NCBI RefSeq assembly: GCF_003008515.1
Contig: NZ_CP027668.1
Location: 4,195,001-4,259,000, forward strand
DNA length: 64,000 nt
Origin: Phreatobacter cathodiphilus
Lineage (GTDB): Bacteria > Pseudomonadota > Alphaproteobacteria > Rhizobiales > Phreatobacteraceae
Reading direction: 5' to 3'
Program-made: the position numbers and the translations under genes
The notes under the pieces: generated by a model
Told to the model about the DNA's origin: nothing
Databases searched by the model: none
Seen by the model: the letters and a program-made list of their open reading frames with translations, nothing else
Shown: positions 1 through 64,000 of the stretch, piece by piece
How positions within the stretch are numbered: the stretch's first letter is position 1
Layout of the letters: the number at the start of each line of letters is the position of its first letter

Positions 1-202
1 CGAGCCCGGCCATGACCATGAGCAGCGTCGACTTGCCGGAACCCGAGGGGCCGACCAGGCCCACCGACTGTCCCGCCGCCACCGACAGCGACAGGCTCTT
101 CAGGATATGGACCCTCGAGGCACCGCGCCCCAGCGACAGCTCGACCTTGTCGATGACGATGGCGGGGCGAGCCGGGTGGAGCGGATCGGTCGGCAAGGGC
201 AT
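1..202 (-). CDS. ybbA: ABC transporter ATP-binding protein, YbbA-like (partial, N-terminus only)
   Basis: The minus strand reads into the window edge and gives about 67 residues of an ABC ATPase. The Walker A motif GPSGSGKST is complete, followed by LLMVMAGL, which is typical of the YbbA/LolD/MacB class. The start at 202 is an ATG opening MPLPTDPLHPARP; the rest of the gene lies outside the window. It diverges from a tesA-like gene, the same head-to-head pairing as tesA and ybbA in Escherichia coli, which is why I prefer YbbA over LolD. In that family it energises a large FtsX-like permease. Function beyond ATP binding is inferred from context. Confidence 0.8.
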   Translation of the reverse strand, partial: MPLPTDPLHPARPAIVIDKVELSLGRGASRVHILKSLSLSVAAGQSVGLVGPSGSGKSTLLMVMAGL

Positions 203-294
203 GTCTCTGGGTCGCTCGCATCGCGCCGCACATTGCGGCATTGCACCTGCGACCCTAGATGGCACCGGTATCGGCCTTTGGGAAGGGAAGCTCC

Positions 295-942
295 GTGCGA
301 CAGTTCGTGATCGGCCTGACGGCCCTCGTCCTCGGCCTCGGCTCCCTTCCGGCGGCGGCCCAGCAGGCGCGACCCGTCAATATCGTCGCCCTCGGCGACA
401 GCCTCACCGCCGGCTACGGGCTCGGCCCCGGCGACGCCTTTCCCGTCAAGCTGCAGGCGGCGCTGAGGGCGAAGGGCCACGACGTGACGATCCAGAATGC
501 CGGCGTCTCCGGCGACACCTCCTCGGGCGGGCTGGAGCGGCTCGACTGGGCGGTGGGCGAGGGCGTCGACGCCGTCATCCTCGAACTCGGCGCCAACGAC
601 GCCCTGCGCGGCATCGACCCCGCCGTCACCCGGCGCAATCTCGACGCCATCATCGGCAGGCTGAAGGAAAAGCGCATCGCCGTCCTCCTCACCGGCATGC
701 TGGCGCCCCCCAACATGGGCAGCGCCTTCGCCACCGCCTTCAACCCGATCTTCCCAGAGCTGGCGGCGAAGCACGGCGTGCTCTTCGATCCCTTTTTCCT
801 GGAGGGTGTCGCCGCCGACGCCTCGCTCAACCTCTCCGACGGCATGCATCCCAACGCCCGGGGCGTCGACGCCGTCGTCCGGCGCATCCTGCCGAAGGTC
901 GAGGAGCTGATCGCCGAGGTGCGATCCCGCCGCGGCGGTTGA
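295..942 (+). CDS. tesA: Arylesterase / acyl-CoA thioesterase I, SGNH hydrolase, TesA-like
   Basis: This is a GDSL/SGNH hydrolase of about 215 residues with a cleavable signal peptide (hydrophobic run ending SLPAAAQQ), so it is periplasmic. Block I GDSLTAGYG carries the nucleophile serine, the block III pattern appears as GANDALRG, and DGMHPN near the C-terminus supplies the catalytic Asp and His. An upstream ATG at 259 is in frame. I chose the GTG at 295 because a GGAAGGGAAG ribosome binding site precedes it closely and the signal peptide then starts properly. The divergent ybbA neighbour supports the TesA identity. Family members hydrolyse short acyl esters and thioesters; the natural substrate is not evident. 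Confidence 0.85.
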   Translation: MRQFVIGLTALVLGLGSLPAAAQQARPVNIVALGDSLTAGYGLGPGDAFPVKLQAALRAKGHDVTIQNAGVSGDTSSGGLERLDWAVGEGVDAVILELGANDALRGIDPAVTRRNLDAIIGRLKEKRIAVLLTGMLAPPNMGSAFATAFNPIFPELAAKHGVLFDPFFLEGVAADASLNLSDGMHPNARGVDAVVRRILPKVEELIAEVRSRRGG

Positions 943-997
943 CCGCGCGCCGCCGGCCGCCTACCCACCCTCATCCCCGCAGCGATCGGTATTCCGC

Positions 998-2053
998 ATG
1001 CAGACCCGTCCCCTCGGCCGCACCGGCCTGTCCGTTCCCGTCGTCTGCCTCGGGACCATGACCTTCGGCCAGCAGAACACCGAGGCGGAGGGCCATGAGC
1101 AGATGGATTATGCCGTCTCGCGCGGCATCACCTTCTTCGACACGGCGGAAATGTATGCGGTGCCGCCCAAGGCCGAGACCTATGGGGCCACCGAGCGGAT
1201 CATCGGCTCCTGGCTGAAGAAGCGCGGCCGCCGCGACGACATCGTCATTGCCTCCAAGGTGGCGGGCGCCGGCGCCATGACCTGGCTGCGCCCCGACGGC
1301 GCGCCGACGCGCCTCACCCGCGCGCAGATGCAGATCGCCCTCGACCAGAGCCTGACGCGGCTCGGCACCGACCATATCGACCTCTACCAGTTGCACTGGC
1401 CGGAACGTCCGGCCCCCTTCGGCGCCAATCCGAGCCGCTTCGACCCCGAGGGCTGGGCGCCGCGCGCCGACGAGACGGCGATCGGCGAGCAGCTGGAGGC
1501 CCTCGACGGCTTCGTCAGGGCCGGCAAGGTGCGCTTCATCGGCCTGTCGAACGAGAGCGCCTGGGGCACCATGACCTTCCTGAAGGAGGCAGAGGCGCGC
1601 GGCCTGCCGCGGGTCCAGACGGTGCAGAACGCCTATCACCTCCTGAACCGCACCTTCGAGACGGCCCTCGCCGAAGTGGCGCTGCGCGAGCAGGTGGGGC
1701 TCCTCGCCTATTCACCCCTCGCCCAGGGCTTCCTCACCGGCAAATATCTGGACGGTGCCCGTCCCGCCGGCGCCCGCGTCACCCTCTTCGACCGCCAGCA
1801 GCGCTACCAGAAACCGGGCTCGGAGGAGGCAATCCGCGACTATGTCGCCATCGCGCGGGAGGCCGGCCTCGACCCCGCCGTCATGGCCATCGCCTTCGTG
1901 GCGAGCCGCCCCTTCGTCACCTCGGCCATCATCGGCGCCACCTCCATGGCGCAGCTGAAGACCGCCATTGACGCCGGCGAGACGACCCTGTCGCCGGACG
2001 TTCTCGCGGCCATCGACGCCGTCCACCAGCTCAGGGGCAACCCGGCGCCCTGA
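998..2053 (+). CDS. NADP(H)-dependent aldo/keto reductase, Tas-like
   Basis: This 351-residue protein belongs to the aldo/keto reductase superfamily (TIM barrel), close to Escherichia coli Tas. The N-terminus RPLGRTGLSVPVVCLGTMTFG is typical. The active-site tetrad is visible: Asp and Tyr in FFDTAEMYA, Lys in IASKVAG and His in YQLHWPE. The NADP-binding C-terminal part contains SAIIGATSMAQL. The protein reduces carbonyl substrates in the cytoplasm; the physiological substrate cannot be told from sequence. It stands alone between tesA and a 376-bp gap, with no sign of operon partners. Confidence 0.88.
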   Translation: MQTRPLGRTGLSVPVVCLGTMTFGQQNTEAEGHEQMDYAVSRGITFFDTAEMYAVPPKAETYGATERIIGSWLKKRGRRDDIVIASKVAGAGAMTWLRPDGAPTRLTRAQMQIALDQSLTRLGTDHIDLYQLHWPERPAPFGANPSRFDPEGWAPRADETAIGEQLEALDGFVRAGKVRFIGLSNESAWGTMTFLKEAEARGLPRVQTVQNAYHLLNRTFETALAEVALREQVGLLAYSPLAQGFLTGKYLDGARPAGARVTLFDRQQRYQKPGSEEAIRDYVAIAREAGLDPAVMAIAFVASRPFVTSAIIGATSMAQLKTAIDAGETTLSPDVLAAIDAVHQLRGNPAP

Positions 2054-2429
2054 GGGGCGGGGCGCCGTACGGAGAAACCGCTTGGAATCCGCCGGCGGAC
2101 CGGCTAAACATGGCTCCATAAGATTCGAAGCGGTCCGGGGTCATATCCGCGCGTCGAACGCAACATCAAACAGGTCTGGTGGGGTTTGGTACGTCGGAGC
2201 CAGGGCGCGAGGGGCGCCATGAATCCGATCCCGAATGAAGGACGAGGCGCGCAAGAGGCGCGAAGGGCGGGACGCTCCAGCGTCGCCCTGAACCCTGAAG
2301 ATCGTTGAACTGCCGAACGCGGCAAGGCCGGGCGCAGGGCGCCTGCGAGGTCTGCCTGCGATCAGCCGAAGGATCCGGACGCATCGCTTGGACGCGGGCT
2401 CCGCTTGAGGAGGTCGATAAAGGACCGAC
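2054..2429 (+). other. 376-bp intergenic region with leader hairpin upstream of the DUF4167 gene
   Basis: I see no convincing gene here; the open frames on both strands lack good codon structure and ribosome sites. The notable element is a nested inverted repeat at 2264-2289: AGGGCG, two bases, ACGCT, then AGCGT and CGCCCT. It would fold into a strong stem about 140 bases before the downstream start. It could be part of a long 5' untranslated leader or the terminator of the preceding reductase gene. A purine-rich GGAGG at about 2408 and AAGGA just before the start precede the DUF4167 gene. Confidence 0.4.
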
Positions 2430-3458
2430 ATGAGAAACAGCAACAACAAGCGCATGCGCGGCCGCAACAACCGCGGCGGCGGCAAGGGCCCCAATCCGCT
2501 CTCGCGAAGCTACGAGTCCAACGGCCCCGACGTGAAGATTCGCGGCACGGCCCAGCATGTCGCGGAGAAGTACCTGCAGCTCGCGCGCGACGCCCATTCC
2601 TCGGGCGACCCGGTCTCGGCCGAGAGCTATCTCCAGCACGCCGAGCACTATTTCCGCCTCATCGCCGCCGCCCAGGAGGCGCTCCGCCAGCAGCAGGCGC
2701 CGCGCGTCGAGGGCCAGCAGGTCGACGACGAGGGGGACGAGGACGACGACGACGATTTCGCCTCCCCCTTCGACAAGCGCTTCGAATCCCCCGTCCAGGC
2801 CAAGCCCGAAGTGCCGCAGCAGCAACCGCGCGACTTCGGCGGCGGCCAGCCTCGGGACTTCCAGGGCCAGCGCGATTTCCAGGGTCAGCGCGACTATCAG
2901 GGCCAGCGCGACTTCCAGGGTCAGCGCGAGCCCCGCGACTACCAGGGCCAGCGTGATTTCCAGGGCCAGAACCGCGGCGACCGCGACCGCGACCGCTTTC
3001 CGGGCGGCCAGCGCTTCCCCGACCGTCAGGACCGCCAGGACCGTCCCCGTCCGCAGCCCGAGGCCGTCGGCGGCGACCAGCCCGACATCGGCGGCTCCGG
3101 CCCCGAGGGCGAAGGCGGCCAGGGCCGCGACGGCCGTCCCTACGAGAGCCGGCGCGAGCGCTTCGAGCGCCGCCGCGCCGAGCGTTTCGCCGAGCGCCAG
3201 GCGCGCCGCGAGGCCGGCGGCTTCGAGGGTGACGCCGAGGGCGGCGACCATCTTCCCGCCCCCCAGCCGGCTCCCGCCGCGCGCGAGGACGATGCCGGCC
3301 TCGGCCTGCCGTCCTTCATCACCGGCGGCGCCGCCGTGGTGCCCGCCGCGGCCGACGAGCGGGAGGCGCCCGCCCCCCGCGTCCGCAAGCGCCGCACCCC
3401 GCGCGTCGAGGACGATCCGGCCGCCCCGGCCGGCGAGAAGACTCCCGCGGCGGAGTAA
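2430..3458 (+). CDS. DUF4167 domain-containing protein with low-complexity Arg/Gln/Gly-rich tail
   Basis: This 342-residue protein has an N-terminal DUF4167 domain, recognised from the basic RMRGRNNRGG start and the helical stretch with VAEKYLQLARDA and ESYLQHAEHYFRLIAAAQ (about residues 10-90). This domain is nearly restricted to Alphaproteobacteria. An acidic patch follows, then several near-identical QRDFQG/QRDYQG units (about residues 145-185), then Arg/Asp-rich and Ala/Pro-rich disorder. The Arg-rich N-terminus suggests nucleic-acid binding, but that is inference and the molecular role of the family is not established. It is preceded by AAGGA and followed by a perfect hairpin at 3480-3505. 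Confidence 0.85.
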   Translation: MRNSNNKRMRGRNNRGGGKGPNPLSRSYESNGPDVKIRGTAQHVAEKYLQLARDAHSSGDPVSAESYLQHAEHYFRLIAAAQEALRQQQAPRVEGQQVDDEGDEDDDDDFASPFDKRFESPVQAKPEVPQQQPRDFGGGQPRDFQGQRDFQGQRDYQGQRDFQGQREPRDYQGQRDFQGQNRGDRDRDRFPGGQRFPDRQDRQDRPRPQPEAVGGDQPDIGGSGPEGEGGQGRDGRPYESRRERFERRRAERFAERQARREAGGFEGDAEGGDHLPAPQPAPAAREDDAGLGLPSFITGGAAVVPAAADEREAPAPRVRKRRTPRVEDDPAAPAGEKTPAAE

Positions 3459-3479
3459 TCCCGCGACCATTGCAGCAGC

Positions 3480-3505
3480 GAGGGCGTGCCGAAAGGCGCG
3501 CCCTC
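3480..3505 (+). terminator. Hairpin with GAAA tetraloop downstream of the DUF4167 gene
   Basis: An 11-bp stem (one G-U pair) closes on a GAAA tetraloop: GAGGGCGTGCC at 3480-3490 and GGCGCGCCCTC at 3495-3505. No long T-run follows, so it may act as a weak or Rho-assisted terminator or as an mRNA 3'-end stabiliser between this gene and leuB. Confidence 0.55.
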
Positions 3506-3579
3506 ATGCGTTCTGGGAGCTTGCCCTGAGGCGGCCGGACCGCTAGAGCGCGCCGACACGCGAGACGGGGGACCCGACC

Positions 3580-4692
3580 ATGGCGACGCACAAGCTTCTC
3601 ATCCTGCCCGGCGACGGCATCGGCCCCGAGGTCATGGCGGAGGTCGAGAAGGTGGTCGCCTGGTTCGGCCGGCAGGGCGTCGCCGCCTTCGAGACCGAGC
3701 GGGGCCTGGTCGGCGGCAGCGCCTACGACGCCCATGGCGAGGCCATCTCCAACGGCGACATGGCGCTCGCCCAGGCCGCCGACGCGGTGCTCTTCGGTGC
3801 CGTCGGCGGTCCGAAATGGGCCGACGTTCCCTATTCCAAGCGGCCGGAGGCGGGCCTTCTGCGTCTGCGCAAGGATCTCGGGCTCTTCGCCAACCTGCGG
3901 CCCGCCATCTGCTTCCCGGCGCTCGCCGCGGCCTCCTCGCTGAAACCGGAGGTGGTCGAGGGCCTCGACATCCTCATCGTCCGGGAACTCACCGGCGGCG
4001 TCTATTTCGGCGAGCCGAAGGAGATCGTCACCCTTGAGGACGGCCAGCAGCGCGGCATCGACACGCAGGTCTACACGACCTCGGAGATCGAGCGCATCAC
4101 CCGCGTCGCCTTCGAACTGGCCCGCACCCGCCGCAACAAGGTCTCCTCGGCCGAGAAGCACAACGTCATGAAGACGGGCGTGTTGTGGAAGCAGGTGGTC
4201 ACCCGCATCCACAAGGCCGAGTTCGCCGACATGGAGCTGGAGCACGTCCTCGCCGACAACTGCGCCATGCAGCTCGTCCGCTGGCCGAAGCAGTACGACG
4301 TCATCGTCTGCGACAATCTCTTCGGCGACATCCTCTCGGACGTGGCGGCCATGCTGACGGGCTCGCTCGGCATGCTGCCCTCGGCCTCGCTTGGCGCCGA
4401 GGACCCGGCCACCGGCAAACGCAAAGCGCTCTACGAGCCGGTCCACGGCTCGGCCCCCGACATCGCGGGCAAGGGCGCGGCGAACCCGATCGCCACGATC
4501 TCGTCCTTCTCGATGGCGCTGCGCTATTCGTTCAAGGCGATCGAGGCGGCCGACATGCTCGACAAGGCCGTGACCAACGTCCTCGCGTCCGGCCTGCGCA
4601 CGGCCGACATCCGCTCGGACAACACCCATGTGGTCGGCACCGCCGGCATGGGCGACGCCATCGTCAAGGAACTGCAGCACCTCGCCGGCTGA
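3580..4692 (+). CDS. leuB: 3-isopropylmalate dehydrogenase
   Basis: This 370-residue protein, full length for LeuB, catalyses NAD-dependent oxidative decarboxylation of 3-isopropylmalate in leucine biosynthesis. It begins [22 protein letters not shown]. Family motifs include [12 protein letters not shown], the [12 protein letters not shown] segment, the substrate and metal loop [15 protein letters not shown], and the NAD-binding [21 protein letters not shown]-like ribosome site precedes the ATG. It is not in an operon with leuC or leuD in this window. It is distinguished from isocitrate and tartrate dehydrogenases by the LeuB-type substrate loop. Confidence 0.95.
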
Positions 4693-4730
4693 TCCCGCCG
4701 CTGCCGGGCGGGAGTGGTCCCGCGCCGGCC

Positions 4731-4985
4731 TCAGGTGCGGAAGTCAACGTTGATGCCGGGCTTGGTCATCTGCTTCGGCTGTTTCGACGTGCCGATGGTC
4801 GCCGTAAAGCCCTCGAGCCGCGAGAGGTGCTGGCGCGCCTCGGGCGTCAGCGTCACCGTGACGTTGGCGGTCTTGATCCGCGGCGCCGTCTCGGCGGGCC
4901 GCACGGCGCTGGCCGCGGACTGTCCACCCGCGGCGCCTGCGCCCGCCGGGCCGACTGCGCCCGTACCGATCTGACCGACGGCCAT
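4731..4985 (-). CDS. Hypothetical small protein (84 aa)
   Basis: I do not recognise this protein. It starts MAVGQIGTGAVGPAG, is Ala/Gly-rich at the N-terminus, and then has a basic, polar segment containing VTVTLTPEARQHLSRLEGF. No signal peptide or membrane segment is evident. The ATG at 4985 was chosen over one at 5000 because the intervening codons form a strong GGAGGAGG ribosome site. It is convergent with leuB. An ACCATG/CATGGT inverted repeat lies 30 bases upstream of its start. Confidence 0.6.
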   Translation of the reverse strand: MAVGQIGTGAVGPAGAGAAGGQSAASAVRPAETAPRIKTANVTVTLTPEARQHLSRLEGFTATIGTSKQPKQMTKPGINVDFRT

Positions 4986-5014
4986 CGCTGCCTCCTCCAT
5001 CCGATTGTGAGGAG

Positions 5015-5032
5015 ACCATGAAGAAACATGGT
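5015..5032. promoter_or_regulatory. Short inverted repeat upstream of the 84-aa gene
   Basis: ACCATG at 5015-5020 and CATGGT at 5027-5032 form a perfect 6-bp inverted repeat around AAGAAA. It lies just upstream of the gene at 4731-4985 and could be an operator; no regulator is assignable. Confidence 0.25.
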
Positions 5033-5076
5033 TAATGGCGGGTAAACGCCCTGCGCGGCTCCGGTACGGCTCCCGG

Positions 5077-5883
5077 TCAGAGCCGGTTCAGGCGGAGCGG
5101 CGCGGGCCGGCCGCCGCGCTCGGAGACGAGCGGGTTCGCCGCCGTCGTGGCGGTGGCGGCAGGGCAGGGGTGGCGCGACAGCTCCGCGCGCGCGAAGAGG
5201 CCGGCGATGGCGGCATCGCGGACGCCCACCGTGAACAGCCGGTCGACGAAGCAGGATGCCTCCTGGCGGCTGACGATTTCGGGTCCGCCGCTGCACACCC
5301 AGCCCGTGATCCTGATCCCCGCCTCGTTCTCGCGCAGCGCGAAGCCGAGACAGGCCTTGCTGCCCTCCTCCGATTCGAGCGTCATGTCGGCGGTCCGCAT
5401 CGCCCCGAACTTGGTGGCGAGCGGGATGGGATTGGCGGTGACCGCCGCCGACAGGCCGAGGTCGGACACCACGGCGCCGAGATCGGCCACGGCGGTCGCC
5501 GGCGCCATCTCGCCGCGGTCGACGACGAGCGCGGCGTGGCGTCGCGTGTCCTCGGCGGAGCCGAAGCGGAAGACCTCGCGCGCCAGCCCGTCCGAGCGCC
5601 GGAACATCGTGACCTCCTGGCCGAGCGGCCGCCAGCGCGGCGCGTCGACGTCGAAGCCGCCGTGGCGAGCCGTCACCGGCCGCCACACCGGCTGCGGGTC
5701 CGCCGCCTCCTCGGCGACGAGAGAGGGGCGGATCGGCTCGGCGGGGGCAGGCCGCTGCGCCGCGAGGTTCCACAGCAGCACGACCGGCAGCCCGGCCATG
5801 ACGGCGAAGGCGCCGAGGGCCAGCAGTGCCGGGCCCGTCCGCCTGTCTGGCAGCCTGACGACCTCTCCAACCGTTGTGCGCAA
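5077..5883 (-). CDS. Membrane-anchored hypothetical protein (268 aa)
   Basis: This protein has a basic N-terminus, one transmembrane segment at about residues 18-41 (ALLALGAFAVMAGLPVVLLW), a Pro/Ala-rich linker and a roughly 200-residue extracytoplasmic domain with several cysteines (KACLGF, GWVCSGG, SCFVDRL). I recognise no named domain. The start is most likely TTG at 5883, because a GGAGG sits seven bases upstream and no better-placed ATG or GTG exists. It is divergent from the L,D-transpeptidase gene. A 10-bp perfect inverted repeat lies between them at 5974-6002. Confidence 0.65.
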   Translation of the reverse strand: MRTTVGEVVRLPDRRTGPALLALGAFAVMAGLPVVLLWNLAAQRPAPAEPIRPSLVAEEAADPQPVWRPVTARHGGFDVDAPRWRPLGQEVTMFRRSDGLAREVFRFGSAEDTRRHAALVVDRGEMAPATAVADLGAVVSDLGLSAAVTANPIPLATKFGAMRTADMTLESEEGSKACLGFALRENEAGIRITGWVCSGGPEIVSRQEASCFVDRLFTVGVRDAAIAGLFARAELSRHPCPAATATTAANPLVSERGGRPAPLRLNRL

Positions 5884-5973
5884 GACCCGCCCTCCGTTCG
5901 ACGGGGCCAGCCTGACGGCGCAGCGACCACCGCCGGGTTGAGCGGCATGGTTGACGCACGGTAAATGTGCAGC

Positions 5974-6002
5974 GTGGTGAATGGTTTATGAGCATTCACC
6001 AC
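5974..6002. promoter_or_regulatory. 10-bp perfect inverted repeat in the divergent region
   Basis: GTGGTGAATG at 5974-5983 is exactly inverted at 5993-6002, with a nine-base AT-rich spacer. It sits between the divergent genes at 5077-5883 and 6181-6708. This is typical of an operator for a dimeric regulator, although a hairpin role cannot be excluded. Confidence 0.45.
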
Positions 6003-6180
6003 GACCGCCCCCGGCAGCGTTGCTGGCGTGCAACACGCTCTCGCCACCTCGCCGCCACAAAGCAAGGAGTCGTTGACTCTCGTTCCGGATTTTCTTCTCT
6101 CGACAACTGAAGAGAAACTGATCGCCCCGCTCTTTCGGCGCGTGACCGCCGGGTGGGTATGGGCGGTATGGGAGAGGGTC

Positions 6181-6708
6181 ATGGGACGTCGTTGGGCGCG
6201 GCCGCTGCTGGCCGCGGCATTCGCGCTGTGCGTTATTAACGGTATTGAGGCACCGCAGGCCTCGGCCCGTGAGGTGGTTCGCCTGAACATTCAGGCCGAG
6301 CCCGGCACCATCATCATCCGCAATTCCGAGCGCCGGCTCTATCTCGTCCAGAGCGACGGCACGGCGATCCGTTACCGCGTCGCGGTCGGCCGCTCCTCCG
6401 AGCAGTGGGAGGGCCGCACGGTCGTCAACGGCCGCCATGTGCGCCCCGCCTGGTCGCCGCCCGCCGTGGTCCGGCGCGCCAATCCGAGCCTGCCGGACGT
6501 CATTCCCGGCGGCGCCCCCAACAATCCCATGGGCGAGGGCGCGCTGACCCTCGCCGGCGGCGAATATGCCATCCACGGCACCTCCGCCAGCATGCGCCGC
6601 TCGGTCGGCACCGCGGCCTCCTTCGGCTGCTTCCGCATGCTGAACGAGGACGTGGTCGACCTGATGAACCGCGTCGGCGTCGGCGCCACGGTCGTCGTCA
6701 CCCGCTGA
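6181..6708 (+). CDS. L,D-transpeptidase (YkuD domain), exported
   Basis: This 175-residue protein has an N-terminal signal peptide (hydrophobic run ending ALCVINGIEAPQASA) and a YkuD catalytic domain. The active-site pattern is clear: His in YAIHGTSA and the nucleophilic Cys in SFGCFRMLNEDV. Such enzymes act in the periplasm, making 3-3 cross-links in peptidoglycan or attaching proteins to it. The frame is open further upstream to 6028. The ATG at 6181 has a GGGAGAGGG ribosome site and places the signal peptide at the N-terminus. It ends 13 bases before the convergent alpha/beta hydrolase gene. Confidence 0.88.
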   Translation: MGRRWARPLLAAAFALCVINGIEAPQASAREVVRLNIQAEPGTIIIRNSERRLYLVQSDGTAIRYRVAVGRSSEQWEGRTVVNGRHVRPAWSPPAVVRRANPSLPDVIPGGAPNNPMGEGALTLAGGEYAIHGTSASMRRSVGTAASFGCFRMLNEDVVDLMNRVGVGATVVVTR

Positions 6709-6720
6709 GCCTTTGCCCGC

Positions 6721-7344
6721 TCAGGGCGCGGCGGCGAACCAGCGCCGCGCCAGCGTGACGTCGGCCTGCGTCAGGCCGTGGCCGGCGGGCAGAACCTCGT
6801 GTTCTACCGCCGCGCCGGCCGTCCGCAACTGGCCGGCGAGCCGCGCGGCATCCTCCTCCGGCACGATCGGATCCATGGCGCCCGACAGGATCAGGACCCG
6901 CCGGCCGGTGAGGTCGACGGCGGGCGGATCGGGCAGCGGCACCATGGCGCGGATGAGCACGGCGCCGTCCAGCACCTCCGGCCGCAGCATCATCATCGCC
7001 GCGGCGATGTTGGCGCCGTTCGAAAAGCCGACCGCCACCGGCGGCGGCAGCCCGTGGGCCTTCCGCGCCGCCGCGACGAAATCGGCGAGCTCGTGGGCAC
7101 GCCGCGCCACGTCCTCGTGGTCGAAGACGCCCTCCGCCAGGCGGCGGAAGAAGCGCGGCATGCCGTTCTCCAACACCTTGCCGCGCGGCGACAGCAGCGC
7201 CGCTCCCGGCGCGATCATCTGGCCGAGCGGCAGGAGGTCGGTCTCGTCGCCGCCCGTGCCGTGAAGCAGGAGCAGCGTGCGGCTGTCGGCGGTCGCGCCG
7301 GGCACGAAGCGATGGACGAAGCCGCCGTCGGTGAGGGTGGCCAT
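6721..7344 (-). CDS. Phospholipase/carboxylesterase-family alpha/beta hydrolase
   Basis: This 207-residue cytoplasmic alpha/beta hydrolase belongs to the carboxylesterase/thioesterase 2 group. The oxyanion region LLLLHGTGGDETDLLPL is followed by the nucleophile elbow VGFSNGANIAA, the catalytic Asp in LSGAMDPIVP and the His in LPAGHGLTQ. The ATG at 7344 was chosen because AGGAGA lies upstream. It is 64 bases downstream of a VOC-family ring-cleaving dioxygenase on the same strand. Such pairs often travel together (as with MhqD/MhqO in Bacillus), suggesting a role in detoxifying quinones or electrophiles; that part is inference. Confidence 0.85.
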   Translation of the reverse strand: MATLTDGGFVHRFVPGATADSRTLLLLHGTGGDETDLLPLGQMIAPGAALLSPRGKVLENGMPRFFRRLAEGVFDHEDVARRAHELADFVAAARKAHGLPPPVAVGFSNGANIAAAMMMLRPEVLDGAVLIRAMVPLPDPPAVDLTGRRVLILSGAMDPIVPEEDAARLAGQLRTAGAAVEHEVLPAGHGLTQADVTLARRWFAAAP

Positions 7345-7408
7345 GGCAGAGATCTCCTGGGATGGATCCGCCACGCCCGGACGGGCGCGGCGGTCTCATG
7401 AGGGGCGG

Positions 7409-8356
7409 TCAGTCGAGAGCCGGAAGCACGGCCTCGATGCGGGCACGCTGCGCCTCGTACTGGGCCGGCAGCTTCAGCGCCTGCCCGAGGCTCTCCGCCG
7501 GCTCGTCCACGGCGAAGCCGGGAACGTCGGTGGCGATCTCGAACAGGATGCCGCCCGGCTCGCGGAAATAGACCGACCGGAAGTAGTTCCGGTCGCGCTG
7601 TTCCGTGACGCGCTGGCCGTGATGCTCCCTGAGCCGCGCCACCATGGCCTCCTGCGCCGCATCGTCCGCCGCCCGGAAGGCGACGTGATGCACCGATCCC
7701 GCACCCTCGCGCCCCGGCAAAAAGCCGCCGGCGGCGCGGATGTCGACGATGCCGCCGACCGGATTGCCGGGGACCGCGTAGCGGGTGACCGTCCCTTCCG
7801 TCGCCGTCTTCGCATAGCCGAAGACGTCGGTGAGGATGGCGCCGGTCTTGTCGCCCGCCTCGACGAGCAGGGAGACGCCGTGGAAGCCGCGGATCGCATG
7901 CTCGGGCGGCACGCCGCCACCGTTCCACGCCGGCTCGTCGCCGATGCCGGGCATGCCGGCCAGGGCGAGCCTCATCCCGTCGGGGTCCTTGAAGGCCAGA
8001 ACGGATTCGCCGAAGCGCCTGGTGATCGTCTCGTGCGGCACGCCCTTCTCGACGAAGCGGTGCGCCCACCAGCCGAGCGATCCCTCCGGCACGCGGAACA
8101 CGGTCTCCTGCGTCTGTCCGACGCCGAGCCGGCCGGGGGCGGCATGCTCCCAGGGGAAGAAGGTCAGGATGGTGCCGGGCGCTCCCGCCGCGTCGCCGAA
8201 ATAGAGGTGGTAGGTGCCGGGATCGTCGAAGTTGACGGTCTTCTTCACCAGCCTGAGGCCGAGGACCTCCGCGTAGAAGGCGAGGTTGCGCCGCGCCGGG
8301 CCGGAGATGGCGGTAACGTGATGGATGCCGTTGAAAGACTGGCCGTTGAAGGACAT
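7409..8356 (-). CDS. Ring-cleaving dioxygenase, VOC/glyoxalase superfamily (MhqO-like)
   Basis: This 315-residue protein has two vicinal-oxygen-chelate modules. Metal-ligand candidates are His in GIHHVTAISG at the N-terminus, His in SVHHVAFRA in the second module and Glu in GGILFEIATDVPG. The overall pattern matches the MhqO/LinE-type ring-cleaving dioxygenases. The start at 8356 (MSFNGQS) follows a purine-rich stretch. It precedes an alpha/beta hydrolase in the likely two-gene operon. The expected role is oxidative cleavage of hydroquinone- or catechol-like compounds; the substrate is unknown. Confidence 0.85.
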   Translation of the reverse strand: MSFNGQSFNGIHHVTAISGPARRNLAFYAEVLGLRLVKKTVNFDDPGTYHLYFGDAAGAPGTILTFFPWEHAAPGRLGVGQTQETVFRVPEGSLGWWAHRFVEKGVPHETITRRFGESVLAFKDPDGMRLALAGMPGIGDEPAWNGGGVPPEHAIRGFHGVSLLVEAGDKTGAILTDVFGYAKTATEGTVTRYAVPGNPVGGIVDIRAAGGFLPGREGAGSVHHVAFRAADDAAQEAMVARLREHHGQRVTEQRDRNYFRSVYFREPGGILFEIATDVPGFAVDEPAESLGQALKLPAQYEAQRARIEAVLPALD

Positions 8357-8492
8357 GGAAGCCTCCTGCCGGACGCGGTGCGCGTCCTGTTGACGGCAAG
8401 ATAGGCGGCCTTGGCCGGGGCGCCATGGCAAAGTCTTTGCATGCGTGCAAGCCGGCTGTGCGGGCTTCCGGCGTGATGCTTGCGATGGTGCG

Positions 8493-9203
8493 TCAGTTCG
8501 TCTTCGGGAAGACGTAGATGAAGGTCGCCATCCCGGTCTCGGGCGTGACGTCGGGATCACGCACATATTCCTCGACGAAGGCGTCCTCGGCGACGATCGA
8601 GCGCTCGTCGAGATGGTTGGTGATCTCGTCGTAGGTCTGTTCCATCGTGTCGTAGCCGCCATGATGGACGAAGCGCATCGCCTTGCCGGCCGGCGTCTCG
8701 CCGGGCTTGGCCGGCGCATAGGCCGCGGCGGGCTTGGCCGCCTCGCGCACCGGCAGGATCGCCTCGAAATCGACGGCGTCGTCGGAGGAGGAGACGAAGC
8801 GGATCATCGGCGGTCCGGTCATCTCGGCGCCCTCGCGGGCGGCGATCGCCTTGAGTTCGGTGATGGCCTTGCGGAACGTGCCGTAGAGGTCGTCCCAGGT
8901 GGTCTTGCCGGCGAGCACCAGCGCCGGCCGCGCCGTCAGCGTCACCTCGTCGCCGAAGCCGGCGGCCTGCACCGCCTCGTCCGAGGGCAGCACGCTTGCC
9001 GGGCCGGCGGGGGCGGCGGGAGCCTGCGCCGCAGGCGGCGGGGCGGGTGCGGCGGGCGGCTCAGCGGCGGGCGGCGTCGGCTGCGCGGCGGCGGGCGGAG
9101 GCGATGCGGTCTGCGCCACGGCCTCCGTCGGCCCCGCTCCGAAGGCGAGGAGCGCCGCGAGGAGTGCGGTGCTCACCCCGTATCCGGCACCCCGTCGCAT
9201 CAT
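8493..9203 (-). CDS. Exported GyrI-like (effector-binding) domain protein
   Basis: This 236-residue protein has a signal peptide (hydrophobic segment ending AGPTEAVAQ), a long Ala/Pro-rich linker, and a C-terminal domain of about 160 residues resembling the GyrI-like small-molecule-binding fold (TARPALVLAGKTTWDDL, PMIRFVSSSDD, MRFVHHGGYDTM, ATFIYVFPK). The linker could span part of the periplasm. GAGAGG just before the ATG at 9203 supports the start. It is divergent from dapF. Ligand and role are unknown; periplasmic GyrI-like domains are usually uncharacterised. Confidence 0.72.
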   Translation of the reverse strand: MMRRGAGYGVSTALLAALLAFGAGPTEAVAQTASPPPAAAQPTPPAAEPPAAPAPPPAAQAPAAPAGPASVLPSDEAVQAAGFGDEVTLTARPALVLAGKTTWDDLYGTFRKAITELKAIAAREGAEMTGPPMIRFVSSSDDAVDFEAILPVREAAKPAAAYAPAKPGETPAGKAMRFVHHGGYDTMEQTYDEITNHLDERSIVAEDAFVEEYVRDPDVTPETGMATFIYVFPKTN

Positions 9204-9254
9204 GTCGAGCCTCTCACGGTCCCGCGCCGTTCCGCCCGATGCGGAGCGCCGGTT

Positions 9255-9283
9255 TTGGACAAGTGCAGGATAGCCTATATAGA
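9255..9283 (+). promoter_or_regulatory. Sigma-70-type promoter for dapF-mtaB
   Basis: TTGGAC at 9255-9260, a 17-bp spacer and TATAGA at 9278-9283 make a good housekeeping promoter. Transcription would start near 9290, about 60 bases before dapF. Confidence 0.55.
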
Positions 9284-9351
9284 GACCGCCCATTGTGTCC
9301 TCGTCATCACATTCGGACACCAACTCCCACGCGTCACCACGGGTCCCGAGC

Positions 9352-10218
9352 ATGAGCCCGCTCGCCAACCATTCGTTCTGGAAGATGAACGGCGCCGGCA
9401 ACGAGATCGTCGTCGTCGATCTGCGCGCCTCGACCCATGTGGTCACGGCGACGGAGGCGCGCGCCATCGCCGCCGACGAGCGCTCGCGCTTCGACCAGAT
9501 GATGGTGCTGCACCGGCCGCGCACGCCGGGCACGCGCTGCTACATCCGCATCTACAACACCGACGGCAGCGAGGCGGGCGCCTGCGGCAACGGCACGCGC
9601 TGCGTCGCCTGGGTGCTGGCCGAGGAGGACGGCGCCGAGAGCTTCACCGTCGAGACGGTCGCGGGCCTTCTCGCCTGCCGCCGCGTCGGGCCCCACGCCT
9701 TCTCCGTCGACATGGGCGAGCCGCGCTTCGGCTGGCAGGACATTCCCCTCGCCGAGGAGTTCCGCGACACCCGCGCCATCGAGCTGCAGATCGGGCCCAT
9801 CGACGCTCCAGTCCTCCATTCGCCGTCGGTCGTCTCCATGGGCAATCCGCACGCCGTCTTCTGGGTCGACGATCCCTATGCCTACGACCTGCCGAAGATC
9901 GGCCCCATGCTGGAGAACCACCCGATCTTCCCCGAGCGCGCCAACATCTCGCTGGCCGCGGTGAAGACGCGCGACCACATCGTCCTCTGGGTCTGGGAGC
10001 GCGGCGTCGGCATCACCCGCGCCTGCGGCTCGGCCGCCTGCGCCGTCCTCGTCTCGGCGGCGCGCACCAAGCGCACCGGCCGCGCCGCCACCGTGTCGCT
10101 GCCGGGCGGCGACCTCTTCGTCGAATGGCGCGAGGACAATCACGTCATCATGACCGGGCCGACCGAGCTCGAGCACCAGGGCACCTTCCCGCCCACCCTC
10201 TTCGCCACGGCGGCCTGA
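9352..10218 (+). CDS. dapF: Diaminopimelate epimerase
   Basis: This 288-residue enzyme interconverts LL- and meso-diaminopimelate in lysine and peptidoglycan synthesis, using two catalytic cysteines. Both are present: GACGNGTRC in the first half and [10 protein letters not shown] in the second. The opening [15 protein letters not shown] is diagnostic. An in-frame ATG lies at 9295, but MSPLANHSF at 9352 fits family N-termini. It is followed after five bases by mtaB, an arrangement common in Rhizobiales, so the two are almost certainly cotranscribed. Confidence 0.95.
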
Positions 10219-10223
10219 GCCCC

Positions 10224-11513
10224 ATGAACGCGGCGCGCCCCTCCGTCGAGGTCGTCACCTTCGGCTGCCGGCTGAACACCTCCGAATCCGAGGTGATGCA
10301 GCGGCTCGCCGCCGAGGCGGGGCTGACGGAGGCGATCGTCGTCAACACCTGCGCCGTCACCGCGGAGGCGACGCGCCAGGCGCGCCAGGCCATCCGCCGC
10401 ATGAAGCGCGAGAACCCCCAGGCCCGCATCGTCGTCACCGGCTGCGCCGCGCAGACCGAGCCCGAGGTCTTCGCCGCCATGGCCGAGGTCGATCGGGTCA
10501 TCGGCAACGACGAGAAGATGAAGGCCGAGGCCTGGGGCGAGACCCGCACGGCCCTCGGGCGAGGTCCCGATTTCGGCATCGCGGCCAGCGAGAAGGTGGC
10601 GGTCAACGACATCATGGCGGTGCGCGAACAGGCGCTGCACCTCATCGACGGCCTCACCGGCCGCTCGCGTGCCTTCGTCCAGGTGCAGAACGGCTGCGAC
10701 CACCGCTGCACCTTCTGCATCATCCCCTTCGGCCGCGGCAACAGCCGCTCCGTGCCCATGGGCGAGGTGGTGGAGCAGGTGCGCCGCCTGGTCGGCAACG
10801 GCTATCGCGAGGTGGTGCTGACCGGCGTCGACATCACCAGCTACGGCCAGGGCCTGCCCGGCGAGCCGAAACTCGGCGCGCTGGTGAAGGCCATCCTCCG
10901 CCACGTGCCGGAGCTCGAGCGCCTGCGCATCTCCTCCATCGATTCCGTCGAGGCCGATCCCGACCTGCTCGACGTCATCGCCGGGGAGGAGCGGTTCATG
11001 CCGCACCTCCACCTGTCGCTCCAGGCCGGCGACGACATGGTGCTGAAGCGCATGAAGCGGCGGCACCTGCGCGACGACGCCATCCGTTTCTGCGACGAGG
11101 TCCGCCGCCTCCGGCCGGACATGGTCTTCGGCGCCGACATCATCGCCGGCTTCCCCACCGAGACGGAGGAGATGTTCGCCCGCTCCCTCGCCATCGTCGA
11201 GGAGTGCGGCCTGACCCACCTCCACGTCTTCCCCTATTCGCCGCGGCCGGGCACGCCGGCGGCGCGCATGCCCCAGGTCGCCCGCGACGTCGTCAAGGAT
11301 CGGGCCCGCCGCCTGCGTGCGAAGGGCGAGGCGGCGCTCGCCGCCCATCTCCAGAGCATGGTGGGCCGCAGCTACAACGTGCTTGTCGAGACCGGCGAGA
11401 TGGGCCGCACCGAGCATTTCACCCCCGTCCGTCTCGCCGGCGCCGCCGAGCCCGGCGCCATTGTCCCGGTCACGGTCGCCGGCCACGACGGGCGCGAGGC
11501 CATCGCCGCCTAG
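10224..11513 (+). CDS. mtaB: tRNA (N6-threonylcarbamoyladenosine(37)-C2)-methylthiotransferase
   Basis: This 429-residue radical-SAM methylthiotransferase converts t6A37 to ms2t6A37 in ANN-decoding tRNAs. The N-terminal UPF0004 domain has the three cluster cysteines (TFGCRLN, VNTCAVT, VTGCAAQ). The radical-SAM core has CDHRCTFC, followed by motifs such as GYREVVLTGVDI and HLHLSLQAGDD, and there is a C-terminal TRAM-like region. The frame is open far upstream, but the real start is the ATG at 10224, five bases after dapF. The usual third gene, ftsY, does not follow here. Confidence 0.95.
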   Translation: MNAARPSVEVVTFGCRLNTSESEVMQRLAAEAGLTEAIVVNTCAVTAEATRQARQAIRRMKRENPQARIVVTGCAAQTEPEVFAAMAEVDRVIGNDEKMKAEAWGETRTALGRGPDFGIAASEKVAVNDIMAVREQALHLIDGLTGRSRAFVQVQNGCDHRCTFCIIPFGRGNSRSVPMGEVVEQVRRLVGNGYREVVLTGVDITSYGQGLPGEPKLGALVKAILRHVPELERLRISSIDSVEADPDLLDVIAGEERFMPHLHLSLQAGDDMVLKRMKRRHLRDDAIRFCDEVRRLRPDMVFGADIIAGFPTETEEMFARSLAIVEECGLTHLHVFPYSPRPGTPAARMPQVARDVVKDRARRLRAKGEAALAAHLQSMVGRSYNVLVETGEMGRTEHFTPVRLAGAAEPGAIVPVTVAGHDGREAIAA

Positions 11514-11519
11514 AGGCTC

Positions 11520-11545
11520 GGAACCTTCTCCGTCGGTGCGACGTT
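11520..11545 (+). promoter_or_regulatory. EcfG-type promoter GGAAC-N17-CGTT
   Basis: An exact -35 GGAAC at 11520-11524 and -10 CGTT at 11542-11545 are separated by 17 bases. The start point would lie near 11552, giving a short leader to the small membrane protein gene at 11580. Confidence 0.75.
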
Positions 11546-11579
11546 GTCAGGTCAACAACGCACAATCATGGAGATGGAA

Positions 11580-11663
11580 ATGGGTCTCGGACGCGGTGCT
11601 CTCTTGTGGCTCCTCGGCATTCCCCTGCCGATCATCATCCTGCTCGCCATCTTCTGGAGCTGA
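11580..11663 (+). CDS. Small hydrophobic membrane peptide (27 aa)
   Basis: The predicted product runs MGLGRGALLWLLG then PLPIIILLAIFWS: a single transmembrane helix with a short glycine-rich N-terminus. Three in-frame ATGs occur (11568, 11574, 11580); GGAG at 11570-11573 best serves the last. It lies between an exact EcfG promoter and a 13-bp perfect terminator, so it is a complete stand-alone transcription unit of about 180 bases. Similar short one-helix proteins are widespread in Proteobacteria but uncharacterised. A stress-induced membrane role is inferred from the promoter. Confidence 0.7.
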   Translation: MGLGRGALLWLLGIPLPIIILLAIFWS

Positions 11664-11699
11664 GCAGGTTCGCCCCCTGAACCGGGGCGCCTCGAACAT

Positions 11700-11732
11700 A
11701 AACAGGGTCCGGGCTCCGTCCGGACCCTGTTT
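11700..11732. terminator. 13-bp perfect hairpin terminator between convergent genes
   Basis: AAACAGGGTCCGG at 11700-11712 pairs fully with CCGGACCCTGTTT at 11720-11732 around a seven-base loop. The T-run on the plus side and A-run on the minus side allow bidirectional termination between the small peptide gene and the kinase operon. A second, weaker CGCCCC/GGGGCG hairpin precedes it at 11671-11689. Confidence 0.85.
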
Positions 11733-11750
11733 CGCGTCCACAGGGACGCT

Positions 11751-13238
11751 TCAGCGCGTCAGTTGCTGGGTCGGGGCCGTCAGGCTGACCCGCAGCCCGG
11801 CCGCCGACCAGTCGTAGGTCATCGCGCCCTTGAGCTGACGCTGGACGCTCATCTCGATGAGCTGGCTGCCGAAACCGCGATGGGTCGGCGCTTCGTCCAT
11901 CACCGCCGTGCGCCTTTCGTTCCAGTTGAGCGTGACGTCGCTGGCCGAGGCGGTCCATTCCACCGTCAGCTCGCCGCCATCCTCGGCCAGCGCCCCGTAT
12001 TTCGCGGCGTTGGTGGCGAGTTCGTGGAAGACGAGGGCGAGGCTCGTGGCCGCCGTCGACCCGAGCGAGATCTGCGGCCCCGACAGCGTCACCTGGTCCG
12101 GCCGGCCGAGATGCGGCGCCAGGATGCGGGTGAGCAGATCCGACAGGTGCGTCGTCTCGGCCTGTTCCCTCTCGCCGAAGACGGCGGAGCGGATGAGGTC
12201 GTGGGCCGCGGCCAGCGCCGACAGGCGCCCGCGCAGCGCTTCCGCCATCTCGCGCGGCGTCGCCGAGGTGCGGGCGGTCATCGAGACCAGCCCCGAGACC
12301 ACCGCGAAGATGTTCTTCACCCGGTGGTTGAGTTCGCGCAGCAGGATGGAGCGCGCCTCCTCCGATTCCTTGAGCTCGGTGATGTCGACGATGGCACCGG
12401 GGAAGCGTGCCGGCTTGCCCTCGTGGTCGTAGAGGCACTCGCCGCGCGCGATCACCCAGCGCCAGCCGCCGTCCCGGGTCCTGAGCCGGTACTCCGACGT
12501 GTATTTCTCCTTCGTCGTCATGGCCTGCTGGAAGGCCTCGCGCACCCGCGGCAGGTCGTCGGGATGAATCGCCTCCAGATAGTGCTCGACCGGCATGCCG
12601 TCCTGACTGGGGCCGGGCCCGCTGCCGAACAGTTCCGCGAGGCGGGCGTCGGGGAAAAACAGGTCGGAGCCGATATGCCAGTCCCAGGTGCCGATCATTC
12701 CGGCGGAATTGAGCGCGAAGGCGAGGCGCTCGCGGCTGCGCGCCAGTTCCTCCTGCGCCCGGATGCGCTCGGTCGTTTCGGTGACGACGCCGAGCACGCC
12801 GATGCGCTCGCCATCCTCGCCGACCACGGGGCTGTAGGCGAGATCGAACCAGACGTCCTCCGGCCCGCCGTTGCGGTAGAGCACGAAGGGCTGATCGGTG
12901 AAGGTGAGGGTCGCGCCGCCGAGCACCGTCTCCATCATCGAGCCGTTGAACGCGGCCGCCTCGGGCCAGGCCTCGCGCACCGGCTGGCCGAGGATGTGCG
13001 GATGGCGCGATCCGGCGATCTGCGCATAGCCCTCGTTGTAGAGCATGATCCCGGCCGGGCCCATCATCAGCGTCTGGGGGACCGGGGAGGCGAGGATCAG
13101 CTTGATCACCGTGCGGACGGATGCAGGCCAGTCCTCGATCGGACCCAGCGGCGTCCCCGACCAGTCATGCGATGCGATGAGCCGCCCGATCTCGCCGCCG
13201 CGGGTGGTCAGGCGTTCCGTCCAGGTACTGTGATTCAT
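11751..13238 (-). CDS. PAS-domain HWE-family sensor histidine kinase
   Basis: This 495-residue protein has no membrane segment. It opens with a PAS-like domain beginning SHDWSGTPLGPIEDWP, followed by a second PAS_3/PAC domain (about residues 165-290, with SEYRLRTRDGGWRWVIARGE) and an HWE kinase core. The H-box is LRELNHRVKNIFAVV, the N-box FHELATNAAKYGALA, and the WNE variant of the WxE motif is in LTLNW-type context. It overlaps the upstream kinase gene by four bases (ATGA), implying translational coupling. HWE kinases typically feed PhyR or single-domain regulators; a GSR link is inferred. Confidence 0.88.
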   Translation of the reverse strand: MNHSTWTERLTTRGGEIGRLIASHDWSGTPLGPIEDWPASVRTVIKLILASPVPQTLMMGPAGIMLYNEGYAQIAGSRHPHILGQPVREAWPEAAAFNGSMMETVLGGATLTFTDQPFVLYRNGGPEDVWFDLAYSPVVGEDGERIGVLGVVTETTERIRAQEELARSRERLAFALNSAGMIGTWDWHIGSDLFFPDARLAELFGSGPGPSQDGMPVEHYLEAIHPDDLPRVREAFQQAMTTKEKYTSEYRLRTRDGGWRWVIARGECLYDHEGKPARFPGAIVDITELKESEEARSILLRELNHRVKNIFAVVSGLVSMTARTSATPREMAEALRGRLSALAAAHDLIRSAVFGEREQAETTHLSDLLTRILAPHLGRPDQVTLSGPQISLGSTAATSLALVFHELATNAAKYGALAEDGGELTVEWTASASDVTLNWNERRTAVMDEAPTHRGFGSQLIEMSVQRQLKGAMTYDWSAAGLRVSLTAPTQQLTR

Positions 13239-14266
13239 GTGGGGTAAGCGGCCTTCAATCCCGTCGTGGACCAAGCCACCTCGTGCTGGGCAACCTTGGG
13301 AACATCGAATCGGAGCCGGCAAAGCGTGCCGCCCTCGCTGGCGATGGACAGGGTCCCGCCGAGCTGCGAGGCAAAAGATCTCAGCACGGTCAGGCCGATG
13401 CTGCGGGCAGTGGCGAGGTCGAAGCCGGCGGGAAGGCCGGGGCCGTCGTCCCCCACCCGCAGTTCGGCGAGGCCGCCGCTCTTCTCCAGCGTCACCGAGA
13501 TGATGCCCGACGGCCGCGACCCGATACCGTGTTCGAGGGCGTTGTTGATGCACTCGGTGAGGATCAGTGCGACGGGCAGGAACTTGTCCTGCGGCAGGGC
13601 GACGGGCGTGATGTCGGTGACGAGCGTGACGCGGTCACGGGCGCCCGCCGCATCGATGCAGCGCTCCGCCAGCTCGCGCACGAAGTCGTCGTCGATCCGG
13701 CCGTCGGCATGGGCCGGGTCGTGGAACATGCGGTGGATGTCGGCGATGACGCCGACCCGCTGCACGCTGTCGGCGAGGGCCCGGCGGGCCTCGGGATCCT
13801 TCACCGCGCGGAGCTGGATGTTGAGCAGGGCGGACACGGACTGGAGGTTGTTGCCGATCCGGTGCTGGAGCTCCTTGAACAGCGTATCGCGCTGCTCGGC
13901 GTGCAGGACTGCCTTTTCACGCTCGGCGCGGAGGGCCGCGAGGGCCCCTGTCAGCCGGTCGATGATGAGAATGTCGACCACCACGATGAAGGCGAAGAAG
14001 GCGATGGCGACGCCTGACTGGTAGTCGAGGACCAGGGCGTTGGCGGGCGGGATGAAGAAATAAAGGGCGGCGAGGCCGCTCAGCACCGCGCAGAGGCTTC
14101 CCGGCCCGGCGCCCGCGACGAAGGTGGCGACGATGATCGCCGGGAAGAAGGTCAGGAAGGGAAAGCCGGGGGGCAGCGAGGGTTCTGCGAGGAAGCGCAG
14201 GGCGAGCGCCGCCAGAAACAGGCCGACGCCCACGGAATATCGCAACAGCCAATGCCGATCGTTCAT
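13235..14266 (-). CDS. DUF4118-type membrane sensor kinase, HisKA_2 family
   Basis: This kinase of about 343 residues has an N-terminal DUF4118-like membrane domain with three to four helices (residues about 10-105, including PPGFPFLTFFPAIIVATFVAG and the PPANALVL loop), as in KdpD-type sensors. The HisKA_2 H-box is FKELQHRIGNNLQSVSALL. The ATPase domain has an intact N-box ECINNALEHG and G-box VGDDGPGLPAGFD. I chose the ATG at 14266 because DUF4118 begins right after it; an ATG at 14302 is possible. Its stop overlaps the start of the PAS-HWE kinase, so both kinases are made from one message. Confidence 0.85.
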   Translation of the reverse strand: MNDRHWLLRYSVGVGLFLAALALRFLAEPSLPPGFPFLTFFPAIIVATFVAGAGPGSLCAVLSGLAALYFFIPPANALVLDYQSGVAIAFFAFIVVVDILIIDRLTGALAALRAEREKAVLHAEQRDTLFKELQHRIGNNLQSVSALLNIQLRAVKDPEARRALADSVQRVGVIADIHRMFHDPAHADGRIDDDFVRELAERCIDAAGARDRVTLVTDITPVALPQDKFLPVALILTECINNALEHGIGSRPSGIISVTLEKSGGLAELRVGDDGPGLPAGFDLATARSIGLTVLRSFASQLGGTLSIASEGGTLCRLRFDVPKVAQHEVAWSTTGLKAAYPT

Positions 14267-14356
14267 GTAGGTCCCGCGGGGCGCCGTCCAACCGCCATCC
14301 ATACCATCAGGATCGGAGCCGTTGGTGTCAAAAGACGTAGCGCCGAGCAGACCAAC

Positions 14357-14414
14357 GGCCCACGACGAAATCGTCGCGGGCCGCAGGAAAATGAAGTGTC
14401 GCCGTTAGGGCGAC
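14357..14414. terminator. Two hairpins between the kinase operon and the DUF1328 gene
   Basis: GGCCC-A-CGACG pairs with CGTCG-C-GGGCC at 14357-14382 around AAAT. GTCGCC and GGCGAC pair at 14398-14414. The latter starts nine bases beyond the DUF1328 stop and probably ends that transcript. Confidence 0.45.
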
Positions 14415-14422
14415 GGAAAGGT

Positions 14423-14596
14423 CTAGGCCCGCCGGATCAGGCCGGCGACCACCGACACGACGAAGAGGACGATCGCGACCCAGAACAGCAGCTGCGCGCC
14501 GCCCATGGCGGTGCCGGCGACGCCGCCGAAGCCGAGGAAGGCGGCGACCAGCGCGACGATGAGGAAGACGACGGCCCAGTGGAGAAGGGTACCCAT
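14423..14596 (-). CDS. DUF1328 small membrane protein
   Basis: This 57-residue protein has two hydrophobic helices ([20 protein letters not shown] and [20 protein letters not shown]), separated by a GGVAGTAMG turn. This is the hallmark of the DUF1328/YtjA family, and the length is exactly typical. AGGAG precedes the ATG. An exact EcfG promoter on the same strand begins about 70 bases upstream, consistent with the frequent appearance of DUF1328 genes among stress-induced envelope genes. Molecular function is unknown. Confidence 0.88.
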
Positions 14597-14666
14597 GATG
14601 CAATCTCCTGACGGTGTTGTTGAACGGTCTTCGAGGACCTATGCAGACAGTGAATGTCGTGCCAAC

Positions 14667-14691
14667 AACGCCGGCCCTTTGAACGGGTTCC
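14667..14691 (-). promoter_or_regulatory. EcfG-type promoter for the DUF1328 gene
   Basis: Read on the minus strand, GGAAC (14691-14687), a 16-base spacer and CGTT (14670-14667) match the consensus exactly. The start would be near 14660. Confidence 0.8.
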
Positions 14692-14726
14692 GGCACGGGC
14701 GATCGTGGGATGATCGTGGAATCTTG

Positions 14727-14751
14727 GGAACTTCGGGCCCGCCGCCGCGTT
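14727..14751 (+). promoter_or_regulatory. EcfG-type promoter for the large HWE kinase gene
   Basis: GGAAC at 14727-14731, 16 bases, then CGTT at 14748-14751. It lies 36 bp from an oppositely oriented copy, so the two form a back-to-back pair. The leader to the kinase start at 14995 would be about 235 bases; nothing else recognisable occupies the rest of the 398-bp intergenic stretch 14597-14994. Confidence 0.7.
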
Positions 14752-14994
14752 TGTCGACCGTCAGGGGTGCGTCGGCCGCCCCGCTTCGGCCTCACGCGGC
14801 CATGCTCTGGAGGGCGTCCGGTTGCGCTTCTCCACCCCGTCCGACAAGGGTTACCGATGATGTCGTCACCAGGATCGGCACCAGGCGGACCACCGCCGGG
14901 TCCGCAGGGAATTTCGCTCAGCCCCAACGCCGGTATCCGTCCGGTCGTGCTGACGAGCCTCGGTCCGTGGCGGGACAATCGAGCCGGATGATTC

Positions 14995-17463
14995 ATGGCT
15001 GAGGTGAGTCCCCCGACATCGGAAGCCGACACGACCCCCGCATCCGCCGACGAAAGCCGGCGCCTGCGGGCCCTTCGCGTGCGCCTGCTCATCCTGGTGG
15101 TCGGCATCGCCGTGCCGCTGCTCGCCCTCGCGCTCGGCGCGGTCTGGCAGACCACCGCCAGCGAAAGGCGGCGCATGGAGGGCCGGCTCGTCGACCAGGC
15201 CCGCGCCATCGCCGGGGCGGTGGACGTGGAGATGGACAGGGCCGGCCTCTACCTGCGGGCTCTGGCCTCGTCGCCCTCCCTCGCCGCCGAGGACTGGCGC
15301 GCCCTCCATGGCCAGGCGCTCCAGTCGGCGCCGCGCGGAACCTTCGTCGCGGTGCTGGACGGCGAGGGCCGGCGGCTGCTCAACACCTTCTTCCCCCTCG
15401 ACGGAGGCGGGCTCACCCCGGTCGAGACCTCCGCCGCGCCGACCGTGCGAAAGGCGCTGGAGAGCGGCGAGGTGGTCTTTTCCGGCATCGTCGACCGCAC
15501 CGCCATGGGCGGGCCGGCCGTCGTCGCGATGCTTGGCGGCGACACAGCCTCCGGCCGCCGCGTCGCGGTGATGCTGGTCATGCCGTCGCAGCTCCTGTCG
15601 GGGCTCCTCGGCCAGCAGAACCTGCCCTCCGACTGGTTGTCGGCGGTCCTCGACCAGAACGACATCGTCATCGCCCGCTCCCGCGACCCGGACCGCTTCG
15701 TCGGAACCACCGCCGTGGCGCCCGTGCGGCAGGCGCTGGCGGCGAGGAGCAGCGGCCTCATCCACACCCGCACGGTGGAGAACCTCACCGCCACCCTCGC
15801 CTTCGCCCGGGCGCCGATCAGCGGCTACGCGGCCGTGATCGCCGTTCCCGAGGTCGTGTTCGGCCGGGTCTTCTTCTCCGCCCTCCGCCCGGTGGCCCTG
15901 ATCGGCGGGCTGCTGGTCCTGGCCGCCCTCGTCATCGCCATGCTCGCCTCGCGGCGCATCCTCTCGGCGGTGCGGCGCGGCTATGCGGAGGAAAAAAGCC
16001 TGCGCGAGGAGGTGGCGAGGAGCCTCCGCATCCGCGACGCCGAACTGAAGGAGAGCGAACGGCGGTTCCAGACCATCGCCGACGCCATGCCGCAGCTCGT
16101 CTGGTCGACCCTTCCCGACGGTTACCACGACTATTTCAACGAGCGCTGGTACGAATTCACCGGCACGGCGCCGGGCTCCACCATGGGCGGGATCTGGAAC
16201 GACCTGCTCCATCCCGACGACCAGGAGCGCGCGGCGAAGCGGTGGGCCCAGTCCCTCGAGACCGGCGAGCCCTACGAGATCGAATACCGGTTCAAGTCCG
16301 CCGACGGCGGCTATCGCTGGTTCATCGGCCGCGCCGTGCCCATGCGCGACGCCACCGGCCGGATCGAGCGCTGGTTCGGCACCTGCACCGACATCCACGA
16401 CAAGAAGCTGGTGGAGGAGGCGCTGGTCTCCACCCAGCGTCAACTCAAGGCGCGGGTCGCCGAACTCGCCCAGGAGAAGGCGCGGCTGGAAAGGCTGATG
16501 CTCTCGGCCCCCAACCTCATCTACATCAACGACCTTCAGCGCCGCCGCAACGCCTATGTGAACCCGCAGATCTTCGAGAGCCTCGGCTACGGCCCCTCCG
16601 AGTTGATGGGCCGGCCGCTGAAGACGCTCGGCGCCTTCGTCCATCCGGACGACCGCCGGCGGGTGGCCGAGTTCGCCTCGCAGGTGCGGCGCATCGCCGA
16701 CGGCGAGGTCCGCGAGATCGAGTACCGCATCCGCCACACCGACGGCAGCTATCGCTGGTTCCTGGTGCGGGAGACCCCGTTCCAGCGCGATCCCGTCGGC
16801 AAGGTCATCCAGGTTCTCGGCACGGCGCTCGACATCGGTTCGCGCAAGCAGGCCGAGGAACGCCAGCAGATGCTGATCCGCGAACTGCACCACCGCGTGA
16901 AGAACATCCTCGCCACGGTGCAGGCCATCGCCTCGGCGACCGGCCGTTCCTCCACCAGCTTCTCGGCCTTCCGCGAGCGCTTCTCCGACCGCCTGGTCTC
17001 CCTCGGCCGCACCCATTCCCTCCTCACCCGCGAGGCCTGGGCGGGAGCCGGCATACGCGACATCCTGGAAAGCGAGCTCTCGCCCTATCTCCAGGACGGC
17101 GAGTCCCGCGTGGTCATCGACGGCCCGGCTCTGGTGGTGCCGCGCGACATGACGGTGCCGATCGGCATGGCGATCCACGAGCTCACCACCAACGCGGTGA
17201 AATACGGTGCCCTGTCGGTACCGGAGGGGCGGGTCCACGTCACCATCGCCTCCGACGGTGCCGTCCCGGAGCCCCGCATGACCCTGGAATGGCGCGAGAG
17301 CGGTGGCCCGCCGGTGAAGGTGCCGGAGCGCAGCGGCTTCGGCTCGCTCCTGCTCAACCGGCTGCTCGCCTCCCAGCTCGGCGGCGAAGTCGCCATCGAC
17401 TACCGCCCAGACGGAGTCGTCGCCCGCATCGACGTGGTCCTGCGCAAGGACGACGTGCGCTGA
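14995..17463 (+). CDS. Membrane-bound CHASE/PAS HWE-family sensor histidine kinase
   Basis: This 822-residue kinase has a cytoplasmic N-terminus, TM1 at about residues 25-45 (LLILVVGIAVPLLALALGAV), a periplasmic sensor of about 240 residues, and TM2 near residues 297-320. Two PAS/PAC domains follow (PDGYHDYFNERWYEFTGT and NAYVNPQIFESLGYG), then an HWE core. The H-box is IRELHHRVKNILATVQAI, the N-box IHELTTNAVKYGALS and the WxE motif LEWRESGGPP. The promoter at 14727 suggests that it belongs to the EcfG regulon and could feed back on PhyR. The ligand of the periplasmic domain is unknown. Confidence 0.9.
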   Translation: MAEVSPPTSEADTTPASADESRRLRALRVRLLILVVGIAVPLLALALGAVWQTTASERRRMEGRLVDQARAIAGAVDVEMDRAGLYLRALASSPSLAAEDWRALHGQALQSAPRGTFVAVLDGEGRRLLNTFFPLDGGGLTPVETSAAPTVRKALESGEVVFSGIVDRTAMGGPAVVAMLGGDTASGRRVAVMLVMPSQLLSGLLGQQNLPSDWLSAVLDQNDIVIARSRDPDRFVGTTAVAPVRQALAARSSGLIHTRTVENLTATLAFARAPISGYAAVIAVPEVVFGRVFFSALRPVALIGGLLVLAALVIAMLASRRILSAVRRGYAEEKSLREEVARSLRIRDAELKESERRFQTIADAMPQLVWSTLPDGYHDYFNERWYEFTGTAPGSTMGGIWNDLLHPDDQERAAKRWAQSLETGEPYEIEYRFKSADGGYRWFIGRAVPMRDATGRIERWFGTCTDIHDKKLVEEALVSTQRQLKARVAELAQEKARLERLMLSAPNLIYINDLQRRRNAYVNPQIFESLGYGPSELMGRPLKTLGAFVHPDDRRRVAEFASQVRRIADGEVREIEYRIRHTDGSYRWFLVRETPFQRDPVGKVIQVLGTALDIGSRKQAEERQQMLIRELHHRVKNILATVQAIASATGRSSTSFSAFRERFSDRLVSLGRTHSLLTREAWAGAGIRDILESELSPYLQDGESRVVIDGPALVVPRDMTVPIGMAIHELTTNAVKYGALSVPEGRVHVTIASDGAVPEPRMTLEWRESGGPPVKVPERSGFGSLLLNRLLASQLGGEVAIDYRPDGVVARIDVVLRKDDVR

Positions 17464-17478
17464 CGCTGCCCGATCCTT

Positions 17479-17503
17479 GGAACCTTGCGGCGGGCCGGTC
17501 GTT
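17479..17503 (+). promoter_or_regulatory. EcfG-type promoter for the AI-2E family permease
   Basis: GGAAC at 17479-17483, 16 bases, CGTT at 17500-17503. It begins 16 bases after the kinase stop and about 50 bases before the next start. Confidence 0.8.
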
Positions 17504-17560
17504 CTGATTGCCGGCCATGCCCGGCATCCTGCCGGCGCTTCGGTTCCCGGGGACCGCATC

Positions 17561-18772
17561 ATGCGCAGCGAGCTTTTGTGGTTTCTGCCCCGTCACGAGG
17601 AGGCGCCGGAGCCGCCGACCGACGACCACGACCTCTTCGACATCGGCGATCACGATCCCGTCCTGCGTTACGCGACGCTCGGCATCTTCGTCATCATGGC
17701 GACGGCGGCCCTCGCCATCGCCCGGCCCGTCGCCCTGCCGGTCACCGCCGGCATCGTCTTCGGGCTGGTTCTCGGCCCGGTCTCCGACGCCCTCGTGCGC
17801 CGCGGCCTGCCCCATGCTGCGGCGGCGGCCATCGTCGTCCTCACGGGCATCGTCCTGCTGATGGGCCTCTTCGCCATCCTCGCGGCTCCGGTGGCGCTCG
17901 GCGCCGACCAGATCCCCGCCATCGTCGACACGCTGAGGGCCAAGTTCGACGGCTTCTTCGACATGATGCGGCGGCTGCAGGGCGTGCCCCAGGGCGCCAC
18001 CGCGCCGGTTGCGACGGAGACGGCCGCGGGCGCCTCCTTCACCCCGCTCCTCAATATCGCCGTCACCTCGTCCAGCGCCGCCGGCGGCATGCTGATCTTC
18101 GTGGCGACGATCTTCTTCTACCTCGCCGCCCGCCGTCACCTGAAGGCGCGCGTGCTGCGCCTCTGCCTCGGCCGCGACGCGCGCCAGGTCGCCGGCTCCT
18201 TCTTCGAGGAGGTCGAGCAGCGCATCGGCAGCTACTTCGCCGTCGTCACCGTCATCAACCTCGTCGTGGGCGTCATAGCCACCGCCATCGCCTGGCTGGC
18301 GGGCTTTCCCTATCCGCTGTTCTGGGGCGCGCTGTCCTTCGTCCTCAACTACCTCGCCTTCATCGGCCCGTTGATCCTCACCGCGCTCATGCTGGGCGCC
18401 GGCGTCACCACCGGCGACACCGCCTTCGCCGCCCTCTGGCCCGTCAGCGTCTATGCCCTGATCCACCTCGTCGAGGGCAATGTGCTCACCCCGAGCCTCG
18501 TCGGCCGCCGGCTCACCGTTTCGCCCTTCCTCGTCTTCCTCTCCTTCGTCTTCTGGCTTTGGCTCTGGGGCCCGGTCGGCGCCATCCTCTCCACCCCCCT
18601 GCTCCTGATCGGCATGGTGATGGTGGAGGTGTTGTCGGCCTATCGTCACCTCAACAAGCCGTCCGAGGGCGGCAGCGACGCCGCGACGACGACGGGAACC
18701 GCCGACGAGACGGCGCGTTTAACGATGCGGGATGGCGCTCAGCCGCAATCCCCTGTTTCCATCACGGCTTGA
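17561..18772 (+). CDS. AI-2E family transporter (PerM/TqsA-type)
   Basis: This 403-residue integral membrane protein has about eight helices and the AI-2E_transport pattern: paired N-terminal helices (YATLGIFVIMATAALAIARP, TAGIVFGLVLGPVSDAL), a central amphipathic region, and the conserved C-terminal block with YPLFWGALSFVLNYLAFIGP and LTPSLVGRRLTVSPFLVFLS. Members export small molecules or act as ion exchangers; autoinducer transport is shown for only a few. The ATG at 17561 has a GGGGA ribosome site; an upstream in-frame ATG at 17477 precedes the EcfG promoter and is unlikely. The C-terminal tail encodes a second EcfG promoter. Confidence 0.88.
   Translation: MRSELLWFLPRHEEAPEPPTDDHDLFDIGDHDPVLRYATLGIFVIMATAALAIARPVALPVTAGIVFGLVLGPVSDALVRRGLPHAAAAAIVVLTGIVLLMGLFAILAAPVALGADQIPAIVDTLRAKFDGFFDMMRRLQGVPQGATAPVATETAAGASFTPLLNIAVTSSSAAGGMLIFVATIFFYLAARRHLKARVLRLCLGRDARQVAGSFFEEVEQRIGSYFAVVTVINLVVGVIATAIAWLAGFPYPLFWGALSFVLNYLAFIGPLILTALMLGAGVTTGDTAFAALWPVSVYALIHLVEGNVLTPSLVGRRLTVSPFLVFLSFVFWLWLWGPVGAILSTPLLLIGMVMVEVLSAYRHLNKPSEGGSDAATTTGTADETARLTMRDGAQPQSPVSITA
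18695..18719 (+). promoter_or_regulatory. EcfG-type promoter inside the 3' end of the permease gene
   Basis: GGAAC at 18695-18699, 16 bases, CGTT at 18716-18719, within the last 26 codons of the AI-2E gene. It is placed to drive the YqjD-like gene at 18791. Confidence 0.75.
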
Positions 18773-18790
18773 ACTGCAGGAGTTTGGTCC

Positions 18791-19150
18791 ATGGCGCGCG
18801 CCAAAGCGGATAACGACACGACCTTCGAGGCGGTCGGCGAGGCCGCCGAATCCATGGGCGATCGCGCTCGCGCCGGCGCCGCCACGGCGGCCGATCTCGC
18901 CTCCGAACTGGCCGGCAAGGCTTCGGCCGCGAGCGAGGCCGCCAGCGAGGCGGCCGCCGACATCGCCCAGGACGTCAGTGCCCGCCTGAAGGCTGTCGGC
19001 ATCGACACCGAGGTCATGGCCGGCGCCGCCAAGGACCAGCTCGGAGGCCTGCGCCAGATGCTCGCGGACGAGATGCAGAGCCGTCCGCTGCGTACGCTCG
19101 GCCTCGCCGCCGCTGCGGGCATCGTCCTCGGCTTCCTCTCGTCGCGGTGA
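18791..19150 (+). CDS. DUF883/YqjD-ElaB-like membrane-anchored protein
   Basis: This 119-residue protein is mostly an Ala-rich amphipathic helix (residues 15-85) and ends in a single hydrophobic segment (LGLAAAAGIVLGFLSSR), the layout of the DUF883 family to which Escherichia coli YqjD and ElaB belong. Those proteins are stationary-phase, inner-membrane, ribosome-associated. CAGGAG lies before the ATG, and an EcfG promoter is 70 bases upstream. The next gene is YqjE-like, matching the yqjDE pairing in enterobacteria, so I regard the two as a functional unit. Confidence 0.82.
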   Translation: MARAKADNDTTFEAVGEAAESMGDRARAGAATAADLASELAGKASAASEAASEAAADIAQDVSARLKAVGIDTEVMAGAAKDQLGGLRQMLADEMQSRPLRTLGLAAAAGIVLGFLSSR

Positions 19151-19155
19151 GCATC

Positions 19156-19572
19156 ATGTGGAGGGGGCTTTCACTCCTCGCTGCGACCGAGGTCGGCAGC
19201 GCGATGAAGCGCAGCATGTTCGGCGCGATGATCTACGCTCTGGCACTGCTCTGTCTCGCCTGCGCCTTCGGCTTTCTCGTGGCGGCCGGCCATGACATGC
19301 TCGCCCAGACCTACGGCGACACGCGCGCGAGCTTGATCTTCGCCGCGATCTTCGCTGCTGTCGGCGTGGTGATCATGCTGGTCGCCGCCTTTATTCGTGC
19401 GCGGGCCCGCAATCGTCGCACCGCCGCCACCACCGCCATGATGGTCGCACCCGTCATGGCGCCCTCCGTCATCCGCACCTTCGTCCGCCATCCCGGCATG
19501 AGCGCGGGCGTCGTGGCCGGCATCGTCGCCCTCGGCGCCATTCTCGGGCGCCAGTGGGGCAAGGAAAGCTGA
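19156..19572 (+). CDS. Phage-holin-like / YqjE-like membrane protein
   Basis: This protein of about 138 residues has two strong central helices (MIYALALLCLACAFGFLVAA and ASLIFAAIFAAVGVVIMLVAA) and a weaker C-terminal one (AGVVAGIVALGAILG). The layout resembles the holin-superfamily proteins annotated beside DUF883 genes (YqjE type), although the C-terminus is divergent. The ATG at 19156 follows GGTGAG; a GTG at 19147 overlapping the previous stop is an alternative. It is cotranscribed with the DUF883 gene from the same promoter. Confidence 0.65.
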   Translation: MWRGLSLLAATEVGSAMKRSMFGAMIYALALLCLACAFGFLVAAGHDMLAQTYGDTRASLIFAAIFAAVGVVIMLVAAFIRARARNRRTAATTAMMVAPVMAPSVIRTFVRHPGMSAGVVAGIVALGAILGRQWGKES

Positions 19573-19622
19573 GCCTCCACCGCCCGCCTTCAGCCGACAG
19601 TTTTCGAAGAGTTCTTCATTCC

Positions 19623-20126
19623 ATGACCGAACCCTTGCCCGCGAATGCAACCCCCGCCCGCGCGGGGAAATTCCTCGTGTCGGCCGCCCGCCGCCTGCGC
19701 CAGCCGATCCACCCCCTGGAACCCCTCAGGGTCCTCGTCTGCGAAGACGACCCGATCCTTGCTCTCGAGCTCGAGGCCATGGTGGTGGAATGCGGCGCCG
19801 TCACCTGCGGCTCCGCGGCCTCCTTCGACCAGGCGCGCGACCTCGCCGGCCTCACCGCTCCCGACCTGGTCCTCGTCGACCTCCATCTCGACGACGGGCG
19901 CTCCGGCCCTAGGCTGGCGGAAATCTTCGCCGACCGCGGCCTGCGCATCGTGGTGATCTCCGGCGACACCTCCATCGACAGCGTGCTGGCGCGGGTGGAC
20001 CACGTCTTCCTGCCGAAGCCGATCCAGCCGGCCGTGCTCCAGGATCTCATCGCCGCGGCCGTTCAGGCGAAGCGGGCCCGCGAGGAGAGCGCGGCGGCAC
20101 CGTCGCCCCTCGGCAAACCCATGTGA
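19623..20126 (+). CDS. Single-domain response regulator with N-terminal extension
   Basis: This 167-residue protein has a basic, probably flexible N-terminal extension of about 35 residues and then a CheY-like receiver. Acidic residues lie in VLVCEDDPILALELE, the phosphoacceptor is Asp86 in LVLVDLHLDDG, the switch Ser is in VVISGDTS and Lys132 in LPKPIQP. There is no output domain. Such regulators commonly pair with HWE kinases in Alphaproteobacteria and tune PhyR phosphorylation (as LovR or the FAT-GUY regulators do). It follows the YqjD/YqjE pair by 50 bases and may share its transcript. Confidence 0.85.
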   Translation: MTEPLPANATPARAGKFLVSAARRLRQPIHPLEPLRVLVCEDDPILALELEAMVVECGAVTCGSAASFDQARDLAGLTAPDLVLVDLHLDDGRSGPRLAEIFADRGLRIVVISGDTSIDSVLARVDHVFLPKPIQPAVLQDLIAAAVQAKRAREESAAAPSPLGKPM

Positions 20127-20155
20127 TTCATGGGGCTTTGCCGGTCGGCAGGGCG

Positions 20156-20180
20156 GGAACGAAGGCACCGGCGCCGCGTT
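20156..20180 (+). promoter_or_regulatory. EcfG-type promoter for the cytoplasmic PRC-barrel gene
   Basis: GGAAC at 20156-20160, 16 bases, CGTT at 20177-20180; the start would fall near 20187, 30 bases before the gene. Confidence 0.8.
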
Positions 20181-20216
20181 GATGAGGTATCGTTCAACCA
20201 TCACAGGAGGCCTTTC

Positions 20217-20576
20217 ATGCCCACCCCGTCCGGCCACACCCGTGCCATCGCCGCCTCGCGCGTCACCGGCACCAGCGTCTACAACGAGCAGGGCGACAAG
20301 ATCGGCCACGTCGAGGACGTCGTCCTCGACAAGATGTCCGACAAGATCATGTTCGCCGTGCTCGGCTTCGGTGGCTTCCTCGGCATCGGCGAGCGCTATC
20401 ACGCCATGCCCTGGTCCATGCTCGACTACAATTCCGACACCGGCGGCTATGTGGTCGGCCTGTCCCGCGACGTGTTGGAGAAGGCGCCGTCCTACGACCT
20501 CAACGACCTGATGAAGCAGGACGGGTCGGGCCAGGCGCCCTCCATGGACTATTACGCGCCCTACGCCCGTCACTGA
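20217..20576 (+). CDS. PRC-barrel domain protein
   Basis: This 119-residue protein has no signal peptide and is built on one PRC-barrel beta-domain. The core reads SRVTGTSVYNEQGDKIGHVEDVVLDK followed by FAVLGFGGFLGIGERYHAMPW, as in the large alphaproteobacterial family of stand-alone PRC-barrel proteins. An ideal AGGAGG ribosome site precedes the ATG. It is flanked by an EcfG promoter and a terminator, so it is a monocistronic stress gene. A second, exported PRC-barrel gene lies at 22076-22738. The family's biochemical role is unknown. Confidence 0.85.
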   Translation: MPTPSGHTRAIAASRVTGTSVYNEQGDKIGHVEDVVLDKMSDKIMFAVLGFGGFLGIGERYHAMPWSMLDYNSDTGGYVVGLSRDVLEKAPSYDLNDLMKQDGSGQAPSMDYYAPYARH

Positions 20577-20601
20577 CGGGCCTGATCGCCAGACATGCGC
20601 G

Positions 20602-20631
20602 AGCGGCGGCCTCCCCGGGGCCGCCGCTTTT
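20602..20631 (+). terminator. Rho-independent terminator of the PRC-barrel gene
   Basis: AGCGGCGGCC at 20602-20611 pairs with GGCCGCCGCT at 20619-20628 and is followed by a short T-run. Confidence 0.8.
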
Positions 20632-20648
20632 GCTTGGGCTGTGCGATC

Positions 20649-20678
20649 AAAAAACCGGGCCCTTGAACAAGGGCCCGG
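20649..20678 (-). terminator. Rho-independent terminator of the 87-aa gene
   Basis: CCGGGCCCTT (20655-20664) and AAGGGCCCGG (20669-20678) form a 10-bp stem around GAAC. The six As at 20649-20654 become a U-run on the minus-strand transcript. Confidence 0.85.
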
Positions 20679-20703
20679 CTGGGACGACAGAGGCTGAAGA
20701 GCG

Positions 20704-20967
20704 TCAGATGCGCGACGGCTGCGCCTGGGTCTGCCCGGCGGCATCGATCGTCCGGGCGGGCGGCGCGTCGCGGAAGCGGTCGAAGGCGCCGTGCGCGAAG
20801 TCGACATAGGCGGCGGACGGCGCGTGGACGATGGCGCCGGCGACAGGCGTCCCGGCCTCGTCCGCCGTCCGGGAGAGGAACGCGACGCCGAACGCGACGA
20901 GCGCGGCGAAGGCTGCTGCGCCGACGAGGCGGATGCCGGTGCGGCGGGCGGGAGTACGGACCTGCAT
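20704..20967 (-). CDS. Small membrane-anchored hypothetical protein (87 aa)
   Basis: I do not recognise a family. The product has a basic N-terminus (MQVRTPARRTGIR), one transmembrane or signal segment (LVGAAAFAALVAFGVAFL) and a 50-residue polar tail. GGAG lies seven bases before the ATG at 20967 and a clear terminator follows. A near-consensus EcfG promoter (one mismatch in the -35) lies 35 bases upstream, so it probably belongs to the same stress regulon as its neighbours. Confidence 0.65.
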   Translation of the reverse strand: MQVRTPARRTGIRLVGAAAFAALVAFGVAFLSRTADEAGTPVAGAIVHAPSAAYVDFAHGAFDRFRDAPPARTIDAAGQTQAQPSRI

Positions 20968-21001
20968 GGCTTGTCTCCTCGATGGACGATCTTGCGGAAA
21001 C

Positions 21002-21026
21002 AACGTGCGGCGACCCGAAAAGTTCA
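21002..21026 (-). promoter_or_regulatory. Near-consensus EcfG-type promoter (TGAAC-N16-CGTT)
   Basis: On the minus strand the -35 reads TGAAC (21026-21022) instead of GGAAC, with a 16-base spacer and an exact CGTT. It is correctly placed for the 87-aa gene. Confidence 0.45.
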
Positions 21027-21043
21027 GATCGGCGCAAGACGTC

Positions 21044-21068
21044 GGAACAGTTGGCGCTGCGGCAGGTT
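21044..21068 (+). promoter_or_regulatory. Near-consensus EcfG-type promoter (GGAAC-N16-GGTT)
   Basis: An exact GGAAC at 21044-21048, 16 bases, then GGTT at 21065-21068. It is placed about 45 bases before the 26-codon leader ORF and the extensin-like gene. Confidence 0.4.
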
Positions 21069-21117
21069 GTGCCGATGACCGCCGGATCGGTGGGATCGAG
21101 CGCATGCGGAGCTTCCC

Positions 21118-21198
21118 ATGGTCGAGATGTTCGCCAACCTCCACGTTCTGATGTTTGCCGCCATCGCCTGTGCGGCGCACGCCATCTGCAGCCGGTGA
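21118..21198 (+). CDS. Leader ORF (26 aa) coupled to the extensin-like gene
   Basis: A GGAG six bases before the ATG opens a short frame encoding a hydrophobic peptide (MVEMFANLHVLMFAAIACAA then HAICSR). Its TGA overlaps the GTG start of the next gene in a GTGA arrangement. The peptide may itself matter, or its translation may simply deliver ribosomes to the weakly initiated downstream gene. No family is recognised. Confidence 0.5.
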   Translation: MVEMFANLHVLMFAAIACAAHAICSR

Positions 21199-21956
21199 CG
21201 GCTTACGCTGCGGGGGCAGGGCGCGGCCCCGTCCGCAGCTTGTCGCTGGCCGCGGCCTGTTTCGCGATTGCCACAGGCGCCGCCGCGGCGCCTCCCGCCT
21301 CCGCTCCCCTTCCCCACCCGCGCCCGGCCGGACCGGCCGCCCCTTCGCCGGCCCCCGAACCTGCGGCCCCCGAACCTGCGGCGCCCGAACCCGCCTCGCC
21401 CGCTCCCTCCACTTGCCATGCCGCCCTGTCGGCTCTCGCTGTCCGCTTCGCTCCGGCTGAGGCCCCCTCGTCGGGCGCCGCCTGCCGGATCGAGGATCCG
21501 GTACGGCTGGAGGCCATGCGCGCCAACGGGACGGAGATTGTCTGGCCGGACCGGCCGCTGGTGAGCTGCGGCTTCGCACTGGTCCTCGCCGGCTTCACGC
21601 GGGACGCCGCCCAGCCCCTCGCCCGCGCCCTTGCCGGACGGCCGCTGACCGCCTTCGGGACGGGGGGCGGGTTCGAGTGCCGCGGGCGCAATCGTGCCGC
21701 CGGCGCACGCATCAGCGCGCACGGACAGGGGCTCGCCGTCGACATCGCCTGGTTCGCCTTCGAGGGCGGCGTGCGGGAACGGGTCGAGGCCCCCTCAGGC
21801 GAAGCCATGTCCCGCTTCATCGGCGCCCTGCGCAAGGCGGCCTGCGGCTGGTTCACGACCGTCCTCGGCCCCGGATCGGACGCCGCCCATGCCGACCACC
21901 TGCACCTCGATCGCGAGCCGCGCGGCCGCAATGGCGAGAGCCGGCTCTGCCAGTGA
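21195..21956 (+). CDS. Extensin-like C-terminal domain protein, exported
   Basis: This protein of about 253 residues has an N-terminal signal peptide (LSLAAACFAIATGAAAAPP), a repetitive Pro/Ala/Glu linker with PEPAAPEPAAPEPA, and an extensin-like C-terminal domain (PF06904 type) with a D-Ala-D-Ala-peptidase-like zinc-site pattern. The key elements are SAHGQGLAVDIAWF and HADHLHLD, with four or more cysteines. The family is predicted to act on the cell wall. No ATG is suitably placed; the GTG at 21195 overlapping the leader ORF gives the signal peptide at the right position. Confidence 0.78.
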   Translation: MTAYAAGAGRGPVRSLSLAAACFAIATGAAAAPPASAPLPHPRPAGPAAPSPAPEPAAPEPAAPEPASPAPSTCHAALSALAVRFAPAEAPSSGAACRIEDPVRLEAMRANGTEIVWPDRPLVSCGFALVLAGFTRDAAQPLARALAGRPLTAFGTGGGFECRGRNRAAGARISAHGQGLAVDIAWFAFEGGVRERVEAPSGEAMSRFIGALRKAACGWFTTVLGPGSDAAHADHLHLDREPRGRNGESRLCQ

Positions 21957-22011
21957 CTGTCCCCGCTGGCGGCGTCTCGCCTGCCGCCGTCTTGCTCAGT
22001 TCAACGACGAA

Positions 22012-22065
22012 AGCCCCGCGCCTTGCGGCACGGGGCTCCGTCGATCGGGCCGCAGGGGCCCGATC
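22012..22065. terminator. Tandem hairpins between convergent genes
   Basis: AGCCCCG/CGGGGCT (22012-22037) and the perfect 9-bp GATCGGGCC/GGCCCGATC (22043-22065, five-base loop) separate the extensin-like gene from the convergent PRC-barrel gene. Confidence 0.65.
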
Positions 22066-22075
22066 AGCGTCAGGA

Positions 22076-22738
22076 TCAGGAGCGCTTGGCGCTGAAGCTC
22101 GGCATATCGTTGAGCTGCGCCTTCGTGCTGGTGACGAAGCCGATCAGCGTGCCGTCGGACTGGCGCATCAGGCGCACCTGACCGAGCGGCAGGGCGACGT
22201 TCTTCTCGCCGATGCCGAGGAAGCCGCCGACGCCGAGGACGGCGTGGGTGATGCGCCCGTCGGCGCCGATCACCAGGTCATTGACCTCGCCGATGGAGTC
22301 GTGCTGATCGCGCATCGCGCGCCACTGCTCGTCGCTCACCGGGGTGATCGCCATCTGGCCGCCGGCCGAAGAGTTGGCCGCCGTCGCGCCCGGGGTCATC
22401 GCGCCCGAACCGGTGCCCGGCGCGGTGGTGCCGGTGGTGCCGGCCGTCGCGCCGCGGGTCGCCGTCGAGCCGGCGTCGGAGCGCGCGGCCGGGGCGGCGG
22501 TCGAGCCGGTGGTGGCGGCCGAATCCGGCTTCGGCGCATAGATCGAGATGCCCACCAGCTTGGTGGTGGTGAGCTGCTCGTTGGCAGCACGGGTCATGGT
22601 GCTGTTGGCCGGGGGAACGGTCGTCTGGGTCTGGGCCGGGGCGGCGGGAGCCTGCGGGGCCGGAGCGGTCGTCTGGGCCAGGGCGCCGGTGGCGAGCATG
22701 GCGGCGACGGATGCCGTCACAAGATAGGTCTTCAGCAT
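22076..22738 (-). CDS. Exported PRC-barrel domain protein
   Basis: This 220-residue protein has a signal peptide (MLKTYLVTASVAAMLATGALA), a long Thr/Ala/Gly-rich disordered linker (about residues 60-125) and a C-terminal PRC-barrel domain. The barrel contains SIGEVNDLVIGADGRITHAVLGVGGFLGIGEKNVAL, split here as two recognisable strands around VLGVGGFLGIGE. The strong resemblance of that core to the cytoplasmic protein at 20217-20576 suggests related domains, one exported. A near-consensus EcfG promoter lies about 85-105 bases upstream. Confidence 0.82.
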   Translation of the reverse strand: MLKTYLVTASVAAMLATGALAQTTAPAPQAPAAPAQTQTTVPPANSTMTRAANEQLTTTKLVGISIYAPKPDSAATTGSTAAPAARSDAGSTATRGATAGTTGTTAPGTGSGAMTPGATAANSSAGGQMAITPVSDEQWRAMRDQHDSIGEVNDLVIGADGRITHAVLGVGGFLGIGEKNVALPLGQVRLMRQSDGTLIGFVTSTKAQLNDMPSFSAKRS

Positions 22739-22821
22739 GGGGATGCCTCCTCGGGATGTGGGGTGGATCGAACCAGCGCCGCCGAGCCTTCAAAGGGCCC
22801 GGGCGGCACTGCTGTCCAATC

Positions 22822-22846
22822 AACCGGTCGAGGGGGGGAATGTTCC
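22822..22846 (-). promoter_or_regulatory. Near-consensus EcfG-type promoter (GGAAC-N16-GGTT)
   Basis: On the minus strand: GGAAC (22846-22842), 16 bases, GGTT (22825-22822). It serves the exported PRC-barrel gene. The same -10 variant occurs at 21065. Confidence 0.45.
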
Positions 22847-22882
22847 CCAGAAATGTCGGCGGCCGACGGCGCATGCCGGTCC

Positions 22883-23779
22883 TTAGCCGGCACCGCGAAT
22901 GCGGGCGATGGACTGCCAGTGGTCGCGCCGGTTCTCGGCGGTCTGCGGAAACCGCTCGCCGCCGACCTCCTCGGTGACCACGGAGAAGCGCGAGAGGATG
23001 TGAGCGCCGAAGGAATGGAAGAAGGGCACGTCCGTGGCGTCGCGGCCGCGGGCGATGACGATCCGGCCGATGCGAGGCCGATTGTGGCGCGCGTCGAAAG
23101 CGTACCAGCGATCGCCGATGAACACCTCGAACCAGGCGCTGAAATCCATCGGCTGGGGGTCCGCCGGCACGCCGATGTCGCCGAGATAGCCCGTGCAGTA
23201 GCGCGCCGGGATGTTCATGCAACGGCACAGCGTGATGGCGAGGTGCGCGAAGTCGCGGCACACGCCAACCTGCTCCCCATAGGCCTCGAGGGCGGTTCGC
23301 GTCGGTCGCGCCGCGGCATAGTCGAAGCGGATGCGGCTGTGGACGAAGTCGCAGATCGCCTGAACCTGTGCGCCGCCCGGCGGCAGGTGGCCGAACATCG
23401 GCCATGCGACCCCCATCAACTGGTCGGTCTCGCAGTAGCGGCTGCCGAGGAGGAAGCCGAGCGTGTCTGCCGGCAGGGCGTCGGGGGGCGGAAGTCCCGC
23501 TTCCTCGGGCGTCGCGTCGGGGAAGCCGGAATCGTGGATCACACCCTCGGCCGCGATCCGCGCTCCGCCCGGCGGCAGGGTGACGCGCCGGCAGAGGTTG
23601 CCGAAGGAATCGACATAGACGTCGGTCGGGCAGGGGGCGCCGTCGGCGAGGCTGGTGACGGCCATGGTGTCCGGCTGCGATATGTCGGTCCGCCGGTCAG
23701 GGTGTACGTCGAGCAGCAGGATGGAAGGCAGCGCCTGATCGCATGTGATCTCGATGTCGAAGCCGTAGCGGATATGCAT
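22883..23779 (-). CDS. Transglutaminase-like cysteine protease-fold protein
   Basis: This 298-residue cytoplasmic protein has a beta-rich N-terminal domain (HIRYGFDIEITCDQALPSILLL) and a transglutaminase-like core. The catalytic Cys is in YGEQVGVCRDFAHLAITLCRC, the His region in DFSAWFEVFIGDRWY, and the Asp in FDARHNRP. In this subfamily Trp-Phe replaces the usual His-Ala (HAWxE) pattern, so the second catalytic residue may be substituted. Similar proteins occur in gene pairs across Rhizobiales and are functionally uncharacterised. An exact EcfG promoter lies about 95 bases upstream. Confidence 0.82.
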   Translation of the reverse strand: MHIRYGFDIEITCDQALPSILLLDVHPDRRTDISQPDTMAVTSLADGAPCPTDVYVDSFGNLCRRVTLPPGGARIAAEGVIHDSGFPDATPEEAGLPPPDALPADTLGFLLGSRYCETDQLMGVAWPMFGHLPPGGAQVQAICDFVHSRIRFDYAAARPTRTALEAYGEQVGVCRDFAHLAITLCRCMNIPARYCTGYLGDIGVPADPQPMDFSAWFEVFIGDRWYAFDARHNRPRIGRIVIARGRDATDVPFFHSFGAHILSRFSVVTEEVGGERFPQTAENRRDHWQSIARIRGAG

Positions 23780-23874
23780 CGCGGTCTCCTTGCCTGCCGG
23801 GTCAAGGCGACCGGCGGCCGCACCGCGCCGCCCGAGAGGTCTCGCAAGGCGCGGACCGCTGTCCCCCGGTCGAA

Positions 23875-23900
23875 AACGCCGATCCCGGCCCCGGAGTTCC
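23875..23900 (-). promoter_or_regulatory. EcfG-type promoter GGAAC-N17-CGTT
   Basis: Minus-strand GGAAC (23900-23896), 17 bases, CGTT (23878-23875), directed at the transglutaminase-like gene at 22883-23779. It starts immediately past the stop of the Crp-family gene. Confidence 0.75.
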
Positions 23901-23944
23901 GGGCGGTCGCGGTTCCGGCCGCTCAGCGGGCGGCCATCATCATG

Positions 23945-24703
23945 TCACAGGAGCGGGCGCTGTGCGAAATCCCTTTCGTACTGCGCGGCGATCCGCTCGG
24001 TCAGGCGCGGGTTCTCCAGCGTCAGGCGGCCCTGGGCGAAGCTGAAGAGCCCCGCCCGCCGCAGCTTGGCCCAGGTCTTGTTGGTGTGCACCAGCGACAG
24101 GCCGAGGGCGTCGGCGAGCTGCTGCTGCGACAGGGGAAAGACGAAGCTGCGGTCGTTGACGAGACCCAGCGCCTCGGCGCGGCGGTAGAGAGAGATGACG
24201 AGGGAGGCGATGCGCTCGGTGGCGTTGCGCTGGCCGATGGACAGGAGGTTCTCGTCGATCAGGCTCTCCTCGCGCGACCCGAGCCAGGCCACCTCATAGG
24301 CGAGCTGCGGCATCTTCACGAACAGGTCCCACACCTTGCGGCGCGGGAACACGCACACCTCGACGTCGGTCAGGGCCTCGATGCCGTGCTGGGCGACCGA
24401 CAGGAGCGAGGCCTGCAGGCCCATCAGGTCGCCCGGAAGCAGGAAGTTGAGAATCTGGCGGCGCCCGTCGGCCAGCACCTTGTAGCGGAAGGCCCAGCCG
24501 GAAAAGAGCGTGAAGAGTTCGGCGTCGGCCTGGCCGGGAAAGATGATCTCCTGGCCGGCGGCGATCCGCCGGTGGTCCATCTTCATCTCGGCCAGAAAAT
24601 CGACCTCTTCCGCGCTCTTCGGATGAAAGGCTTGTTTCTGGCGCAGGGGGCACGCGTGGCACCACAGGTGCGCCGAGGGACGCGGGGGCGGGTTCGTCAG
24701 CAT
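23945..24703 (-). CDS. Crp/Fnr-family transcriptional regulator
   Basis: This 252-residue regulator has a cyclic-nucleotide-binding-like beta-roll (about residues 35-150, with FLAEMKMDHRRIAAGQEIIF and LNFLLPGDLMGLQASLL) and a C-terminal winged helix (PLSQQQLADALGLSLVHTNK). The N-terminus has only a CHAC pair, so an Fnr-type 4Fe-4S cluster is unlikely. The wing motif VHTNKTWAKLRRAGL is typical of the alphaproteobacterial Crp/Fnr group beside stress genes. It is divergent from the SbmA/YddA-like ABC gene. A TTCCGTT/AACGGAA palindrome in the intergenic region is a candidate operator. Confidence 0.87.
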   Translation of the reverse strand: MLTNPPPRPSAHLWCHACPLRQKQAFHPKSAEEVDFLAEMKMDHRRIAAGQEIIFPGQADAELFTLFSGWAFRYKVLADGRRQILNFLLPGDLMGLQASLLSVAQHGIEALTDVEVCVFPRRKVWDLFVKMPQLAYEVAWLGSREESLIDENLLSIGQRNATERIASLVISLYRRAEALGLVNDRSFVFPLSQQQLADALGLSLVHTNKTWAKLRRAGLFSFAQGRLTLENPRLTERIAAQYERDFAQRPLL

Positions 24704-24740
24704 GAGGCCTCGGCAGTTCGTGTTTCCGTCGTTAAGGCTA

Positions 24741-24762
24741 TTCCGTTCCGGGAGCAACGGAA
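24741..24762. promoter_or_regulatory. Inverted repeat overlapping an EcfG -35
   Basis: TTCCGTT at 24741-24747 and AACGGAA at 24756-24762 form a perfect 7-bp palindrome with an eight-base spacer. Its right arm covers four of the five bases of the GGAAC at 24759-24763, so a bound regulator, perhaps the adjacent Crp-family protein, would block sigma access. Confidence 0.4.
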
Positions 24763-24783
24763 CTCCGACGCGGCCGGCGCGTT
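24759..24783 (+). promoter_or_regulatory. EcfG-type promoter for the SbmA/YddA-like ABC protein
   Basis: GGAAC at 24759-24763, 16 bases, CGTT at 24780-24783; the transcript would start near 24790, about 80 bases before the gene. Confidence 0.8.
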
Positions 24784-24869
24784 CATAGCCCCGGCCTCTC
24801 AGAGGTCCTTTCGCCGTATCGAGGATCGCGGCGACGGGGGACGGCCTGACGATCCTTCGGAACACCCTC

Positions 24870-26675
24870 ATGGACACGATGGTAGATGGACCCGTCGACC
24901 GGCAGAGCCGGTCGCGGTCGCGCGCATTCTTCTCGATGGCGCGCGGCTTCTGGAGCGGCGGCTCTGCCCGCCGGGCCTGGCTGTTGACGGTCGTCGTCCT
25001 CGCCTTCGCCTTCGCACAGATCGCCGCCCAGGTCGGCATCAACACCTGGAACCGGCTCTTCTTCGACGCTCTCGAGCGCAAGGACATCGCCGCCGTCGGC
25101 ACGACCGTGGGGCTCCTGCCGGTGCTGCTCGCCGTCGCCGCCTTCACCATGTCCGGTCTCGTGGTCTCGCGCATGCTGTTGCAGGTGCGCTGGCGCGAGT
25201 GGGTGACCAACAAGCTCGCCGGCTGGTGGATCGCCGACCAGCGCTACTACCGGCTAGGCTTCCTGGCGCAGGAGCATTCCGCGCCGGAGTTCCGCATCGC
25301 CGAGGACGTGCGCATTTCCACCGAGCCGCTGGTGGAATTCGCCATCGGCCTCATCTCGGCCGCCGTGACCGCCATGACCTTCGCGGCCATCCTGTGGACG
25401 GTCGCCGGCTCCATCACGTTCGAGGTCGGCGGGGTGCGGATCTTCATCCCCGCCTACATGGCCATCGCCGCCGTCGTCTATGCGGTGGTGGCCTCGCTCG
25501 CCGCCTATTTCGTCGGCCGTGCGCTGGTCGGCAAGGTCGCCGCCAAGAACGAGACGGAGGCCCTGTTTCGGGCCGAAATGACGCGTCTTCGCGAGAACGC
25601 CGAGAGCATCGCCCTGATCAAGGGCGATGCCGACGAGCGCGCCTCCGTCCGCGACACCTATCGCAACGTCGTCAAGGCCTGGATGGCCGTGGTCCGGCGG
25701 CAGGGCTATCTCGCCCTCGTGCTCAACACCAACGGGGCGCTCTTCCCCATCGTCCCGCTGCTACTCGCCGCCCCGAAATATCTGTCGGGAGAGCTCTCGC
25801 TCGGCGCCGTCATGCAGGTGGCGGCGGCCTTCAGCGCCGTGCAGGCGGCTCTCATCTGGTTCGTCGACAACTTCGTGCGCCTGTCCGAGTGGTATGCCTC
25901 CGTCGTCCGCGTCGACGAATTCGCCCAGACCCTCGAGGAGGTCGACATCGGCGCCATCATGGAGGACGAGCAGCAGATCAAGCTCGGCGAGAGCGACGAC
26001 GACGCCATCCACATCGACAACCTCTCCCTCGCCCACCGCAACGGCCGCGTCGTCATCGACGCCGCCTCCATCCGCATCGAACCGGGGGAGAAGGTGCTGA
26101 TCGCCGGCGAGAGCGGCACGGGCAAGAGCACCCTGATCCGCGCCCTCGCAGGGCTCTGGCCCTGGGGCTCGGGCTCCATCGCCTTCCCGAAGAACGTCCG
26201 CTACGCCTTCGTGCCGCAGAAGCCCTACATGCCGCGCGGTACGCTGAAGGAGGTGCTGCTCTATCCCGAATCCGACGCGCCGGTGCCGGACGATACCGTC
26301 CGCGCCGCCATGGAGCGCTGCGGCCTCGACTACATGGTCAGGCGTCTCGGCGACGAGGACGACTGGGACCGCGTCCTCTCCGGCGGCGAGCGCCAGCGTG
26401 TCGCCTTCTGCCGTCTGCTGATCAACAAGCCGCCCATCATTATCATGGATGAGGCCACCGCCGCCCTCGACGAGGGCAGCCAGGACAGCCTTCTCGCCCT
26501 CTTCGAGAATGAGCTGGCGGGCTCGACGCTGATCAGCGTCGGCCACAGGCCAGGGCTCGAGGCCTTCCACACGCGCAAGGTGACCCTGATCCGCCGTCCG
26601 GCCGGTGCCCACATGCAGTCGAGCCGCATCCGCAAGCCCTGGTGGAAGGTGCTGCGCAACACCCAGTCCGCGTGA
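24870..26675 (+). CDS. ABC transporter with fused membrane and ATPase domains, SbmA/BacA-YddA-like
   Basis: This 601-residue half-transporter has an ABC_membrane_2-type transmembrane domain (about residues 35-335). It includes the family marker TWNRLFFDALERKD and the LAGWWIADQRYYRLGF motif shared with SbmA/BacA and peroxisomal ABCD proteins. The ATPase domain has Walker A GESGTGKST, signature LSGGERQR, Walker B IIIMDEAT and a switch His in SVGHRP. It would work as a homodimer in the inner membrane. BacA-related proteins import peptides or handle very-long-chain lipids; which applies here is not clear. Confidence 0.88.
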   Translation: MDTMVDGPVDRQSRSRSRAFFSMARGFWSGGSARRAWLLTVVVLAFAFAQIAAQVGINTWNRLFFDALERKDIAAVGTTVGLLPVLLAVAAFTMSGLVVSRMLLQVRWREWVTNKLAGWWIADQRYYRLGFLAQEHSAPEFRIAEDVRISTEPLVEFAIGLISAAVTAMTFAAILWTVAGSITFEVGGVRIFIPAYMAIAAVVYAVVASLAAYFVGRALVGKVAAKNETEALFRAEMTRLRENAESIALIKGDADERASVRDTYRNVVKAWMAVVRRQGYLALVLNTNGALFPIVPLLLAAPKYLSGELSLGAVMQVAAAFSAVQAALIWFVDNFVRLSEWYASVVRVDEFAQTLEEVDIGAIMEDEQQIKLGESDDDAIHIDNLSLAHRNGRVVIDAASIRIEPGEKVLIAGESGTGKSTLIRALAGLWPWGSGSIAFPKNVRYAFVPQKPYMPRGTLKEVLLYPESDAPVPDDTVRAAMERCGLDYMVRRLGDEDDWDRVLSGGERQRVAFCRLLINKPPIIIMDEATAALDEGSQDSLLALFENELAGSTLISVGHRPGLEAFHTRKVTLIRRPAGAHMQSSRIRKPWWKVLRNTQSA

Positions 26676-26702
26676 CCCTTTTCAGAAATTCCGCGCGGCG
26701 CG

Positions 26703-26727
26703 GGAACCCTCGCCCCCCGCCCGCGTT
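26703..26727 (+). promoter_or_regulatory. EcfG-type promoter for a putative small RNA
   Basis: GGAAC at 26703-26707, 16 bases, CGTT at 26724-26727. A strong terminator begins only about 45 bases after the predicted start, so the primary product should be a short RNA rather than the transglutaminase mRNA. Confidence 0.8.
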
Positions 26728-26733
26728 ACCTCT

Positions 26734-26804
26734 CTGATCATCGCAATTTCCCTTCCCGCGATGTGGACCTCTCCACTGAAGCCGCCGCTGGCGGCTTCTT
26801 TTTT
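26734..26804 (+). ncRNA. Putative EcfG-controlled small RNA (about 70 nt)
   Basis: Bounded by an exact EcfG promoter and a perfect terminator, the segment folds into three hairpins: CATCGC/GCGATG (26739-26763) with a loop containing UUUCCCUUCCC, GTGGA/TCCAC (26763-26776) with loop CCUC, and the terminator stem. The first two share one base, so they compete by one pair. C/U-rich unpaired loops that can pair with Shine-Dalgarno sequences characterise several alphaproteobacterial trans-acting sRNAs and the Caulobacter stress RNA GsrN. No coding frame fits. I know of no named family with this sequence; function is inference. Confidence 0.6.
26778..26804 (+). terminator. Canonical Rho-independent terminator
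   Basis: GAAGCCGCC (26778-26786) pairs perfectly with GGCGGCTTC (26790-26798) around GCT, followed by six Ts. It is the best terminator in the window. Confidence 0.92.
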
Positions 26805-26871
26805 GCCCCGCCGACGCCGATGTCGGCGAGACGGGCCCGGGTCCGCACCGCGCAGAGGACGACCGGCCGCC

Positions 26872-27753
26872 ATGGATATCCACGTTCGCCACATCACGAC
26901 CTACCAATATGCGGGACCCGTCCAGTTCGGGCCGCACCGCCTCATGCTGCGCCCGCGCGACAGCTTCGACATGCGCATCCTGGAGACCGAGATCGACATC
27001 TTCCCCGCGGCCGAGCTGCACTGGTCGCACGACGTCTACGGCAACACCGTCGCGGTCGCGACCTTCGCCGCGTCGGCGGACCGGCTGGAGATCACCTCGG
27101 GGCTCGTTCTACGCCGCTACGCCTCCGCCTTCCCGCGCGAGCGCACCTCCGCCAGCGCCCTCTTCGTGCCGCACTATTCGGACGGGGAGCGCATCGTGCT
27201 GCAGCCCTTCATGACGCCCGCCACCAGCGACGAGGACGGCGCCCTCTCCGCCTGGATCGCCCAGGTACTGTCCAACGGCGGGCCCGAGCACGATCCGCTG
27301 GCGCGGCTGTCGCAGGAAATCCACGCCGGCTTCGGCTATTCCGTCCGCTACGAGGAGGGCACGCAGCCTCCCTCGCAGACGCTGTCCCTGCGCTCCGGCT
27401 CCTGCCGCGACCTCGCCTGGCTGTTCATCGAGGCGGTGCGCCGGCTCGGCTACGCCGCGCGCTTCGTCAGCGGCTACCTGCACAACAGCCACAACGACGA
27501 TCCCGCCAACCGCGCGGCGGTGGGGCTCACCCATGCCTGGGCCGAGGTCTTCGTTCCCGGGGACGGCTGGGTGGAGTTCGATCCGACCAACGCCCTGGTC
27601 GCCGACCCTCACCTGATCCGGGTGGCGGTAGCGCGGGTGCCTTGGGACGCCTCGCCGGTGGCCGGCAGCTTCATCGGGCCGGTGGGGGCGCAGATCAGCC
27701 TGTCGGTGGGCGTCGAGATCAATCCGACGGAGACCTACCGGAACGTCGCCTGA
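26872..27753 (+). CDS. Transglutaminase-like protein with N-terminal beta domain
   Basis: This 293-residue cytoplasmic protein starts MDIHVRHITTYQYAGPVQFG (the N-terminal domain paired with transglutaminase cores). It carries the full catalytic triad pattern: Cys in LRSGSCRDLAWLFIEAVRR, His in LTHAWAEVFVPG and Asp in FDPTNALV. Unlike the related gene at 22883-23779, the HAWxE motif is intact. Homologues sit beside alpha-E and circularly permuted ATP-grasp genes in other bacteria, but those are absent here. It lies downstream of the terminator at 26778-26804, so expression needs readthrough or another promoter. The ribosome site is weak. Confidence 0.87.
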   Translation: MDIHVRHITTYQYAGPVQFGPHRLMLRPRDSFDMRILETEIDIFPAAELHWSHDVYGNTVAVATFAASADRLEITSGLVLRRYASAFPRERTSASALFVPHYSDGERIVLQPFMTPATSDEDGALSAWIAQVLSNGGPEHDPLARLSQEIHAGFGYSVRYEEGTQPPSQTLSLRSGSCRDLAWLFIEAVRRLGYAARFVSGYLHNSHNDDPANRAAVGLTHAWAEVFVPGDGWVEFDPTNALVADPHLIRVAVARVPWDASPVAGSFIGPVGAQISLSVGVEINPTETYRNVA

Positions 27754-27756
27754 GCC

Positions 27757-29406
27757 TCAGAGCGGCACGGTCCAGCGCCCGGCGCTCGCGCCCTCCGCCT
27801 CATTGGTCCGGGTCGCGCCGATCTGGCGCAGCAGGCCGTGGGCGATCTTCGTCTCCACCGCGTCGAGACGCCTGTCGTCGGTCATCACCGAGAGGGTGAG
27901 GTTGCCCTCCTCGCCGCGCGTCACCTCCACGGCGACGTGGTCGGCCTGACCGTCCTCCAGCGCGTGGGACGCGATCTCCACCACCAGCAGGCCCAGCGGG
28001 ATGGCCCTGTCGACCACCAGGCCGACATCCTCCGGGGCGACCGTCGAGATCCAGGGCCTCCCGGCGCGCATCAGTCCGTTGAGCATCACCGAGACCTCGT
28101 CGAGGAAGGGCTTCAGCTCCACCGGCCGCATCTCGCCCAGCGCCAGCGCGTGCCGATAGGCGATGGACAGGACATGGACCTTGGCCTCGACGGGCGCCAG
28201 CACCGCCCGATGCTCCGGCGACTGCTGCCGCCGGGCCAGGCTGATATAGCTCTGCACCACCTGAAGGCTGTTCTTCACGCGGTGGTGCAGTTCCCGCACC
28301 AGATGGCGGTTGGCGCCGATGGTGAGGTTGAGCTTCTCCACCCTCTCCGCCTGGTCGGTGACCAGGGCGTTGAAGGCTTCCGACACGCGGCGGATGTCCT
28401 CGGGCATGGAGGGGTCGACGGGCGCCAGCCGCGGCTGCTGCGAGGCACGGGCGACGGCCGCCGCCTCGATGCCGCGAATCCAGCGCACGATGTTGGCATC
28501 GATCGCCAGCGAGTAGACCGCGAAGAGCACCATCAGCGTCACCAGCGGCGTCAGCAGCAGTGCGATGAATTGCAGGAAGGCCGCCCGCTCCGCCTGCTGG
28601 TCGAACCGCGCCAGCACGTAGAGGTCCGGCTCGGCGACGAGCTGGGTGCCGTAGCTGCCGGTCATGCCCGTCTGGCTGGTCGATTCCCAGCGCTGGAGCT
28701 GTGGCCCGGTCCGCCCGGTCACGGGCAGCCAGGAGGTGTCGTCCTCGTTGATGCCGCGGGCGACGATCACCTCGGTGGAACTGCGGACGATGCCGACCGT
28801 GACGCCGGGATTGACCGTGCCGAGGTCGAAGGCCCGGTCCATGATGACGGCATCCACCAGGAGAGCCGATTCCAGCGCCGGCTGCTGGCGATCGCCCTGG
28901 CGCAGGGCGTAGATGACCATGAATCGCCGCCCGCCGATCCGCGTGACGCCGTAGCTCGTCTCGGCGAGATCGTTGCCGATCCAGGTCACGCTGCGGGTGC
29001 GCGCGCGATAGGTCTCGATCACGGCGCGGATGTCACTCTCCGCCAGGGCGTCGTTCCGGCTGGCGAGGCAGCCCGGCTGCTCGCCGGTGCGGATGGCGAT
29101 GGCGCTGACGCCGATATTGTCGCCGACGATCCGCTTTGCGATGGCCAGGCACCGGTCCGTCGCGCCGTCGACGGCCGCCACGCCCGCCGTCGCCGTCAGC
29201 AGCACCCTGAGCGACTCCCGGTACCAGACCCGGGTCCTCACCGCGAAATTGCCGACCGTCTGGAGCTGCGAGGCCTCGATGGAGGAGAGCACCGAACGAT
29301 AGGTCGCCACCGCCGTCACCGCCGTGATCACGGCGATCGGCAGGACGACGAGGACCATCAGGGCCAGGAGACGGCCCCGGACGGTGCGGAATGCGGTGAC
29401 ATTCAT
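27757..29406 (-). CDS. Membrane HisKA_2/HWE-type kinase of the GSR locus with degenerate ATPase domain
   Basis: This 549-residue protein has TM1 (residues about 13-33), a periplasmic sensor of about 235 residues and TM2 (about 277-300), followed by a HAMP-like linker and an intact H-box RELHHRVKNSLQVVQS (His375). The ATP-binding part looks broken: the N-box reads VVEIASHALEDG, with His481 where Asn is expected, and TDDRRLDAV replaces the usual G-box DxGxG. It lies five bases after ecfG on the same strand, the position of PhyK-type kinases. It may act as phosphatase, phosphotransfer partner or sensor scaffold; loss of ATPase activity is inference. Confidence 0.85.
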   Translation of the reverse strand: MNVTAFRTVRGRLLALMVLVVLPIAVITAVTAVATYRSVLSSIEASQLQTVGNFAVRTRVWYRESLRVLLTATAGVAAVDGATDRCLAIAKRIVGDNIGVSAIAIRTGEQPGCLASRNDALAESDIRAVIETYRARTRSVTWIGNDLAETSYGVTRIGGRRFMVIYALRQGDRQQPALESALLVDAVIMDRAFDLGTVNPGVTVGIVRSSTEVIVARGINEDDTSWLPVTGRTGPQLQRWESTSQTGMTGSYGTQLVAEPDLYVLARFDQQAERAAFLQFIALLLTPLVTLMVLFAVYSLAIDANIVRWIRGIEAAAVARASQQPRLAPVDPSMPEDIRRVSEAFNALVTDQAERVEKLNLTIGANRHLVRELHHRVKNSLQVVQSYISLARRQQSPEHRAVLAPVEAKVHVLSIAYRHALALGEMRPVELKPFLDEVSVMLNGLMRAGRPWISTVAPEDVGLVVDRAIPLGLLVVEIASHALEDGQADHVAVEVTRGEEGNLTLSVMTDDRRLDAVETKIAHGLLRQIGATRTNEAEGASAGRWTVPL

Positions 29407-29411
29407 CGCGA

Positions 29412-29972
29412 TCAGGTACGCGCCATATCCGCAGGTGATTGATGGGTGACGGCGACGGTGTTGCGGTCGGGACCGATCTCGTCGACGCTGGTGATGCCGA
29501 GGAGATCGGCGAGCTTGGCGCGGGCGCGGTTGACGCGGCTCTTGATCGTGCCGACGGCCACCCCGCAGATCTCGGCCGCTTCCTCGTAGGACAGGCCGCT
29601 GGCGCCCACCATGATCAGCACCTCGCGATGCTCTTCCGACAGCTTGGCGAGGGCGACGCGGAAATCGGCGAGGTCGAGCGCGCTTTCCTGTTCTCCGGAG
29701 ACGGTGAGCCGCTGGGCATAGGTGCCGTCGCTGTCCTGAACCTCGCGGCCGCGCTTGCGGTAGAGCGAGTAATAGGTGTTGCGCAGGATGGTGAAGAGCC
29801 AGGCGCGCAGGCTCGTTCCCGGCTGGAACTTCTCGGAATTGCCCCAGGCCTTGAGCATCGTGTCCTGGACCAGGTCGTCCGCCTGCTGGACCGATCCGCA
29901 CAGCGAAACCGCGAAGGCACGCAGGTTCGACAGTTCGGCGATCAGGCCCTCGCGGAATTCGTCACTGGCCAT
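29412..29972 (-). CDS. ecfG: General stress response ECF sigma factor EcfG
   Basis: This 186-residue ECF sigma has region 2 (SVQQADDLVQDTMLKAW, followed by SLRAWLFTILRNTYYS) and region 4 (LSYEEAAEICGVAVGTIKSRVNRARAKL), matching the EcfG (ECF15) group. It directs RNA polymerase to GGAAC-N16/17-CGTT promoters, many of which surround it. Its start overlaps the end of nepR by 11 bases. The operon promoter at 30216-30240 is itself an EcfG site, implying positive autoregulation. Family knowledge: NepR sequesters it until phosphorylated PhyR binds NepR. Confidence 0.95.
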   Translation of the reverse strand: MASDEFREGLIAELSNLRAFAVSLCGSVQQADDLVQDTMLKAWGNSEKFQPGTSLRAWLFTILRNTYYSLYRKRGREVQDSDGTYAQRLTVSGEQESALDLADFRVALAKLSEEHREVLIMVGASGLSYEEAAEICGVAVGTIKSRVNRARAKLADLLGITSVDEIGPDRNTVAVTHQSPADMART

Positions 29973-30168
29973 TGCGGCGCTCCTTGGCTTCGAGCTCGGC
30001 GAGCAGCACGAGGAAGCGGTCGGGTACCGGCGCCTTGATGAGATCGTCGTAATGGGCCTTCAGCGATTTGCCGATGGCCTCCTGAATGCGCTGGTCGAGG
30101 ACGATCTCGGTCATGTCCCGGTCCTGTGCCGCCGCGCTCTTGTCATCATTATCCGGCATCTCACCCAT
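29962..30168 (-). CDS. nepR: Anti-sigma factor NepR
   Basis: This 68-residue protein has an acidic, variable N-terminus and the conserved NepR helices: RIQEAIGKSLKAHYDDLI followed by the PVPDRFLVLLAELEAKE block. The ATG at 30168 is preferred to one at 30180 because GGAGAGA lies between them. It forms an operon with ecfG (11-base overlap) and is divergent from phyR, the canonical alphaproteobacterial arrangement. NepR binds EcfG under unstressed conditions and PhyR-P under stress. Confidence 0.93.
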   Translation of the reverse strand: MGEMPDNDDKSAAAQDRDMTEIVLDQRIQEAIGKSLKAHYDDLIKAPVPDRFLVLLAELEAKERRNGQ

Positions 30169-30215
30169 CGATCTCTCCATCCGCACCCGTGGGGCGCGGC
30201 CTTGATCCAACCCAA

Positions 30216-30264
30216 AACGTGCCTCGCACACATTGGTTCCGCCAAAAAGAAAAAATAAAAAACT
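30216..30264 (-). promoter_or_regulatory. Autoregulated nepR-ecfG promoter with upstream A/T tract
   Basis: Minus-strand GGAAC (30240-30236), 16 bases, CGTT (30219-30216) is exact. Directly upstream of the -35, 30243-30264 is almost pure A on the plus strand (T on the minus), a striking tract in this GC-rich DNA and well placed as an UP element for the RNA polymerase alpha subunit. An imperfect repeat GCCAAACCA/TGGTTTTGGC (30266-30297) lies between it and phyR. Confidence 0.8.
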
Positions 30265-30318
30265 TGCCAAACCAAGGGGTTCCGGGCTGGTTTTGGCGAT
30301 GACCGACAGGAGTGTAGA

Positions 30319-31116
30319 ATGACCATCGCTGCGGAAATCGCACCGCATCTCCCTTACCTGCGCCGCTTCGCCCGCGCCCTCAACGGCACCCAGGCCGGAG
30401 GCGACTCCTATGTCGTCGCAACCCTCGAGGCGCTGGTCGCCGACCCCGCGTCCTTCCCCCGCGACATTCCCGCCCGCATCGCCCTCTACCGCATCTTCCT
30501 GAAGCTGTGGTCGTCCATGCCGGTCAACATGGCCGCCTCCCATGCCGGGGCGACCCGGGCGGGCGCCGTGGAGCGTAATCTCGACGCGCTGACGCCGCGG
30601 CCACGACAGGCCTTCCTCCTGCGCACGGTCGAAGGCTTCGCCATCCAGGACGTCGCGGCGGTGCTCGACATCGACGTCGACGCGGCGGCGGCCCTCGTCG
30701 AGCAGGCCGGTCGCGAGATCGCCGAGCAGGTGGCTACCGACGTTCTCATCATCGAGGACGAGCCGATCATCGCGCTCGACATCGAGACGCTGGTGCAGGA
30801 GCTCGGCCATTCCGTCACGGGCATCGCCCGCACCCACAAGGAGGCGGTGGCCCTCGTCAAGCAGAAGCGGCCAGGCCTCGTCCTCGCCGACATCCAGCTC
30901 GCCGACGGCTCCTCGGGCCTCGAGGCGGTGGCCGAGATCCTCGAGACCATCGACCTGCCGGTGATCTTCATCACGGCCTATCCCGAGCGGCTCCTCACCG
31001 GCGACCGCCCGGAACCGGCCTTCCTGATCACCAAGCCGTTCCAGCCCGAGGCGGTGAAGGCCGCCATCAGCCAGGCCCTGTTCTTCGACCGCCGGTCGGA
31101 GCGCAAGGTCGCCTGA
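30319..31116 (+). CDS. phyR: General stress response regulator PhyR (sigma-like/receiver fusion)
   Basis: This 265-residue protein has an N-terminal sigma-factor-like domain (residues 1-135, with PHLPYLRRFARALNGTQAGG and a region-4-like helix around EGFAIQDVAAVLDID) and a C-terminal receiver (VLIIEDEPIIALDIE; phosphoacceptor Asp191 in LADIQLADG; Lys239 in ITKPFQP). When phosphorylated, the sigma-like domain mimics EcfG and titrates NepR. It diverges from nepR-ecfG. The ATG is preceded by AGGAG. No exact EcfG site is seen on its own strand. Confidence 0.96.
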   Translation: MTIAAEIAPHLPYLRRFARALNGTQAGGDSYVVATLEALVADPASFPRDIPARIALYRIFLKLWSSMPVNMAASHAGATRAGAVERNLDALTPRPRQAFLLRTVEGFAIQDVAAVLDIDVDAAAALVEQAGREIAEQVATDVLIIEDEPIIALDIETLVQELGHSVTGIARTHKEAVALVKQKRPGLVLADIQLADGSSGLEAVAEILETIDLPVIFITAYPERLLTGDRPEPAFLITKPFQPEAVKAAISQALFFDRRSERKVA

Positions 31117-31149
31117 GACGGGCCACGGGTGACACTGCCGGATTTTGCC

Positions 31150-31178
31150 ATGCCGCGAGGGAACCTTCCTCGCGGCAT
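31150..31178 (+). terminator. phyR terminator hairpin
   Basis: ATGCCGCGAGG (31150-31160) pairs perfectly with CCTCGCGGCAT (31168-31178). There is no T-run beyond TTCC. The stem overlaps an EcfG promoter on the same strand. Confidence 0.7.
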
Positions 31179-31184
31179 TCCGTT
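31160..31184 (+). promoter_or_regulatory. EcfG-type promoter embedded in the phyR terminator
   Basis: GGAAC at 31160-31164 covers the hairpin loop, then 16 bases, then CGTT at 31181-31184. It is directed at the 49-aa membrane protein gene starting at 31234. Confidence 0.78.
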
Positions 31185-31233
31185 GTGAGCCATGACGGGG
31201 GTTCTGGTTTCACGGCGGCGCCGGGAGGATTCG

Positions 31234-31383
31234 ATGTTGTTTTCGCTTGCGACCATGCTCGTCGCGGCCGCCGTCCTCTTCGGCGGCCTCGTGGCGCTGA
31301 CCCCTTTCGTCGTCGACATCACCCTCCTCGCCATGGCCCTTTCCGGGGCCCATGCGGTCGTCGCTCTGGCGGGGGGCTCGTGA
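31234..31383 (+). CDS. Small membrane protein (49 aa)
   Basis: The product is almost entirely hydrophobic, with two predicted helices (LFSLATMLVAAAVLFGGLVA and DITLLAMALSGAHAVVALAG). GGAGG five bases before the ATG fixes the start; an upstream ATG at 31192 overlaps the promoter start region and is unlikely. It lies behind an exact EcfG promoter directly after phyR. No family is recognised. Confidence 0.7.
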   Translation: MLFSLATMLVAAAVLFGGLVALTPFVVDITLLAMALSGAHAVVALAGGS

Positions 31384-31468
31384 CGGGTTCCATCTCCTTA
31401 CGGCACGTCCGGCCGCGTTCTGTGAGCCGGGCATCGAGTGGAACAAAATCGTGCTATGAAGAGTCGTT

Positions 31469-31499
31469 AAGAGAACTTTCGTTCGCAGCGAGTTCTCTT
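31469..31499. promoter_or_regulatory. 9-bp perfect inverted repeat upstream of a response regulator gene
   Basis: AAGAGAACT at 31469-31477 and AGTTCTCTT at 31491-31499 flank a 13-base spacer, 50 bases before the regulator gene at 31549. It could be an operator or a leader hairpin. Confidence 0.45.
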
Positions 31500-31548
31500 G
31501 AGTGCAACGGAGTGATGAGGGGTCATCTCCCGCTTTCAGGTCTGAGGC

Positions 31549-31962
31549 ATGGATAGGCATCGCATACTGATCGTCGAGGACGATCCGTTCATCGCAATGG
31601 ATATCGAGGCGGCCGTCCTCGATGACCTTGGTCCCAGGACCGAGGTCATCGTCGTCGACAGCCTCGCCGAGGCGCAGACCCTCGCCGAGGATCGCGTCCA
31701 TTGCGCCTTGCTGGACGTCGATGTCGTCGGCGGCAAGACCTTCGAGGTCGCGCTGAAGCTGCGCGCCCGCGGGACTCCCTTCGCCTTCGTCTCCGGCTCC
31801 CTGCCCTCCGACCTCCCGGCGGAACTGCGCGGCGCGACGTTCGTCCGCAAGCCCTTCCATTCCCGCGACATCCTGGGCTTCGTCACCAGCGCCCTTCAGA
31901 CCGACCACACCGCCACCGGCGGCACCAGCATCAACCTGCCCGCCGGCCAGGGTCAGGACTGA
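31549..31962 (+). CDS. Single-domain response regulator
   Basis: This 137-residue CheY-like protein consists of one receiver domain: acidic pocket in ILIVEDDPFIAMDIE, phosphoacceptor Asp56 in CALLDVDVVGG, a PFAFVSGSLP switch region related to FAT-GUY-type regulators, and Lys101 in VRKPFHS. A 20-residue polar tail follows. No output domain is present. In Alphaproteobacteria such proteins usually receive phosphate from HWE/HisKA_2 kinases and modulate the GSR. It is the last gene of the phyR side of the locus. Confidence 0.87.
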   Translation: MDRHRILIVEDDPFIAMDIEAAVLDDLGPRTEVIVVDSLAEAQTLAEDRVHCALLDVDVVGGKTFEVALKLRARGTPFAFVSGSLPSDLPAELRGATFVRKPFHSRDILGFVTSALQTDHTATGGTSINLPAGQGQD

Positions 31963-31974
31963 CGCGGCGCGGCC

Positions 31975-32634
31975 TTAGCCTTCGTCCACCGACCTCTCGG
32001 CCCGGCGCACGGCGAGCCTCACCGCCGCCGGCACCGGCTCGATGATCGGCACGGGAAGGCTGCCGGCGATGTCGCGCGCTGCGACCGCCAGCGGCCCGCC
32101 GCCGATGACGAGCGCCTTCGCTCCCAGCTCCTCCACCGCCTTGAGGCAGGCCTCGCGCAGCGCCTCTGACAGACCCTGGCGATTGCCCATCACCTGATGC
32201 ACGTCGCCCTGCGTCAGCGCCGTGCCGAGGAACAGGTCGCCGTGGCCGTAGAGCTCGGCCCGCTCGGCGATGGCCTCGACGAGGTCCGGCGTCGTCGTCA
32301 CCACCGCGAAAGGCCCGTGCGCCGCCGCCTCCGCCATGCCGGCCTCGGCGATGCCCGTGACCGGAATGGCGACGCTCTGGCGAAGGTCGGTCACGCCGGG
32401 ATCGCCGAAGGCCGCGACGATGAGGCCGCGATAGCCGAAGGGTGGCCGTGCCGCGACCAGGGCGTTGACGGCCTGCCGGCCGATCTCGAGTTCCGTCGGC
32501 CCGGTGATCAGCGGCACGCCGAAGGGGGCGGAGAGCCCGTCGATCTCGATGCCGGGGACGGCGTCGCGGGCGATACCCACCATGGCGGCCGTGGTGGCCT
32601 GGCTGGTGTTCGGATTGATCAGCAGCAGGCGCAT
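31975..32634 (-). CDS. Asp/Glu/hydantoin racemase family protein
   Basis: This 219-residue protein is of the hydantoin racemase (HyuE) type. It opens MRLLLINPNTSQATTAAM and contains both catalytic-cysteine regions of the fold, but with substitutions: AAFGDPGV, where Cys is usual (AAFGDPG is also common in HyuE-like proteins as ACFGDPG), and LVIGGGPLA, where family members have GCAG-like sequence. Loss of both Cys suggests a non-racemase role such as decarboxylase or isomerase. It overlaps the upstream PuuE-like gene by one base (TGATG) and is its operon partner. Confidence 0.8.
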   Translation of the reverse strand: MRLLLINPNTSQATTAAMVGIARDAVPGIEIDGLSAPFGVPLITGPTELEIGRQAVNALVAARPPFGYRGLIVAAFGDPGVTDLRQSVAIPVTGIAEAGMAEAAAHGPFAVVTTTPDLVEAIAERAELYGHGDLFLGTALTQGDVHQVMGNRQGLSEALREACLKAVEELGAKALVIGGGPLAVAARDIAGSLPVPIIEPVPAAVRLAVRRAERSVDEG

Positions 32635-33599
32635 CACGACCCCGCGGGAACGGCTGCGGCGAAGGCGCCGGCGATAGCGGCGCGCGGCGCGACCCAGACC
32701 CGGTCGCCGAGGCCGGCGAGCCGGTCGAGCACGCGGGAGAAGGCGGCAAAACGCCCGGGCCGGCCGGCGATCCTCAGGTGATAGCCGATGTTGAGCAGGC
32801 GCGGCAGTCCGCGGGCCGCCTCCGCCAGAAGCACCTCCAGCGCATCGTCGACATAGTCGGCCATTTCGCCGGCGCGCACGAAGCCGTTAGGGTGGAAGAA
32901 CTTCATGTCGTTGGAGTCCAGGGCATAGGGCACCACGACGAGCGGCCGGGTTCCCGACAGGTCCCAGTAGGGCAGGTCGTCGTCGAAAGCGTTGGAGGTG
33001 TAGAGGAAGCCGCGCTCGATGAGGAGCCCGCGGGTCCAGGCGCTCTCCGCGCCCCGGCAGAAGAAGCCCGCGGGTCTCTCGCCGCCCGCGGCCGTGATCG
33101 CCGCAATGCAGCGGTCGAGGTCGGCGGCCTCCGCCTCGCGGCTGCGATAGTCGGCATGGGGGCGCCAGCGCCAGCCGTGCACCGCCGCCTCGTGTCCGCT
33201 CGCGCGGATCGCCGTGAGGAGGGCGGGCGAGCGCTCGACGGCACGGCCGCAGCACAGCCAGGTCGCCGGCAGCTTGCGCATGTCCAGCGCCTCCAGCATG
33301 CGCCAGAAGCCGGCGCGGGTGCCGTAGGCGAAGATCTGCTCCTGGCCCGGGTCGCGGGTGCCCGGTTCGACGACGCTGAGCACCTCGCCCATGCGTTCGC
33401 TCGCCGGGTCGCCGTCCCCGACCTGCCACTCCGCTCCTTCCTCGAGGTTGACGTTGACCGAGACGGCGAGCCGCGCCCCGTTGGGCCAGCGCAGGTCCGG
33501 CCAACGGCCGCCATAGCCGTCGAGGTTCCGCTCGCCGCCTGCCGTGGCGGCGGGACGGTCGGCGATGCCGCGGCCCTGCCGGCCTGCGGTCGATGTCAT
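32634..33599 (-). CDS. Polysaccharide deacetylase-family protein, PuuE/allantoinase-like (copy 1)
   Basis: This 321-residue protein has a NodB-homology fold of the PuuE type. Recognisable elements are NVNLEEGAEWQVGDGDP, IFAYGTRAGFWRMLEAL, EAAVHGWRWRPHADY, FFCRGAESAWTRGLLIERGF, and the C-terminal GYHLRIAGRPGRFAAFSR. Relatives hydrolyse cyclic amides such as allantoin without the classical amidohydrolase fold. It differs markedly from the second copy at 37831-38742, so the two likely have different substrates. It diverges from the ABC importer genes. Confidence 0.85.
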   Translation of the reverse strand: MTSTAGRQGRGIADRPAATAGGERNLDGYGGRWPDLRWPNGARLAVSVNVNLEEGAEWQVGDGDPASERMGEVLSVVEPGTRDPGQEQIFAYGTRAGFWRMLEALDMRKLPATWLCCGRAVERSPALLTAIRASGHEAAVHGWRWRPHADYRSREAEAADLDRCIAAITAAGGERPAGFFCRGAESAWTRGLLIERGFLYTSNAFDDDLPYWDLSGTRPLVVVPYALDSNDMKFFHPNGFVRAGEMADYVDDALEVLLAEAARGLPRLLNIGYHLRIAGRPGRFAAFSRVLDRLAGLGDRVWVAPRAAIAGAFAAAVPAGS

Positions 33600-33929
33600 G
33601 GCGCTCCTCCGGATTGCGGGCCGGCGCCACTGCCTGCCCGATCCGGTGGCAGCAAGACACGTGCCGACCGGCCGGACCCCGAAACAATCGGATCAGAAAT
33701 TAGGCAAGGCCAAATAACAGGCAACGAAGTGATGCCTTTGACGGCAGTGAGGAAGGCCCGTTCGCCTCCGCAGCCGTCGAGCCGCTCGCCACCGGTCAAC
33801 CCGGCGCGCCGCATTCCATGCGGGATTCGTGCCGTGCCCATAGCCCGAAAGTGCGCGGCTGCCGCGCGGAGCCACTTGGCATGGCCGTTGCTCGCCATGG
33901 GGCGTCCCGATGCGGAGAACCTCGTCCTG
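33600..33929. other. 330-bp divergent control region between the deacetylase and importer genes
   Basis: There is no convincing gene. A frame runs open in phase with the ATPase gene but lacks a ribosome site and typical sequence. AGGCA occurs twice at 33702-33706 and 33719-33723, the second inverted as TGCCT at 33733-33737; this AT-richer patch is the likeliest promoter/operator zone for both directions. Confidence 0.35.
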
Positions 33930-35039
33930 ATGGCATCCCAGCAGACCGCGATGGCCCGGGCCGCGCAGCCTTTGACGCTGGACGGCGTGACCCACAGCTA
34001 CGGCGCGGGCCTGGCCGTCGACAACGTCACGCTGGAGGTGAAGGGCGGCGAGCTCGTGGCCCTCCTCGGTCCCTCGGGCTGCGGCAAGACCACGCTTCTG
34101 CGCATCGTCGCCGGCTTCATCGCCCAGACCAACGGCAAGGTGATCATCGGCGACCGGCCGATCGACGAGCTGCCGCCGAACCGGCGCGAGATCGGCATCG
34201 TCTTCCAGAACTATGCGCTGTTCCCCCACATGACGGTGGCTGAGAACATCGCCTACGGTCTCGCCGCCCGCGGCGAGAGCCGCGCCGTCCAGACCGAGCG
34301 CGTCGCCGAGATGCTGGCGACGGTGCGCATGGAGGGCTTCGCCGACCGCAAGCCGCGCCAGCTCTCCGGCGGCCAGCAGCAGCGCGTGGCGCTCGCCCGG
34401 GCGCTGGCCATCCGGCCGCGCATCCTCCTGCTCGACGAGCCCTTCGCCGCCCTCGACAAGAACCTGCGCCTCGACATGCAGATCGAGATCAAGCGCCTGC
34501 AGCGCCAGTTCGCCCTCACCGCCATCATGGTCACCCACGACCAGGACGAGGCCATGTCCATCGCCGACCGAATCGCGGTGATGAGCCAGGGCCGCATCGA
34601 GCAGCTCGGATCGCCGGTGGAGATCTACGACGAGCCTGCGACGCTCTTCGTCAACAATTTCATCGGCTCCAGCAATCTCCTGAAGGGCCGGGTCGAGGCC
34701 GTGACCGAGGGCGACTGCCGCGTCGTGCTCGACGCGGGCGCCACCTGGACGCTGCCCGCCCGCGGGCGCTTCGAGCCCGGCGCCCCCGTGCTCGTCTCCG
34801 TGCGCCCCGAACAGATGGTGCTGGAGGGCGAGGCCGCTCCCGACCGCCTGCCCGTCACCCTCAAGCTCAGCCTGCCCATCGGCGGGGCGCTCATCCACGA
34901 CGTCACCGCCGCCGGCGGCGAGCAGCTCAAGGTCGCCGTGCCGCGCCGGCCCGGCACTCTCGCCGCCCAGCCGGGCGAGGCCTTCGCGGCCCTCGCCCCC
35001 CACGCCCGCCCGTCACTCTTTCCCGCCGCATCGTCCTGA
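33930..35039 (+). CDS. ABC transporter ATP-binding protein, spermidine/putrescine (PotA) type
   Basis: This 369-residue ATPase has Walker A GPSGCGKTT, Q-loop FQNYALFPHMTVAENIAYGL, signature LSGGQQQR, Walker B ILLLDEPF and H-loop THDQDEAM. A C-terminal TOBE domain (about residues 290-365) is typical of the PotA/FbpC/CysA class of importers. The start was placed at 33930 with GGAGAA upstream; ATGs at 33897 and 33951 are possible. It is the first gene of an importer operon followed by binding protein and two permeases. Confidence 0.88.
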   Translation: MASQQTAMARAAQPLTLDGVTHSYGAGLAVDNVTLEVKGGELVALLGPSGCGKTTLLRIVAGFIAQTNGKVIIGDRPIDELPPNRREIGIVFQNYALFPHMTVAENIAYGLAARGESRAVQTERVAEMLATVRMEGFADRKPRQLSGGQQQRVALARALAIRPRILLLDEPFAALDKNLRLDMQIEIKRLQRQFALTAIMVTHDQDEAMSIADRIAVMSQGRIEQLGSPVEIYDEPATLFVNNFIGSSNLLKGRVEAVTEGDCRVVLDAGATWTLPARGRFEPGAPVLVSVRPEQMVLEGEAAPDRLPVTLKLSLPIGGALIHDVTAAGGEQLKVAVPRRPGTLAAQPGEAFAALAPHARPSLFPAASS

Positions 35040-35074
35040 GCCCTGACCGGCCGTTCCCACGAGGAGTATCCCGC

Positions 35075-36103
35075 ATGACCAAGCTCAACCGCCGCGACAT
35101 CCTGGCCGGCGCCGGCGCGCTCGGCCTCGCCGGGCTCCTGCCCGGCGCCGCCCGCGCCTCCGGCAGCGTCACCGCCGCCATCTATCCCGGCACCTGGGAG
35201 GAGGCCTATCGCGCCGTCGTCGCCCCGGCGCTGAAGAAGGCCGCCAATGTCGACATCGCCTTCGACTCGCTCTTCGCGGTCGACCAGGTGGCCAAGGTCC
35301 GCGCCGCCCGCGGCGTGCCGCCCTTCGACTGCTTCGTGCTGGATCCCGGCCCGGCCGCCGCCGCCCAGGCCGCCGGCCTCTTCGAGCCGATCGACGCCTC
35401 CAAGCTGACCAACGCCGCGAAGGTTCCCGCCGGACTGATCAAGTCCCATGGCGTCACCTGCAACGCCCAGGTCGTCGGCATCGCCTACAATCCGAAGAAG
35501 TTCCCGACGCCGCCCAAGGCCTGGACCGACCTCTTCACCGCGCCCTATGTGGAGCGCCTCGGCCTCACCGGATTCCAGACCACCTTCGGCACCGTCTCGC
35601 TCATCGAGATGTGCAAGGCCTTCGGCGGTTCCGAGACCAATATGGAGCCGATCTTCGCCGAGCTGAAGAAGGCCGTGTCCAAGGCCGCCGCCGTCGCTGC
35701 CCCCGCCGCCATGCCCGGCCTGTTCCAGCAGGGCCAGATCGACGTCATGTACACCAACACCAACACGGTCGCGATCCTGAAGGGCCGCGGCGTCGACATC
35801 GCCTTCGCCACGCCCGCTTCCGGCGCCATCACCTTCCAGACGACGCTGCACATCGTGAAGGGCGCCGAGAACGTCGCCAACGCCTACAAGTACATCGACA
35901 CGGCGATCTCCGCCGAGGTGCAGAATCAGCTGCAGCGCAGCCCCTACAACATGATCCCGATCAACAAGGACGTGACCTTCGTCGACACCCTCGACGTCAA
36001 GTCCATCGACGACCTCTCCAAGATGGTCACCCACGACTGGACCAAGATCAATCCGCAGCGCGCCGCCTGGATCGAGCGCTTCAACAAGGAGATCACGAAG
36101 TAA
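35075..36103 (+). CDS. ABC transporter periplasmic binding protein (PotD-like), Tat-exported
   Basis: This 342-residue protein starts with a twin-arginine signal (NRRDILAGAGALGLAGLLPG, cleavage near AARASG). It then shows the type II periplasmic-binding fold of polyamine/iron-type importers (YPGTWEEAYRAVVAPALKK, DCFVLDPGPAAA, YTNTNTVAILKGRG). Clear GAGGAG precedes the ATG. It partners the PotA-like ATPase and the two permeases downstream. The ligand is unknown; neighbours suggest a cyclic ureide, amide or related nitrogen compound rather than polyamine. Confidence 0.87.
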   Translation: MTKLNRRDILAGAGALGLAGLLPGAARASGSVTAAIYPGTWEEAYRAVVAPALKKAANVDIAFDSLFAVDQVAKVRAARGVPPFDCFVLDPGPAAAAQAAGLFEPIDASKLTNAAKVPAGLIKSHGVTCNAQVVGIAYNPKKFPTPPKAWTDLFTAPYVERLGLTGFQTTFGTVSLIEMCKAFGGSETNMEPIFAELKKAVSKAAAVAAPAAMPGLFQQGQIDVMYTNTNTVAILKGRGVDIAFATPASGAITFQTTLHIVKGAENVANAYKYIDTAISAEVQNQLQRSPYNMIPINKDVTFVDTLDVKSIDDLSKMVTHDWTKINPQRAAWIERFNKEITK

Positions 36104-36115
36104 GGCGCGCTCCCC

Positions 36116-36982
36116 GTGTCCGCAGCCGCAGCCGCACCGGGCGCCTCGCCCCTCCGTGACACCGTCGAGTGGCGCCTGGCGGCGCCGCTCGGCCTCACCT
36201 ATGCGGTGTTCTTCGCGGCGCCCTTCCTCATCCTGCTCGGCATCAGCTTCTATGCCGATGCCGAGCAGACCCGCCTCGGCCTCGACAGCTGGGTCAAGTT
36301 CTACACCGACGCCTTCTACCTCAAGGTCATCTTCGACACGCTGAAGCTCGGCGTCCTCGCCGTGGTGGCGACGACGATCCTCGCCTATCCGCTGGCGCTG
36401 GTGTTCCGGGCAGCGTCGCCGCGGATGCAGCGGGTGCTGATCTTCATCATCCTGATGCCGTTGCTGACCTCGGTCGTCATCCGCACCTTCGCCTGGATCG
36501 TCATCCTCGCCCGCGAGGGCGTGGTCAACCAGACGCTCATGGCGCTCGGCCTCACCGCGACGCCGCTCAACCTCTTGCAGACCGAGCTCGGCCTGGTCAT
36601 CGCCCTGACGCAGATCGAAATGCCGCTCATGCTGCTGCCGCTGCTCACCATCATGAACCAGATGGACCAGAACCTGGTCGACGCCTCGCGAGCGCTCGGG
36701 GCCTCCAAGTGGCGCACCTTCTTCCGGGTGATCCTGCCCTTGACCCTTCCCGGCTGGATCGCCGGAGCCACCCTGGTCTTCGCTTCCGCCACCACCGCCT
36801 TCATCTCCCAGTCGGTGATCGGCGGGGCCAGGCTCGTCTACCTGCCCTCGCTCATCTGGCAGCAGTCCATGGTGGTCTACAACTGGCCCTTCGCGGCGGT
36901 GGCCTCCCTCACCCTCCTCTTCACGGTGCTCTCCGGCATCATGGCGCTGAGCTGGCTCGGCCGCTTCGCGAAGACCAGCTAG
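36116..36982 (+). CDS. ABC transporter permease, PotB-type
   Basis: This 288-residue protein has six predicted transmembrane helices, and the BPD_transp_1 EAA loop is seen in LVDASRALGASKWRTFFRVILPLTLPG. The start is GTG at 36116, 12 bases after the binding protein stop. It forms the membrane channel with the following permease. Sequence does not reveal the substrate. Confidence 0.88.
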   Translation: MSAAAAAPGASPLRDTVEWRLAAPLGLTYAVFFAAPFLILLGISFYADAEQTRLGLDSWVKFYTDAFYLKVIFDTLKLGVLAVVATTILAYPLALVFRAASPRMQRVLIFIILMPLLTSVVIRTFAWIVILAREGVVNQTLMALGLTATPLNLLQTELGLVIALTQIEMPLMLLPLLTIMNQMDQNLVDASRALGASKWRTFFRVILPLTLPGWIAGATLVFASATTAFISQSVIGGARLVYLPSLIWQQSMVVYNWPFAAVASLTLLFTVLSGIMALSWLGRFAKTS

Positions 36983-36991
36983 AGGCCGCCC

Positions 36992-37813
36992 ATGTCGCAG
37001 CGCTCCACGCCGGCCGACGTCTCCTTCAACCTGACGGTCGGGATCATCGCCGGCATCGCCATCCTCATCCTGGTGGCCCCCGTCCTCATCGTCATCGCCA
37101 CCTCCTTCACCACGACGCAAGCGTTGCGCTTCCCGCCGCCGGGCCTGTCGCTGCGCTGGTACGGCGAGCTCTTCGATCCCGTCCGCTCGGCACCCATCCA
37201 CAACGCCGCGCTGAACAGCCTCTGGGTCGCCGGCTGGGCCACCGCGATCGGCTCGGTCCTCTCCGTCCTCGCGGCCCTCGCCATCACCCGCGTCAGCCGT
37301 CCCTCGGCGCGGGCGCTGGAGGCGAGCTTCCTCTCGCCCCTGGTTCTGCCGACCCTCTCCTATGGCCTCGCCGCCCTGATGTTCTTCTCCGTGCTCGGCA
37401 TCCGGCCCTCGCTGAACCTGCTCATCGCCGGCCACCTCGTCGTCATCGCCCCCTTCGTCTTCCGCACGACGCTGGCGAGCCTCACCCAGCTCGACCCCGC
37501 CCTGCTCGAGGCCTCCGCCAATCTCGGCGCCAGCCGCCTCTATTCCTTCCGCCGCATCACCCTGCCGCTCATCGCACCGGGCATCGCCGCGGGCGCCTTC
37601 CTCGCCTTCATCGCCTCCATGGACAACGTGCCGGTCTCGCTCTTCCTCTCGACGGCGCGCACCTCCATGCTGCCCATCCGCATGTGGGGCATGATGGAAT
37701 CGACCCTCGACGTCCGCATCGCCGCCATTGCCGGCGTGCTGATCGTTGCCATCCTCTTCCTCATGGTGGTGATGGACCGGTTCACCGGCCTCACCCGCCG
37801 CATGAGCGCCTGA
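36992..37813 (+). CDS. ABC transporter permease, PotC-type
   Basis: This 273-residue protein has six transmembrane helices, and its EAA loop is LLEASANLGASRLYSFRRITLPLIAPG. It follows the first permease by nine bases and completes the heterodimeric channel. The N-terminal helix NLTVGIIAGIAILILVAPVL is typical of PotC/YdcV proteins. Confidence 0.88.
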   Translation: MSQRSTPADVSFNLTVGIIAGIAILILVAPVLIVIATSFTTTQALRFPPPGLSLRWYGELFDPVRSAPIHNAALNSLWVAGWATAIGSVLSVLAALAITRVSRPSARALEASFLSPLVLPTLSYGLAALMFFSVLGIRPSLNLLIAGHLVVIAPFVFRTTLASLTQLDPALLEASANLGASRLYSFRRITLPLIAPGIAAGAFLAFIASMDNVPVSLFLSTARTSMLPIRMWGMMESTLDVRIAAIAGVLIVAILFLMVVMDRFTGLTRRMSA

Positions 37814-37830
37814 CCCGCCGGAGCCCCGCC

Positions 37831-38742
37831 ATGACCGTGCCCTATGACCGCGACCTCATCGGCTACGGCGCCAATCCGCCGAACCCGCAATGGCCGGGCG
37901 GTGCCCGCGTCGCCATCAACTTCGTCATGAACTACGAGGAGGGCTCGGAGCCCTCGGTGCAGGACGGCGAGGGCTATACCGAGACGGCGCTGACCGAATC
38001 GAGCAGCCTCAACATGCCGGTCAAAGGCCGCGATCTCGCCGGCGAGGGCATGTTCGCCTATGGCAGCCGCGTCGGCTTCTGGCGTCTGATGCGCCTGTTC
38101 CAGGAGCGCGGCCTGCCGATGACCGTCTTCGGCTGCGCGCTGGCGCTGGAGCGCAACCCCGAGGCCGCCGCCGCGGTCAAAGCCTCCGGCTTCGACGTCT
38201 GCTGCCACGGCTGGCGCTGGATCAAGCATTACGAGCTCGACGAGGCCGAGGAGCGCGAGCACATCAGGAAGGCCGTCGCCTCCCTGAAGGCCACCGTCGG
38301 CGAGCGCCCGCTCGGCTGGTACTGCCGCTACGGGCCGAGCGTGAACACCCGGAGGCTGGTGGTCGAGGAGGGCGGTTTCCTCTACGATTCCGACGCCTAT
38401 GACGACGAGCTGCCCTACTGGACGACGGTCGACGGCAACCCGCATCTCGTCGTGCCCTATTCCCTCGTCAACAACGACGGCAAGTTCGGCACCGGCTTCT
38501 TCGCCACCTCGCAGGACTATTTCGAGTGGCACAGGGATGCCTTCGACATGCTCTATGCCGAGGGCCGCACCCACCCGAAGATGATGTCGGTCGGCCTCCA
38601 CATGCGCCTCATCGGCCATCCGGCGCGGGCGGCGGGCCTCGCTCGGTTCCTCGATTACGTGCAGTCCCACGAGGGGGTGTGGGTGACAAGGCGCCTCGAC
38701 ATCGCGCAGCATTGGGCGAAGACCCATCCCTTCCAGGGCTGA
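37831..38742 (+). CDS. puuE: PuuE-type allantoinase / polysaccharide deacetylase-family protein (copy 2)
   Basis: This 303-residue protein is very close to the PuuE pattern. It begins YDRDLIGYGANPPNPQWPGG, with INFVMNYEEGSEPSVQDG, FAYGSRVGFWRLMRLF, CHGWRWIKHYELDE, WYCRYGPSVNTRRL and MMSVGLHMRLIGHPARA. PuuE hydrolyses (S)-allantoin to allantoate in purine catabolism. It is the fifth gene of the importer operon, 17 bases after the permease. The frame extends far upstream, but the ATG at 37831 matches the family start. No other purine-catabolic gene is in the window, so a related cyclic ureide is equally possible. Confidence 0.86.
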   Translation: MTVPYDRDLIGYGANPPNPQWPGGARVAINFVMNYEEGSEPSVQDGEGYTETALTESSSLNMPVKGRDLAGEGMFAYGSRVGFWRLMRLFQERGLPMTVFGCALALERNPEAAAAVKASGFDVCCHGWRWIKHYELDEAEEREHIRKAVASLKATVGERPLGWYCRYGPSVNTRRLVVEEGGFLYDSDAYDDELPYWTTVDGNPHLVVPYSLVNNDGKFGTGFFATSQDYFEWHRDAFDMLYAEGRTHPKMMSVGLHMRLIGHPARAAGLARFLDYVQSHEGVWVTRRLDIAQHWAKTHPFQG

Positions 38743-38764
38743 GCCCGCGCGCCGAGGACCGTCC

Positions 38765-39613
38765 ATGCCCCATGAGCTCATCGTCGCCCTCGGCGACCGG
38801 CACTACCGCGTCGAGCGGCCCTTCGGCTCCTGGCCGCAGAACACCGGCTTCGTCACCGACGTGACGGTGGACGGGCGCGGCCACGTCTTCGTCATGCTGC
38901 GCCACGACCCGCTGGTCCATCCCGCCGATCCCCGGGTGATCGAGCTCGATCCGGAGGGCCGCTACATCGCCGGCTGGGGCGGCGAGGCCATCGCCGATTC
39001 GCACATGCTCACCGCGACGCCCTCGGGCCACCTCATCGCGGTGGACCGCGACATGCACGAGGTCATCTGGTTCACGCGCTCCGGCGAGCGCGTCGGCCAG
39101 CTCGGGGTCCGCGGCCGGCCCTTCTCGCCCTTCAACCACCCGACCGACGTCTCCGTCGCCCCCTGGGGCGACATCTACGTCTCCGACGGCTACGGCGCGG
39201 CGCTCGTCCACCGCTTCTCGCCCAACGGCCAGCACGTGCAGAGCTGGGGCGGGCAGGGGTCGCAGGACGGCGAATTCGTCTGGCCGCACTCGCTCTGGAC
39301 CTTCGCCGACGGCCGGGTCGTCGTCATCGACCGCACCTGGAACCGCGTCCAGGTCTTCGACGGGGCGGGCCAGCACCTCGACACCTGGCACGACTTCTAC
39401 CAGCCGGTGGGTATCTGGGGCGACGCCGAGGGCTGCGCCTACATCACCGACATGGTGCCGAGCCTGACCAAGATCGCCCCGGACGGCACCCGCATCGGCC
39501 GCTGCCGGCCCATGCTCAACGGCGCCCACGGCCTCTACGGCACGCCCACCGGCGACATTCTCCTCGCCGAGGGCAATCCGAGCCGCATCACCCGCCTGAA
39601 ACTCTTGGGCTGA
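38765..39613 (+). CDS. NHL-repeat six-bladed beta-propeller protein (PAL-like)
   Basis: This 282-residue protein is composed of NHL-type blades, for example GRYIAGWGGEAIADSHMLTA, RVGQLGVRGRPFSPFNHPTD and HVQSWGGQGSQDGEFVWPHS. It resembles the peptidyl-alpha-hydroxyglycine amidating lyase domain. No signal peptide is present. As last gene of the importer operon it may be a hydrolase or lyase acting on the imported compound; propellers of this type open lactone or hemiaminal bonds. The assignment of activity is inference. Confidence 0.8.
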   Translation: MPHELIVALGDRHYRVERPFGSWPQNTGFVTDVTVDGRGHVFVMLRHDPLVHPADPRVIELDPEGRYIAGWGGEAIADSHMLTATPSGHLIAVDRDMHEVIWFTRSGERVGQLGVRGRPFSPFNHPTDVSVAPWGDIYVSDGYGAALVHRFSPNGQHVQSWGGQGSQDGEFVWPHSLWTFADGRVVVIDRTWNRVQVFDGAGQHLDTWHDFYQPVGIWGDAEGCAYITDMVPSLTKIAPDGTRIGRCRPMLNGAHGLYGTPTGDILLAEGNPSRITRLKLLG

Positions 39614-39666
39614 GGCGCCTTGCCTGTTGCCAAACGCCCCACCCGCGGCTAAAAGCCAGCCCGATT

Positions 39667-39742
39667 GCCGCCTTAGCTCAGCTGGTAGAGCACCTCATTC
39701 GTAATGAGGGGGTCGTAGGTTCGAATCCTATAGGCGGCACCA
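39667..39742 (+). tRNA. tRNA-Thr (anticodon CGT), CCA encoded
   Basis: The 76-nt cloverleaf is complete. The acceptor stem GCCGCCT pairs with AGGCGGC, the D-loop is TAGCTCAGCTGGTAGAGC, the anticodon arm CCTCA-TTCGTAA-TGAGG reads CGT (threonine codon ACG), and the T-arm has GGTTCGAATCC. ACCA ends at 39742. The DNA beyond it, to about 39956, holds no gene I can support. tRNA 3' ends are frequent integration sites, but I found no repeat of this end elsewhere in the window. Confidence 0.97.
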
Positions 39743-39956
39743 ATCATCTCAAGGCGTTATGCGGCTCGTACGCGGCATCCGGCCTGCGCCGGAATGGTTT
39801 GCTGTCCATATGCCGTCCACGCGCAGCTGGGCGTCGCCACGCCCTTGATCCATGCCTCAAGAGCCCTTCTTGCCCTGAAGGATTGTGTGCTCGTCGGTGA
39901 GCCAACAGGGCAGAGCCGCGTCGTGCCTGCCGGAGCCGGGCGCACCGTGTGCGTGG

Positions 39957-40778
39957 TCACGCCGGCCAGGCCTGGCTACCCCCATCGACGCGCAGGACTT
40001 GGCCGGACACGAAGGCACCGAGAGGTCCTGCGAAGACCTCGATGAGGCGCGCGACCTCGTCGATGGTCGCGATCCGGTCGAGGGTTCCGCCATCGGCGAG
40101 GCGCCCCGGATCGACCGATCGCGTGCCGAGGAAGCGGCCGGTGCGGGTGTCGCCAGGGGCGATGCAGTTGACGGTGATGTCGTAGGCGCGAAGCTGGTCG
40201 GCGAGGCAGCGGGTGTAGTGGGTGACGCCGGCCTTGGCGGTCGCGTAGATCGCCCCGTTGGTGCGGCCCTTGAAGGCGGCGACCGAGCCGATGGTCACGA
40301 TGCGGCCCGTGCGGCGCGTCATCATCCCCCGCGCGACAGCCTGGCAGACGAGGATGGTGGAGATCAGGTTCCGGTCGATGACCGCCCGGACATCCTCGAC
40401 CTTGATTCCGACCGCGTCGTTCGGGTCGGGTTTGCCACCCCCCGCGGCGATGTCGCCACCGGCGTTGTGGACAAGGATGTCGATCGGTCCAAGCATGGCC
40501 TCGGACTCGCCGACGACCCGGTCGATATCGTCACTCCGGGTGAGGTCGCCTAGAAGGCGCAGGGTGCGAACACCATGATGGGCGGCCACCTCCTGCGCCA
40601 CGGCCGTAAGGGTCGTTCCCTCGCCGTACTCGGCGGGCCCCTCTTCGCGCATGCCGTGGATCGCAACGTTGGCGCCCAGCCTGGCGAGGCGCTCGGCGAA
40701 GGCCCGCCCCAGACCGCGGCCGGCGCCGGTGACCAGCGCGGTCTTCCCGGCCAGGGATCGTTCAGGATCAGGTGCCAT
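39957..40778 (-). CDS. Short-chain dehydrogenase/reductase (SDR)
   Basis: This 273-residue classical SDR has the nucleotide-binding motif VTGAGRGLGRAFAERL, the NAG motif (ILVHNAGGD), catalytic Ser in TIGSVAAFKG and YxxxK in YATAKAGVTHYTR. The C-terminus ends LRVDGGSQAWPA. AAGGA lies before the ATG at 40778. It lies downstream of the RpiR-type regulator on the same strand and is divergent from the importer, suggesting it oxidises an imported polyol, sugar or hydroxy acid. The substrate is unknown. Confidence 0.88.
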   Translation of the reverse strand: MAPDPERSLAGKTALVTGAGRGLGRAFAERLARLGANVAIHGMREEGPAEYGEGTTLTAVAQEVAAHHGVRTLRLLGDLTRSDDIDRVVGESEAMLGPIDILVHNAGGDIAAGGGKPDPNDAVGIKVEDVRAVIDRNLISTILVCQAVARGMMTRRTGRIVTIGSVAAFKGRTNGAIYATAKAGVTHYTRCLADQLRAYDITVNCIAPGDTRTGRFLGTRSVDPGRLADGGTLDRIATIDEVARLIEVFAGPLGAFVSGQVLRVDGGSQAWPA

Positions 40779-40801
40779 CGGTGTATCCTTCGACGAGAGG
40801 G

Positions 40802-41638
40802 TCATTCGTCGGCGAGGCTGAGACCAACCGCGATCGCCTGCACGAGGCACATGGGCGCGACGAGGGTTCGCAGGGCCGGCTCCGGCATGTCGTGGATCTC
40901 GAACACGACGGAGGCGCCCTCGGTGATCGGTCCGAGCAGGCTGTCGGTGATGGCGATGGCCGGCACGCCGCGTGCGACCAGTTCCGGAAACAACCGCGCC
41001 GTGTCCGGATAGTAGTTGCGGAAGGACACGGCGATCAGCGCGTCTTCGCGGGTGGCCGCGTGGGACTGCTCGCCGATGCTCCCGCCGATCCCGTCGAGCA
41101 CGACCACGCGCCGTCCCAGCTTGCGCAGCACATAGGCGAGATGCGCGACGACGGGATAGGATCCGCCGAGGCCGAGCAGATAGATGTCCCGCGCCTTGGA
41201 CAGAATGGCGATGGATGCCTCGATGTCAGGCTCGGAGATCGCCTCGCGCAGCGTGTCGAGGGCTGCATGGGCCTCGTTGACGAAGCGGTTCAGAACGGCA
41301 ACGGGCCGGCGCGCGAGGGCGGATTTCTCGTCGGCCTTCATCTTCGCGAGACGCGACTTGTAGCTCGGTGCGACACCGGCAATCAGGCGCGAGCGGAACA
41401 CCTGCTGCATGTCGCTGAAGCCGGTGAAGCCGATGGCATGGGCAAAGCGGACGATGGCGGAGGGCTGGACGCCCGTCCGTTCGGCAACTTCTGCAACCGT
41501 CCCGAGGGCCACCTCGGTCGGGTGATCGAGGACGAACTCGGCGATCTGACGAAGGCGGCCCGGCAGCGCCCGATGACGCTGCGCGATCAGGCTGCGCAAC
41601 TCGTCGTAGCTCGCAGGGGCCGGCGATAGATCGGTCAT
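40802..41638 (-). CDS. RpiR-family transcriptional regulator (HTH + SIS)
   Basis: This 278-residue protein has an N-terminal HTH_6 domain (PGRLRQIAEFVLDHPTEVAL, then AERTGVQPSAIVRFAHAIGF) and a C-terminal SIS sugar-phosphate-binding domain (IYLLGLGGSYPVVAHLAYVL, ALIAVSFRNYYPDTARL). Such regulators sense phosphorylated sugars or related ligands. It diverges from the importer genes. The 158-bp intergenic region has several TTCC/GGAA half-sites that could be its operator. Confidence 0.9.
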   Translation of the reverse strand: MTDLSPAPASYDELRSLIAQRHRALPGRLRQIAEFVLDHPTEVALGTVAEVAERTGVQPSAIVRFAHAIGFTGFSDMQQVFRSRLIAGVAPSYKSRLAKMKADEKSALARRPVAVLNRFVNEAHAALDTLREAISEPDIEASIAILSKARDIYLLGLGGSYPVVAHLAYVLRKLGRRVVVLDGIGGSIGEQSHAATREDALIAVSFRNYYPDTARLFPELVARGVPAIAITDSLLGPITEGASVVFEIHDMPEPALRTLVAPMCLVQAIAVGLSLADE

Positions 41639-41696
41639 TCCAGAAGGCTCCCTGAAGAATCAGGTCGAGGGCCAAGGTTGCCGCACCGTGGTGCGT

Positions 41697-41758
41697 TCCA
41701 TTCAATGGATCAACTATTCCGCTTTACAATGTCAAATGGAATGTTCATTCTATTTCCA
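41697..41758. promoter_or_regulatory. Candidate RpiR operator region with GGAA/TTCC repeats
   Basis: TCCATT-C-AATGGA at 41697-41709 is a near-perfect palindrome. TGGAA at 41737-41741 and TTCCA at 41754-41758 form a second inverted pair, with a further TTCC at 41717. The segment is markedly AT-rich. Some RpiR proteins (for example rhizobial IolR) use GGAA-type half-sites. Confidence 0.45.
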
Positions 41759-41796
41759 ACAAGGGCGAAAATCGCCCGGGTCTCAGGGAGGAGACG

Positions 41797-43089
41797 ATGA
41801 GCAGAGAGCGCATTTCGCGGCGTGGTGTGATGAAGGGCAGCCTCATGGCCGCTGCCCTGAGCGGCACGGCAAGCTACTTCGGCCCTTGGACGCACAATCG
41901 CGTCTGGGCTCAGGGCGCCAAGCCCATCAAGCTCGGCCTGACCTGTGACGCGTCCGGCCAATACGGCAACAGCGGCCAGGACGACCTGCTCGGCATGCGC
42001 ATGGCCATCGACGAGTTCAACGCCAGGGGCGGTGTTCTCGGCCGGAAGATCGAGTGGATCACCGCCGACACCGAGACCAACCCCGCGACTGCGACTCGCG
42101 TCGCCGAGCGGTTCATCGCGCAGGAGCAATGCGCCTTCCTGCTCGGTGCGGTGCATTCGGGCGTCGCCAACGCCATCACCCAGGTCGCCGCCAAGACCGG
42201 CACGATCTACATGAACACCAATTCCTCGGCGCCAAGCGAGGCGGGAGAGAACTGCTCGCGGGTCAAGTTCGTCTGGGACGGCAACGGCACGAACTTCTCC
42301 AAGGCCGCGGTGAAGAACGCCGTCGAGCGCATCGGCAAGAAGTGGCTGCTGCTGACCAACGACTATGTCTGGGGCCATACGACGTCGGCCTCGACCAAGG
42401 CGCTCGTCGAGGCCGCCGGCGGTCAGATCGTCGACAATCTCCTGGTTCCTCAGAACACGCGAGACTTCACGTCCTACCTGCTCAAGGTTCAGCAGATCCG
42501 CCCCGACGTGGTCGCAACCGCGATCGGCGGCGACGACATCAAGGCGTTGCGCCAGCAGATCACCGACCTCAGGCTCGAGGAGCGGACGGCCTGGATCAAC
42601 AACCAGCAGGATTGGCCGGACATCTGGGGCGCGCCGGACAGCCTGTTCGGCGTCTTCGGCACCACCTGGTACCACAAGCTGGCGCTGCCGGGGGTCGAGG
42701 ACTTCGTGCGCCGCTGGAAGGCTGCGTTCCCGCGCTCACCGATCCCGGTGCCGGGCAACGTCTCCTACAACGGCTACATGGCGACGCGCGAGTTGCTGCG
42801 GGCCGTCGAGCGGGCCGGGTCCACCAACAACGCCAAGGTCATCAGGGCCCTCGAAGGGCACAAGATGAGCGCGGCCGACCGGATGCAGCACTTCGATGCC
42901 TATATCGACCCGGTCACCCATCAGGTCCAGCAGACCATCTATCTCGCCAAGCGCAACACCAAGCCGTCAGACCCGACCGATCTCTATGAGATCCTGAGCC
43001 AGACCCAGCCACAGAATGCGCTGGACGATGCGGCTCCCGGCAAGTGCAAGCTCATGCCCTTCGAGCAACTGCCCAGCTACGAGATGTAA
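41797..43089 (+). CDS. Branched-chain-type ABC transporter substrate-binding protein, Tat-exported
   Basis: This 430-residue type I periplasmic-binding protein (LivJ/Amt fold) has a twin-arginine signal SRRGVMKGSLMAAALSGTAS, cleaved near VWAQG. Mature features are LGLTCDASGQYGNSGQD, AEWITAD-type and ERFIAQEQCAFLLGAVHSG motifs. GGGAGGAG precedes the ATG. It is the first gene of a six-gene importer operon. In spite of the Liv-type family, ligands range from amides and urea to aromatic acids, so the substrate is unassigned. Confidence 0.9.
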   Translation: MSRERISRRGVMKGSLMAAALSGTASYFGPWTHNRVWAQGAKPIKLGLTCDASGQYGNSGQDDLLGMRMAIDEFNARGGVLGRKIEWITADTETNPATATRVAERFIAQEQCAFLLGAVHSGVANAITQVAAKTGTIYMNTNSSAPSEAGENCSRVKFVWDGNGTNFSKAAVKNAVERIGKKWLLLTNDYVWGHTTSASTKALVEAAGGQIVDNLLVPQNTRDFTSYLLKVQQIRPDVVATAIGGDDIKALRQQITDLRLEERTAWINNQQDWPDIWGAPDSLFGVFGTTWYHKLALPGVEDFVRRWKAAFPRSPIPVPGNVSYNGYMATRELLRAVERAGSTNNAKVIRALEGHKMSAADRMQHFDAYIDPVTHQVQQTIYLAKRNTKPSDPTDLYEILSQTQPQNALDDAAPGKCKLMPFEQLPSYEM

Positions 43090-43165
43090 CCGGCCGCCAT
43101 CCTCGACATCCCCGCGGGCGGCGGCAGCGCCGTCCGCGCCTACCTGCCGCAGACGGGCTTCGCCG

Positions 43166-44089
43166 ATGATCCTCAATCTCATGCCGCATCTGGTGAACGG
43201 GCTGACGCTGGGTCTCCTGTTCGCTCTGATCGCGCTCGGCTTCATGCTGATCCTGGGCCTCATGGAGCAGATCAACCTCGCCCATGGTTCGCTCTTCGCG
43301 CTCGGCGCCTATTTCGCCTATGCGATCGCCACCCCGCGCCTGCCGATCCCGCCGGACATGCTCCAGGCCTGGGCCGCGGTTCCACTCGGCTGGCGCTACC
43401 TGGCCGCGGTCGTCCTCGCCCCCATCCTCGTCGCCCCCTTTGGGGCGCTGATCGAGCGCCTGATGCGCAGGACCTACGGCAAGGACCCGCTCTATGGGCT
43501 GCTGCTGACCTTCGGCATCGCGATGGTGCTGGAGGACTTGATCCGCACCGTCTGGGGAACGCGGGACTACACGCTTCCGGTCCCGCGAGACCTGTCGGGT
43601 GGCTTCTTCTTCCTCGACCTCATCTGGTCGCGCTACCGGTTCTGGGCGGCGGCCTTCGCGGTGGCGGCCATCGCGGCTGTCTGGCTCATTGTCGAGCGAA
43701 CTCGCTTCGGCGCCATGGTGAAGGCCGGAGCGCACGACACCGAGATCGTCCAGGCGCTGGGCATCGACATCGGCCGATTGCGCACAGGCGTCTTCATCTT
43801 CGGCACCATGCTGGCGGCGCTCGCAGGTGTGATCATGGCGCCCATCTGGGGCATCCGGCCGCATATGGGCGTGGATGCGGTGGTGCCGGCCTTCCTGGTC
43901 ATCGTTCTCGGCGGCGTCGGCTCCTTCTGGGGCGCCGTTCTGGCGGGCCTGCTCGTCGGGATGGTCGTCGGACTGTCAGGCGCCTACGCGTCGGAATGGT
44001 CGCTGCTGTCGATGTACCTGCTGCTGATTGCGGTCGTCACGTTCCGCGCCCGCGGCCTGTTCGGCAAGAAGAGCGCGCTGGAGGCCTGA
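43166..44089 (+). CDS. Branched-chain-type ABC permease, LivH-like
   Basis: This 307-residue protein has about eight helices and the LivH pattern: LVNGLTLGLLFALIALGFML near the N-terminus, NLAHGSLFALGAYFAY, and the C-terminal GVGSFWGAVLAGLLVGMV. The ATG at 43166 was chosen from family starts, since the frame is open upstream into the binding-protein gene region. It pairs with the LivM-like gene next to it. Confidence 0.88.
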   Translation: MILNLMPHLVNGLTLGLLFALIALGFMLILGLMEQINLAHGSLFALGAYFAYAIATPRLPIPPDMLQAWAAVPLGWRYLAAVVLAPILVAPFGALIERLMRRTYGKDPLYGLLLTFGIAMVLEDLIRTVWGTRDYTLPVPRDLSGGFFFLDLIWSRYRFWAAAFAVAAIAAVWLIVERTRFGAMVKAGAHDTEIVQALGIDIGRLRTGVFIFGTMLAALAGVIMAPIWGIRPHMGVDAVVPAFLVIVLGGVGSFWGAVLAGLLVGMVVGLSGAYASEWSLLSMYLLLIAVVTFRARGLFGKKSALEA

Positions 44090-44090
44090 C

Positions 44091-45110
44091 ATGACCGCGA
44101 CTCCCCCCCAGACCACAGTCCAGACCTTCACCCCCACCATGCTGATCACCTGGGCGCTGCTGGCGAGCCTCCCCCTGTGGATCGAGAAGGTCGGGCTTTA
44201 CCAGTATCTCGGCGTCGAGATCCTGATCTGGGCGACCTATGCCCTGGCCTTCAACCTCGTCCTCGGCCATGCGGGGCTGCCGTCCTTCGGGCACGGCGCC
44301 TTCTTCGGGATCGGCGCCTATGCCTTCGGCCTCGCCCAGTTCAACATCGCCGCGAACCTGTGGGTGTGCCTGCTGGCGGCGTTGCTGGCGGCTGCGCTCG
44401 CCGGGGCAGTGGTGGCGCTGTTCATCTCCCATCGCCGCGGCATCTATTTCTCGCTGATGACCATCGCCTTCGGCCAGGTCTTCTGGTTCATCGCCATGAA
44501 GGCCCATGCCATCACCGGCGGCGAGGACGGCCTCCTCAAGATCGCCCGTCTGCCGATGGACATCGGAGTCGCGGCCTTTTCCACCGAGAGCAACGTCGCC
44601 CTGTACTATGCGGTCTTCGCTGTCTTCGTCGCCGTCTCGCTCGGACTCTGGCGGCTGGTCCACTCGCCGTTCGGACGCGTGGTGAAGGCCATCAAGCAGA
44701 ACGAGGAACGCGCGCGCTTTGTCGGTTACGATGTCTGGGCCGCGAAGTTTGCGACGATCGTGATCTCCGCAGCGTTATCGGGCCTTGCCGGCGGCCTTTT
44801 CGCCATGGCCCAGCGATCGGCCTTTCCCGATGTGATGAGCCTCCATTACTCCGGCTACATCGTGATGATGACGCTGGTCGGCGGGGGTCTCGTCTCCTAC
44901 TGGGGGCCGGTCATCGGTGTCGTCGTCTTTCTGCTCGCGCGCGACCTGATCGGCGCCTGGACGACGAGCTGGATGCTCTGGTTCGGGCTTCTCTTCGTCA
45001 TTCTGGTGATGTTCCGCCCGGACGGCATCGCCGGCTTCCTCGAGAGCCTGCGCCGAAAAGAACCGCCCGCGCCGGCGCCCGTTCCCGCGTCGGATGCGAA
45101 GGGAGCCTGA
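44091..45110 (+). CDS. Branched-chain-type ABC permease, LivM-like
   Basis: This 339-residue permease has about nine helices. The LivM-type core is seen in ATYALAFNLVLGHAGLPSFG, HGAFFGIGAYAFGLAQ, FGRVVKAIKQNEERARFVGY and the C-terminal MLWFGLLFVILVMFRPDGIA. It starts one base after the LivH-like stop. It forms the heterodimeric channel of the importer. Confidence 0.9.
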   Translation: MTATPPQTTVQTFTPTMLITWALLASLPLWIEKVGLYQYLGVEILIWATYALAFNLVLGHAGLPSFGHGAFFGIGAYAFGLAQFNIAANLWVCLLAALLAAALAGAVVALFISHRRGIYFSLMTIAFGQVFWFIAMKAHAITGGEDGLLKIARLPMDIGVAAFSTESNVALYYAVFAVFVAVSLGLWRLVHSPFGRVVKAIKQNEERARFVGYDVWAAKFATIVISAALSGLAGGLFAMAQRSAFPDVMSLHYSGYIVMMTLVGGGLVSYWGPVIGVVVFLLARDLIGAWTTSWMLWFGLLFVILVMFRPDGIAGFLESLRRKEPPAPAPVPASDAKGA

Positions 45111-45113
45111 GCC

Positions 45114-45857
45114 ATGCCGTTGTTCGAGGCCCGCAACCTGCACCTGCGCTTCGGCGACCGCGTCGTTCTGGAGAACATCTCGCTCGCCTTCGACAAGGGG
45201 CGCCTGTCCGGCATCATGGGCCCGAACGGTGCCGGCAAGACGACCTGCTTCAACGTCCTGACGGGCCGCTACCGGCCCGACCGCGGCCAGGTCATCTTCG
45301 ATGGAGAGGACATCACCGGGCTGAAGCCCCACCTGATTGCGCGCCGGGGTATCGCCCGGTCGTTCCAGCTCATGAACCTGTTCGACGAGTTCACCGTCTT
45401 CGAGAATGTCGCGGTCGCCCTGCCGGAAACCCGCCGACGCTTTACGGATCCGGTCGGCCAGGCCTACGGCGACCGGCGCGTCGTCGATGAGGCGATGGCG
45501 ATCCTGGAGCGCGTCGGACTCCACAGGCGCGCGGCCGATCCCGCGAAGTCTCTGCCCTACGGCGCGCGGCGAGCGCTGGAGATCGCGGTCGCGCTCGCCT
45601 CCCGGCCCAAACTCCTCTTCCTCGACGAACCGACGGCCGGGCTCGGAAGCGATGGCCGCGCGCGCCTCGCCGATCTCATCCGTGCGCTCAAGGGCGACGT
45701 CACCATGGTCATCATCGAGCACGACATGGAATTCCTGTTCTCGCTGGCGGACGAGATCTCGGTGATCCACTGGGGACAGGTCATCGCACGGGGCACACCT
45801 CAGGCCCTGATGGCCAATCCATGGGTCAAGGCGTCGAAACTCGGGGAGGCCGCGTGA
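45114..45857 (+). CDS. ABC transporter ATP-binding protein, LivG-like
   Basis: This 247-residue ATPase has Walker A GPNGAGKTT, Q-loop SFQLMNLFDEFTVFENVAVAL, a variant signature LPYGARRALEIAVAL (the usual form in LivG is LSYGxQR), Walker B LLFLDEPT and H-loop IIEHDMEFLF. It begins three bases after the LivM-like gene. It drives import together with the LivF-like protein. Confidence 0.9.
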   Translation: MPLFEARNLHLRFGDRVVLENISLAFDKGRLSGIMGPNGAGKTTCFNVLTGRYRPDRGQVIFDGEDITGLKPHLIARRGIARSFQLMNLFDEFTVFENVAVALPETRRRFTDPVGQAYGDRRVVDEAMAILERVGLHRRAADPAKSLPYGARRALEIAVALASRPKLLFLDEPTAGLGSDGRARLADLIRALKGDVTMVIIEHDMEFLFSLADEISVIHWGQVIARGTPQALMANPWVKASKLGEAA

Positions 45858-46558
45858 TGCTGGAGGTCCGCGGCATCGACACCTTCCACGGCGAAACGCA
45901 GGCCCTCTTCGGCGTTTCGCTCTCGGTTGGTGCAGGCGAGGTCCTCGCCCTGCTCGGCGCCAATGGCGCTGGCAAGACAACACTGATCCGCTCGGTACTC
46001 GGTCTCACGAGGCCGCGGCGCGGGGAAATCCGCTTCCGGGACAAGGTCATCACCACCTGGGAGACGCACGACATCGCGCGCGCCGGAGTGGGCTGGGTGC
46101 CCGACGACAGACGGCTCTGTCCCACCCTCACTGTCGCCAAGAACCTTGCCCTGGGAACGAAGGCGACGGCCTACCGCAGTTGGTCGGTCGCCGAGGTGAC
46201 CGAGGTCTTCACGGCCCTGAAATACCTGATGGCGCGCGATGCGGAGACCCTATCCGGCGGCGAGATGCAGATGGTCGCCATCGGTCGCGCGCTTCTCGGC
46301 TCTCCCGGCCTTGTCCTCTTCGACGAGCCGAGCCAGGGCCTCGCCCCGAAGATCGTCTCCGACGTGATGGCCGTGATCCGCCGGCTGAAGGCCGAGGGCA
46401 TCGCCTCGGTGGTTGTGGAGCAGAATGCCGACGTCGCCCTTTCGGTCGCCGATCGGGCTGTCATCCTGTCGCGGGGCCATGTCGTCTGGCAGGGCGACGC
46501 CAGGGAGCTCGCGGCGGATCACGCCCTGAAGCAAAGCCTGCTCGGAGGCCTGCAATGA
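45857..46558 (+). CDS. ABC transporter ATP-binding protein, LivF-like
   Basis: This 233-residue ATPase has Walker A GANGAGKTT, the LivF-typical VPDDRRLCPTLTVAKNLALG, signature LSGGEMQM, Walker B LVLFDEPS and the ending of the family (AVILSRGHVVWQGDARELAAD). Its ATG overlaps the LivG-like stop (TGATG) and its stop overlaps the next ATG (ATGA), so the genes are translationally coupled. Confidence 0.9.
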   Translation: MLEVRGIDTFHGETQALFGVSLSVGAGEVLALLGANGAGKTTLIRSVLGLTRPRRGEIRFRDKVITTWETHDIARAGVGWVPDDRRLCPTLTVAKNLALGTKATAYRSWSVAEVTEVFTALKYLMARDAETLSGGEMQMVAIGRALLGSPGLVLFDEPSQGLAPKIVSDVMAVIRRLKAEGIASVVVEQNADVALSVADRAVILSRGHVVWQGDARELAADHALKQSLLGGLQ

Positions 46559-47199
46559 GTGCTCCCATCCTCGCCCTCGACGGGCTCGCCAAGGAATATC
46601 GTGGCCTTCTCGCCCGCGAGGCGAGCTTCACCCTGAGTGTCGACAGGCGTTTCGACGGCCCCGAGATCGTCGGCGTCATGGGGCCGAACGGCGCGGGCAA
46701 GACGACGCTGTTCGAGATGATCGCCGGCTCCAACGCACCCAGCGTCGGCCGCGTCCTCATCGCCGGCCAGGACATTCATCAGGTGAGGCCACGCGAGCGC
46801 GACCGGCTCGCCATCCACTATCACCAGTCCTATCAGGTGCGCCGGTTTCGCCGCACCCGCCCGGCCTTCCTGCAGGAGCGCGCCCGCAGCGCCTATCCGC
46901 TCGTGCACCTCTTCGACGAGCCGCAGTTCAACACGCAGGACGGCTATATCGGCTTCATGCTGGACTTCTTCCGCCGCCTCAAAGACGAGGGGCACCTTGT
47001 CTTCGTCTGCCTGCACCCGACGGCACCGTTCCAGCTCGACATCCTGAACGAGATCTGTGACCGGTTCCTGTTCGTTTCCGGCGGACAGGTCCGAGCCTAT
47101 GACGATTTCGCCACGGTCGTGTCGGCACCCGACATTCGGCTGTATCTCGGGGATGTCGCTCCAGTCATGCCGGGTCAACGGTCGGAGATGATCCTCTGA
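46555..47199 (+). CDS. Third ABC ATPase-like protein lacking a recognisable signature motif
   Basis: This 214-residue protein opens like an ABC ATPase (LALDGLAKEYRGLLAREASF) with an intact Walker A GPNGAGKTT and a D-loop-like VHLFDEPQFNTQDG. However, no LSGGQ signature or helical subdomain is visible; a basic HQSYQVRRFRRTRPAFLQE stretch occupies that place. The switch His may be in FVCLHPTAPFQL. A protein without a signature motif cannot complete a partner's ATP site, so it may be regulatory or degenerate. Its stop codon abuts the truncated permease remnant at 47200. Confidence 0.72.
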   Translation: MSAPILALDGLAKEYRGLLAREASFTLSVDRRFDGPEIVGVMGPNGAGKTTLFEMIAGSNAPSVGRVLIAGQDIHQVRPRERDRLAIHYHQSYQVRRFRRTRPAFLQERARSAYPLVHLFDEPQFNTQDGYIGFMLDFFRRLKDEGHLVFVCLHPTAPFQLDILNEICDRFLFVSGGQVRAYDDFATVVSAPDIRLYLGDVAPVMPGQRSEMIL

Positions 47200-47820
47200 G
47201 ACGGCGCCCGCGTCTCGCTGGTGGTCGGCTTCTCGGTGGCGATCCTCGCCTCCGTCCTCGGCCTTATGGTCGGCCTCGTCGCCGGCTTCATCCGCGCGGC
47301 GGACGCCGTCATCATGCGCGTCATGGACGGCATCATGTCGATCCCCTCCATCCTGCTCGCCGTGGCGCTGATGGCGCTGACCCGCGGCTCGGTCGGCAAC
47401 GTCATCCTCGCCATTACCATCGCCGAGGTGCCGCGCGTCGCCCGCCTGGTGCGCGGCGTGGTGCTGTCCCTGCGCGAACAGCCCTATGTCGATGCCGGCG
47501 TGGCGGCCGGCACCCGCACGCCGATGATCATCCTCAAGCACATCCTGCCGAACACGCTCGCCCCCATCATCGTCCAGGCGACCTATATCTGCGCCTCCGC
47601 CATGATCACCGAGGCGATCCTCTCCTTCATCGGTGCCGGCACCCCGCCCATCATTCCCTCCTGGGGGAACATCATGGCCGAGGGCCGGGCGCTCTGGCAG
47701 GTGAAGTTCTACATCGTGCTGATCCCGGCCATCTTCCTGTCGATCACCGTCCTCGCCGTGAATCTTCTCGGCGACGGCCTGCGCGACGCCCTCGATCCCC
47801 GCCTCGCCAAGCAGTTCTGA
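47200..47820 (+). pseudogene. dppC: 5'-truncated dipeptide/oligopeptide ABC permease (DppC/OppC-like) remnant
   Basis: The frame begins directly after the preceding stop and reads DGARVSLVVGFSVAILASVL onward: the conserved mid-protein start of the permease domain, without the N-terminal helix and first 80-100 residues. The rest is intact, including the EAA loop YVDAGVAAGTRTPMIILKHILPNTLAP and the terminal DGLRDALDPRLAKQF. No dpp partners are nearby. A GTG at 47221 could allow translation, but the product would lack essential helices. This marks a recombination junction. Confidence 0.85.
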
Positions 47821-48099
47821 GCGGACGGGGGAACGCGGGGAAAGCAGCCATTCCCGAGGGCTCTTCGGTCCTCAAACGCGAAACGACGCAGTTCAGCCTT
47901 GCGCCTGCAAAGCGGACATCAGCACTTGATCCACCAACGGACACTCGCCTGTGGCCGCCCACCCGATGCGAGTGCGTCGGGTGTTTCCGGTTACGAGCGA
48001 ATGCTCGGAACTGTCTTATCCTCAAGCGAAAGGGAAAGACGTTCCCAGGCCAATGAACACTTTGGGAGCGCTGCGAACACGGGCCGCCCAAAACCTTGC
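47821..48099. other. 279-bp stretch without a recognisable gene
   Basis: It separates the permease remnant from the convergent histidine kinase gene. Open frames here are short and lack ribosome sites. I see no terminator of note and no repeat. Confidence 0.4.
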
Positions 48100-49386
48100 T
48101 CACGCCGGCTTCGTTTGCGGAATTCGCAGGCGGACCGTGAAGGTCTCGGCGGCCTGATCGAATTCCACGACCCCGCCATGGGCCTTCGCCACCTGATCGA
48201 CGATGGCGAGGCCCAGCCCCGTGCCCTCGCCGGCCCGCGCGGAGTCCCCTCGCGCAAACGGGCGCAGCAGGTCCCTTGCCTTGTCGGGGGAGAGGCCGTG
48301 CCCCGAATCCTGCACGTCGATCGAGAGCTGCCCGCCGTGAACTCGGGCGCTGACTGCGATGGGGGCCGTTCCATACTTGAGCGCGTTCGCCAGAAGGTTC
48401 TCGACGGCCCTGAGAACGGCTGCCTCTTTCACCCAGACCAGACCGTCTGCCGGCGCATCGAGCGCGATGGCCTCGCACCGGTTGCGTGCCTCGATCGCCT
48501 GCCGCAAGAGCGCCCGCAGCGGAACCGCCCGCGCTTCTTCGGTCTCGAACCCACGAGCGAAGTCGAGGAACTGGCCGAGCAGGCTCTCGATCCGGATCAC
48601 ATTGCGCTCGGCCCCTTCGATGAGGTCGGCATCCGCGTTCTTCAGCATCGCGAGGGACAGGCGCAGCTTCGTCAGGGGCGTCCGAAGGTCGTGACTGACG
48701 CCGGCCAGCATCAGGGCCCGGTCGGCCTCGGCCGCGCGCAACCGCTCCGACATGTCCTGCAGAGCCCGGGATACGGTCGCGATCTCCCGTGGATGCTGGA
48801 TCGTGTTGTCATAGGCGTCGGACGGACTGGACATCAAGCCGACCGCTCTCTCAAGGCGCCTCAGTGGCTGGGCAATCCGTCGTTGAAGTGCGATGCCGCC
48901 GGCAAGAGCGGCGAGCAAGGCGATCCCGGACGCAATCAAGAGTCCGGTCACCGGATCAGTTGCAGGCAATGTCCTCAGCGAGAGCCAGTAGGGGCGGTCA
49001 GCCGTGGCAATGCGGACCCAGACCCGCCCGTCGGTATCGACAACAACGCCGGATGCCGGGATGCCGTGCTGGTCCGACAGGATGTGCAGGAAGTAGCGCG
49101 AAAACCAGTTTCGCTGCATGTCTGCATCGTCAGGTGCGGTTTCGCCGACCAGAACATCAGGCGCTTCGTCGGCGCGCAGGGCTTCGGCGAGGTGAGCTCT
49201 TTGGGAAGGGTCCATCTGTCGGAAGGAGTGCTCCAGACTGCGGATCACACGTGCCGTGTCCGCGGCAGTCCTTTCGATCTGGGGACGCAGAACGAGGCCG
49301 GCGATCAGCACGAGCGACACCAGCAGCGCACCGAGGATCGCGGCGGCAAGAACCGCGATGTTCTGTTTGAACAGCGAGTCAAGCAC
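48100..49386 (-). CDS. Sensor histidine kinase, EnvZ-type
   Basis: This 428-residue protein has TM1 (NIAVLAAAILGALLVSLVLIAGL), a periplasmic loop of about 115 residues, TM2 (about 148-168, LLIASGIALLAALAGGIAL), HAMP, and a HisKA H-box (LAGVSHDLRTPLTKLRLSL). The HATPase_c domain has N-box ENLLANALKYG and G-boxes DSGHGLSP and GEGTGLGLAIV. The start is GTG at 49386, overlapping the response regulator gene by eight bases. It is cognate to that regulator. The signal is unknown. Confidence 0.9.
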   Translation of the reverse strand: MLDSLFKQNIAVLAAAILGALLVSLVLIAGLVLRPQIERTAADTARVIRSLEHSFRQMDPSQRAHLAEALRADEAPDVLVGETAPDDADMQRNWFSRYFLHILSDQHGIPASGVVVDTDGRVWVRIATADRPYWLSLRTLPATDPVTGLLIASGIALLAALAGGIALQRRIAQPLRRLERAVGLMSSPSDAYDNTIQHPREIATVSRALQDMSERLRAAEADRALMLAGVSHDLRTPLTKLRLSLAMLKNADADLIEGAERNVIRIESLLGQFLDFARGFETEEARAVPLRALLRQAIEARNRCEAIALDAPADGLVWVKEAAVLRAVENLLANALKYGTAPIAVSARVHGGQLSIDVQDSGHGLSPDKARDLLRPFARGDSARAGEGTGLGLAIVDQVAKAHGGVVEFDQAAETFTVRLRIPQTKPA

Positions 49387-50086
49387 CGTTCGACACCAGA
49401 ACGTAGCCCACGCCCCAGACGGTCTTGATCAGTTCGGCGTCATCCGCCCGGTCGCCGATGGCACGCCGCAGTCGCGTGATCTGCACGTCCACCGCGCGAT
49501 CCGTGACCTCGGCGTCCCGGCCCAGCGCACGGTCGATCAGCTGCGCCCGGCTGAGCGGGCGTCCCCGGCTGCGCACCAGCGCGGCCAGCAGGGCGAACTC
49601 ACGGCTGGACAGCTTCAGCGGCGCGCCATCGCGAGTCACCGCTCGGGTCGAGAGATTGATCTGGAGCGGACCAACAGTGACGCTGTCTTCCGGAGAGATA
49701 TCGTTCATGCCGCGCGCGCGCCGCAGCACCGCCGAGAGACGTGCAACCAGTTCGCGCGGTTCGAAGGGTTTCGGCAAGTAGTCGTCGGCGCCGGCTTCGA
49801 GACCGACAATGCGGTCGATCGGATCGCCTCGTGCCGTCAGCATGATGATCGGCGTCATATCTCCCGACGCCCTGAGGCGTTTGCAAATCGCCAGCCCGTC
49901 TTCCCCCGACATCATGAGATCCAGCACGATCGCGTCCGTCGGGTTTCGCGAAAGCTCCCTGTCAAGAGCCCCGCCGCCGTCCACGGTGCGGGTCTCGAAG
50001 CCATGTTCGGTCAGGAACCGGCGTAGCAGCGCGCGCAGTTCGGCGTCGTCGTCGACAACGACCACTCTGTCAGGCTTCCCGTTCAT
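49379..50086 (-). CDS. OmpR-family response regulator
   Basis: This 235-residue protein has a receiver (VVVVDDDAELRALLRRFL; phosphoacceptor Asp in AIVLDLMMSGEDG; Lys in YLPKPFEPREL) and a winged-helix output domain (LKLSSREFALLAALVRSRGR, VDVQITRLRRAIGD, VWGVGYVLV). It is divergent from the secreted Cys-repeat gene. Two CGTAACxCC direct repeats 31 bp apart in the shared upstream region are candidate binding sites, suggesting it controls the downstream secreted/EF-hand/exporter genes. Confidence 0.92.
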   Translation of the reverse strand: MNGKPDRVVVVDDDAELRALLRRFLTEHGFETRTVDGGGALDRELSRNPTDAIVLDLMMSGEDGLAICKRLRASGDMTPIIMLTARGDPIDRIVGLEAGADDYLPKPFEPRELVARLSAVLRRARGMNDISPEDSVTVGPLQINLSTRAVTRDGAPLKLSSREFALLAALVRSRGRPLSRAQLIDRALGRDAEVTDRAVDVQITRLRRAIGDRADDAELIKTVWGVGYVLVSNGA

Positions 50087-50160
50087 GGACGTGACCCTGT
50101 CATGGTTCCGAACGCATGGGCAATGCGAAGTTGTTTCAAACTATGACAGACGCCAGCTCT

Positions 50161-50200
50161 CGTAACGCCGTGTCACATGTTGTCCAAATTCCGTAACACC
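50161..50200. promoter_or_regulatory. Direct repeats spaced three helical turns apart
   Basis: CGTAACGCC at 50161-50169 and CGTAACACC at 50192-50200 start 31 bp apart, so they lie on the same DNA face, as expected for OmpR-family dimers. They sit between the regulator gene and the Cys-repeat protein gene. Confidence 0.45.
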
Positions 50201-50274
50201 CGGGAAATAAAGGTCATTCAGAACCCGCCTAGCTTTAGACACAACGTTTTTCGCCAGCTTCAGGAGAAGCAACT

Positions 50275-50625
50275 ATGTGTCGCATGTCTCTTTCATCGGC
50301 GCTCCTTGGTGCCGTTACGCTGATCGGAGCAGCCTTGACGTCTGCACCGCATGCGCAGGCTCAGGCCGTCATTTACTGCACGGGTCCCGGTGTGCCCGTC
50401 GGTTGTGTCGCCCGTCCGGCTGCACGCGCCCGGGTGATCTATTGCACGAGTCCGGGAGTTCCCGTCGGCTGTGTCGCACGACCGGCTGCACGCGCCAGGG
50501 TGATCTATTGCACGCGGCCAGGATTCCCCGTGGGCTGTGTCGACCGCGGGGCGCCAGGGGTCGGCGTCGCACCGGGAGTTCCGGGCAATCGCGGCGGCCC
50601 GGTCAACCGCGTCGGCCCTCGCTGA
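50275..50625 (+). CDS. Secreted protein with tandem 22-residue Cys repeats
   Basis: This 116-residue protein has a signal peptide (about residues 1-31, ending SAPHAQAQA). Three tandem 22-residue repeats of the form VIYCTxPGVPVGCVARPAAR follow, each with two cysteines nine residues apart, then a Gly/Pro/Val tail. AGGAGA precedes the ATG. The first two repeats are almost identical at DNA level, implying recent duplication. Intra-repeat disulfides would create small loops on an exported protein. I know no characterised family; metal or redox sensing is only speculation. Confidence 0.72.
   Translation: MCRMSLSSALLGAVTLIGAALTSAPHAQAQAVIYCTGPGVPVGCVARPAARARVIYCTSPGVPVGCVARPAARARVIYCTRPGFPVGCVDRGAPGVGVAPGVPGNRGGPVNRVGPR
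50368..50565 (+). repeat. Three 66-bp in-frame tandem repeats
   Basis: Units begin at 50368, 50434 and 50500. Units 1 and 2 encode the same 22 residues except one; unit 3 diverges after the second cysteine. Confidence 0.8.
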
Positions 50626-50819
50626 CCTCGTTTCGCAGTCAACCTGCCGATCATGGACGGCACGCGTTGGGCAGCTTCCAGCACGAACTTGTACCGATGC
50701 TGACCGGAAGCGACAGAGCCGTGCCACGCTCGGATCGTCCATGAGATTGTATGAGAACGGGAACAGATTGTTGTGCGCTGGTCCTGTCGCCGTCGAACCT
50801 GAACAAGTGGGTCACATCG

Positions 50820-51134
50820 ATGAAACGGAAACCTCTGAAAGTACTGACTCTGGCTGCCATCCTGGTCGCGCCGCTGTCCGGCGCCCTGGCCCAGACAGGA
50901 CCCGGCGCCGACAGGCAGAAAATGGCCAACAATTTTGCCGAAGCCGACGCTAATCGCGATGGGATGCTCACGTTCGACGAGTTTGTTAAATTTCTGCAGC
51001 TGAACGCGCGGGACAACCTGGGCCGAGCTGCACAGGTCGTTCAGTCCGGCAACTATCGCATGGCCTTCAGCCGGGTCGACACAGATCGCAATGGCGTGTT
51101 GAGCCAGCAAGAGCTGCAAGCGCTCGCAAGATGA
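50820..51134 (+). CDS. Exported EF-hand calcium-binding protein
   Basis: This 104-residue protein has a signal peptide (MKRKPLKVLTLAAILVAPLS, cleaved near ALAQ) and two EF-hand loops: DANRDGMLTFDE and DTDRNGVLSQQE, both with the canonical 12-residue ligand spacing. It is thus a small periplasmic calcium-binding (calerythrin/CREC-like) protein. Its stop overlaps the start of the membrane-fusion-protein gene (ATGA), so it is cotranscribed with the DevBCA-type exporter genes. The ribosome site is weak. Confidence 0.85.
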   Translation: MKRKPLKVLTLAAILVAPLSGALAQTGPGADRQKMANNFAEADANRDGMLTFDEFVKFLQLNARDNLGRAAQVVQSGNYRMAFSRVDTDRNGVLSQQELQALAR

Positions 51135-52390
51135 CATCACACGAACCAAACGCGGGAAAGGCAGCCGCGTCCGGGGGCTTGCCGCTCGTCGACAACGGCA
51201 AGGATCGGTCTTCGCCGAACAGATCAGTCCGCGGGCGACCGGGTTGGCCACTGAAGGCCCTGGTCGTGCTCCTGATCCTCCTGATGGGCGGCGTCATCGG
51301 GCTGTATTTCCAGGGCCCGGCCTTGCGTGCGATCTTCGCATGGACCTCCCTCGAGCCCGGCGCCGGTGCTCGGCGACCGATCGCGCTTCCGGCCGGCCGG
51401 GTGCCTTCCGCGGAGCGCGTCGCCGCCATGGCGACGGGCGACGTCGTCTCCCTGGGGCGGCTCCAACCCTCCGGCGGAACCGTCTCCGTAGCGCCGCCGC
51501 AGGGGGCCGGCGATGCGCGCATCGACCGGATGCTCGTCGCCGAGGGGGATGTTGTCACCAAGGGCGCTGTGCTGGCCGAGCTCGATAGTCTGGCGCTCTA
51601 CCAATCCGCTCTGACCAGCGCCGAAAGCACGCTTGCAATCAGGCGCGCCGGGCTCGCTCAGGCGTAGGTCCAGGCCGCGGGGACGGAGGCCGAGCTTCGC
51701 GCACAGCTGCGTGGCGCGGAGGCGACGCTGGCGGCCGCCGAGCGGGAACTGGCGCGGATGCGCACCCTGTCGGACAGGGGGGTCTCGACGCAGGCGGCCC
51801 TCGAGGCTGCCAATCGGGCCGCCGACACCGCTCGTGCCGATCTCGACCGATTGCAAGCGGCGCTGATGCGGTATCAGCCCGGACCGGACGGTTTGCAGGT
51901 GGACGTCGCCGTGGCCGAAGCCAATCTCGCCGCAGCGCAGGCGGCCGTTGACCAGGCGCGAAGCGATCTCGACCGTGCCCGGGTGCTCGCGCCTCAGAAT
52001 GGCACCATACTCAAGGTGTCCGCGCGGGCGGGGGAGCGTCCCCCCACCGGGGGGCTTCTGAAGATGGGCGACACGGCACGGATGGAGGCGGAACTGGAGG
52101 TCTTCCAGGTCATGCTGCCACGGGTCGCACTCGGACAGAATGTATCGCTCGTCTCCGGTGTGCTCGGCAGGGATCCGCTGACCGGAAAGGTCTCGCGCAT
52201 CAGCACGCTCGTCGGGCGGCAAAGCGTCACGGAGGATGATCCGGCGGCGAATACGGATGCGCGTGTGCTGCTCGTCACGGTCGCGCTGGACGAAGCGTCG
52301 AGCGCGAGGGCTGCGCGCTACGTCAACCTTGAGGTCGTGGCCCGGATCGCCGTTGCAGCCGACGTGCCTGCCGGCGGAGCCGGACGATGA
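51131..52390 (+). pseudogene. DevB/HlyD-type membrane fusion protein interrupted by an amber codon
   Basis: One continuous reading frame of 418 sense codons is broken only by TAG at 51665-51667 (codon 179). Before it: a TM anchor (LKALVVLLILLMGGVIGLYF) and the first lipoyl half (VSVAPPQGAGDARIDRMLVAEGD). After it: a coiled-coil hairpin (AELRAQLRGAEATLAAAERE onward), the second lipoyl half (APQNGTILKVSARAG) and a barrel domain. GAG-to-TAG or CAG-to-TAG is a single change. Overlaps with both neighbours are preserved, so the lesion looks recent, or it is a sequencing error or readthrough case. Confidence 0.85.
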
Positions 52391-53565
52391 CGGCCGTGCT
52401 CACCCGCATCCTCGGCCGGTTGCCGATCGGATACCTGCAGCTCACGCACAATCCAGGCCGGCTCCTGGCCGCTTTGGCCGGCGTGGCCTTCGCCAACGTC
52501 CTTGTCTTCGTGCAGCTCGGCCTGGCCGGATCGATGGGGGAATCGGTGGCCATCCCCTACCGGCTGTTCCAGCCGACACTTCTGATCATGTCGCCCGCAG
52601 CTTCGGAGACGTTGTCCGATGCGGCGACTCTCCCGCGTCAAAGACTGTTCCAGGCACGGGTACACCCGGACGTGACCGGCGGCACGCCCATCTATCTGGG
52701 TCGCCTGACCTGGATATCGGGCCAGAATTCATCCTCGTCGATCCAGTTCATCGGGCTTGTGCCTGATGCCGGGCCCTTCTTCGACGACGCGCTCGCCGCG
52801 CCTCTCATAAGCCTGTCCCTCTCGGACACCGCGCTGGTCGATACACGAACCCGATTTGTCGACATGCGCGGCTTCGCCGCGGCGCAGCCCGAGGCGCAGG
52901 TGCCGTTCGAAATGCAGAACCGGCAGCTCGGCGCCATCGGAACCGTATCGATTGGCGGCGGCTTCGGCGGCGATGGCGTGTTCCTTGTGTCGGACCAGAC
53001 CTTCTTCCACCTGTTTCCCCGGCGCAGCTCCGCGACGCCCAGCCACATCCTTCTGTCTCTGGCCCCCGGCGCCGATCCCCGCAAGGTTGCCGCCGAACTG
53101 GCGCAACTCTACCCGCCCGACACGGTCCGGATCCGGACCGTCACCCAGGCAACGCAACAGGAGATCCGCTACCAGATGACCCAACGCCCGACCGGCCTGA
53201 TCTTCGCCTTCGGCGTGGCCATCGGGGTCGTCGTCGGCATTGTGATCGCCTATCAGGTGCTGTCGGCCGATGTTGCTGATCACATCCGCGAATACGCGAC
53301 ATTCAAGGCCATGGGGTTTCGTCACGGCTTTTTCGTTGGCGTCATCCTGGAAGAGGCGATCATCCTGGCGGCAATCGGCTTCTGGCCAGGTCTTGCGTTT
53401 TCACAATTGTTCTACCAGTCGCTGGCCTACCTGACGAACATACCGATCTTCATGACCCCCGAGCGCGCTGTTGCCGTCTTTATCGGGACGATCCTTGCCT
53501 GCGCCTTGTCCGGCGCCCTTGCCATGCGCAAGCTTGCGGCCGCCGAACCTGCCGACCTGTTCTGA
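52387..53565 (+). CDS. DevC-type ABC exporter permease (FtsX/MacB fold)
   Basis: This 392-residue protein has four transmembrane helices: one near the N-terminus (RLLAALAGVAFANVLVFVQL) and three in the C-terminal FtsX domain (LIFAFGVAIGVVVGIVIAYQ, AIILAAIGFWPGLAFSQLFY, AVAVFIGTILACALSGALAM), with a large periplasmic domain between. This matches DevC of the DevBCA exporters, which work with an ATPase, a fusion protein and TolC. The ATG overlaps the upstream stop (ATGA). The gene is intact. Confidence 0.87.
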   Translation: MTAVLTRILGRLPIGYLQLTHNPGRLLAALAGVAFANVLVFVQLGLAGSMGESVAIPYRLFQPTLLIMSPAASETLSDAATLPRQRLFQARVHPDVTGGTPIYLGRLTWISGQNSSSSIQFIGLVPDAGPFFDDALAAPLISLSLSDTALVDTRTRFVDMRGFAAAQPEAQVPFEMQNRQLGAIGTVSIGGGFGGDGVFLVSDQTFFHLFPRRSSATPSHILLSLAPGADPRKVAAELAQLYPPDTVRIRTVTQATQQEIRYQMTQRPTGLIFAFGVAIGVVVGIVIAYQVLSADVADHIREYATFKAMGFRHGFFVGVILEEAIILAAIGFWPGLAFSQLFYQSLAYLTNIPIFMTPERAVAVFIGTILACALSGALAMRKLAAAEPADLF

Positions 53566-53572
53566 GGCCTTC

Positions 53573-54289
53573 ATGACCGAAGCAGCCATCACCGTCAGGG
53601 GTCTCGACCACTTCTTCGGCGAGGGCGACGCGCGGAAGCAGGCCCTGTTCGATATCAACCTCGAGGTCGCACGCGGATCGCTGACCGTCCTCATGGGACC
53701 GTCCGGCTCGGGGAAGACCACTCTGCTCACACTGATGGGGTGCCTGCGAGAGGTGCACGCCGGAAGCATCCGATTGCTGGATCAGGACCTGTTCGACGCG
53801 GATGAGACCACACGGATCGTCATGCGTCGGCGCCTGGGCTTCATCTTTCAGGCCCACAACCTCCACGACAGTCTGACGGCGCGCCAGAACGTTGTGATGG
53901 GCCTGCAGGTCCACGGCCGAGGCGATGGCAAAAGGCACGCCGCCGCCGCGGATCATATTCTGGCGCTTCTTGGGCTCGGGGAACGGCTGGACTATCTTCC
54001 GGCAAACCTCTCGGGCGGCCAGAAACAGCGGGTGGCCATCGCAAGGGCTCTCGTTTCGAACCCCGACATCATCTTCGCCGACGAGCCGACTGCGGCGCTC
54101 GACAAGGTCAGCGGCCTCGCAACCGTGCAACTGTTCAAGGACCTCGGCCAGGCCCGCCGCACCACGACCGTCATGGTCACCCATGACCCGCGCATCCTCG
54201 ATCTGGCGGATCGTGTGGTGACGCTGCAAGATGGCAGGATCGTGGAAGATCGAGCAGGAGTCATGCGCGACAACGCTCAGCCGCGCTAG
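53573..54289 (+). CDS. DevA-type ABC exporter ATP-binding protein
   Basis: This 238-residue ATPase of the LolD/MacB/DevA class has Walker A GPSGSGKTT, Q-loop FIFQAHNLHDSLTARQNV, signature LSGGQKQR, Walker B IIFADEPT and H-loop VTHDPRIL. The N-terminus VRGLDHFFGEGDARKQALFD is characteristic of DevA (HFFG motif). It follows the permease by seven bases. With the fusion protein broken, the exporter may be non-functional. Confidence 0.9.
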   Translation: MTEAAITVRGLDHFFGEGDARKQALFDINLEVARGSLTVLMGPSGSGKTTLLTLMGCLREVHAGSIRLLDQDLFDADETTRIVMRRRLGFIFQAHNLHDSLTARQNVVMGLQVHGRGDGKRHAAAADHILALLGLGERLDYLPANLSGGQKQRVAIARALVSNPDIIFADEPTAALDKVSGLATVQLFKDLGQARRTTTVMVTHDPRILDLADRVVTLQDGRIVEDRAGVMRDNAQPR

Positions 54290-54384
54290 ACCTGGCTTCC
54301 TGACCCGCCCCGGTTGTGCTGGAGGCATCAGCTCTTCCCGCACATTCCGGCGCGTTTTGTCCGGCGATCCCCGCGCGGTTCGCC

Positions 54385-55251
54385 TCACCTGTTGAAGCGG
54401 ATCGGCACGGCGAGGGTGACGTTTCCGCCGCCTCCGATGGACGGCGGCGGGGCGGGAACCGGACTGGCGCGGCGGATCATCGCCACCGCCTCGGCGTCGA
54501 TGGCGGCGTCGCCCGAGGAGCCGGTGAGGCGTGCGGCGAGGACGCGGCCCGCCCGGTCGATGGTGAACACCACCTGCGCCGTTCCCCCGGCCGCGCCGGC
54601 CGGGAACCGCTTGAACCGGTTGAGATGGGCGTTCAGCGCCCCGCGCCAGGTGGCGGGGGAGGCGCTGGGCGCCGAGGACGCGCCTGCGGCGGGGGCGGCC
54701 GCGCTGTCGGCGCGCTGTGCCTCCGCGGCCGGCGGCGCGGTGGTGCGCGGCGCCTGGCGATCGTTGGGGCGCGTCCGGCGCGGCGGCTCCGGACGGCGCG
54801 GCCGCGGCCGCTCCGCCCGGCGCGGCGGCGGCCGCTCGGTCTGCGGCGGCGGGCGCTCCACCTTCGGCGGCAGGAACAGTTCGGCGCGCGGCGGCGGCGG
54901 CATGTCGGGCAGGGGGATCTCGGACGGCTCCGGCTCCGTCTCCGATTCGGGCGGCTTTTCCTCCGGCGGCACCTCCTCCGGCACCGGCTGCGGGCTCGCC
55001 TGTGCCTCCACCATCTGCGGTCCGGGAGCCACGTCCTGGGGCTGTGCCGCGGGGGCGACCGCCATGGGAGCGAGGTCGATCATCACCGCCGGCGGCGGAT
55101 CTCCCGGCGCGGGGGAGGGGGCGGCGCCGAAAGCCACCCACAGGGCCGCGCCATGGGCGGCGGCGACGGCCGTGCCGGCGATGCCCCAGCGCAGGCCGGC
55201 GGCCCAGGCCCCGCGGGCCGGGACCCGCCCGGCTGGCGGCGACGTGCTCAT
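54385..55251 (-). CDS. tonB: TonB-family energy transducer
   Basis: This 288-residue protein has an N-terminal membrane anchor (WGIAGTAVAAAHGAALWVAF), a long Pro/Glu then Pro/Arg-rich periplasm-spanning stretch (about residues 75-170) and a C-terminal TonB domain (LNAHLNRFKRFPAGAAGGTA, then VFTIDRAGRVLAARLTGSSG). It couples ExbBD proton flow to the outer-membrane receptor encoded in the same cluster. Its start overlaps the exbD stop (ATGA). Confidence 0.9.
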   Translation of the reverse strand: MSTSPPAGRVPARGAWAAGLRWGIAGTAVAAAHGAALWVAFGAAPSPAPGDPPPAVMIDLAPMAVAPAAQPQDVAPGPQMVEAQASPQPVPEEVPPEEKPPESETEPEPSEIPLPDMPPPPRAELFLPPKVERPPPQTERPPPRRAERPRPRRPEPPRRTRPNDRQAPRTTAPPAAEAQRADSAAAPAAGASSAPSASPATWRGALNAHLNRFKRFPAGAAGGTAQVVFTIDRAGRVLAARLTGSSGDAAIDAEAVAMIRRASPVPAPPPSIGGGGNVTLAVPIRFNR

Positions 55252-55694
55252 CGGGCCGGGCCGGCCGCCGCCTGGCCGGTATCCTCGAGGCCGACCAGCG
55301 CGATCTTGAGGTAGCCGGCCTGGCGCAGCAGGTTCATCACCGCCATCAGCTCGCGATAGGCGACCGCCCCGTCGGCGCGCAGGAAGATCCGCTGCTCGCG
55401 GTCGCCGCGGGTCTCGGCATCGAGGCGCGCCTGCAGCGCCTCGCGCGGCACGTCGTCATTGCCGAGCGCCAGAGTGAGGTCGGGCTTCACCGTCAGGAAG
55501 ACCGGCTTTTCAGGCCGCGGCTGCACCGCCGCGTTGGAGACCGGCAAATCCACCGCCACGTCGACCGTCGACAGCGGTGCCGCCACCATGAAGATGATCA
55601 GAAGCACCAGGATCACGTCGATGAACGGCGTGACGTTGATGTCGGAGACCTCGGCGAGGTCGCCGTCCTGCGGGTCCTTCAGCGACACGCCCAT
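55248..55694 (-). CDS. exbD: Biopolymer transport protein ExbD
   Basis: This 148-residue protein has one transmembrane helix with the essential Asp region (INVTPFIDVILVLLIIFMVA) and a periplasmic domain ending the fold (DGAVAYRELMAVMNLLRQAGY). It overlaps exbB (TGATG) and tonB (ATGA), so all three are coupled. It forms the proton-conducting complex with ExbB. Confidence 0.95.
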   Translation of the reverse strand: MGVSLKDPQDGDLAEVSDINVTPFIDVILVLLIIFMVAAPLSTVDVAVDLPVSNAAVQPRPEKPVFLTVKPDLTLALGNDDVPREALQARLDAETRGDREQRIFLRADGAVAYRELMAVMNLLRQAGYLKIALVGLEDTGQAAAGPAR

Positions 55695-56650
55695 CAGTGC
55701 GTCGCCTGGGCATGGGCGCCGGACACGGCGCGCAGCGCCACCGGCAGGGACGCGCCCCGGGCGAGGGCGCGGCGGTCGAGATCGCGCGAGACGTGCCGCA
55801 GCACCTCGGCCGAAGCGTCCGACAGCAGCGCCCGGTAGCCGGCGATCGAGCGGGCGAAGACGTTGTAGATGATGACGGCGGGAATGGCGGCGACGAGGCC
55901 GATGGCGGTGGCGAGCAGCGCCTCGGCGATGCCCGGGGCGACGACGGCGAGATTGGTGGTCTTCGCCTGGCTGATGCCGATGAAGGAATTCATGATTCCC
56001 CAGACCGTGCCGAACAGGCCGACGAAGGGGGCGGTCGAGCCGATCGTGGCGAGCAGGCCCGTGCCCAGCGCCGCTTCGCGACCGGCGCGGGCCTCGATGC
56101 GCGACAGCGCGACGGCCACGCGCTCCTTGATGCCCTCGGCCGGAAGATCGGCGGAGCGGGCGTCTTCCTCGAGCGCGGCGCGCACCAGGTCGGCCACCGG
56201 CCCGCGCCGGGTGCGATGGGCACCGACCATGGCCGCGGCGCTGGCGAGATCGGCGGCCTCGCGCAGCAGGCGCATGGCGAACCGCGCCCGCCGGCGCGCG
56301 GCGAAGAGCTCCAGCGCCTTCACCAGCCAGATCGTCCAGGTCACGACGGAGGCGAAGGCGAGGCCCACCATCACCGCCTTCACCACCATGTCGGCCGCCA
56401 TGAACATGCCCCAGGGGGAGAGGTCGTGGGGCAGGGTGGCCGGCGCGGCGGGAGCCGGGGCGGCGACCGAAGGCGCGGGGACGGCCGGCGCGTCCTGCGG
56501 CACCGCGGCCGGCACGGCCGGGGACGGGGCGGGGGCGGGGACCTCGGTGCGCGGAGAATCCGTGGTGGGAGAGGATTGCGCGAGGGCGCCGAAGGCGCCT
56601 GCGGACGCGAGAGCCGCCGTCAGGCCGAGGATGAGGAGCCGTTCACGCAT
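55694..56650 (-). CDS. exbB: Tol-Pal/ExbB-type proton channel protein ExbB
   Basis: This 318-residue protein has a signal-like N-terminus ([20 protein letters not shown]), an Ala/Pro linker typical of the longer alphaproteobacterial ExbB, and the MotA/TolQ/ExbB domain: TM near residues 125-150 and the conserved pair [19 protein letters not shown] and [20 protein letters not shown]. The start at 56650 (MRERLL) was chosen because the signal segment follows directly. A 211-bp gap with no gene separates it from the receptor gene. Confidence 0.93.
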
Positions 56651-56861
56651 ATGCCGCGTCCATCGGTCGGGGCTGACGCCCCGTGGCGTTGCCGCCGCTT
56701 GGGGAAAAAAGGATGGCTGGCTTGCCCCGGGGGGCTGGCTGGCTAGGAGGTCGCCTCGCGGCTTGCGGGCGTGGTGGCCCCGACCTCGCCGGGCCGCCAC
56801 ACGAGGCGAAGTGGATGGGACGGGGGGCCGGATGCCGGCGCTCCCCATCCCACTGTCGGGC

Positions 56862-59429
56862 TCAGAACTTCGCCGTCAGGGTGGCGCGGGCGTTGCGGCC
56901 GGGGGCCGGCAGGTTCGCGTTGGACAGCGGGTCGAGATAGTAGCGGTCGAACAGGTTGTTGATGTTGACCGTCAGCGTCATGTGCTGGTCGATCTTCCAC
57001 TCGGCGAAGAGGTCCACCACGTGGAAGGCCGGCCAGGGGATCTGCGTGCCCGCGCTGAAGTCGTTCGGGTCGAGGCCGCCGACGCCCGCGACGCTGCTGC
57101 TGACGTAGCGGTGCCGCGCACCGACGGTCAGCGCCTCGTCGTAGAAGCGGGCGCCGACCGTGGTCGTGATCGTGAAGCGCGGCGGCGCCTGGTTGATCAT
57201 GTAGTCGGTCTGGTAGGGCGCGTCGGTGCAGGGCACGCCGACCCGGCAATAGGCGTAGTTGGTGTAGTAGTTCAGCGCGAGGTCGACGAAATAGCGCCGG
57301 GCGTCGTAGCCGCCGGAGAGCTCGATGCCCTTCATCACCACCTTGTCGATGTTGACCACCTGATAGGCGTAGTTCCAGGTGGTGCCGACCCGGCCATAGG
57401 CCCGGCCGAGATAGTCGCGGTAGAAATTGTCGAAATAGGCGAGCTTCACCCGCAGCTTGTCACCCTGCTGCAGGACGTCGCTGCGCAGGACGTTCGCGCC
57501 GATTTCCCAGGTGGAGGCGCGCTCCGGCCGCAGGTTCGGATTGAACAGGAAGCCGGAGGAGTTCCAGGTCGATTCCCGGATGCTCGGCGGGCGATAGCCG
57601 TTGGCGTAGCGGGCGAAGAGCTGCAGCCCTTCCATCGGCGTCACCGTGATGCCGGCGTTCGGGCTCACCGCATCGCCGCGATAGCCGGTCGAGGCGGGAC
57701 GGAGCGTCGTGCCGGCATAGTTGCTGGTGTCGTCCACGGCGAACCGCATGTACTGGACGCCCGCATGGACCTTCACCCAGGAGAGCGGCGAGAGCTCGCC
57801 CTTGCCGAAGACGCTCCACTGGTCGCGGGTGCCGGACATGGCGATGTAGCTGCCGTTCGTGCTGGGGGACCGCGGCGCCACCGCCTCGCGCGAGTAGGTG
57901 CCGCCATAGGTCAGCGCGAGGCCGCCCAGGGGCGTGGCGAAGCGGGACGTGTTGGATCCGCTCAGGCCGACATTGACCGAGCGCGTCGGCCGCTGGATCA
58001 CCTGGATGCTGTCGGACTGCAGCGAGTTCTCGTTGATCGAGACGTAGGAGGAGTTCAGCGACAGGTCGATCAGATCGTTGCCGCTGGGCTTCCAGTTGTA
58101 GCGGGCGCTGAGCGTGTTGGTCTCGATCTCGCTCAGCGGCAACTGGCGATAGCCGCTGCGGATCGTGTTGGGCATGATCTCGCCGAACTCGTTGGTGTGG
58201 CGGATGTAGCTGACGCGGAGCTGGTGGCCGTCACCGAACCTTGCCGTGCCCTTGAGCAGCAGGGTGAGGGCGTTCTCGGACGTGTTCAGCACCTCCTGCC
58301 CGGGCCCCGCGGGAGACAGCGCCACCGCCCCCGAGGTGGTGTTGTAGGTCCTGGGGCCGTGTGAGCCGGCGAAATAGTTGCCGGACTGGCGCCGTGCGAT
58401 GGCGCCGACCAGCTCGAAATTCTCGACCTGGTAGGCCGCGGCGAGGCTGGCGGAGCGCGTGCCGCCGATGCCGCCGCCCTCGGTGCGGCCCACCGTCTGG
58501 CCCGGCAGCACCCGGCTGGTGGAGGAGAGCAGGCCGGCGAGCGGGTCGAGGGCGTTGGTGCCGAGGCTGCCCTTCAACTGCACGCCGTAGCTGCGTCCCG
58601 GCCGCAGGATGTCGCTGGCGTTCAGCGTCTCCATGTAGACCGAGCCGCCGATGGCGGTCGGGCCGGCGGTGCCGCCCCCCGGTCCCTTGTTGATCGCCAC
58701 GCCGGACAGCAGGTCCGGGTCGACATAGACGCGGTTGTCGACGCCGTAATAGCCGCGATAGGTCGAGGTCGACTGCTCGGCGCCGTCGATGGCGGTGGCG
58801 ACGCGGTTCATCCCCTGCATGCCGCGGATGTTGACGTCCATGGCCGCGCCGTTGCGGTTGCTGCCGGCGATCACGCCCGGGGTCGAATCGAAGATGTCGC
58901 CGGTCGACGTGCCGCGGAAGCGCTGGATCGTCTCGCCGCTGATATAGGCGCTGGATCCGGGTGTGCGGTAGGGCTCGTCGACGGCGGCCGCGCGGGCCCC
59001 GGACACGTCGATCGTGTCGAGGGCGATGGCGCCCTCGGGCGCCGCGCCGGCGGTGGCGGCGGCGGAGCCGGCCGCCTGGACGGTGACGGTGTTCGCCCCC
59101 GCGAAGCGATGGGCGAGCCCGCTGCCCTGCAGCAGGCGGGAGAGGGCGGCGCTCGCCGTCATCGACCCCGAGACGCCGGCCGAGCGCTTGCCCGCCACGA
59201 CGGCGGGCACATAGGTCACCTGCAGCCCGGACTGGCGGCCGAAGCTCGCCAGGGCCGAGGACAGCGACCCGGCCGGGATCTCGAAGGCGATCTGCCGCGC
59301 CTGCTGTGCCGCGACGGGGCGGACCGCGCCCGGCGCGACGAGGCCGATCGCCGTCGTCGTCATCATCACGAGCGCGAGCGCTCCCCTGCTTCGTCTTCCT
59401 CCGAGAACCAATGCGTTGCGCAGCCTCAT
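56862..59429 (-). CDS. TonB-dependent haem/haemoprotein receptor with signalling domain, HasR-like
   Basis: This 855-residue protein has a signal peptide, a secretin/TonB short N-terminal (STN) domain (about residues 45-120, [20 protein letters not shown]), a TonB box/plug, and a 22-strand barrel ending ARATLTAKF. The plug has [20 protein letters not shown] and the [20 protein letters not shown] run typical of HasR and haemoglobin receptors. The STN domain implies that ligand binding signals to the adjacent FecR/FecI-type pair. The haem assignment is from plug similarity; the ligand was not otherwise testable. Confidence 0.87.
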
Positions 59430-59543
59430 GGCCGACCACTCCAGACAGATTGTGGGATGTGGCGATCGATTGGCTGCGGCTAGCGATCCCCGAGGGGTGA
59501 GACGGGCGGCACCACGGAATTTTCCCCCCGCCGCGAAAAAAAA

Positions 59544-60488
59544 TCAGATGGTCGAGACCACGGTCAGCCAGGGCGGCAGGTGCCGGATGCGGGCCTCGAA
59601 GGGATGGAGCACGGCCTCGAGGGCGAGGAGCGGGCTGTTGAGGTCGAAGACGCCGCTGATGCGCCGCGCGCCGAGCCCCGGCGCCGCCACGATGATGCGG
59701 CCGGAATGCCACCGGCGGATCTGCGCCACCACCGCGGCCACCGTCTCGTCCTCGGCGACGAGCTGGCCCTGGCGCCAGGCGGCGAACTGGCCGGGCAGGA
59801 GCCGGCCCCGCTCCAGCCGGCCCGTCGCCTCGTCGAGGCGCAGCCACTCGCCGGGCCCCACCCGCACGCCGGCACCGGGCGGCGTGGTGACGGACAGGCT
59901 CCCCCGTTCGGCGCCGAGCGACAGGATGCCGGACTCCCGCGAGAGGCTGAAGGCGGCGTCGCTCGCCCTCACCGCGAGGCCGCCGACCGTGGCCTCGAAG
60001 GAGCGCCCGCCGCCGGGCGCCATATGGATACAGGCGGCTCCCTCCAGGAGATCGACCCGGCCGCCCGCCGCGAGCCGAATGGCGCTGGCCGGGCCGAGGA
60101 TGACGCCGGTCCCGTCGGCGAGCTGGAACCGGGCGACTTCGGCCGTGGCGGTGACGCGGTCGGCCGTGAGGCGCAGCCAGGCCTCCGGCCCGTGCACCGC
60201 GGCTCCGACGGCGATCGCCAGGCCTGCCATGCCACCGAGAACCACCCGCCGCGACGGCATCGCGCCGCCGACGTTCTGGTCGCTCAGCACCTGGCCGGCC
60301 ATGCCGTGCAGCTCCGCCGCCTCCCGCCACGCCGCGTCGTGCTGGGGGCTACGGGCCCGCCAGTGGCGGATCAGCTCCAGCGTCACCGGATTGGCCGGGG
60401 CGTTCTGCAGACGGATGACGATGTCGAGCGCCTCCTCGAACAGGCCGTCGTCAGGCGGTGGATCTGCCGTCATCGGCTTCTGGCCCAT
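59544..60488 (-). CDS. FecR/HasS-type anti-sigma factor
   Basis: This 314-residue protein has an N-terminal cytoplasmic FecR_N domain (ALDIVIRLQNAPANPVTLEL, with HWRARSPQHDAAWREAAEL), a transmembrane segment (VVLGGMAGLAIAVGAAVHG), a FecR beta domain (VARFQLADGTGVILGPASAI) and a C-terminal DUF4974/STN-like part. It transmits the signal from the receptor to the sigma factor. It lies between the sigma and receptor genes, the canonical order. Confidence 0.92.
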   Translation of the reverse strand: MGQKPMTADPPPDDGLFEEALDIVIRLQNAPANPVTLELIRHWRARSPQHDAAWREAAELHGMAGQVLSDQNVGGAMPSRRVVLGGMAGLAIAVGAAVHGPEAWLRLTADRVTATAEVARFQLADGTGVILGPASAIRLAAGGRVDLLEGAACIHMAPGGGRSFEATVGGLAVRASDAAFSLSRESGILSLGAERGSLSVTTPPGAGVRVGPGEWLRLDEATGRLERGRLLPGQFAAWRQGQLVAEDETVAAVVAQIRRWHSGRIIVAAPGLGARRISGVFDLNSPLLALEAVLHPFEARIRHLPPWLTVVSTI

Positions 60489-60553
60489 GTGCGAGGCGTA
60501 TCGGGGGTCATGGACTGGGACGAACGGGAGGCCGGCATTTTCACCGGCCGCCG

Positions 60554-61054
60554 TCAGACCTGGCTCTCGTTCAGGCGGCGGCGCAGGTGCCGGTAGGCGT
60601 CGCGGATGAGCACCCAGGTGCGTGTCGTGGACAGCCCGACCTCGCGGCCGACCTCCGCGATGGTCATCTCCGCCAGGCGGTGCAGCTCGAAGGCGCGGCG
60701 CGTCTTCTCCGGCAGTTCGGCGATCGCCGCCTCGACGATGGCGAGGCGCTGGCGGTCATAGACGACCGTCTCGGGCGTCGGTGCCGGATCGGCGACGGCC
60801 TGCATGTGCTCGTCGCAGCCGGTGATGAAGGGGACGGTCCTCTCCCGCCGCAGCAGGTCGACCGAGAGGTTGCGCGCGATCATGTGGAGATAGGCGCGGG
60901 GGTTGGCGTAGTCCTCGCCCGCATCGATGGCCATCACCCGCACGAAGGTGTCCTGGGTCAGGTCCGCGGCGGCGTCATGGCTGTGCCCCCGCCGTCGGAG
61001 GTAGCGGTGGATCTCCCGCGCGTGCCGCATGAAGAGCTGTCTGACGTCGAGCAT
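60554..61054 (-). CDS. FecI/HasI-type ECF sigma factor
   Basis: This 166-residue sigma has region 2 (DAAADLTQDTFVRVMAI, followed by NPRAYLHMIARNLSVDLLRR) and region 4 (LAEMTIAEVGREVGLSTTRTWVLIRDAYRHL) of the iron-starvation FecI group. It is expected to transcribe the receptor operon when the receptor is occupied. It is encoded 30 bases downstream of the IalB-family gene and upstream of fecR. Confidence 0.93.
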   Translation of the reverse strand: MLDVRQLFMRHAREIHRYLRRRGHSHDAAADLTQDTFVRVMAIDAGEDYANPRAYLHMIARNLSVDLLRRERTVPFITGCDEHMQAVADPAPTPETVVYDRQRLAIVEAAIAELPEKTRRAFELHRLAEMTIAEVGREVGLSTTRTWVLIRDAYRHLRRRLNESQV

Positions 61055-61083
61055 CGCCTTGACCCCCCTCGCCCCCCGCCCGT

Positions 61084-61695
61084 TCAGTCGCCGAGCTGGG
61101 CGGCCCGCGCCAGGGCGGCGGAAAATCCGTTCAGGGTGACGTTGAACGTCACCGCCTCGCCGGACGACAGGCTGAGCGCGGCGACGGTCAGCTTGGTCGC
61201 CGAGGTCATGGCGTCGGTGGCGACCTTCGGGAAGGAGACGGGCAGCAGGCAGCCCGCGGGCACGCAGGTGGAGAAGCGCACGCCCTGGCCGAGATCCTTG
61301 TCGTCGAGCTTCAGGATGGCGCCGTTCTCCAGCTTCAGCCCGAAGGGCATGAGGATGGTGCCGTCGCTGCGACCCTCGCGGGGGGCCCTCAGTTCGATGG
61401 CGAAGACGCGCTGGCCCGATCGGGTGTCACCCTGCGACTGCGCCAGCAGGCAGAGCTTGCGCCCCTCCGCCGCCCGGCAGTCGACCGTCCAGTCGCCGAA
61501 GGTTTCGACGACGCTGCTGGCCCCGTTGGGAAAGAGCGGCGCCGGGGCCGGCGCCACGCTCGTGCCGGGGGGCAGGGGCGTGGCCGGGCGCGTCAGAGGG
61601 GCCGGCTGTTGGGCGGGCGCGAGCGAGGCCGGCGACACGGCGGCGGCCACGAGAAGGAACAGAGCCGAGCGGGGAGAGAGGCCAACGCGCCACAT
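61084..61695 (-). CDS. Invasion-associated locus B (IalB) family exported protein
   Basis: This 203-residue protein has a signal peptide (ALFLLVAAAVSPASLAPAQQ) and an IalB domain: VVETFGDWTVDCRAAEGRKLCLLAQSQ, LMPFGLKLENGAILKLDDK, and a Cys pair in STCVPAGCLLPV. It is periplasmic and common in Rhizobiales. As first gene behind the Irr-type element it is probably the leading gene of the iron operon. Its role in iron uptake is not established; the position suggests envelope adaptation or a binding partner. Confidence 0.85.
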   Translation of the reverse strand: MWRVGLSPRSALFLLVAAAVSPASLAPAQQPAPLTRPATPLPPGTSVAPAPAPLFPNGASSVVETFGDWTVDCRAAEGRKLCLLAQSQGDTRSGQRVFAIELRAPREGRSDGTILMPFGLKLENGAILKLDDKDLGQGVRFSTCVPAGCLLPVSFPKVATDAMTSATKLTVAALSLSSGEAVTFNVTLNGFSAALARAAQLGD

Positions 61696-61780
61696 GGGGG
61701 ATCCTGTCAGGCTGACGTGCGGCCACGCGGACCGCACACCGTTCCATAGGACGGCGCGGTTTCTCCTGCAATTATAATGT

Positions 61781-61797
61781 TTTAGACCGAATCTAAA
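61781..61797 (-). promoter_or_regulatory. Irr-type iron control element overlapping a TATAAT promoter
   Basis: TTTAGA (61781-61786) and TCTAAA (61792-61797) form a perfect palindrome with a five-base centre, matching the Rhizobiales ICE consensus TTTAGAA-N3-TTCTAAA at 15 of 17 positions. A palindromic ATTATAAT at 61771-61778 supplies a minus-strand -10, so the element covers the -35 zone of the IalB-to-tonB operon. Confidence 0.75.
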
Positions 61798-61838
61798 GAG
61801 CGTGCGGCCCGGCGCTTGCGCGTCTCGCCCCGCGGCGG

Positions 61839-61863
61839 GGAACGCTTGCGCCGCCCGTTCGTT
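61839..61863 (+). promoter_or_regulatory. EcfG-type promoter for the acidic 73-aa gene
   Basis: GGAAC at 61839-61843, 16 bases, CGTT at 61860-61863. It is divergent from and about 40 bp away from the iron control element. Confidence 0.7.
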
Positions 61864-61967
61864 TCTCCAACAGGCCAGGGTCGCGAGGCGGCCCGGCAGA
61901 GACCGGGCGTCGCCCGCCGGTCGAGGTGGCGGCCCGCCGGTCCACGACAACCCATGGAGGCGCGACC

Positions 61968-62189
61968 ATGCCCACCGATCTGCCCGATACCCATCCCGAC
62001 GACAGGCCGGGTCCCAAGACCCCGGCGGTGGACGGCGGTCCCGTCCGTCTCCCCAACCGGCATGTCCAGATCGACCACGACGTCATCCTGCCCGAGCCGC
62101 GTCCCTCGGAGGAGCCGGACGCGATCCTTCCCGGAGACCGGGAGGGCGACGGGCGCGGGCCGCCCATTCCGATGCCCGTCCTCCCGTAA
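61968..62189 (+). CDS. Small acidic Pro/Asp-rich hypothetical protein (73 aa)
   Basis: The protein is hydrophilic, rich in Pro and Asp (MPTDLPDTHPDDRPGP, then DHDVILPEPRPSEEPDAILP), with no membrane segment; it is probably disordered. GGAGG lies nine bases before the ATG. An exact EcfG promoter lies about 105 bases upstream and a 13-bp terminator follows, making it a stand-alone stress-type unit. No family is recognised. Confidence 0.68.
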   Translation: MPTDLPDTHPDDRPGPKTPAVDGGPVRLPNRHVQIDHDVILPEPRPSEEPDAILPGDREGDGRGPPIPMPVLP

Positions 62190-62205
62190 TCGCCTGGCAG
62201 GCGGA

Positions 62206-62238
62206 AAGGGGCCGCGACACCGTCGCGGCCCCTTCTTC
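62206..62238. terminator. 13-bp hairpin terminator between convergent genes
   Basis: AAGGGGCCGCGAC (62206-62218) pairs with GTCGCGGCCCCTT (62222-62234) around ACC, with T-rich sequence after it on the plus strand and A-rich sequence on the other side. Confidence 0.85.
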
Positions 62239-62244
62239 ATGGGC

Positions 62245-62736
62245 TCAGCCCATCTTCACCTTGGCATTCTCGCCGAGGTCGGGGCGCCCGCCGGTCGCCG
62301 CGGCGGCGGCCATCTTGATCATCGATACGACCCGGCCGGGACCCTTCCAGATTTCCGCCTCCCGGGGCGTCACCCGAACCAGCCGAATGGAAGGATCCTC
62401 CGGGCTGTCCCACCAGGCCTTTGCGGCCATGGAAAACAGTTCGCGGATCTTGGCGCGGTCGTTGGAGATCGCCGCGAGCCCCGAGACCGACGCGTAGCGC
62501 TCGCTCTTCGGATCGGAGAAGGCGAGGCAGACGTGGTGCTCCTTCTCCACCTCGTCATCCTTCCTCCCCTCGACGTCGGTGAGGAAATAGATCGCGCCCT
62601 CCTCGGCCTTGACGTGGGCCGCCATCGGACGGGCGCGCATGCCGGAACCCTCCTCGCGCGCGGTGACGAGCATCCCGATCCGGACCGTTTCGATCAGGTC
62701 GTAGACGTCCTGGGGGGTGGCGTGGGATTCTGACAT
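62245..62736 (-). CDS. Pyridoxamine 5'-phosphate oxidase-fold general stress protein (GSP26-like)
   Basis: This 163-residue split-barrel flavin-binding-type protein has DLIETVRIGMLVTAREEGSG, MRARPMAAHVKAEEGAIYFL, HVCLAFSDPKSERYASVSG, and the C-terminal RVTPREAEIWKGPG. It resembles the general stress protein 26 family, which binds FMN or FAD rather than acting as PdxH. GGAGG precedes the ATG. A weak EcfG-like site lies 35-55 bases upstream. It is divergent from the HWE kinase gene. Confidence 0.85.
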   Translation of the reverse strand: MSESHATPQDVYDLIETVRIGMLVTAREEGSGMRARPMAAHVKAEEGAIYFLTDVEGRKDDEVEKEHHVCLAFSDPKSERYASVSGLAAISNDRAKIRELFSMAAKAWWDSPEDPSIRLVRVTPREAEIWKGPGRVVSMIKMAAAAATGGRPDLGENAKVKMG

Positions 62737-62768
62737 CGGCAAGTCCTCCTGCGTTGAACGGTAAGGGG

Positions 62769-62794
62769 GACGCACCGGACGGCCAGAAGGTTCC
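62769..62794 (-). promoter_or_regulatory. Weak EcfG-like promoter (GGAAC-N17-CGTC)
   Basis: Minus-strand GGAAC (62794-62790) with 17 bases and CGTC (62772-62769), one mismatch in the -10. It is placed correctly for the PPOX-fold gene. Confidence 0.35.
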
Positions 62795-62841
62795 CGTCTG
62801 CCCGCCCGCGCCCGGCTTCCGCTTTTTTCTGACGGGGCAAT

Positions 62842-62866
62842 GGAACCGCCCCGCGGGCGAGGCGTT
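62842..62866 (+). promoter_or_regulatory. EcfG-type promoter for the terminal HWE kinase
   Basis: GGAAC at 62842-62846, 16 bases, CGTT at 62863-62866. The start near 62873 excludes the in-frame ATG at 62840 as the translation start and supports 62903. Confidence 0.75.
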
Positions 62867-62902
62867 ACCCGAGGTCCACCCGCGTGTGCGCCAAGGAACT
62901 TC

Positions 62903-63946
62903 ATGCTGGGAACCATCTCGCCGGCCGCCGACGAGGAAGACATCGCCGAACGACTCCGGCGCCGCGAGGCCGAGTTGGCGCGGGTCCAGCGGATCGGCCA
63001 GGTCGGCGGGCTCGAGGTCGACCTGACGGGCGGCATGTTCCGCAATCGGCGCTCGCCCGAATACCTCAGGCTGCACGGACTGCCCCCGACCCACACGCAC
63101 GAGACCCACGAGGCCTGGGTGGCCCGTATCCACCCCGAGGATCGTCAGAGGGTGGTGGACCATTTCCGTCGGACGGTGGAAGGCACCGATACCGACTATA
63201 CCGCCGAGTACCGCATCATCCGCCCGAGCGACGGCGTTACCCGCTGGATTCTCGCCAAGGCGGAGATCGAACGGGGGCCGGACGGCTCGCCCCTTCGCCT
63301 CGTCGGGGCCCATATCGACGTCACGGCGCGCCGGGTCGCGGAGGAGGAGAAGGAGCTGCTGGCCCGCGAACTCGCCCATCGCATCAAGAACGTCTTCGCC
63401 GTGGTCCAGGGCCTCATCATGCTCTCGGCCCGCAGCCAGCCGCAGCATCTCGGCTTCGCCCGTGACGTCGCCGACCGGGTGACGGCTCTCGCCCAGGCGA
63501 CGCAATATGTCGCCCCCGGCGGCATCCCTCGCACGGAAAAGGTAGATCTCCTCGCTTTCCTCCGCTCCCTCCTCGCCGCCTACCGCAACGGGGCCGGCGA
63601 CGCGGTGGCCTGCGAGGGCGACAGCGTGCAGATCGGACCCCGCGCCGCGACGACCATCGCTCTCGTGGTCCATGAACTCGCCACCAACGCCGTGAAATAC
63701 GGGGCCCTCTCCCATCCCGACGGACGCCTCACGGTGACGCTGATGCGCGGCCTCGACGGCTACGTCCTGTCGTGGCATGAGGCGTCAGGACGGCTGCTGA
63801 CGAGCGGGCCCGGCCATGCCGGCTTCGGCACCGACCTCATCCAGAAGGTGCTCGCGGCGCAGTTCCAGACCAGCCTCGAACTGACCTGGCTGCCCACCGG
63901 CCTCGATGCCCGCCTCGCCATCATGAACGAGCACCTCGCCCGCTAA
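62903..63946 (+). CDS. Soluble PAS-HWE sensor histidine kinase
   Basis: This 347-residue cytoplasmic kinase has a PAS_3/PAC domain (about residues 30-150, with SPEYLRLHGLPPTHTHETHE and YTAEYRIIRPSDGVTRWILA) and an HWE core. The H-box is LARELAHRIKNVFAVVQGL, the N-box VHELATNAVKYGALS, and the WHE motif is in VLSWHEASG. AAGGAA precedes the ATG. With no membrane segment it probably senses an internal signal. An exact EcfG promoter suggests feedback within the general stress response. Confidence 0.9.
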   Translation: MLGTISPAADEEDIAERLRRREAELARVQRIGQVGGLEVDLTGGMFRNRRSPEYLRLHGLPPTHTHETHEAWVARIHPEDRQRVVDHFRRTVEGTDTDYTAEYRIIRPSDGVTRWILAKAEIERGPDGSPLRLVGAHIDVTARRVAEEEKELLARELAHRIKNVFAVVQGLIMLSARSQPQHLGFARDVADRVTALAQATQYVAPGGIPRTEKVDLLAFLRSLLAAYRNGAGDAVACEGDSVQIGPRAATTIALVVHELATNAVKYGALSHPDGRLTVTLMRGLDGYVLSWHEASGRLLTSGPGHAGFGTDLIQKVLAAQFQTSLELTWLPTGLDARLAIMNEHLAR

Positions 63947-63962
63947 TCTCCGTTGGGGAAGG

Positions 63963-63984
63963 CCGGGCCGCCGAAGCGGCCCGG
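63963..63984 (+). terminator. Hairpin after the terminal kinase gene
   Basis: CCGGGCCGC (63963-63971) pairs with GCGGCCCGG (63976-63984) around CGAA; only a few bases of window remain beyond it. Confidence 0.55.
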
Positions 63985-64000
63985 GCTCCGTCAGGCGGCC

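Follow-up and report, generated by a model that had tools for sequence, protein, structure and literature searches.

The general stress response of the Alphaproteobacteria has reportedly been covered by Staron and Mascher in 2010 and by later reviews. The phyR / nepR-ecfG (ECF15) locus, as presented in the available parts of three papers (PMC8103513; PMC7083833; PMC4814048), resembles the locus studied here in its three core proteins, its divergent layout, a site before nepR, an adjoining kinase and the promoter consensus. There the locus is described as the core plus a kinase, whereas here eleven predicted target promoters are spread along 20 kb, most of them to the ecfG side of the locus. 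A further likeness is offered by GsrN and ReC64, EcfG-controlled genes kept near phyR-ecfG in several species; in the accessible text of that work, closeness to the phyR locus served as a search criterion (PMC5869019; PMC3892343). In Sphingomonas melonis, an EcfG-regulated nepR2 adjoins ecfG, according to the part of the paper at hand (PMC6599016). The 'Pathogenicity archipelago' of the KdgR regulon, in the portion available (PMC4908373), is likewise a regulon in several chromosomal islands, but it comprises virulence enzymes under KdgR. The passages retrieved from the open-licence PMC literature report the core locus with its kinase, an nepR2 gene next to ecfG, and nearby small RNAs; clustering of the EcfG regulon around phyR was not found stated in them. 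The type of locus is already known, and a quantified neighbourhood with its turnover was not met in the literature found, as far as the available text goes.

The window, i.e. the whole stretch of 64,000 nt that was analysed, contains a single-copy phyR / nepR-ecfG general stress response locus (Table 1). The EcfG protein has sigma r2/r4 and PhyR_sigma2 matches in Pfam; its gene is the sole ecfG-like gene in the genome (the next match has an E value of 1.7e-13 and 28% identity), and its assignment to the EcfG (ECF15) group rests on its NepR and PhyR partners. Directly upstream, in the same direction and with overlapping coordinates, lies nepR, whose product scores below the cut-off of the NCBIfam NepR model. 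PhyR, encoded divergently from nepR-ecfG by the single full-length copy found genome-wide, has the Pfam domains PhyR_sigma2, PhyR_sigma-like and Response_reg. The adjoining kinase matches the NCBIfam PhyK model with an E value of 3.6e-26, far under the model cut-off. The site before nepR would place nepR-ecfG under autoregulation; by gene match it is exact at four of seven homologues, and by position seven of nine congeners have a corresponding site near -0.1 kb relative to phyR. No EcfG-type site with at most one mismatch was found within 300 bp upstream of phyR. In this the locus differs from known ECF15 loci, in which phyR usually has an EcfG-type promoter, and from relatives, in which the gene is normally EcfG-controlled, according to the available sections of the papers (PMC8103513; PMC4814048). 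Genes were called with a simple finder of our own based on codon usage; it did not call nepR, and the start of this gene was taken from the sequence. In all likelihood, the whole is an alphaproteobacterial general stress response locus closely surrounded by some of the members of its regulon.

Table 1. Features of the phyR / nepR-ecfG region and its predicted EcfG-type promoters (positions in the window; aa, amino acids)
Feature	Position	Strand	Basis or remark
EcfG-type promoter (predicted), 22 bp before 31-aa hydrophobic ORF (11568-11663 +)	11520..11545	+	exact site
EcfG-type promoter (predicted) of DUF1328 small membrane protein (14423-14596 -)	14667..14691	-	exact site
EcfG-type promoter (predicted), 243 bp before HWE kinase with PAS domains (14995-17463 +)	14727..14751	+	
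EcfG-type promoter (predicted) of AI-2E-family permease (17561-18772 +)	17479..17503	+	exact site
EcfG-type promoter (predicted) of DUF883-like protein (18791-19150 +)	18695..18719	+	exact site
EcfG-type promoter (predicted) of PRC-barrel protein (20217-20576 +)	20156..20180	+	exact site
87-aa gene	20704..20967	-	one-mismatch site TGAAC-N16-CGTT 34 bp upstream
PRC-barrel protein	22076..22738	-	GGAAC-N16-GGTT site 83 bp upstream
EcfG-type promoter (predicted) of transglutaminase-like protein (22883-23779 -)	23875..23900	-	exact site
EcfG-type promoter (predicted) of SbmA/BacA-like ABC transporter (24936-26675 +)	24759..24783	+	start 152 bp away
EcfG-type promoter (predicted) of second transglutaminase-like protein (26872-27753 +)	26703..26727	+	start 144 bp away
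HisKA_2/HWE histidine kinase, PhyK-like, directly downstream of ecfG	27757..29406	-	Pfam
ecfG, ECF sigma factor (sigma r2 + r4)	29412..29972	-	Pfam; NCBIfam PRK12547 above cut-off
nepR, anti-sigma factor, 68 aa, overlaps ecfG start	29962..30168	-	Pfam NepR 48.5 bits, cut-off 25.7
EcfG-type promoter (predicted) of nepR-ecfG	30216..30240	-	exact site, 47 bp before nepR ATG at 30168
phyR, sigma-like domain and receiver	30319..31116	+	Pfam; NCBIfam PhyR 369 bits, cut-off 240
EcfG-type promoter (predicted) of 49-aa hydrophobic ORF (31234-31383 +)	31160..31184	+	ribosome-binding site present
EcfG-type promoter (predicted) of 73-aa protein (61968-62189 +)	61839..61863	+	exact site
EcfG-type promoter (predicted) of HWE kinase with PAS domain (62903-63946 +)	62842..62866	+	exact site

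An exact search reproduced, at the same coordinates, all 13 GGAAC-N16/17-CGTT sites that had been picked out by eye in the window, 11 of them in the island and two at 61839 and 62842. One hundred shuffles that keep dinucleotides gave a mean of 0.68 and a maximum of 3, so that the earlier estimate of about one site per 64 kb by chance was fair. The 4.49-Mb genome contains 108 exact sites (55 + 53), compared with 27 matches for a reversed-pattern control. Comparison with the rest of the chromosome had been set beforehand as the refuting test, and the island turned out to be far denser: 11 sites in 19.665 kb (0.56 per kb) against 97 in the other 4.475 Mb (0.022 per kb), about 26-fold. Among 20,000 uniform placements, for which 101 of the 108 site positions were entered and merged to 98, no 20-kb stretch held more than 8 sites, compared with 11 in the island. 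Promoter-like sites alone give the same picture (11 of 75 after merging, compared with 0.28 expected; Poisson p ~2e-14). Relative to phyR, ten of the island sites are found towards nepR-ecfG and the remaining one past the other end of the gene. All 11 have a predicted same-strand start within 250 bp. The sensible distance given in the sequence-only reading needs correction for the sites at 14727 (243 bp), 24759 (152 bp) and 26703 (144 bp). That reading also listed HWE kinases among the prevailing targets, which overstates the direct ones: one kinase in the island and one at 62842 face a site. Two more kinases (13235-14302 and 11751-13238, both on the minus strand) may be transcribed from 14667, the predicted DUF1328 promoter.

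In relatives, target sites are kept despite diverged spacers. An exact site was found upstream of 53 of 78 target-gene homologues, compared with 9 of 88 for interspersed genes (paralogues kept in, matches covering less than half of the query dropped), and 7 of these 9 matches belong to one receiver gene, which is probably an EcfG target elsewhere. By target, exact sites were kept at homologues of the SbmA/BacA-like transporter (10/11), the DUF883-like protein (9/10), the HWE kinase at 14727 (2/2), the 31-aa ORF (3/4), the PRC-barrel protein at 20156 (6/8, some of these homologues being just 32-34% identical and possibly paralogues), the permease (5/7), the transglutaminase-like protein at 23875 (4/6) and DUF1328 (5/9); the second transglutaminase-like protein keeps the site at only 5 of 12. 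The DUF883-like protein scores 25.1 bits against Pfam DUF883_C, just below the cut-off of 27, and its promoter sits within the 3' end of the preceding permease gene. Congener G005 keeps just two exact sites no farther than 20 kb from phyR. From the sequence evidence, the island sites very probably serve as EcfG promoters in the general stress response known from Alphaproteobacteria.

If so, these particular sites would respond to EcfG as follows. Stress-sensing HWE/HisKA_2 kinases would phosphorylate PhyR, which would then draw NepR off EcfG by a partner switch, both steps being taken from published work on relatives; EcfG-RNA polymerase would initiate at GGAAC-N16/17-CGTT, a consensus of the same origin. 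EcfG activity would thereby raise nepR-ecfG and ten or so adjacent transcription units, encoding small membrane, DUF883-like, PRC-barrel and transglutaminase-like proteins, the permease, the SbmA/BacA-like transporter and a kinase.

The sequence-only reading pictured an island rather than scattered members of a regulon. The dense cluster is real and conserved, but the regulon spreads beyond it: of the 76 promoter-like sites, the island has 11, four smaller clusters together have 24, and the other 41 belong to none of the five (105 of the 108 sites were classified, three falling beyond the stretches examined; the 76 do not include two sites that face a start but lie antisense within genes; and the five cluster boundaries were drawn after the positions were known). 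None of the four smaller clusters contains ecfG or a full-length phyR. By Pfam or NCBIfam, sites elsewhere in the genome face Ku, topoisomerase IB, GlgX, zinc alcohol dehydrogenase and glycosyltransferase genes. In the available part of the S. melonis Fr1 study, these five families are in the EcfG-dependent list, Ku as a likely direct target and GlgX, zinc alcohol dehydrogenase and glycosyltransferase as putative indirect ones (PMC6599016). PRC-barrel proteins are also shared with that regulon, which was defined by measured expression, whereas ours is defined by site; clustering as such is not treated in the text at hand.

Site clustering around phyR is not special to this genome. In 80 named loci, the best 80 of 552 confirmed candidates, 387 sites surround phyR compared with 34 control matches. 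Fifty-seven genus-level representatives, labelled by genus and nearly all Hyphomicrobiales according to their record titles, with metagenome-assembled genomes (MAGs) lacking a genus name counted under their own label, have 228 sites against 26 control matches. Their site density is strongest within 4 kb of phyR and approximately at background beyond 8 kb; with the core promoter set aside, 173 exact sites remain within 10 kb, compared with 26 for the control. Twenty loci from other orders contain 57 sites, where 5.4 would be expected and the reversed control gives 7. Of 115 genomes searched, 20 besides the window's own had a PhyR match at E 1e-30, and all 20 stretches were used, several of them cut by contig ends; weak, receiver-only PhyR matches (L018-L030) were excluded, and L203 was also left out. 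A site excess centred on phyR is typical of the Hyphomicrobiales loci studied and can also be seen in other lineages of Alphaproteobacteria. In the S. melonis list, as far as it is available (PMC6599016), 6 of the 37 runs of EcfG-dependent genes are no more than 40 gene numbers away from phyR, compared with 0.79 expected, at a limit picked after the list had been viewed; at a 20-gene limit there are 4 runs (3 without nepR), numbers reached in 0.05% and 0.7% of draws, respectively.

How such clusters arose can be read in more than one way. The promoters may be EcfG-dependent and the clustering old synteny, an ancestral cluster subject to drift with no continuing advantage in being near phyR; this is a real possibility, if short of a probable one. 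Gene order is mostly conserved within the genus (matches under half of the query or below 40% identity left out), and a few families, namely DUF883-like, DUF1328 and PRC-barrel, turn up again and again close to phyR in many genera. Homologues of the other 65 regulon members show no significant excess near phyR as such (25/65 compared with 147/483 control genes, p 0.20), a contrast blunted because the control genes included some from the other EcfG clusters (for example LigD and a second Ku); with an upstream site required, the numbers are 10/65 and 12/483 (p 6e-5). Against old synteny, however, 34 of the 54 target families near phyR were found in one genus representative only, and the recurrent families occur to the left of phyR in some cases and to its right in others (DUF883-like 13 and 8, DUF1328 7 and 11). 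Members also change place. In congener G007, a trehalose-phosphatase gene and a ROK-family gene form a pair that lies, with its two sites, about 14 kb from phyR; here the distance is about 470 kb. A transglutaminase gene and the 73-aa gene, which are near phyR here, have homologues in G007 that belong to other EcfG clusters. In two congeners, a homologue of the 73-aa gene lies about 9 kb from phyR.

Such turnover suggests that nearness to phyR may be kept by selection while individual members come and go. Tentatively, the stress regulon of Alphaproteobacteria might then have a positional attractor in the surroundings of phyR, with different target genes repeatedly gaining EcfG promoters in, or moving into, the ~8 kb nearest to the sigma and anti-sigma genes and trading places with a few secondary EcfG clusters; targets would gather there because closeness to the source of EcfG, or to one another, is itself advantageous. 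The benefit, if this were true, would be that induction is quicker or stronger, or that the response can be transferred as a whole. Members near phyR in one species and far from it in another, with promoters kept, form natural pairs for relating induction to distance, which makes it testable whether the targets of a global sigma factor gain from closeness to its gene. In the 57 genus-level loci, the ratio of exact EcfG sites to control matches in the 10 kb next to phyR is about 7:1 with the core promoter set aside, which suggests a simple rule that needs sequence only; by it, genes of obscure role, such as small hydrophobic ORFs and those for DUF883-like, DUF1328 and transglutaminase-like proteins, become candidate stress genes in species not yet studied.

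That the sites serve another ECF sigma factor using GGAAC, with EcfG a bystander, is very unlikely. The genome does have at least five further ECF-like genes, and GGAAC also begins the -35 element of E. coli RpoE in the available text of PMC8103513, but a site precedes nepR-ecfG here, 61 of the 80 named loci (best 80 of 552) have one no more than 500 bp from the start of phyR, site density is centred on phyR across genera, and CGTT is the published EcfG -10 box, as given in the parts at hand (PMC8103513; PMC7083833; PMC4814048). A horizontally acquired genomic island would fit a dense, themed gene block with a tRNA-Thr 8.5 kb downstream; it is highly improbable, given a G+C content of 0.690 that is not atypical beside flanks of 0.709 and 0.692, the presence of part or all of the block in the nine congeners compared, and no integrase or transposase Pfam match among the 20 proteins scanned in it. 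Chance or base composition, for which no supporting point was found, is refuted by the site counts (13 compared with 0.68 expected, 108 with 27, and at most 8 per 20 kb in 20,000 placements).

GsrN and ReC64 are single RNA genes in the accessible text (PMC5869019; PMC3892343), whereas the site at 31160 precedes a 49-aa ORF. A small-RNA gene was considered at this site and found no support: Rfam families gave no match up to E 1 in the 8-34 kb part of the window, and there is instead a credible small ORF with a ribosome-binding site. The site is exact in neither of two homologues, with one mismatch in both, and by position a same-strand exact site occurs at +0.8 kb of phyR in two of nine congeners. 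The TGAAC variant before the 87-aa gene is identical at all three homologues, and the GGTT form before the PRC-barrel gene at 22076 is retained in four of five and replaced by CGTT in the fifth; C/GGTT is the published M. extorquens consensus in the available portion of PMC4814048.

All 13 exact GGAAC-N16/17-CGTT sites claimed in the sequence-only reading, eleven at 11.5–31.2 kb around phyR and nepR-ecfG and two outlying at 61839 and 62842, are present where it placed them, against 0.68 expected in shuffles of the window. The genome, a single contig of 4,494,445 bases in which the window spans 4,195,001-4,259,000, contains 108 exact sites versus 27 matches to the same pattern reversed, which served as the control. 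Density is far from equal elsewhere in the chromosome: the island, with 11 sites in 19.665 kb, is roughly 26-fold denser than the remaining genome, and 20,000 simulations of uniform placement gave a maximum of eight in any 20-kb stretch. The clustering centred on phyR is real, and chance is ruled out.

Both phyR and ecfG are single-copy (Table), other matches in the genome being receiver domains, or ECF genes with at most 28% identity. The partner switch leading from the kinase through PhyR phosphate and NepR release to EcfG is established in relatives, and the gene content suggests that the same switch would operate in this genome.

Table. Features of the phyR region and of the block following tRNA-Thr (window coordinates)
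Feature	Position	Strand
Stand-alone receiver protein	19623-20126	
HisKA_2/HWE kinase	27757-29406	-
ecfG, ECF sigma gene	29412-29972	-
nepR	29962-30168	-
phyR	30319-31116	+
Inverted repeat	31469-31499	
Receiver-like gene	31549-31962	
tRNA-Thr(CGT)	39667-39742	
22-kb block	39743-61830	

Using a codon-usage gene finder for genes and Pfam for families, the predicted targets of the island sites are nepR-ecfG, hydrophobic ORFs of 31 and 49 aa, a DUF1328 protein, an HWE kinase, an AI-2E-family permease, a PRC-barrel protein, two transglutaminase-like proteins and an SbmA/BacA-like ABC transporter; a DUF883-like protein, scoring slightly below the Pfam cut-off, also faces an island site. Distances from site to start range from 22 to 243 bp across the eleven sites (47 bp for nepR). 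One-mismatch sites precede an 87-aa gene (TGAAC, kept in all three homologues) and an additional PRC-barrel gene (GGTT, kept in four of five homologues, the fifth being exact), and neither an exact nor a one-mismatch site was found in the 300 bp upstream of phyR.

Homologues of the eleven targets were sought near phyR in nine congeners and four named records, and 420 bp upstream of each was scanned. Exact sites precede 53 of 78 target homologues; for ten genes interspersed with the targets, the figure is 9 of 88 homologues, any paralogues being included in both counts. Seven of these nine belong to one receiver gene, apparently itself a target in Bosea, among others. The boxes are conserved and the spacers diverged, as for the SbmA/BacA-like gene (10 of 11); retention is lower for one transglutaminase (5 of 12) and nil for the 49-aa ORF (0 of 2). 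Box sequence, conservation and the presence of a site before nepR-ecfG lead us to infer that the sites are EcfG dependent.

The stand-alone receiver protein lies in the island between two EcfG promoters; it resembles the receiver domain of PhyR (E 8e-15 with the NCBIfam PhyR model, under the cut-off) and may be a single-domain regulator of the SdrG or MrrA kind. Downstream of phyR, the window copy of the receiver-like gene has no upstream site at one mismatch or fewer; in Bosea and further named records, an exact EcfG site lies 38–54 bp before its homologues. A perfect inverted repeat of 9 bp, not followed by a T-run, separates the 49-aa ORF from this gene.

Among the best 80 of 552 confirmed phyR candidates, the closest PhyR proteins (76–77%) are from Bosea and Rhizobiales records, and the named neighbours are mostly Hyphomicrobiales. 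These 80 loci, at most 10 kb on each side and 1.49 Mb in total, contain 387 sites versus 34 control matches, and 343 of these sites point at a predicted start no more than 350 bp away. Reducing them to one locus per genus-like label (n=57) leaves 228 sites versus 26. Density per 10 kb in the 57 loci is 17.5 at the core promoter, 1.4–4.1 out to 6 kb, 0.9–1.4 at 6–8 kb and 0.2–0.5 beyond 8 kb (control 0.1–0.4); at least one non-core site occurs in 34 of their 38 full-length loci (mean 3.8). Within 10 kb of phyR the window has five sites, and 59 full-length loci among the best 80 of 552 have a mean of 5.6. The clustering in the window is thus a large instance of an arrangement that recurs commonly among the related loci examined. 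Its reach to -18.8 kb stands out, a feature comparable with congeners only, because the named loci end at 10 kb; nine congeners have 2–12 sites each in about 40–52 kb around phyR (control 0–2). Furthermore, 20 loci outside the order contain 57 sites, 40 of them away from the core promoter; the densities of the respective genomes predict 5.4, and the control pattern gives 7 matches. A single locus has no site.

The 50 EcfG-dependent genes listed in the Sphingomonas melonis study (PMC6599016) form 37 gene runs. With gene numbers as distance and the gene count taken as 3,817, six runs fall within 40 numbers of phyR (0.79 expected; 0.02% of random draws), or five with nepR excluded (0.1%); within 20 numbers there are four (0.05%), or three with nepR excluded (0.7%). 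This expression-based list agrees with the phyR-centred excess.

We classified 105 of the 108 sites, those within fetched stretches; 76 face a predicted start on their own strand no more than 300 bp away, two antisense sites inside genes being excluded. Five clusters, with boundaries drawn after the positions were seen (596–626, 1014–1034, 3364–3375, 4206–4227 and 4256–4275 kb), contain 38 sites, of which 35 face a start (8, 6, 6, 11 and 4, respectively). The other 67 lie outside these clusters; 41 of them face a start, in addition to the two antisense sites. Once the phyR island is taken out, one 20-kb stretch with seven sites is left, and none of 20,000 placements reaches seven: the sites of the remaining genome are also clustered beyond chance. 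A genome-wide homologue search found no full-length phyR or ecfG in the other four clusters. Thus, the proposal of an island rather than scattered members holds for the dense phyR cluster but not for the regulon, which is an archipelago of several clusters with 41 further start-facing sites outside.

Family searches identified targets encoding Ku, topoisomerase IB, GlgX, a zinc alcohol dehydrogenase and a glycosyltransferase and, outside the five clusters, a pyridoxamine-oxidase-like protein, a lipid kinase and a trehalose-phosphatase/ROK-family pair (3,756 kb); all other names were read from the first part of each sequence. Several target families also occur in the S. melonis list, whose authors treat Ku as a likely direct EcfG target and GlgX, the alcohol dehydrogenase and a glycosyltransferase as putative indirect ones (PMC6599016). 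A DNA-repair EcfG cluster with Ku and topoisomerase IB lies in stretch L039 of this genome (C1:1028001-1042000), where LigD and a second Ku adjoin them without exact sites themselves.

The 57 genus-label representatives, drawn from the best 80 of 552 loci, have 140 non-core target genes in 54 families, 34 of them seen in a single representative. Recurrent families occur to either side of phyR (DUF883-like, 13 left and 8 right; DUF1328, 7 and 11; CsbD-like by our reading, 2 and 6). The permease and DUF883-like genes are left of phyR here and right of it in three congeners (G003, G007 and G008). The distance from phyR to the trehalose-phosphatase/ROK-family pair with its divergent sites is about 14 kb in G007 and about 470 kb in this genome. 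The lipid-kinase gene and its site are far from phyR here, and adjoin phyR, with a site, in 13 named loci among the best 80 of 552. For the transglutaminase downstream of site 23875, as for the 73-aa gene at 61968, the best match in the fetched G007 stretches lies in another EcfG cluster and has a site just upstream. Two G007 stretches, C1:2975001-2994000 (L053) and C1:3834001-3846000 (L054), are dense EcfG-type clusters of seven and four sites, and contain homologues of genes near phyR in the window genome. From changed positions with sites kept, regulon members appear to move among EcfG clusters, retaining their promoters. Homologues of distant members lie near phyR no more often than control genes (25 of 65 versus 147 of 483, p 0.20), except when an upstream site is required too (10 of 65 versus 12 of 483, p 6e-5). 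Nearness to phyR may be under selection, making the region a positional attractor, or may simply be tolerated.

In congeners G002 and G004, tRNA-Thr is followed by an EcfG site within about 150 bp and the 73-aa gene within about 260 bp, and the sites of the corresponding cluster are about 9–12 kb from phyR. In the window, tRNA-Thr is separated from the site and the 73-aa gene by 22 kb whose genes match nothing in the G002 and G004 stretches compared. The outlying sites therefore belong to that cluster. The 22-kb block lies directly 3' of tRNA-Thr and is absent between the shared flanks in the two congeners; no integrase was found among its proteins scanned, and the tRNA 3' end has no exact repeat within the window. 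It encodes SIS/RpiR and SDR proteins, a branched-chain-type ABC system, a TonB/ExbBD/FecR/ECF receptor set, and a two-component system with an FtsX/ABC exporter (48.1–54.3 kb, GC 0.653).
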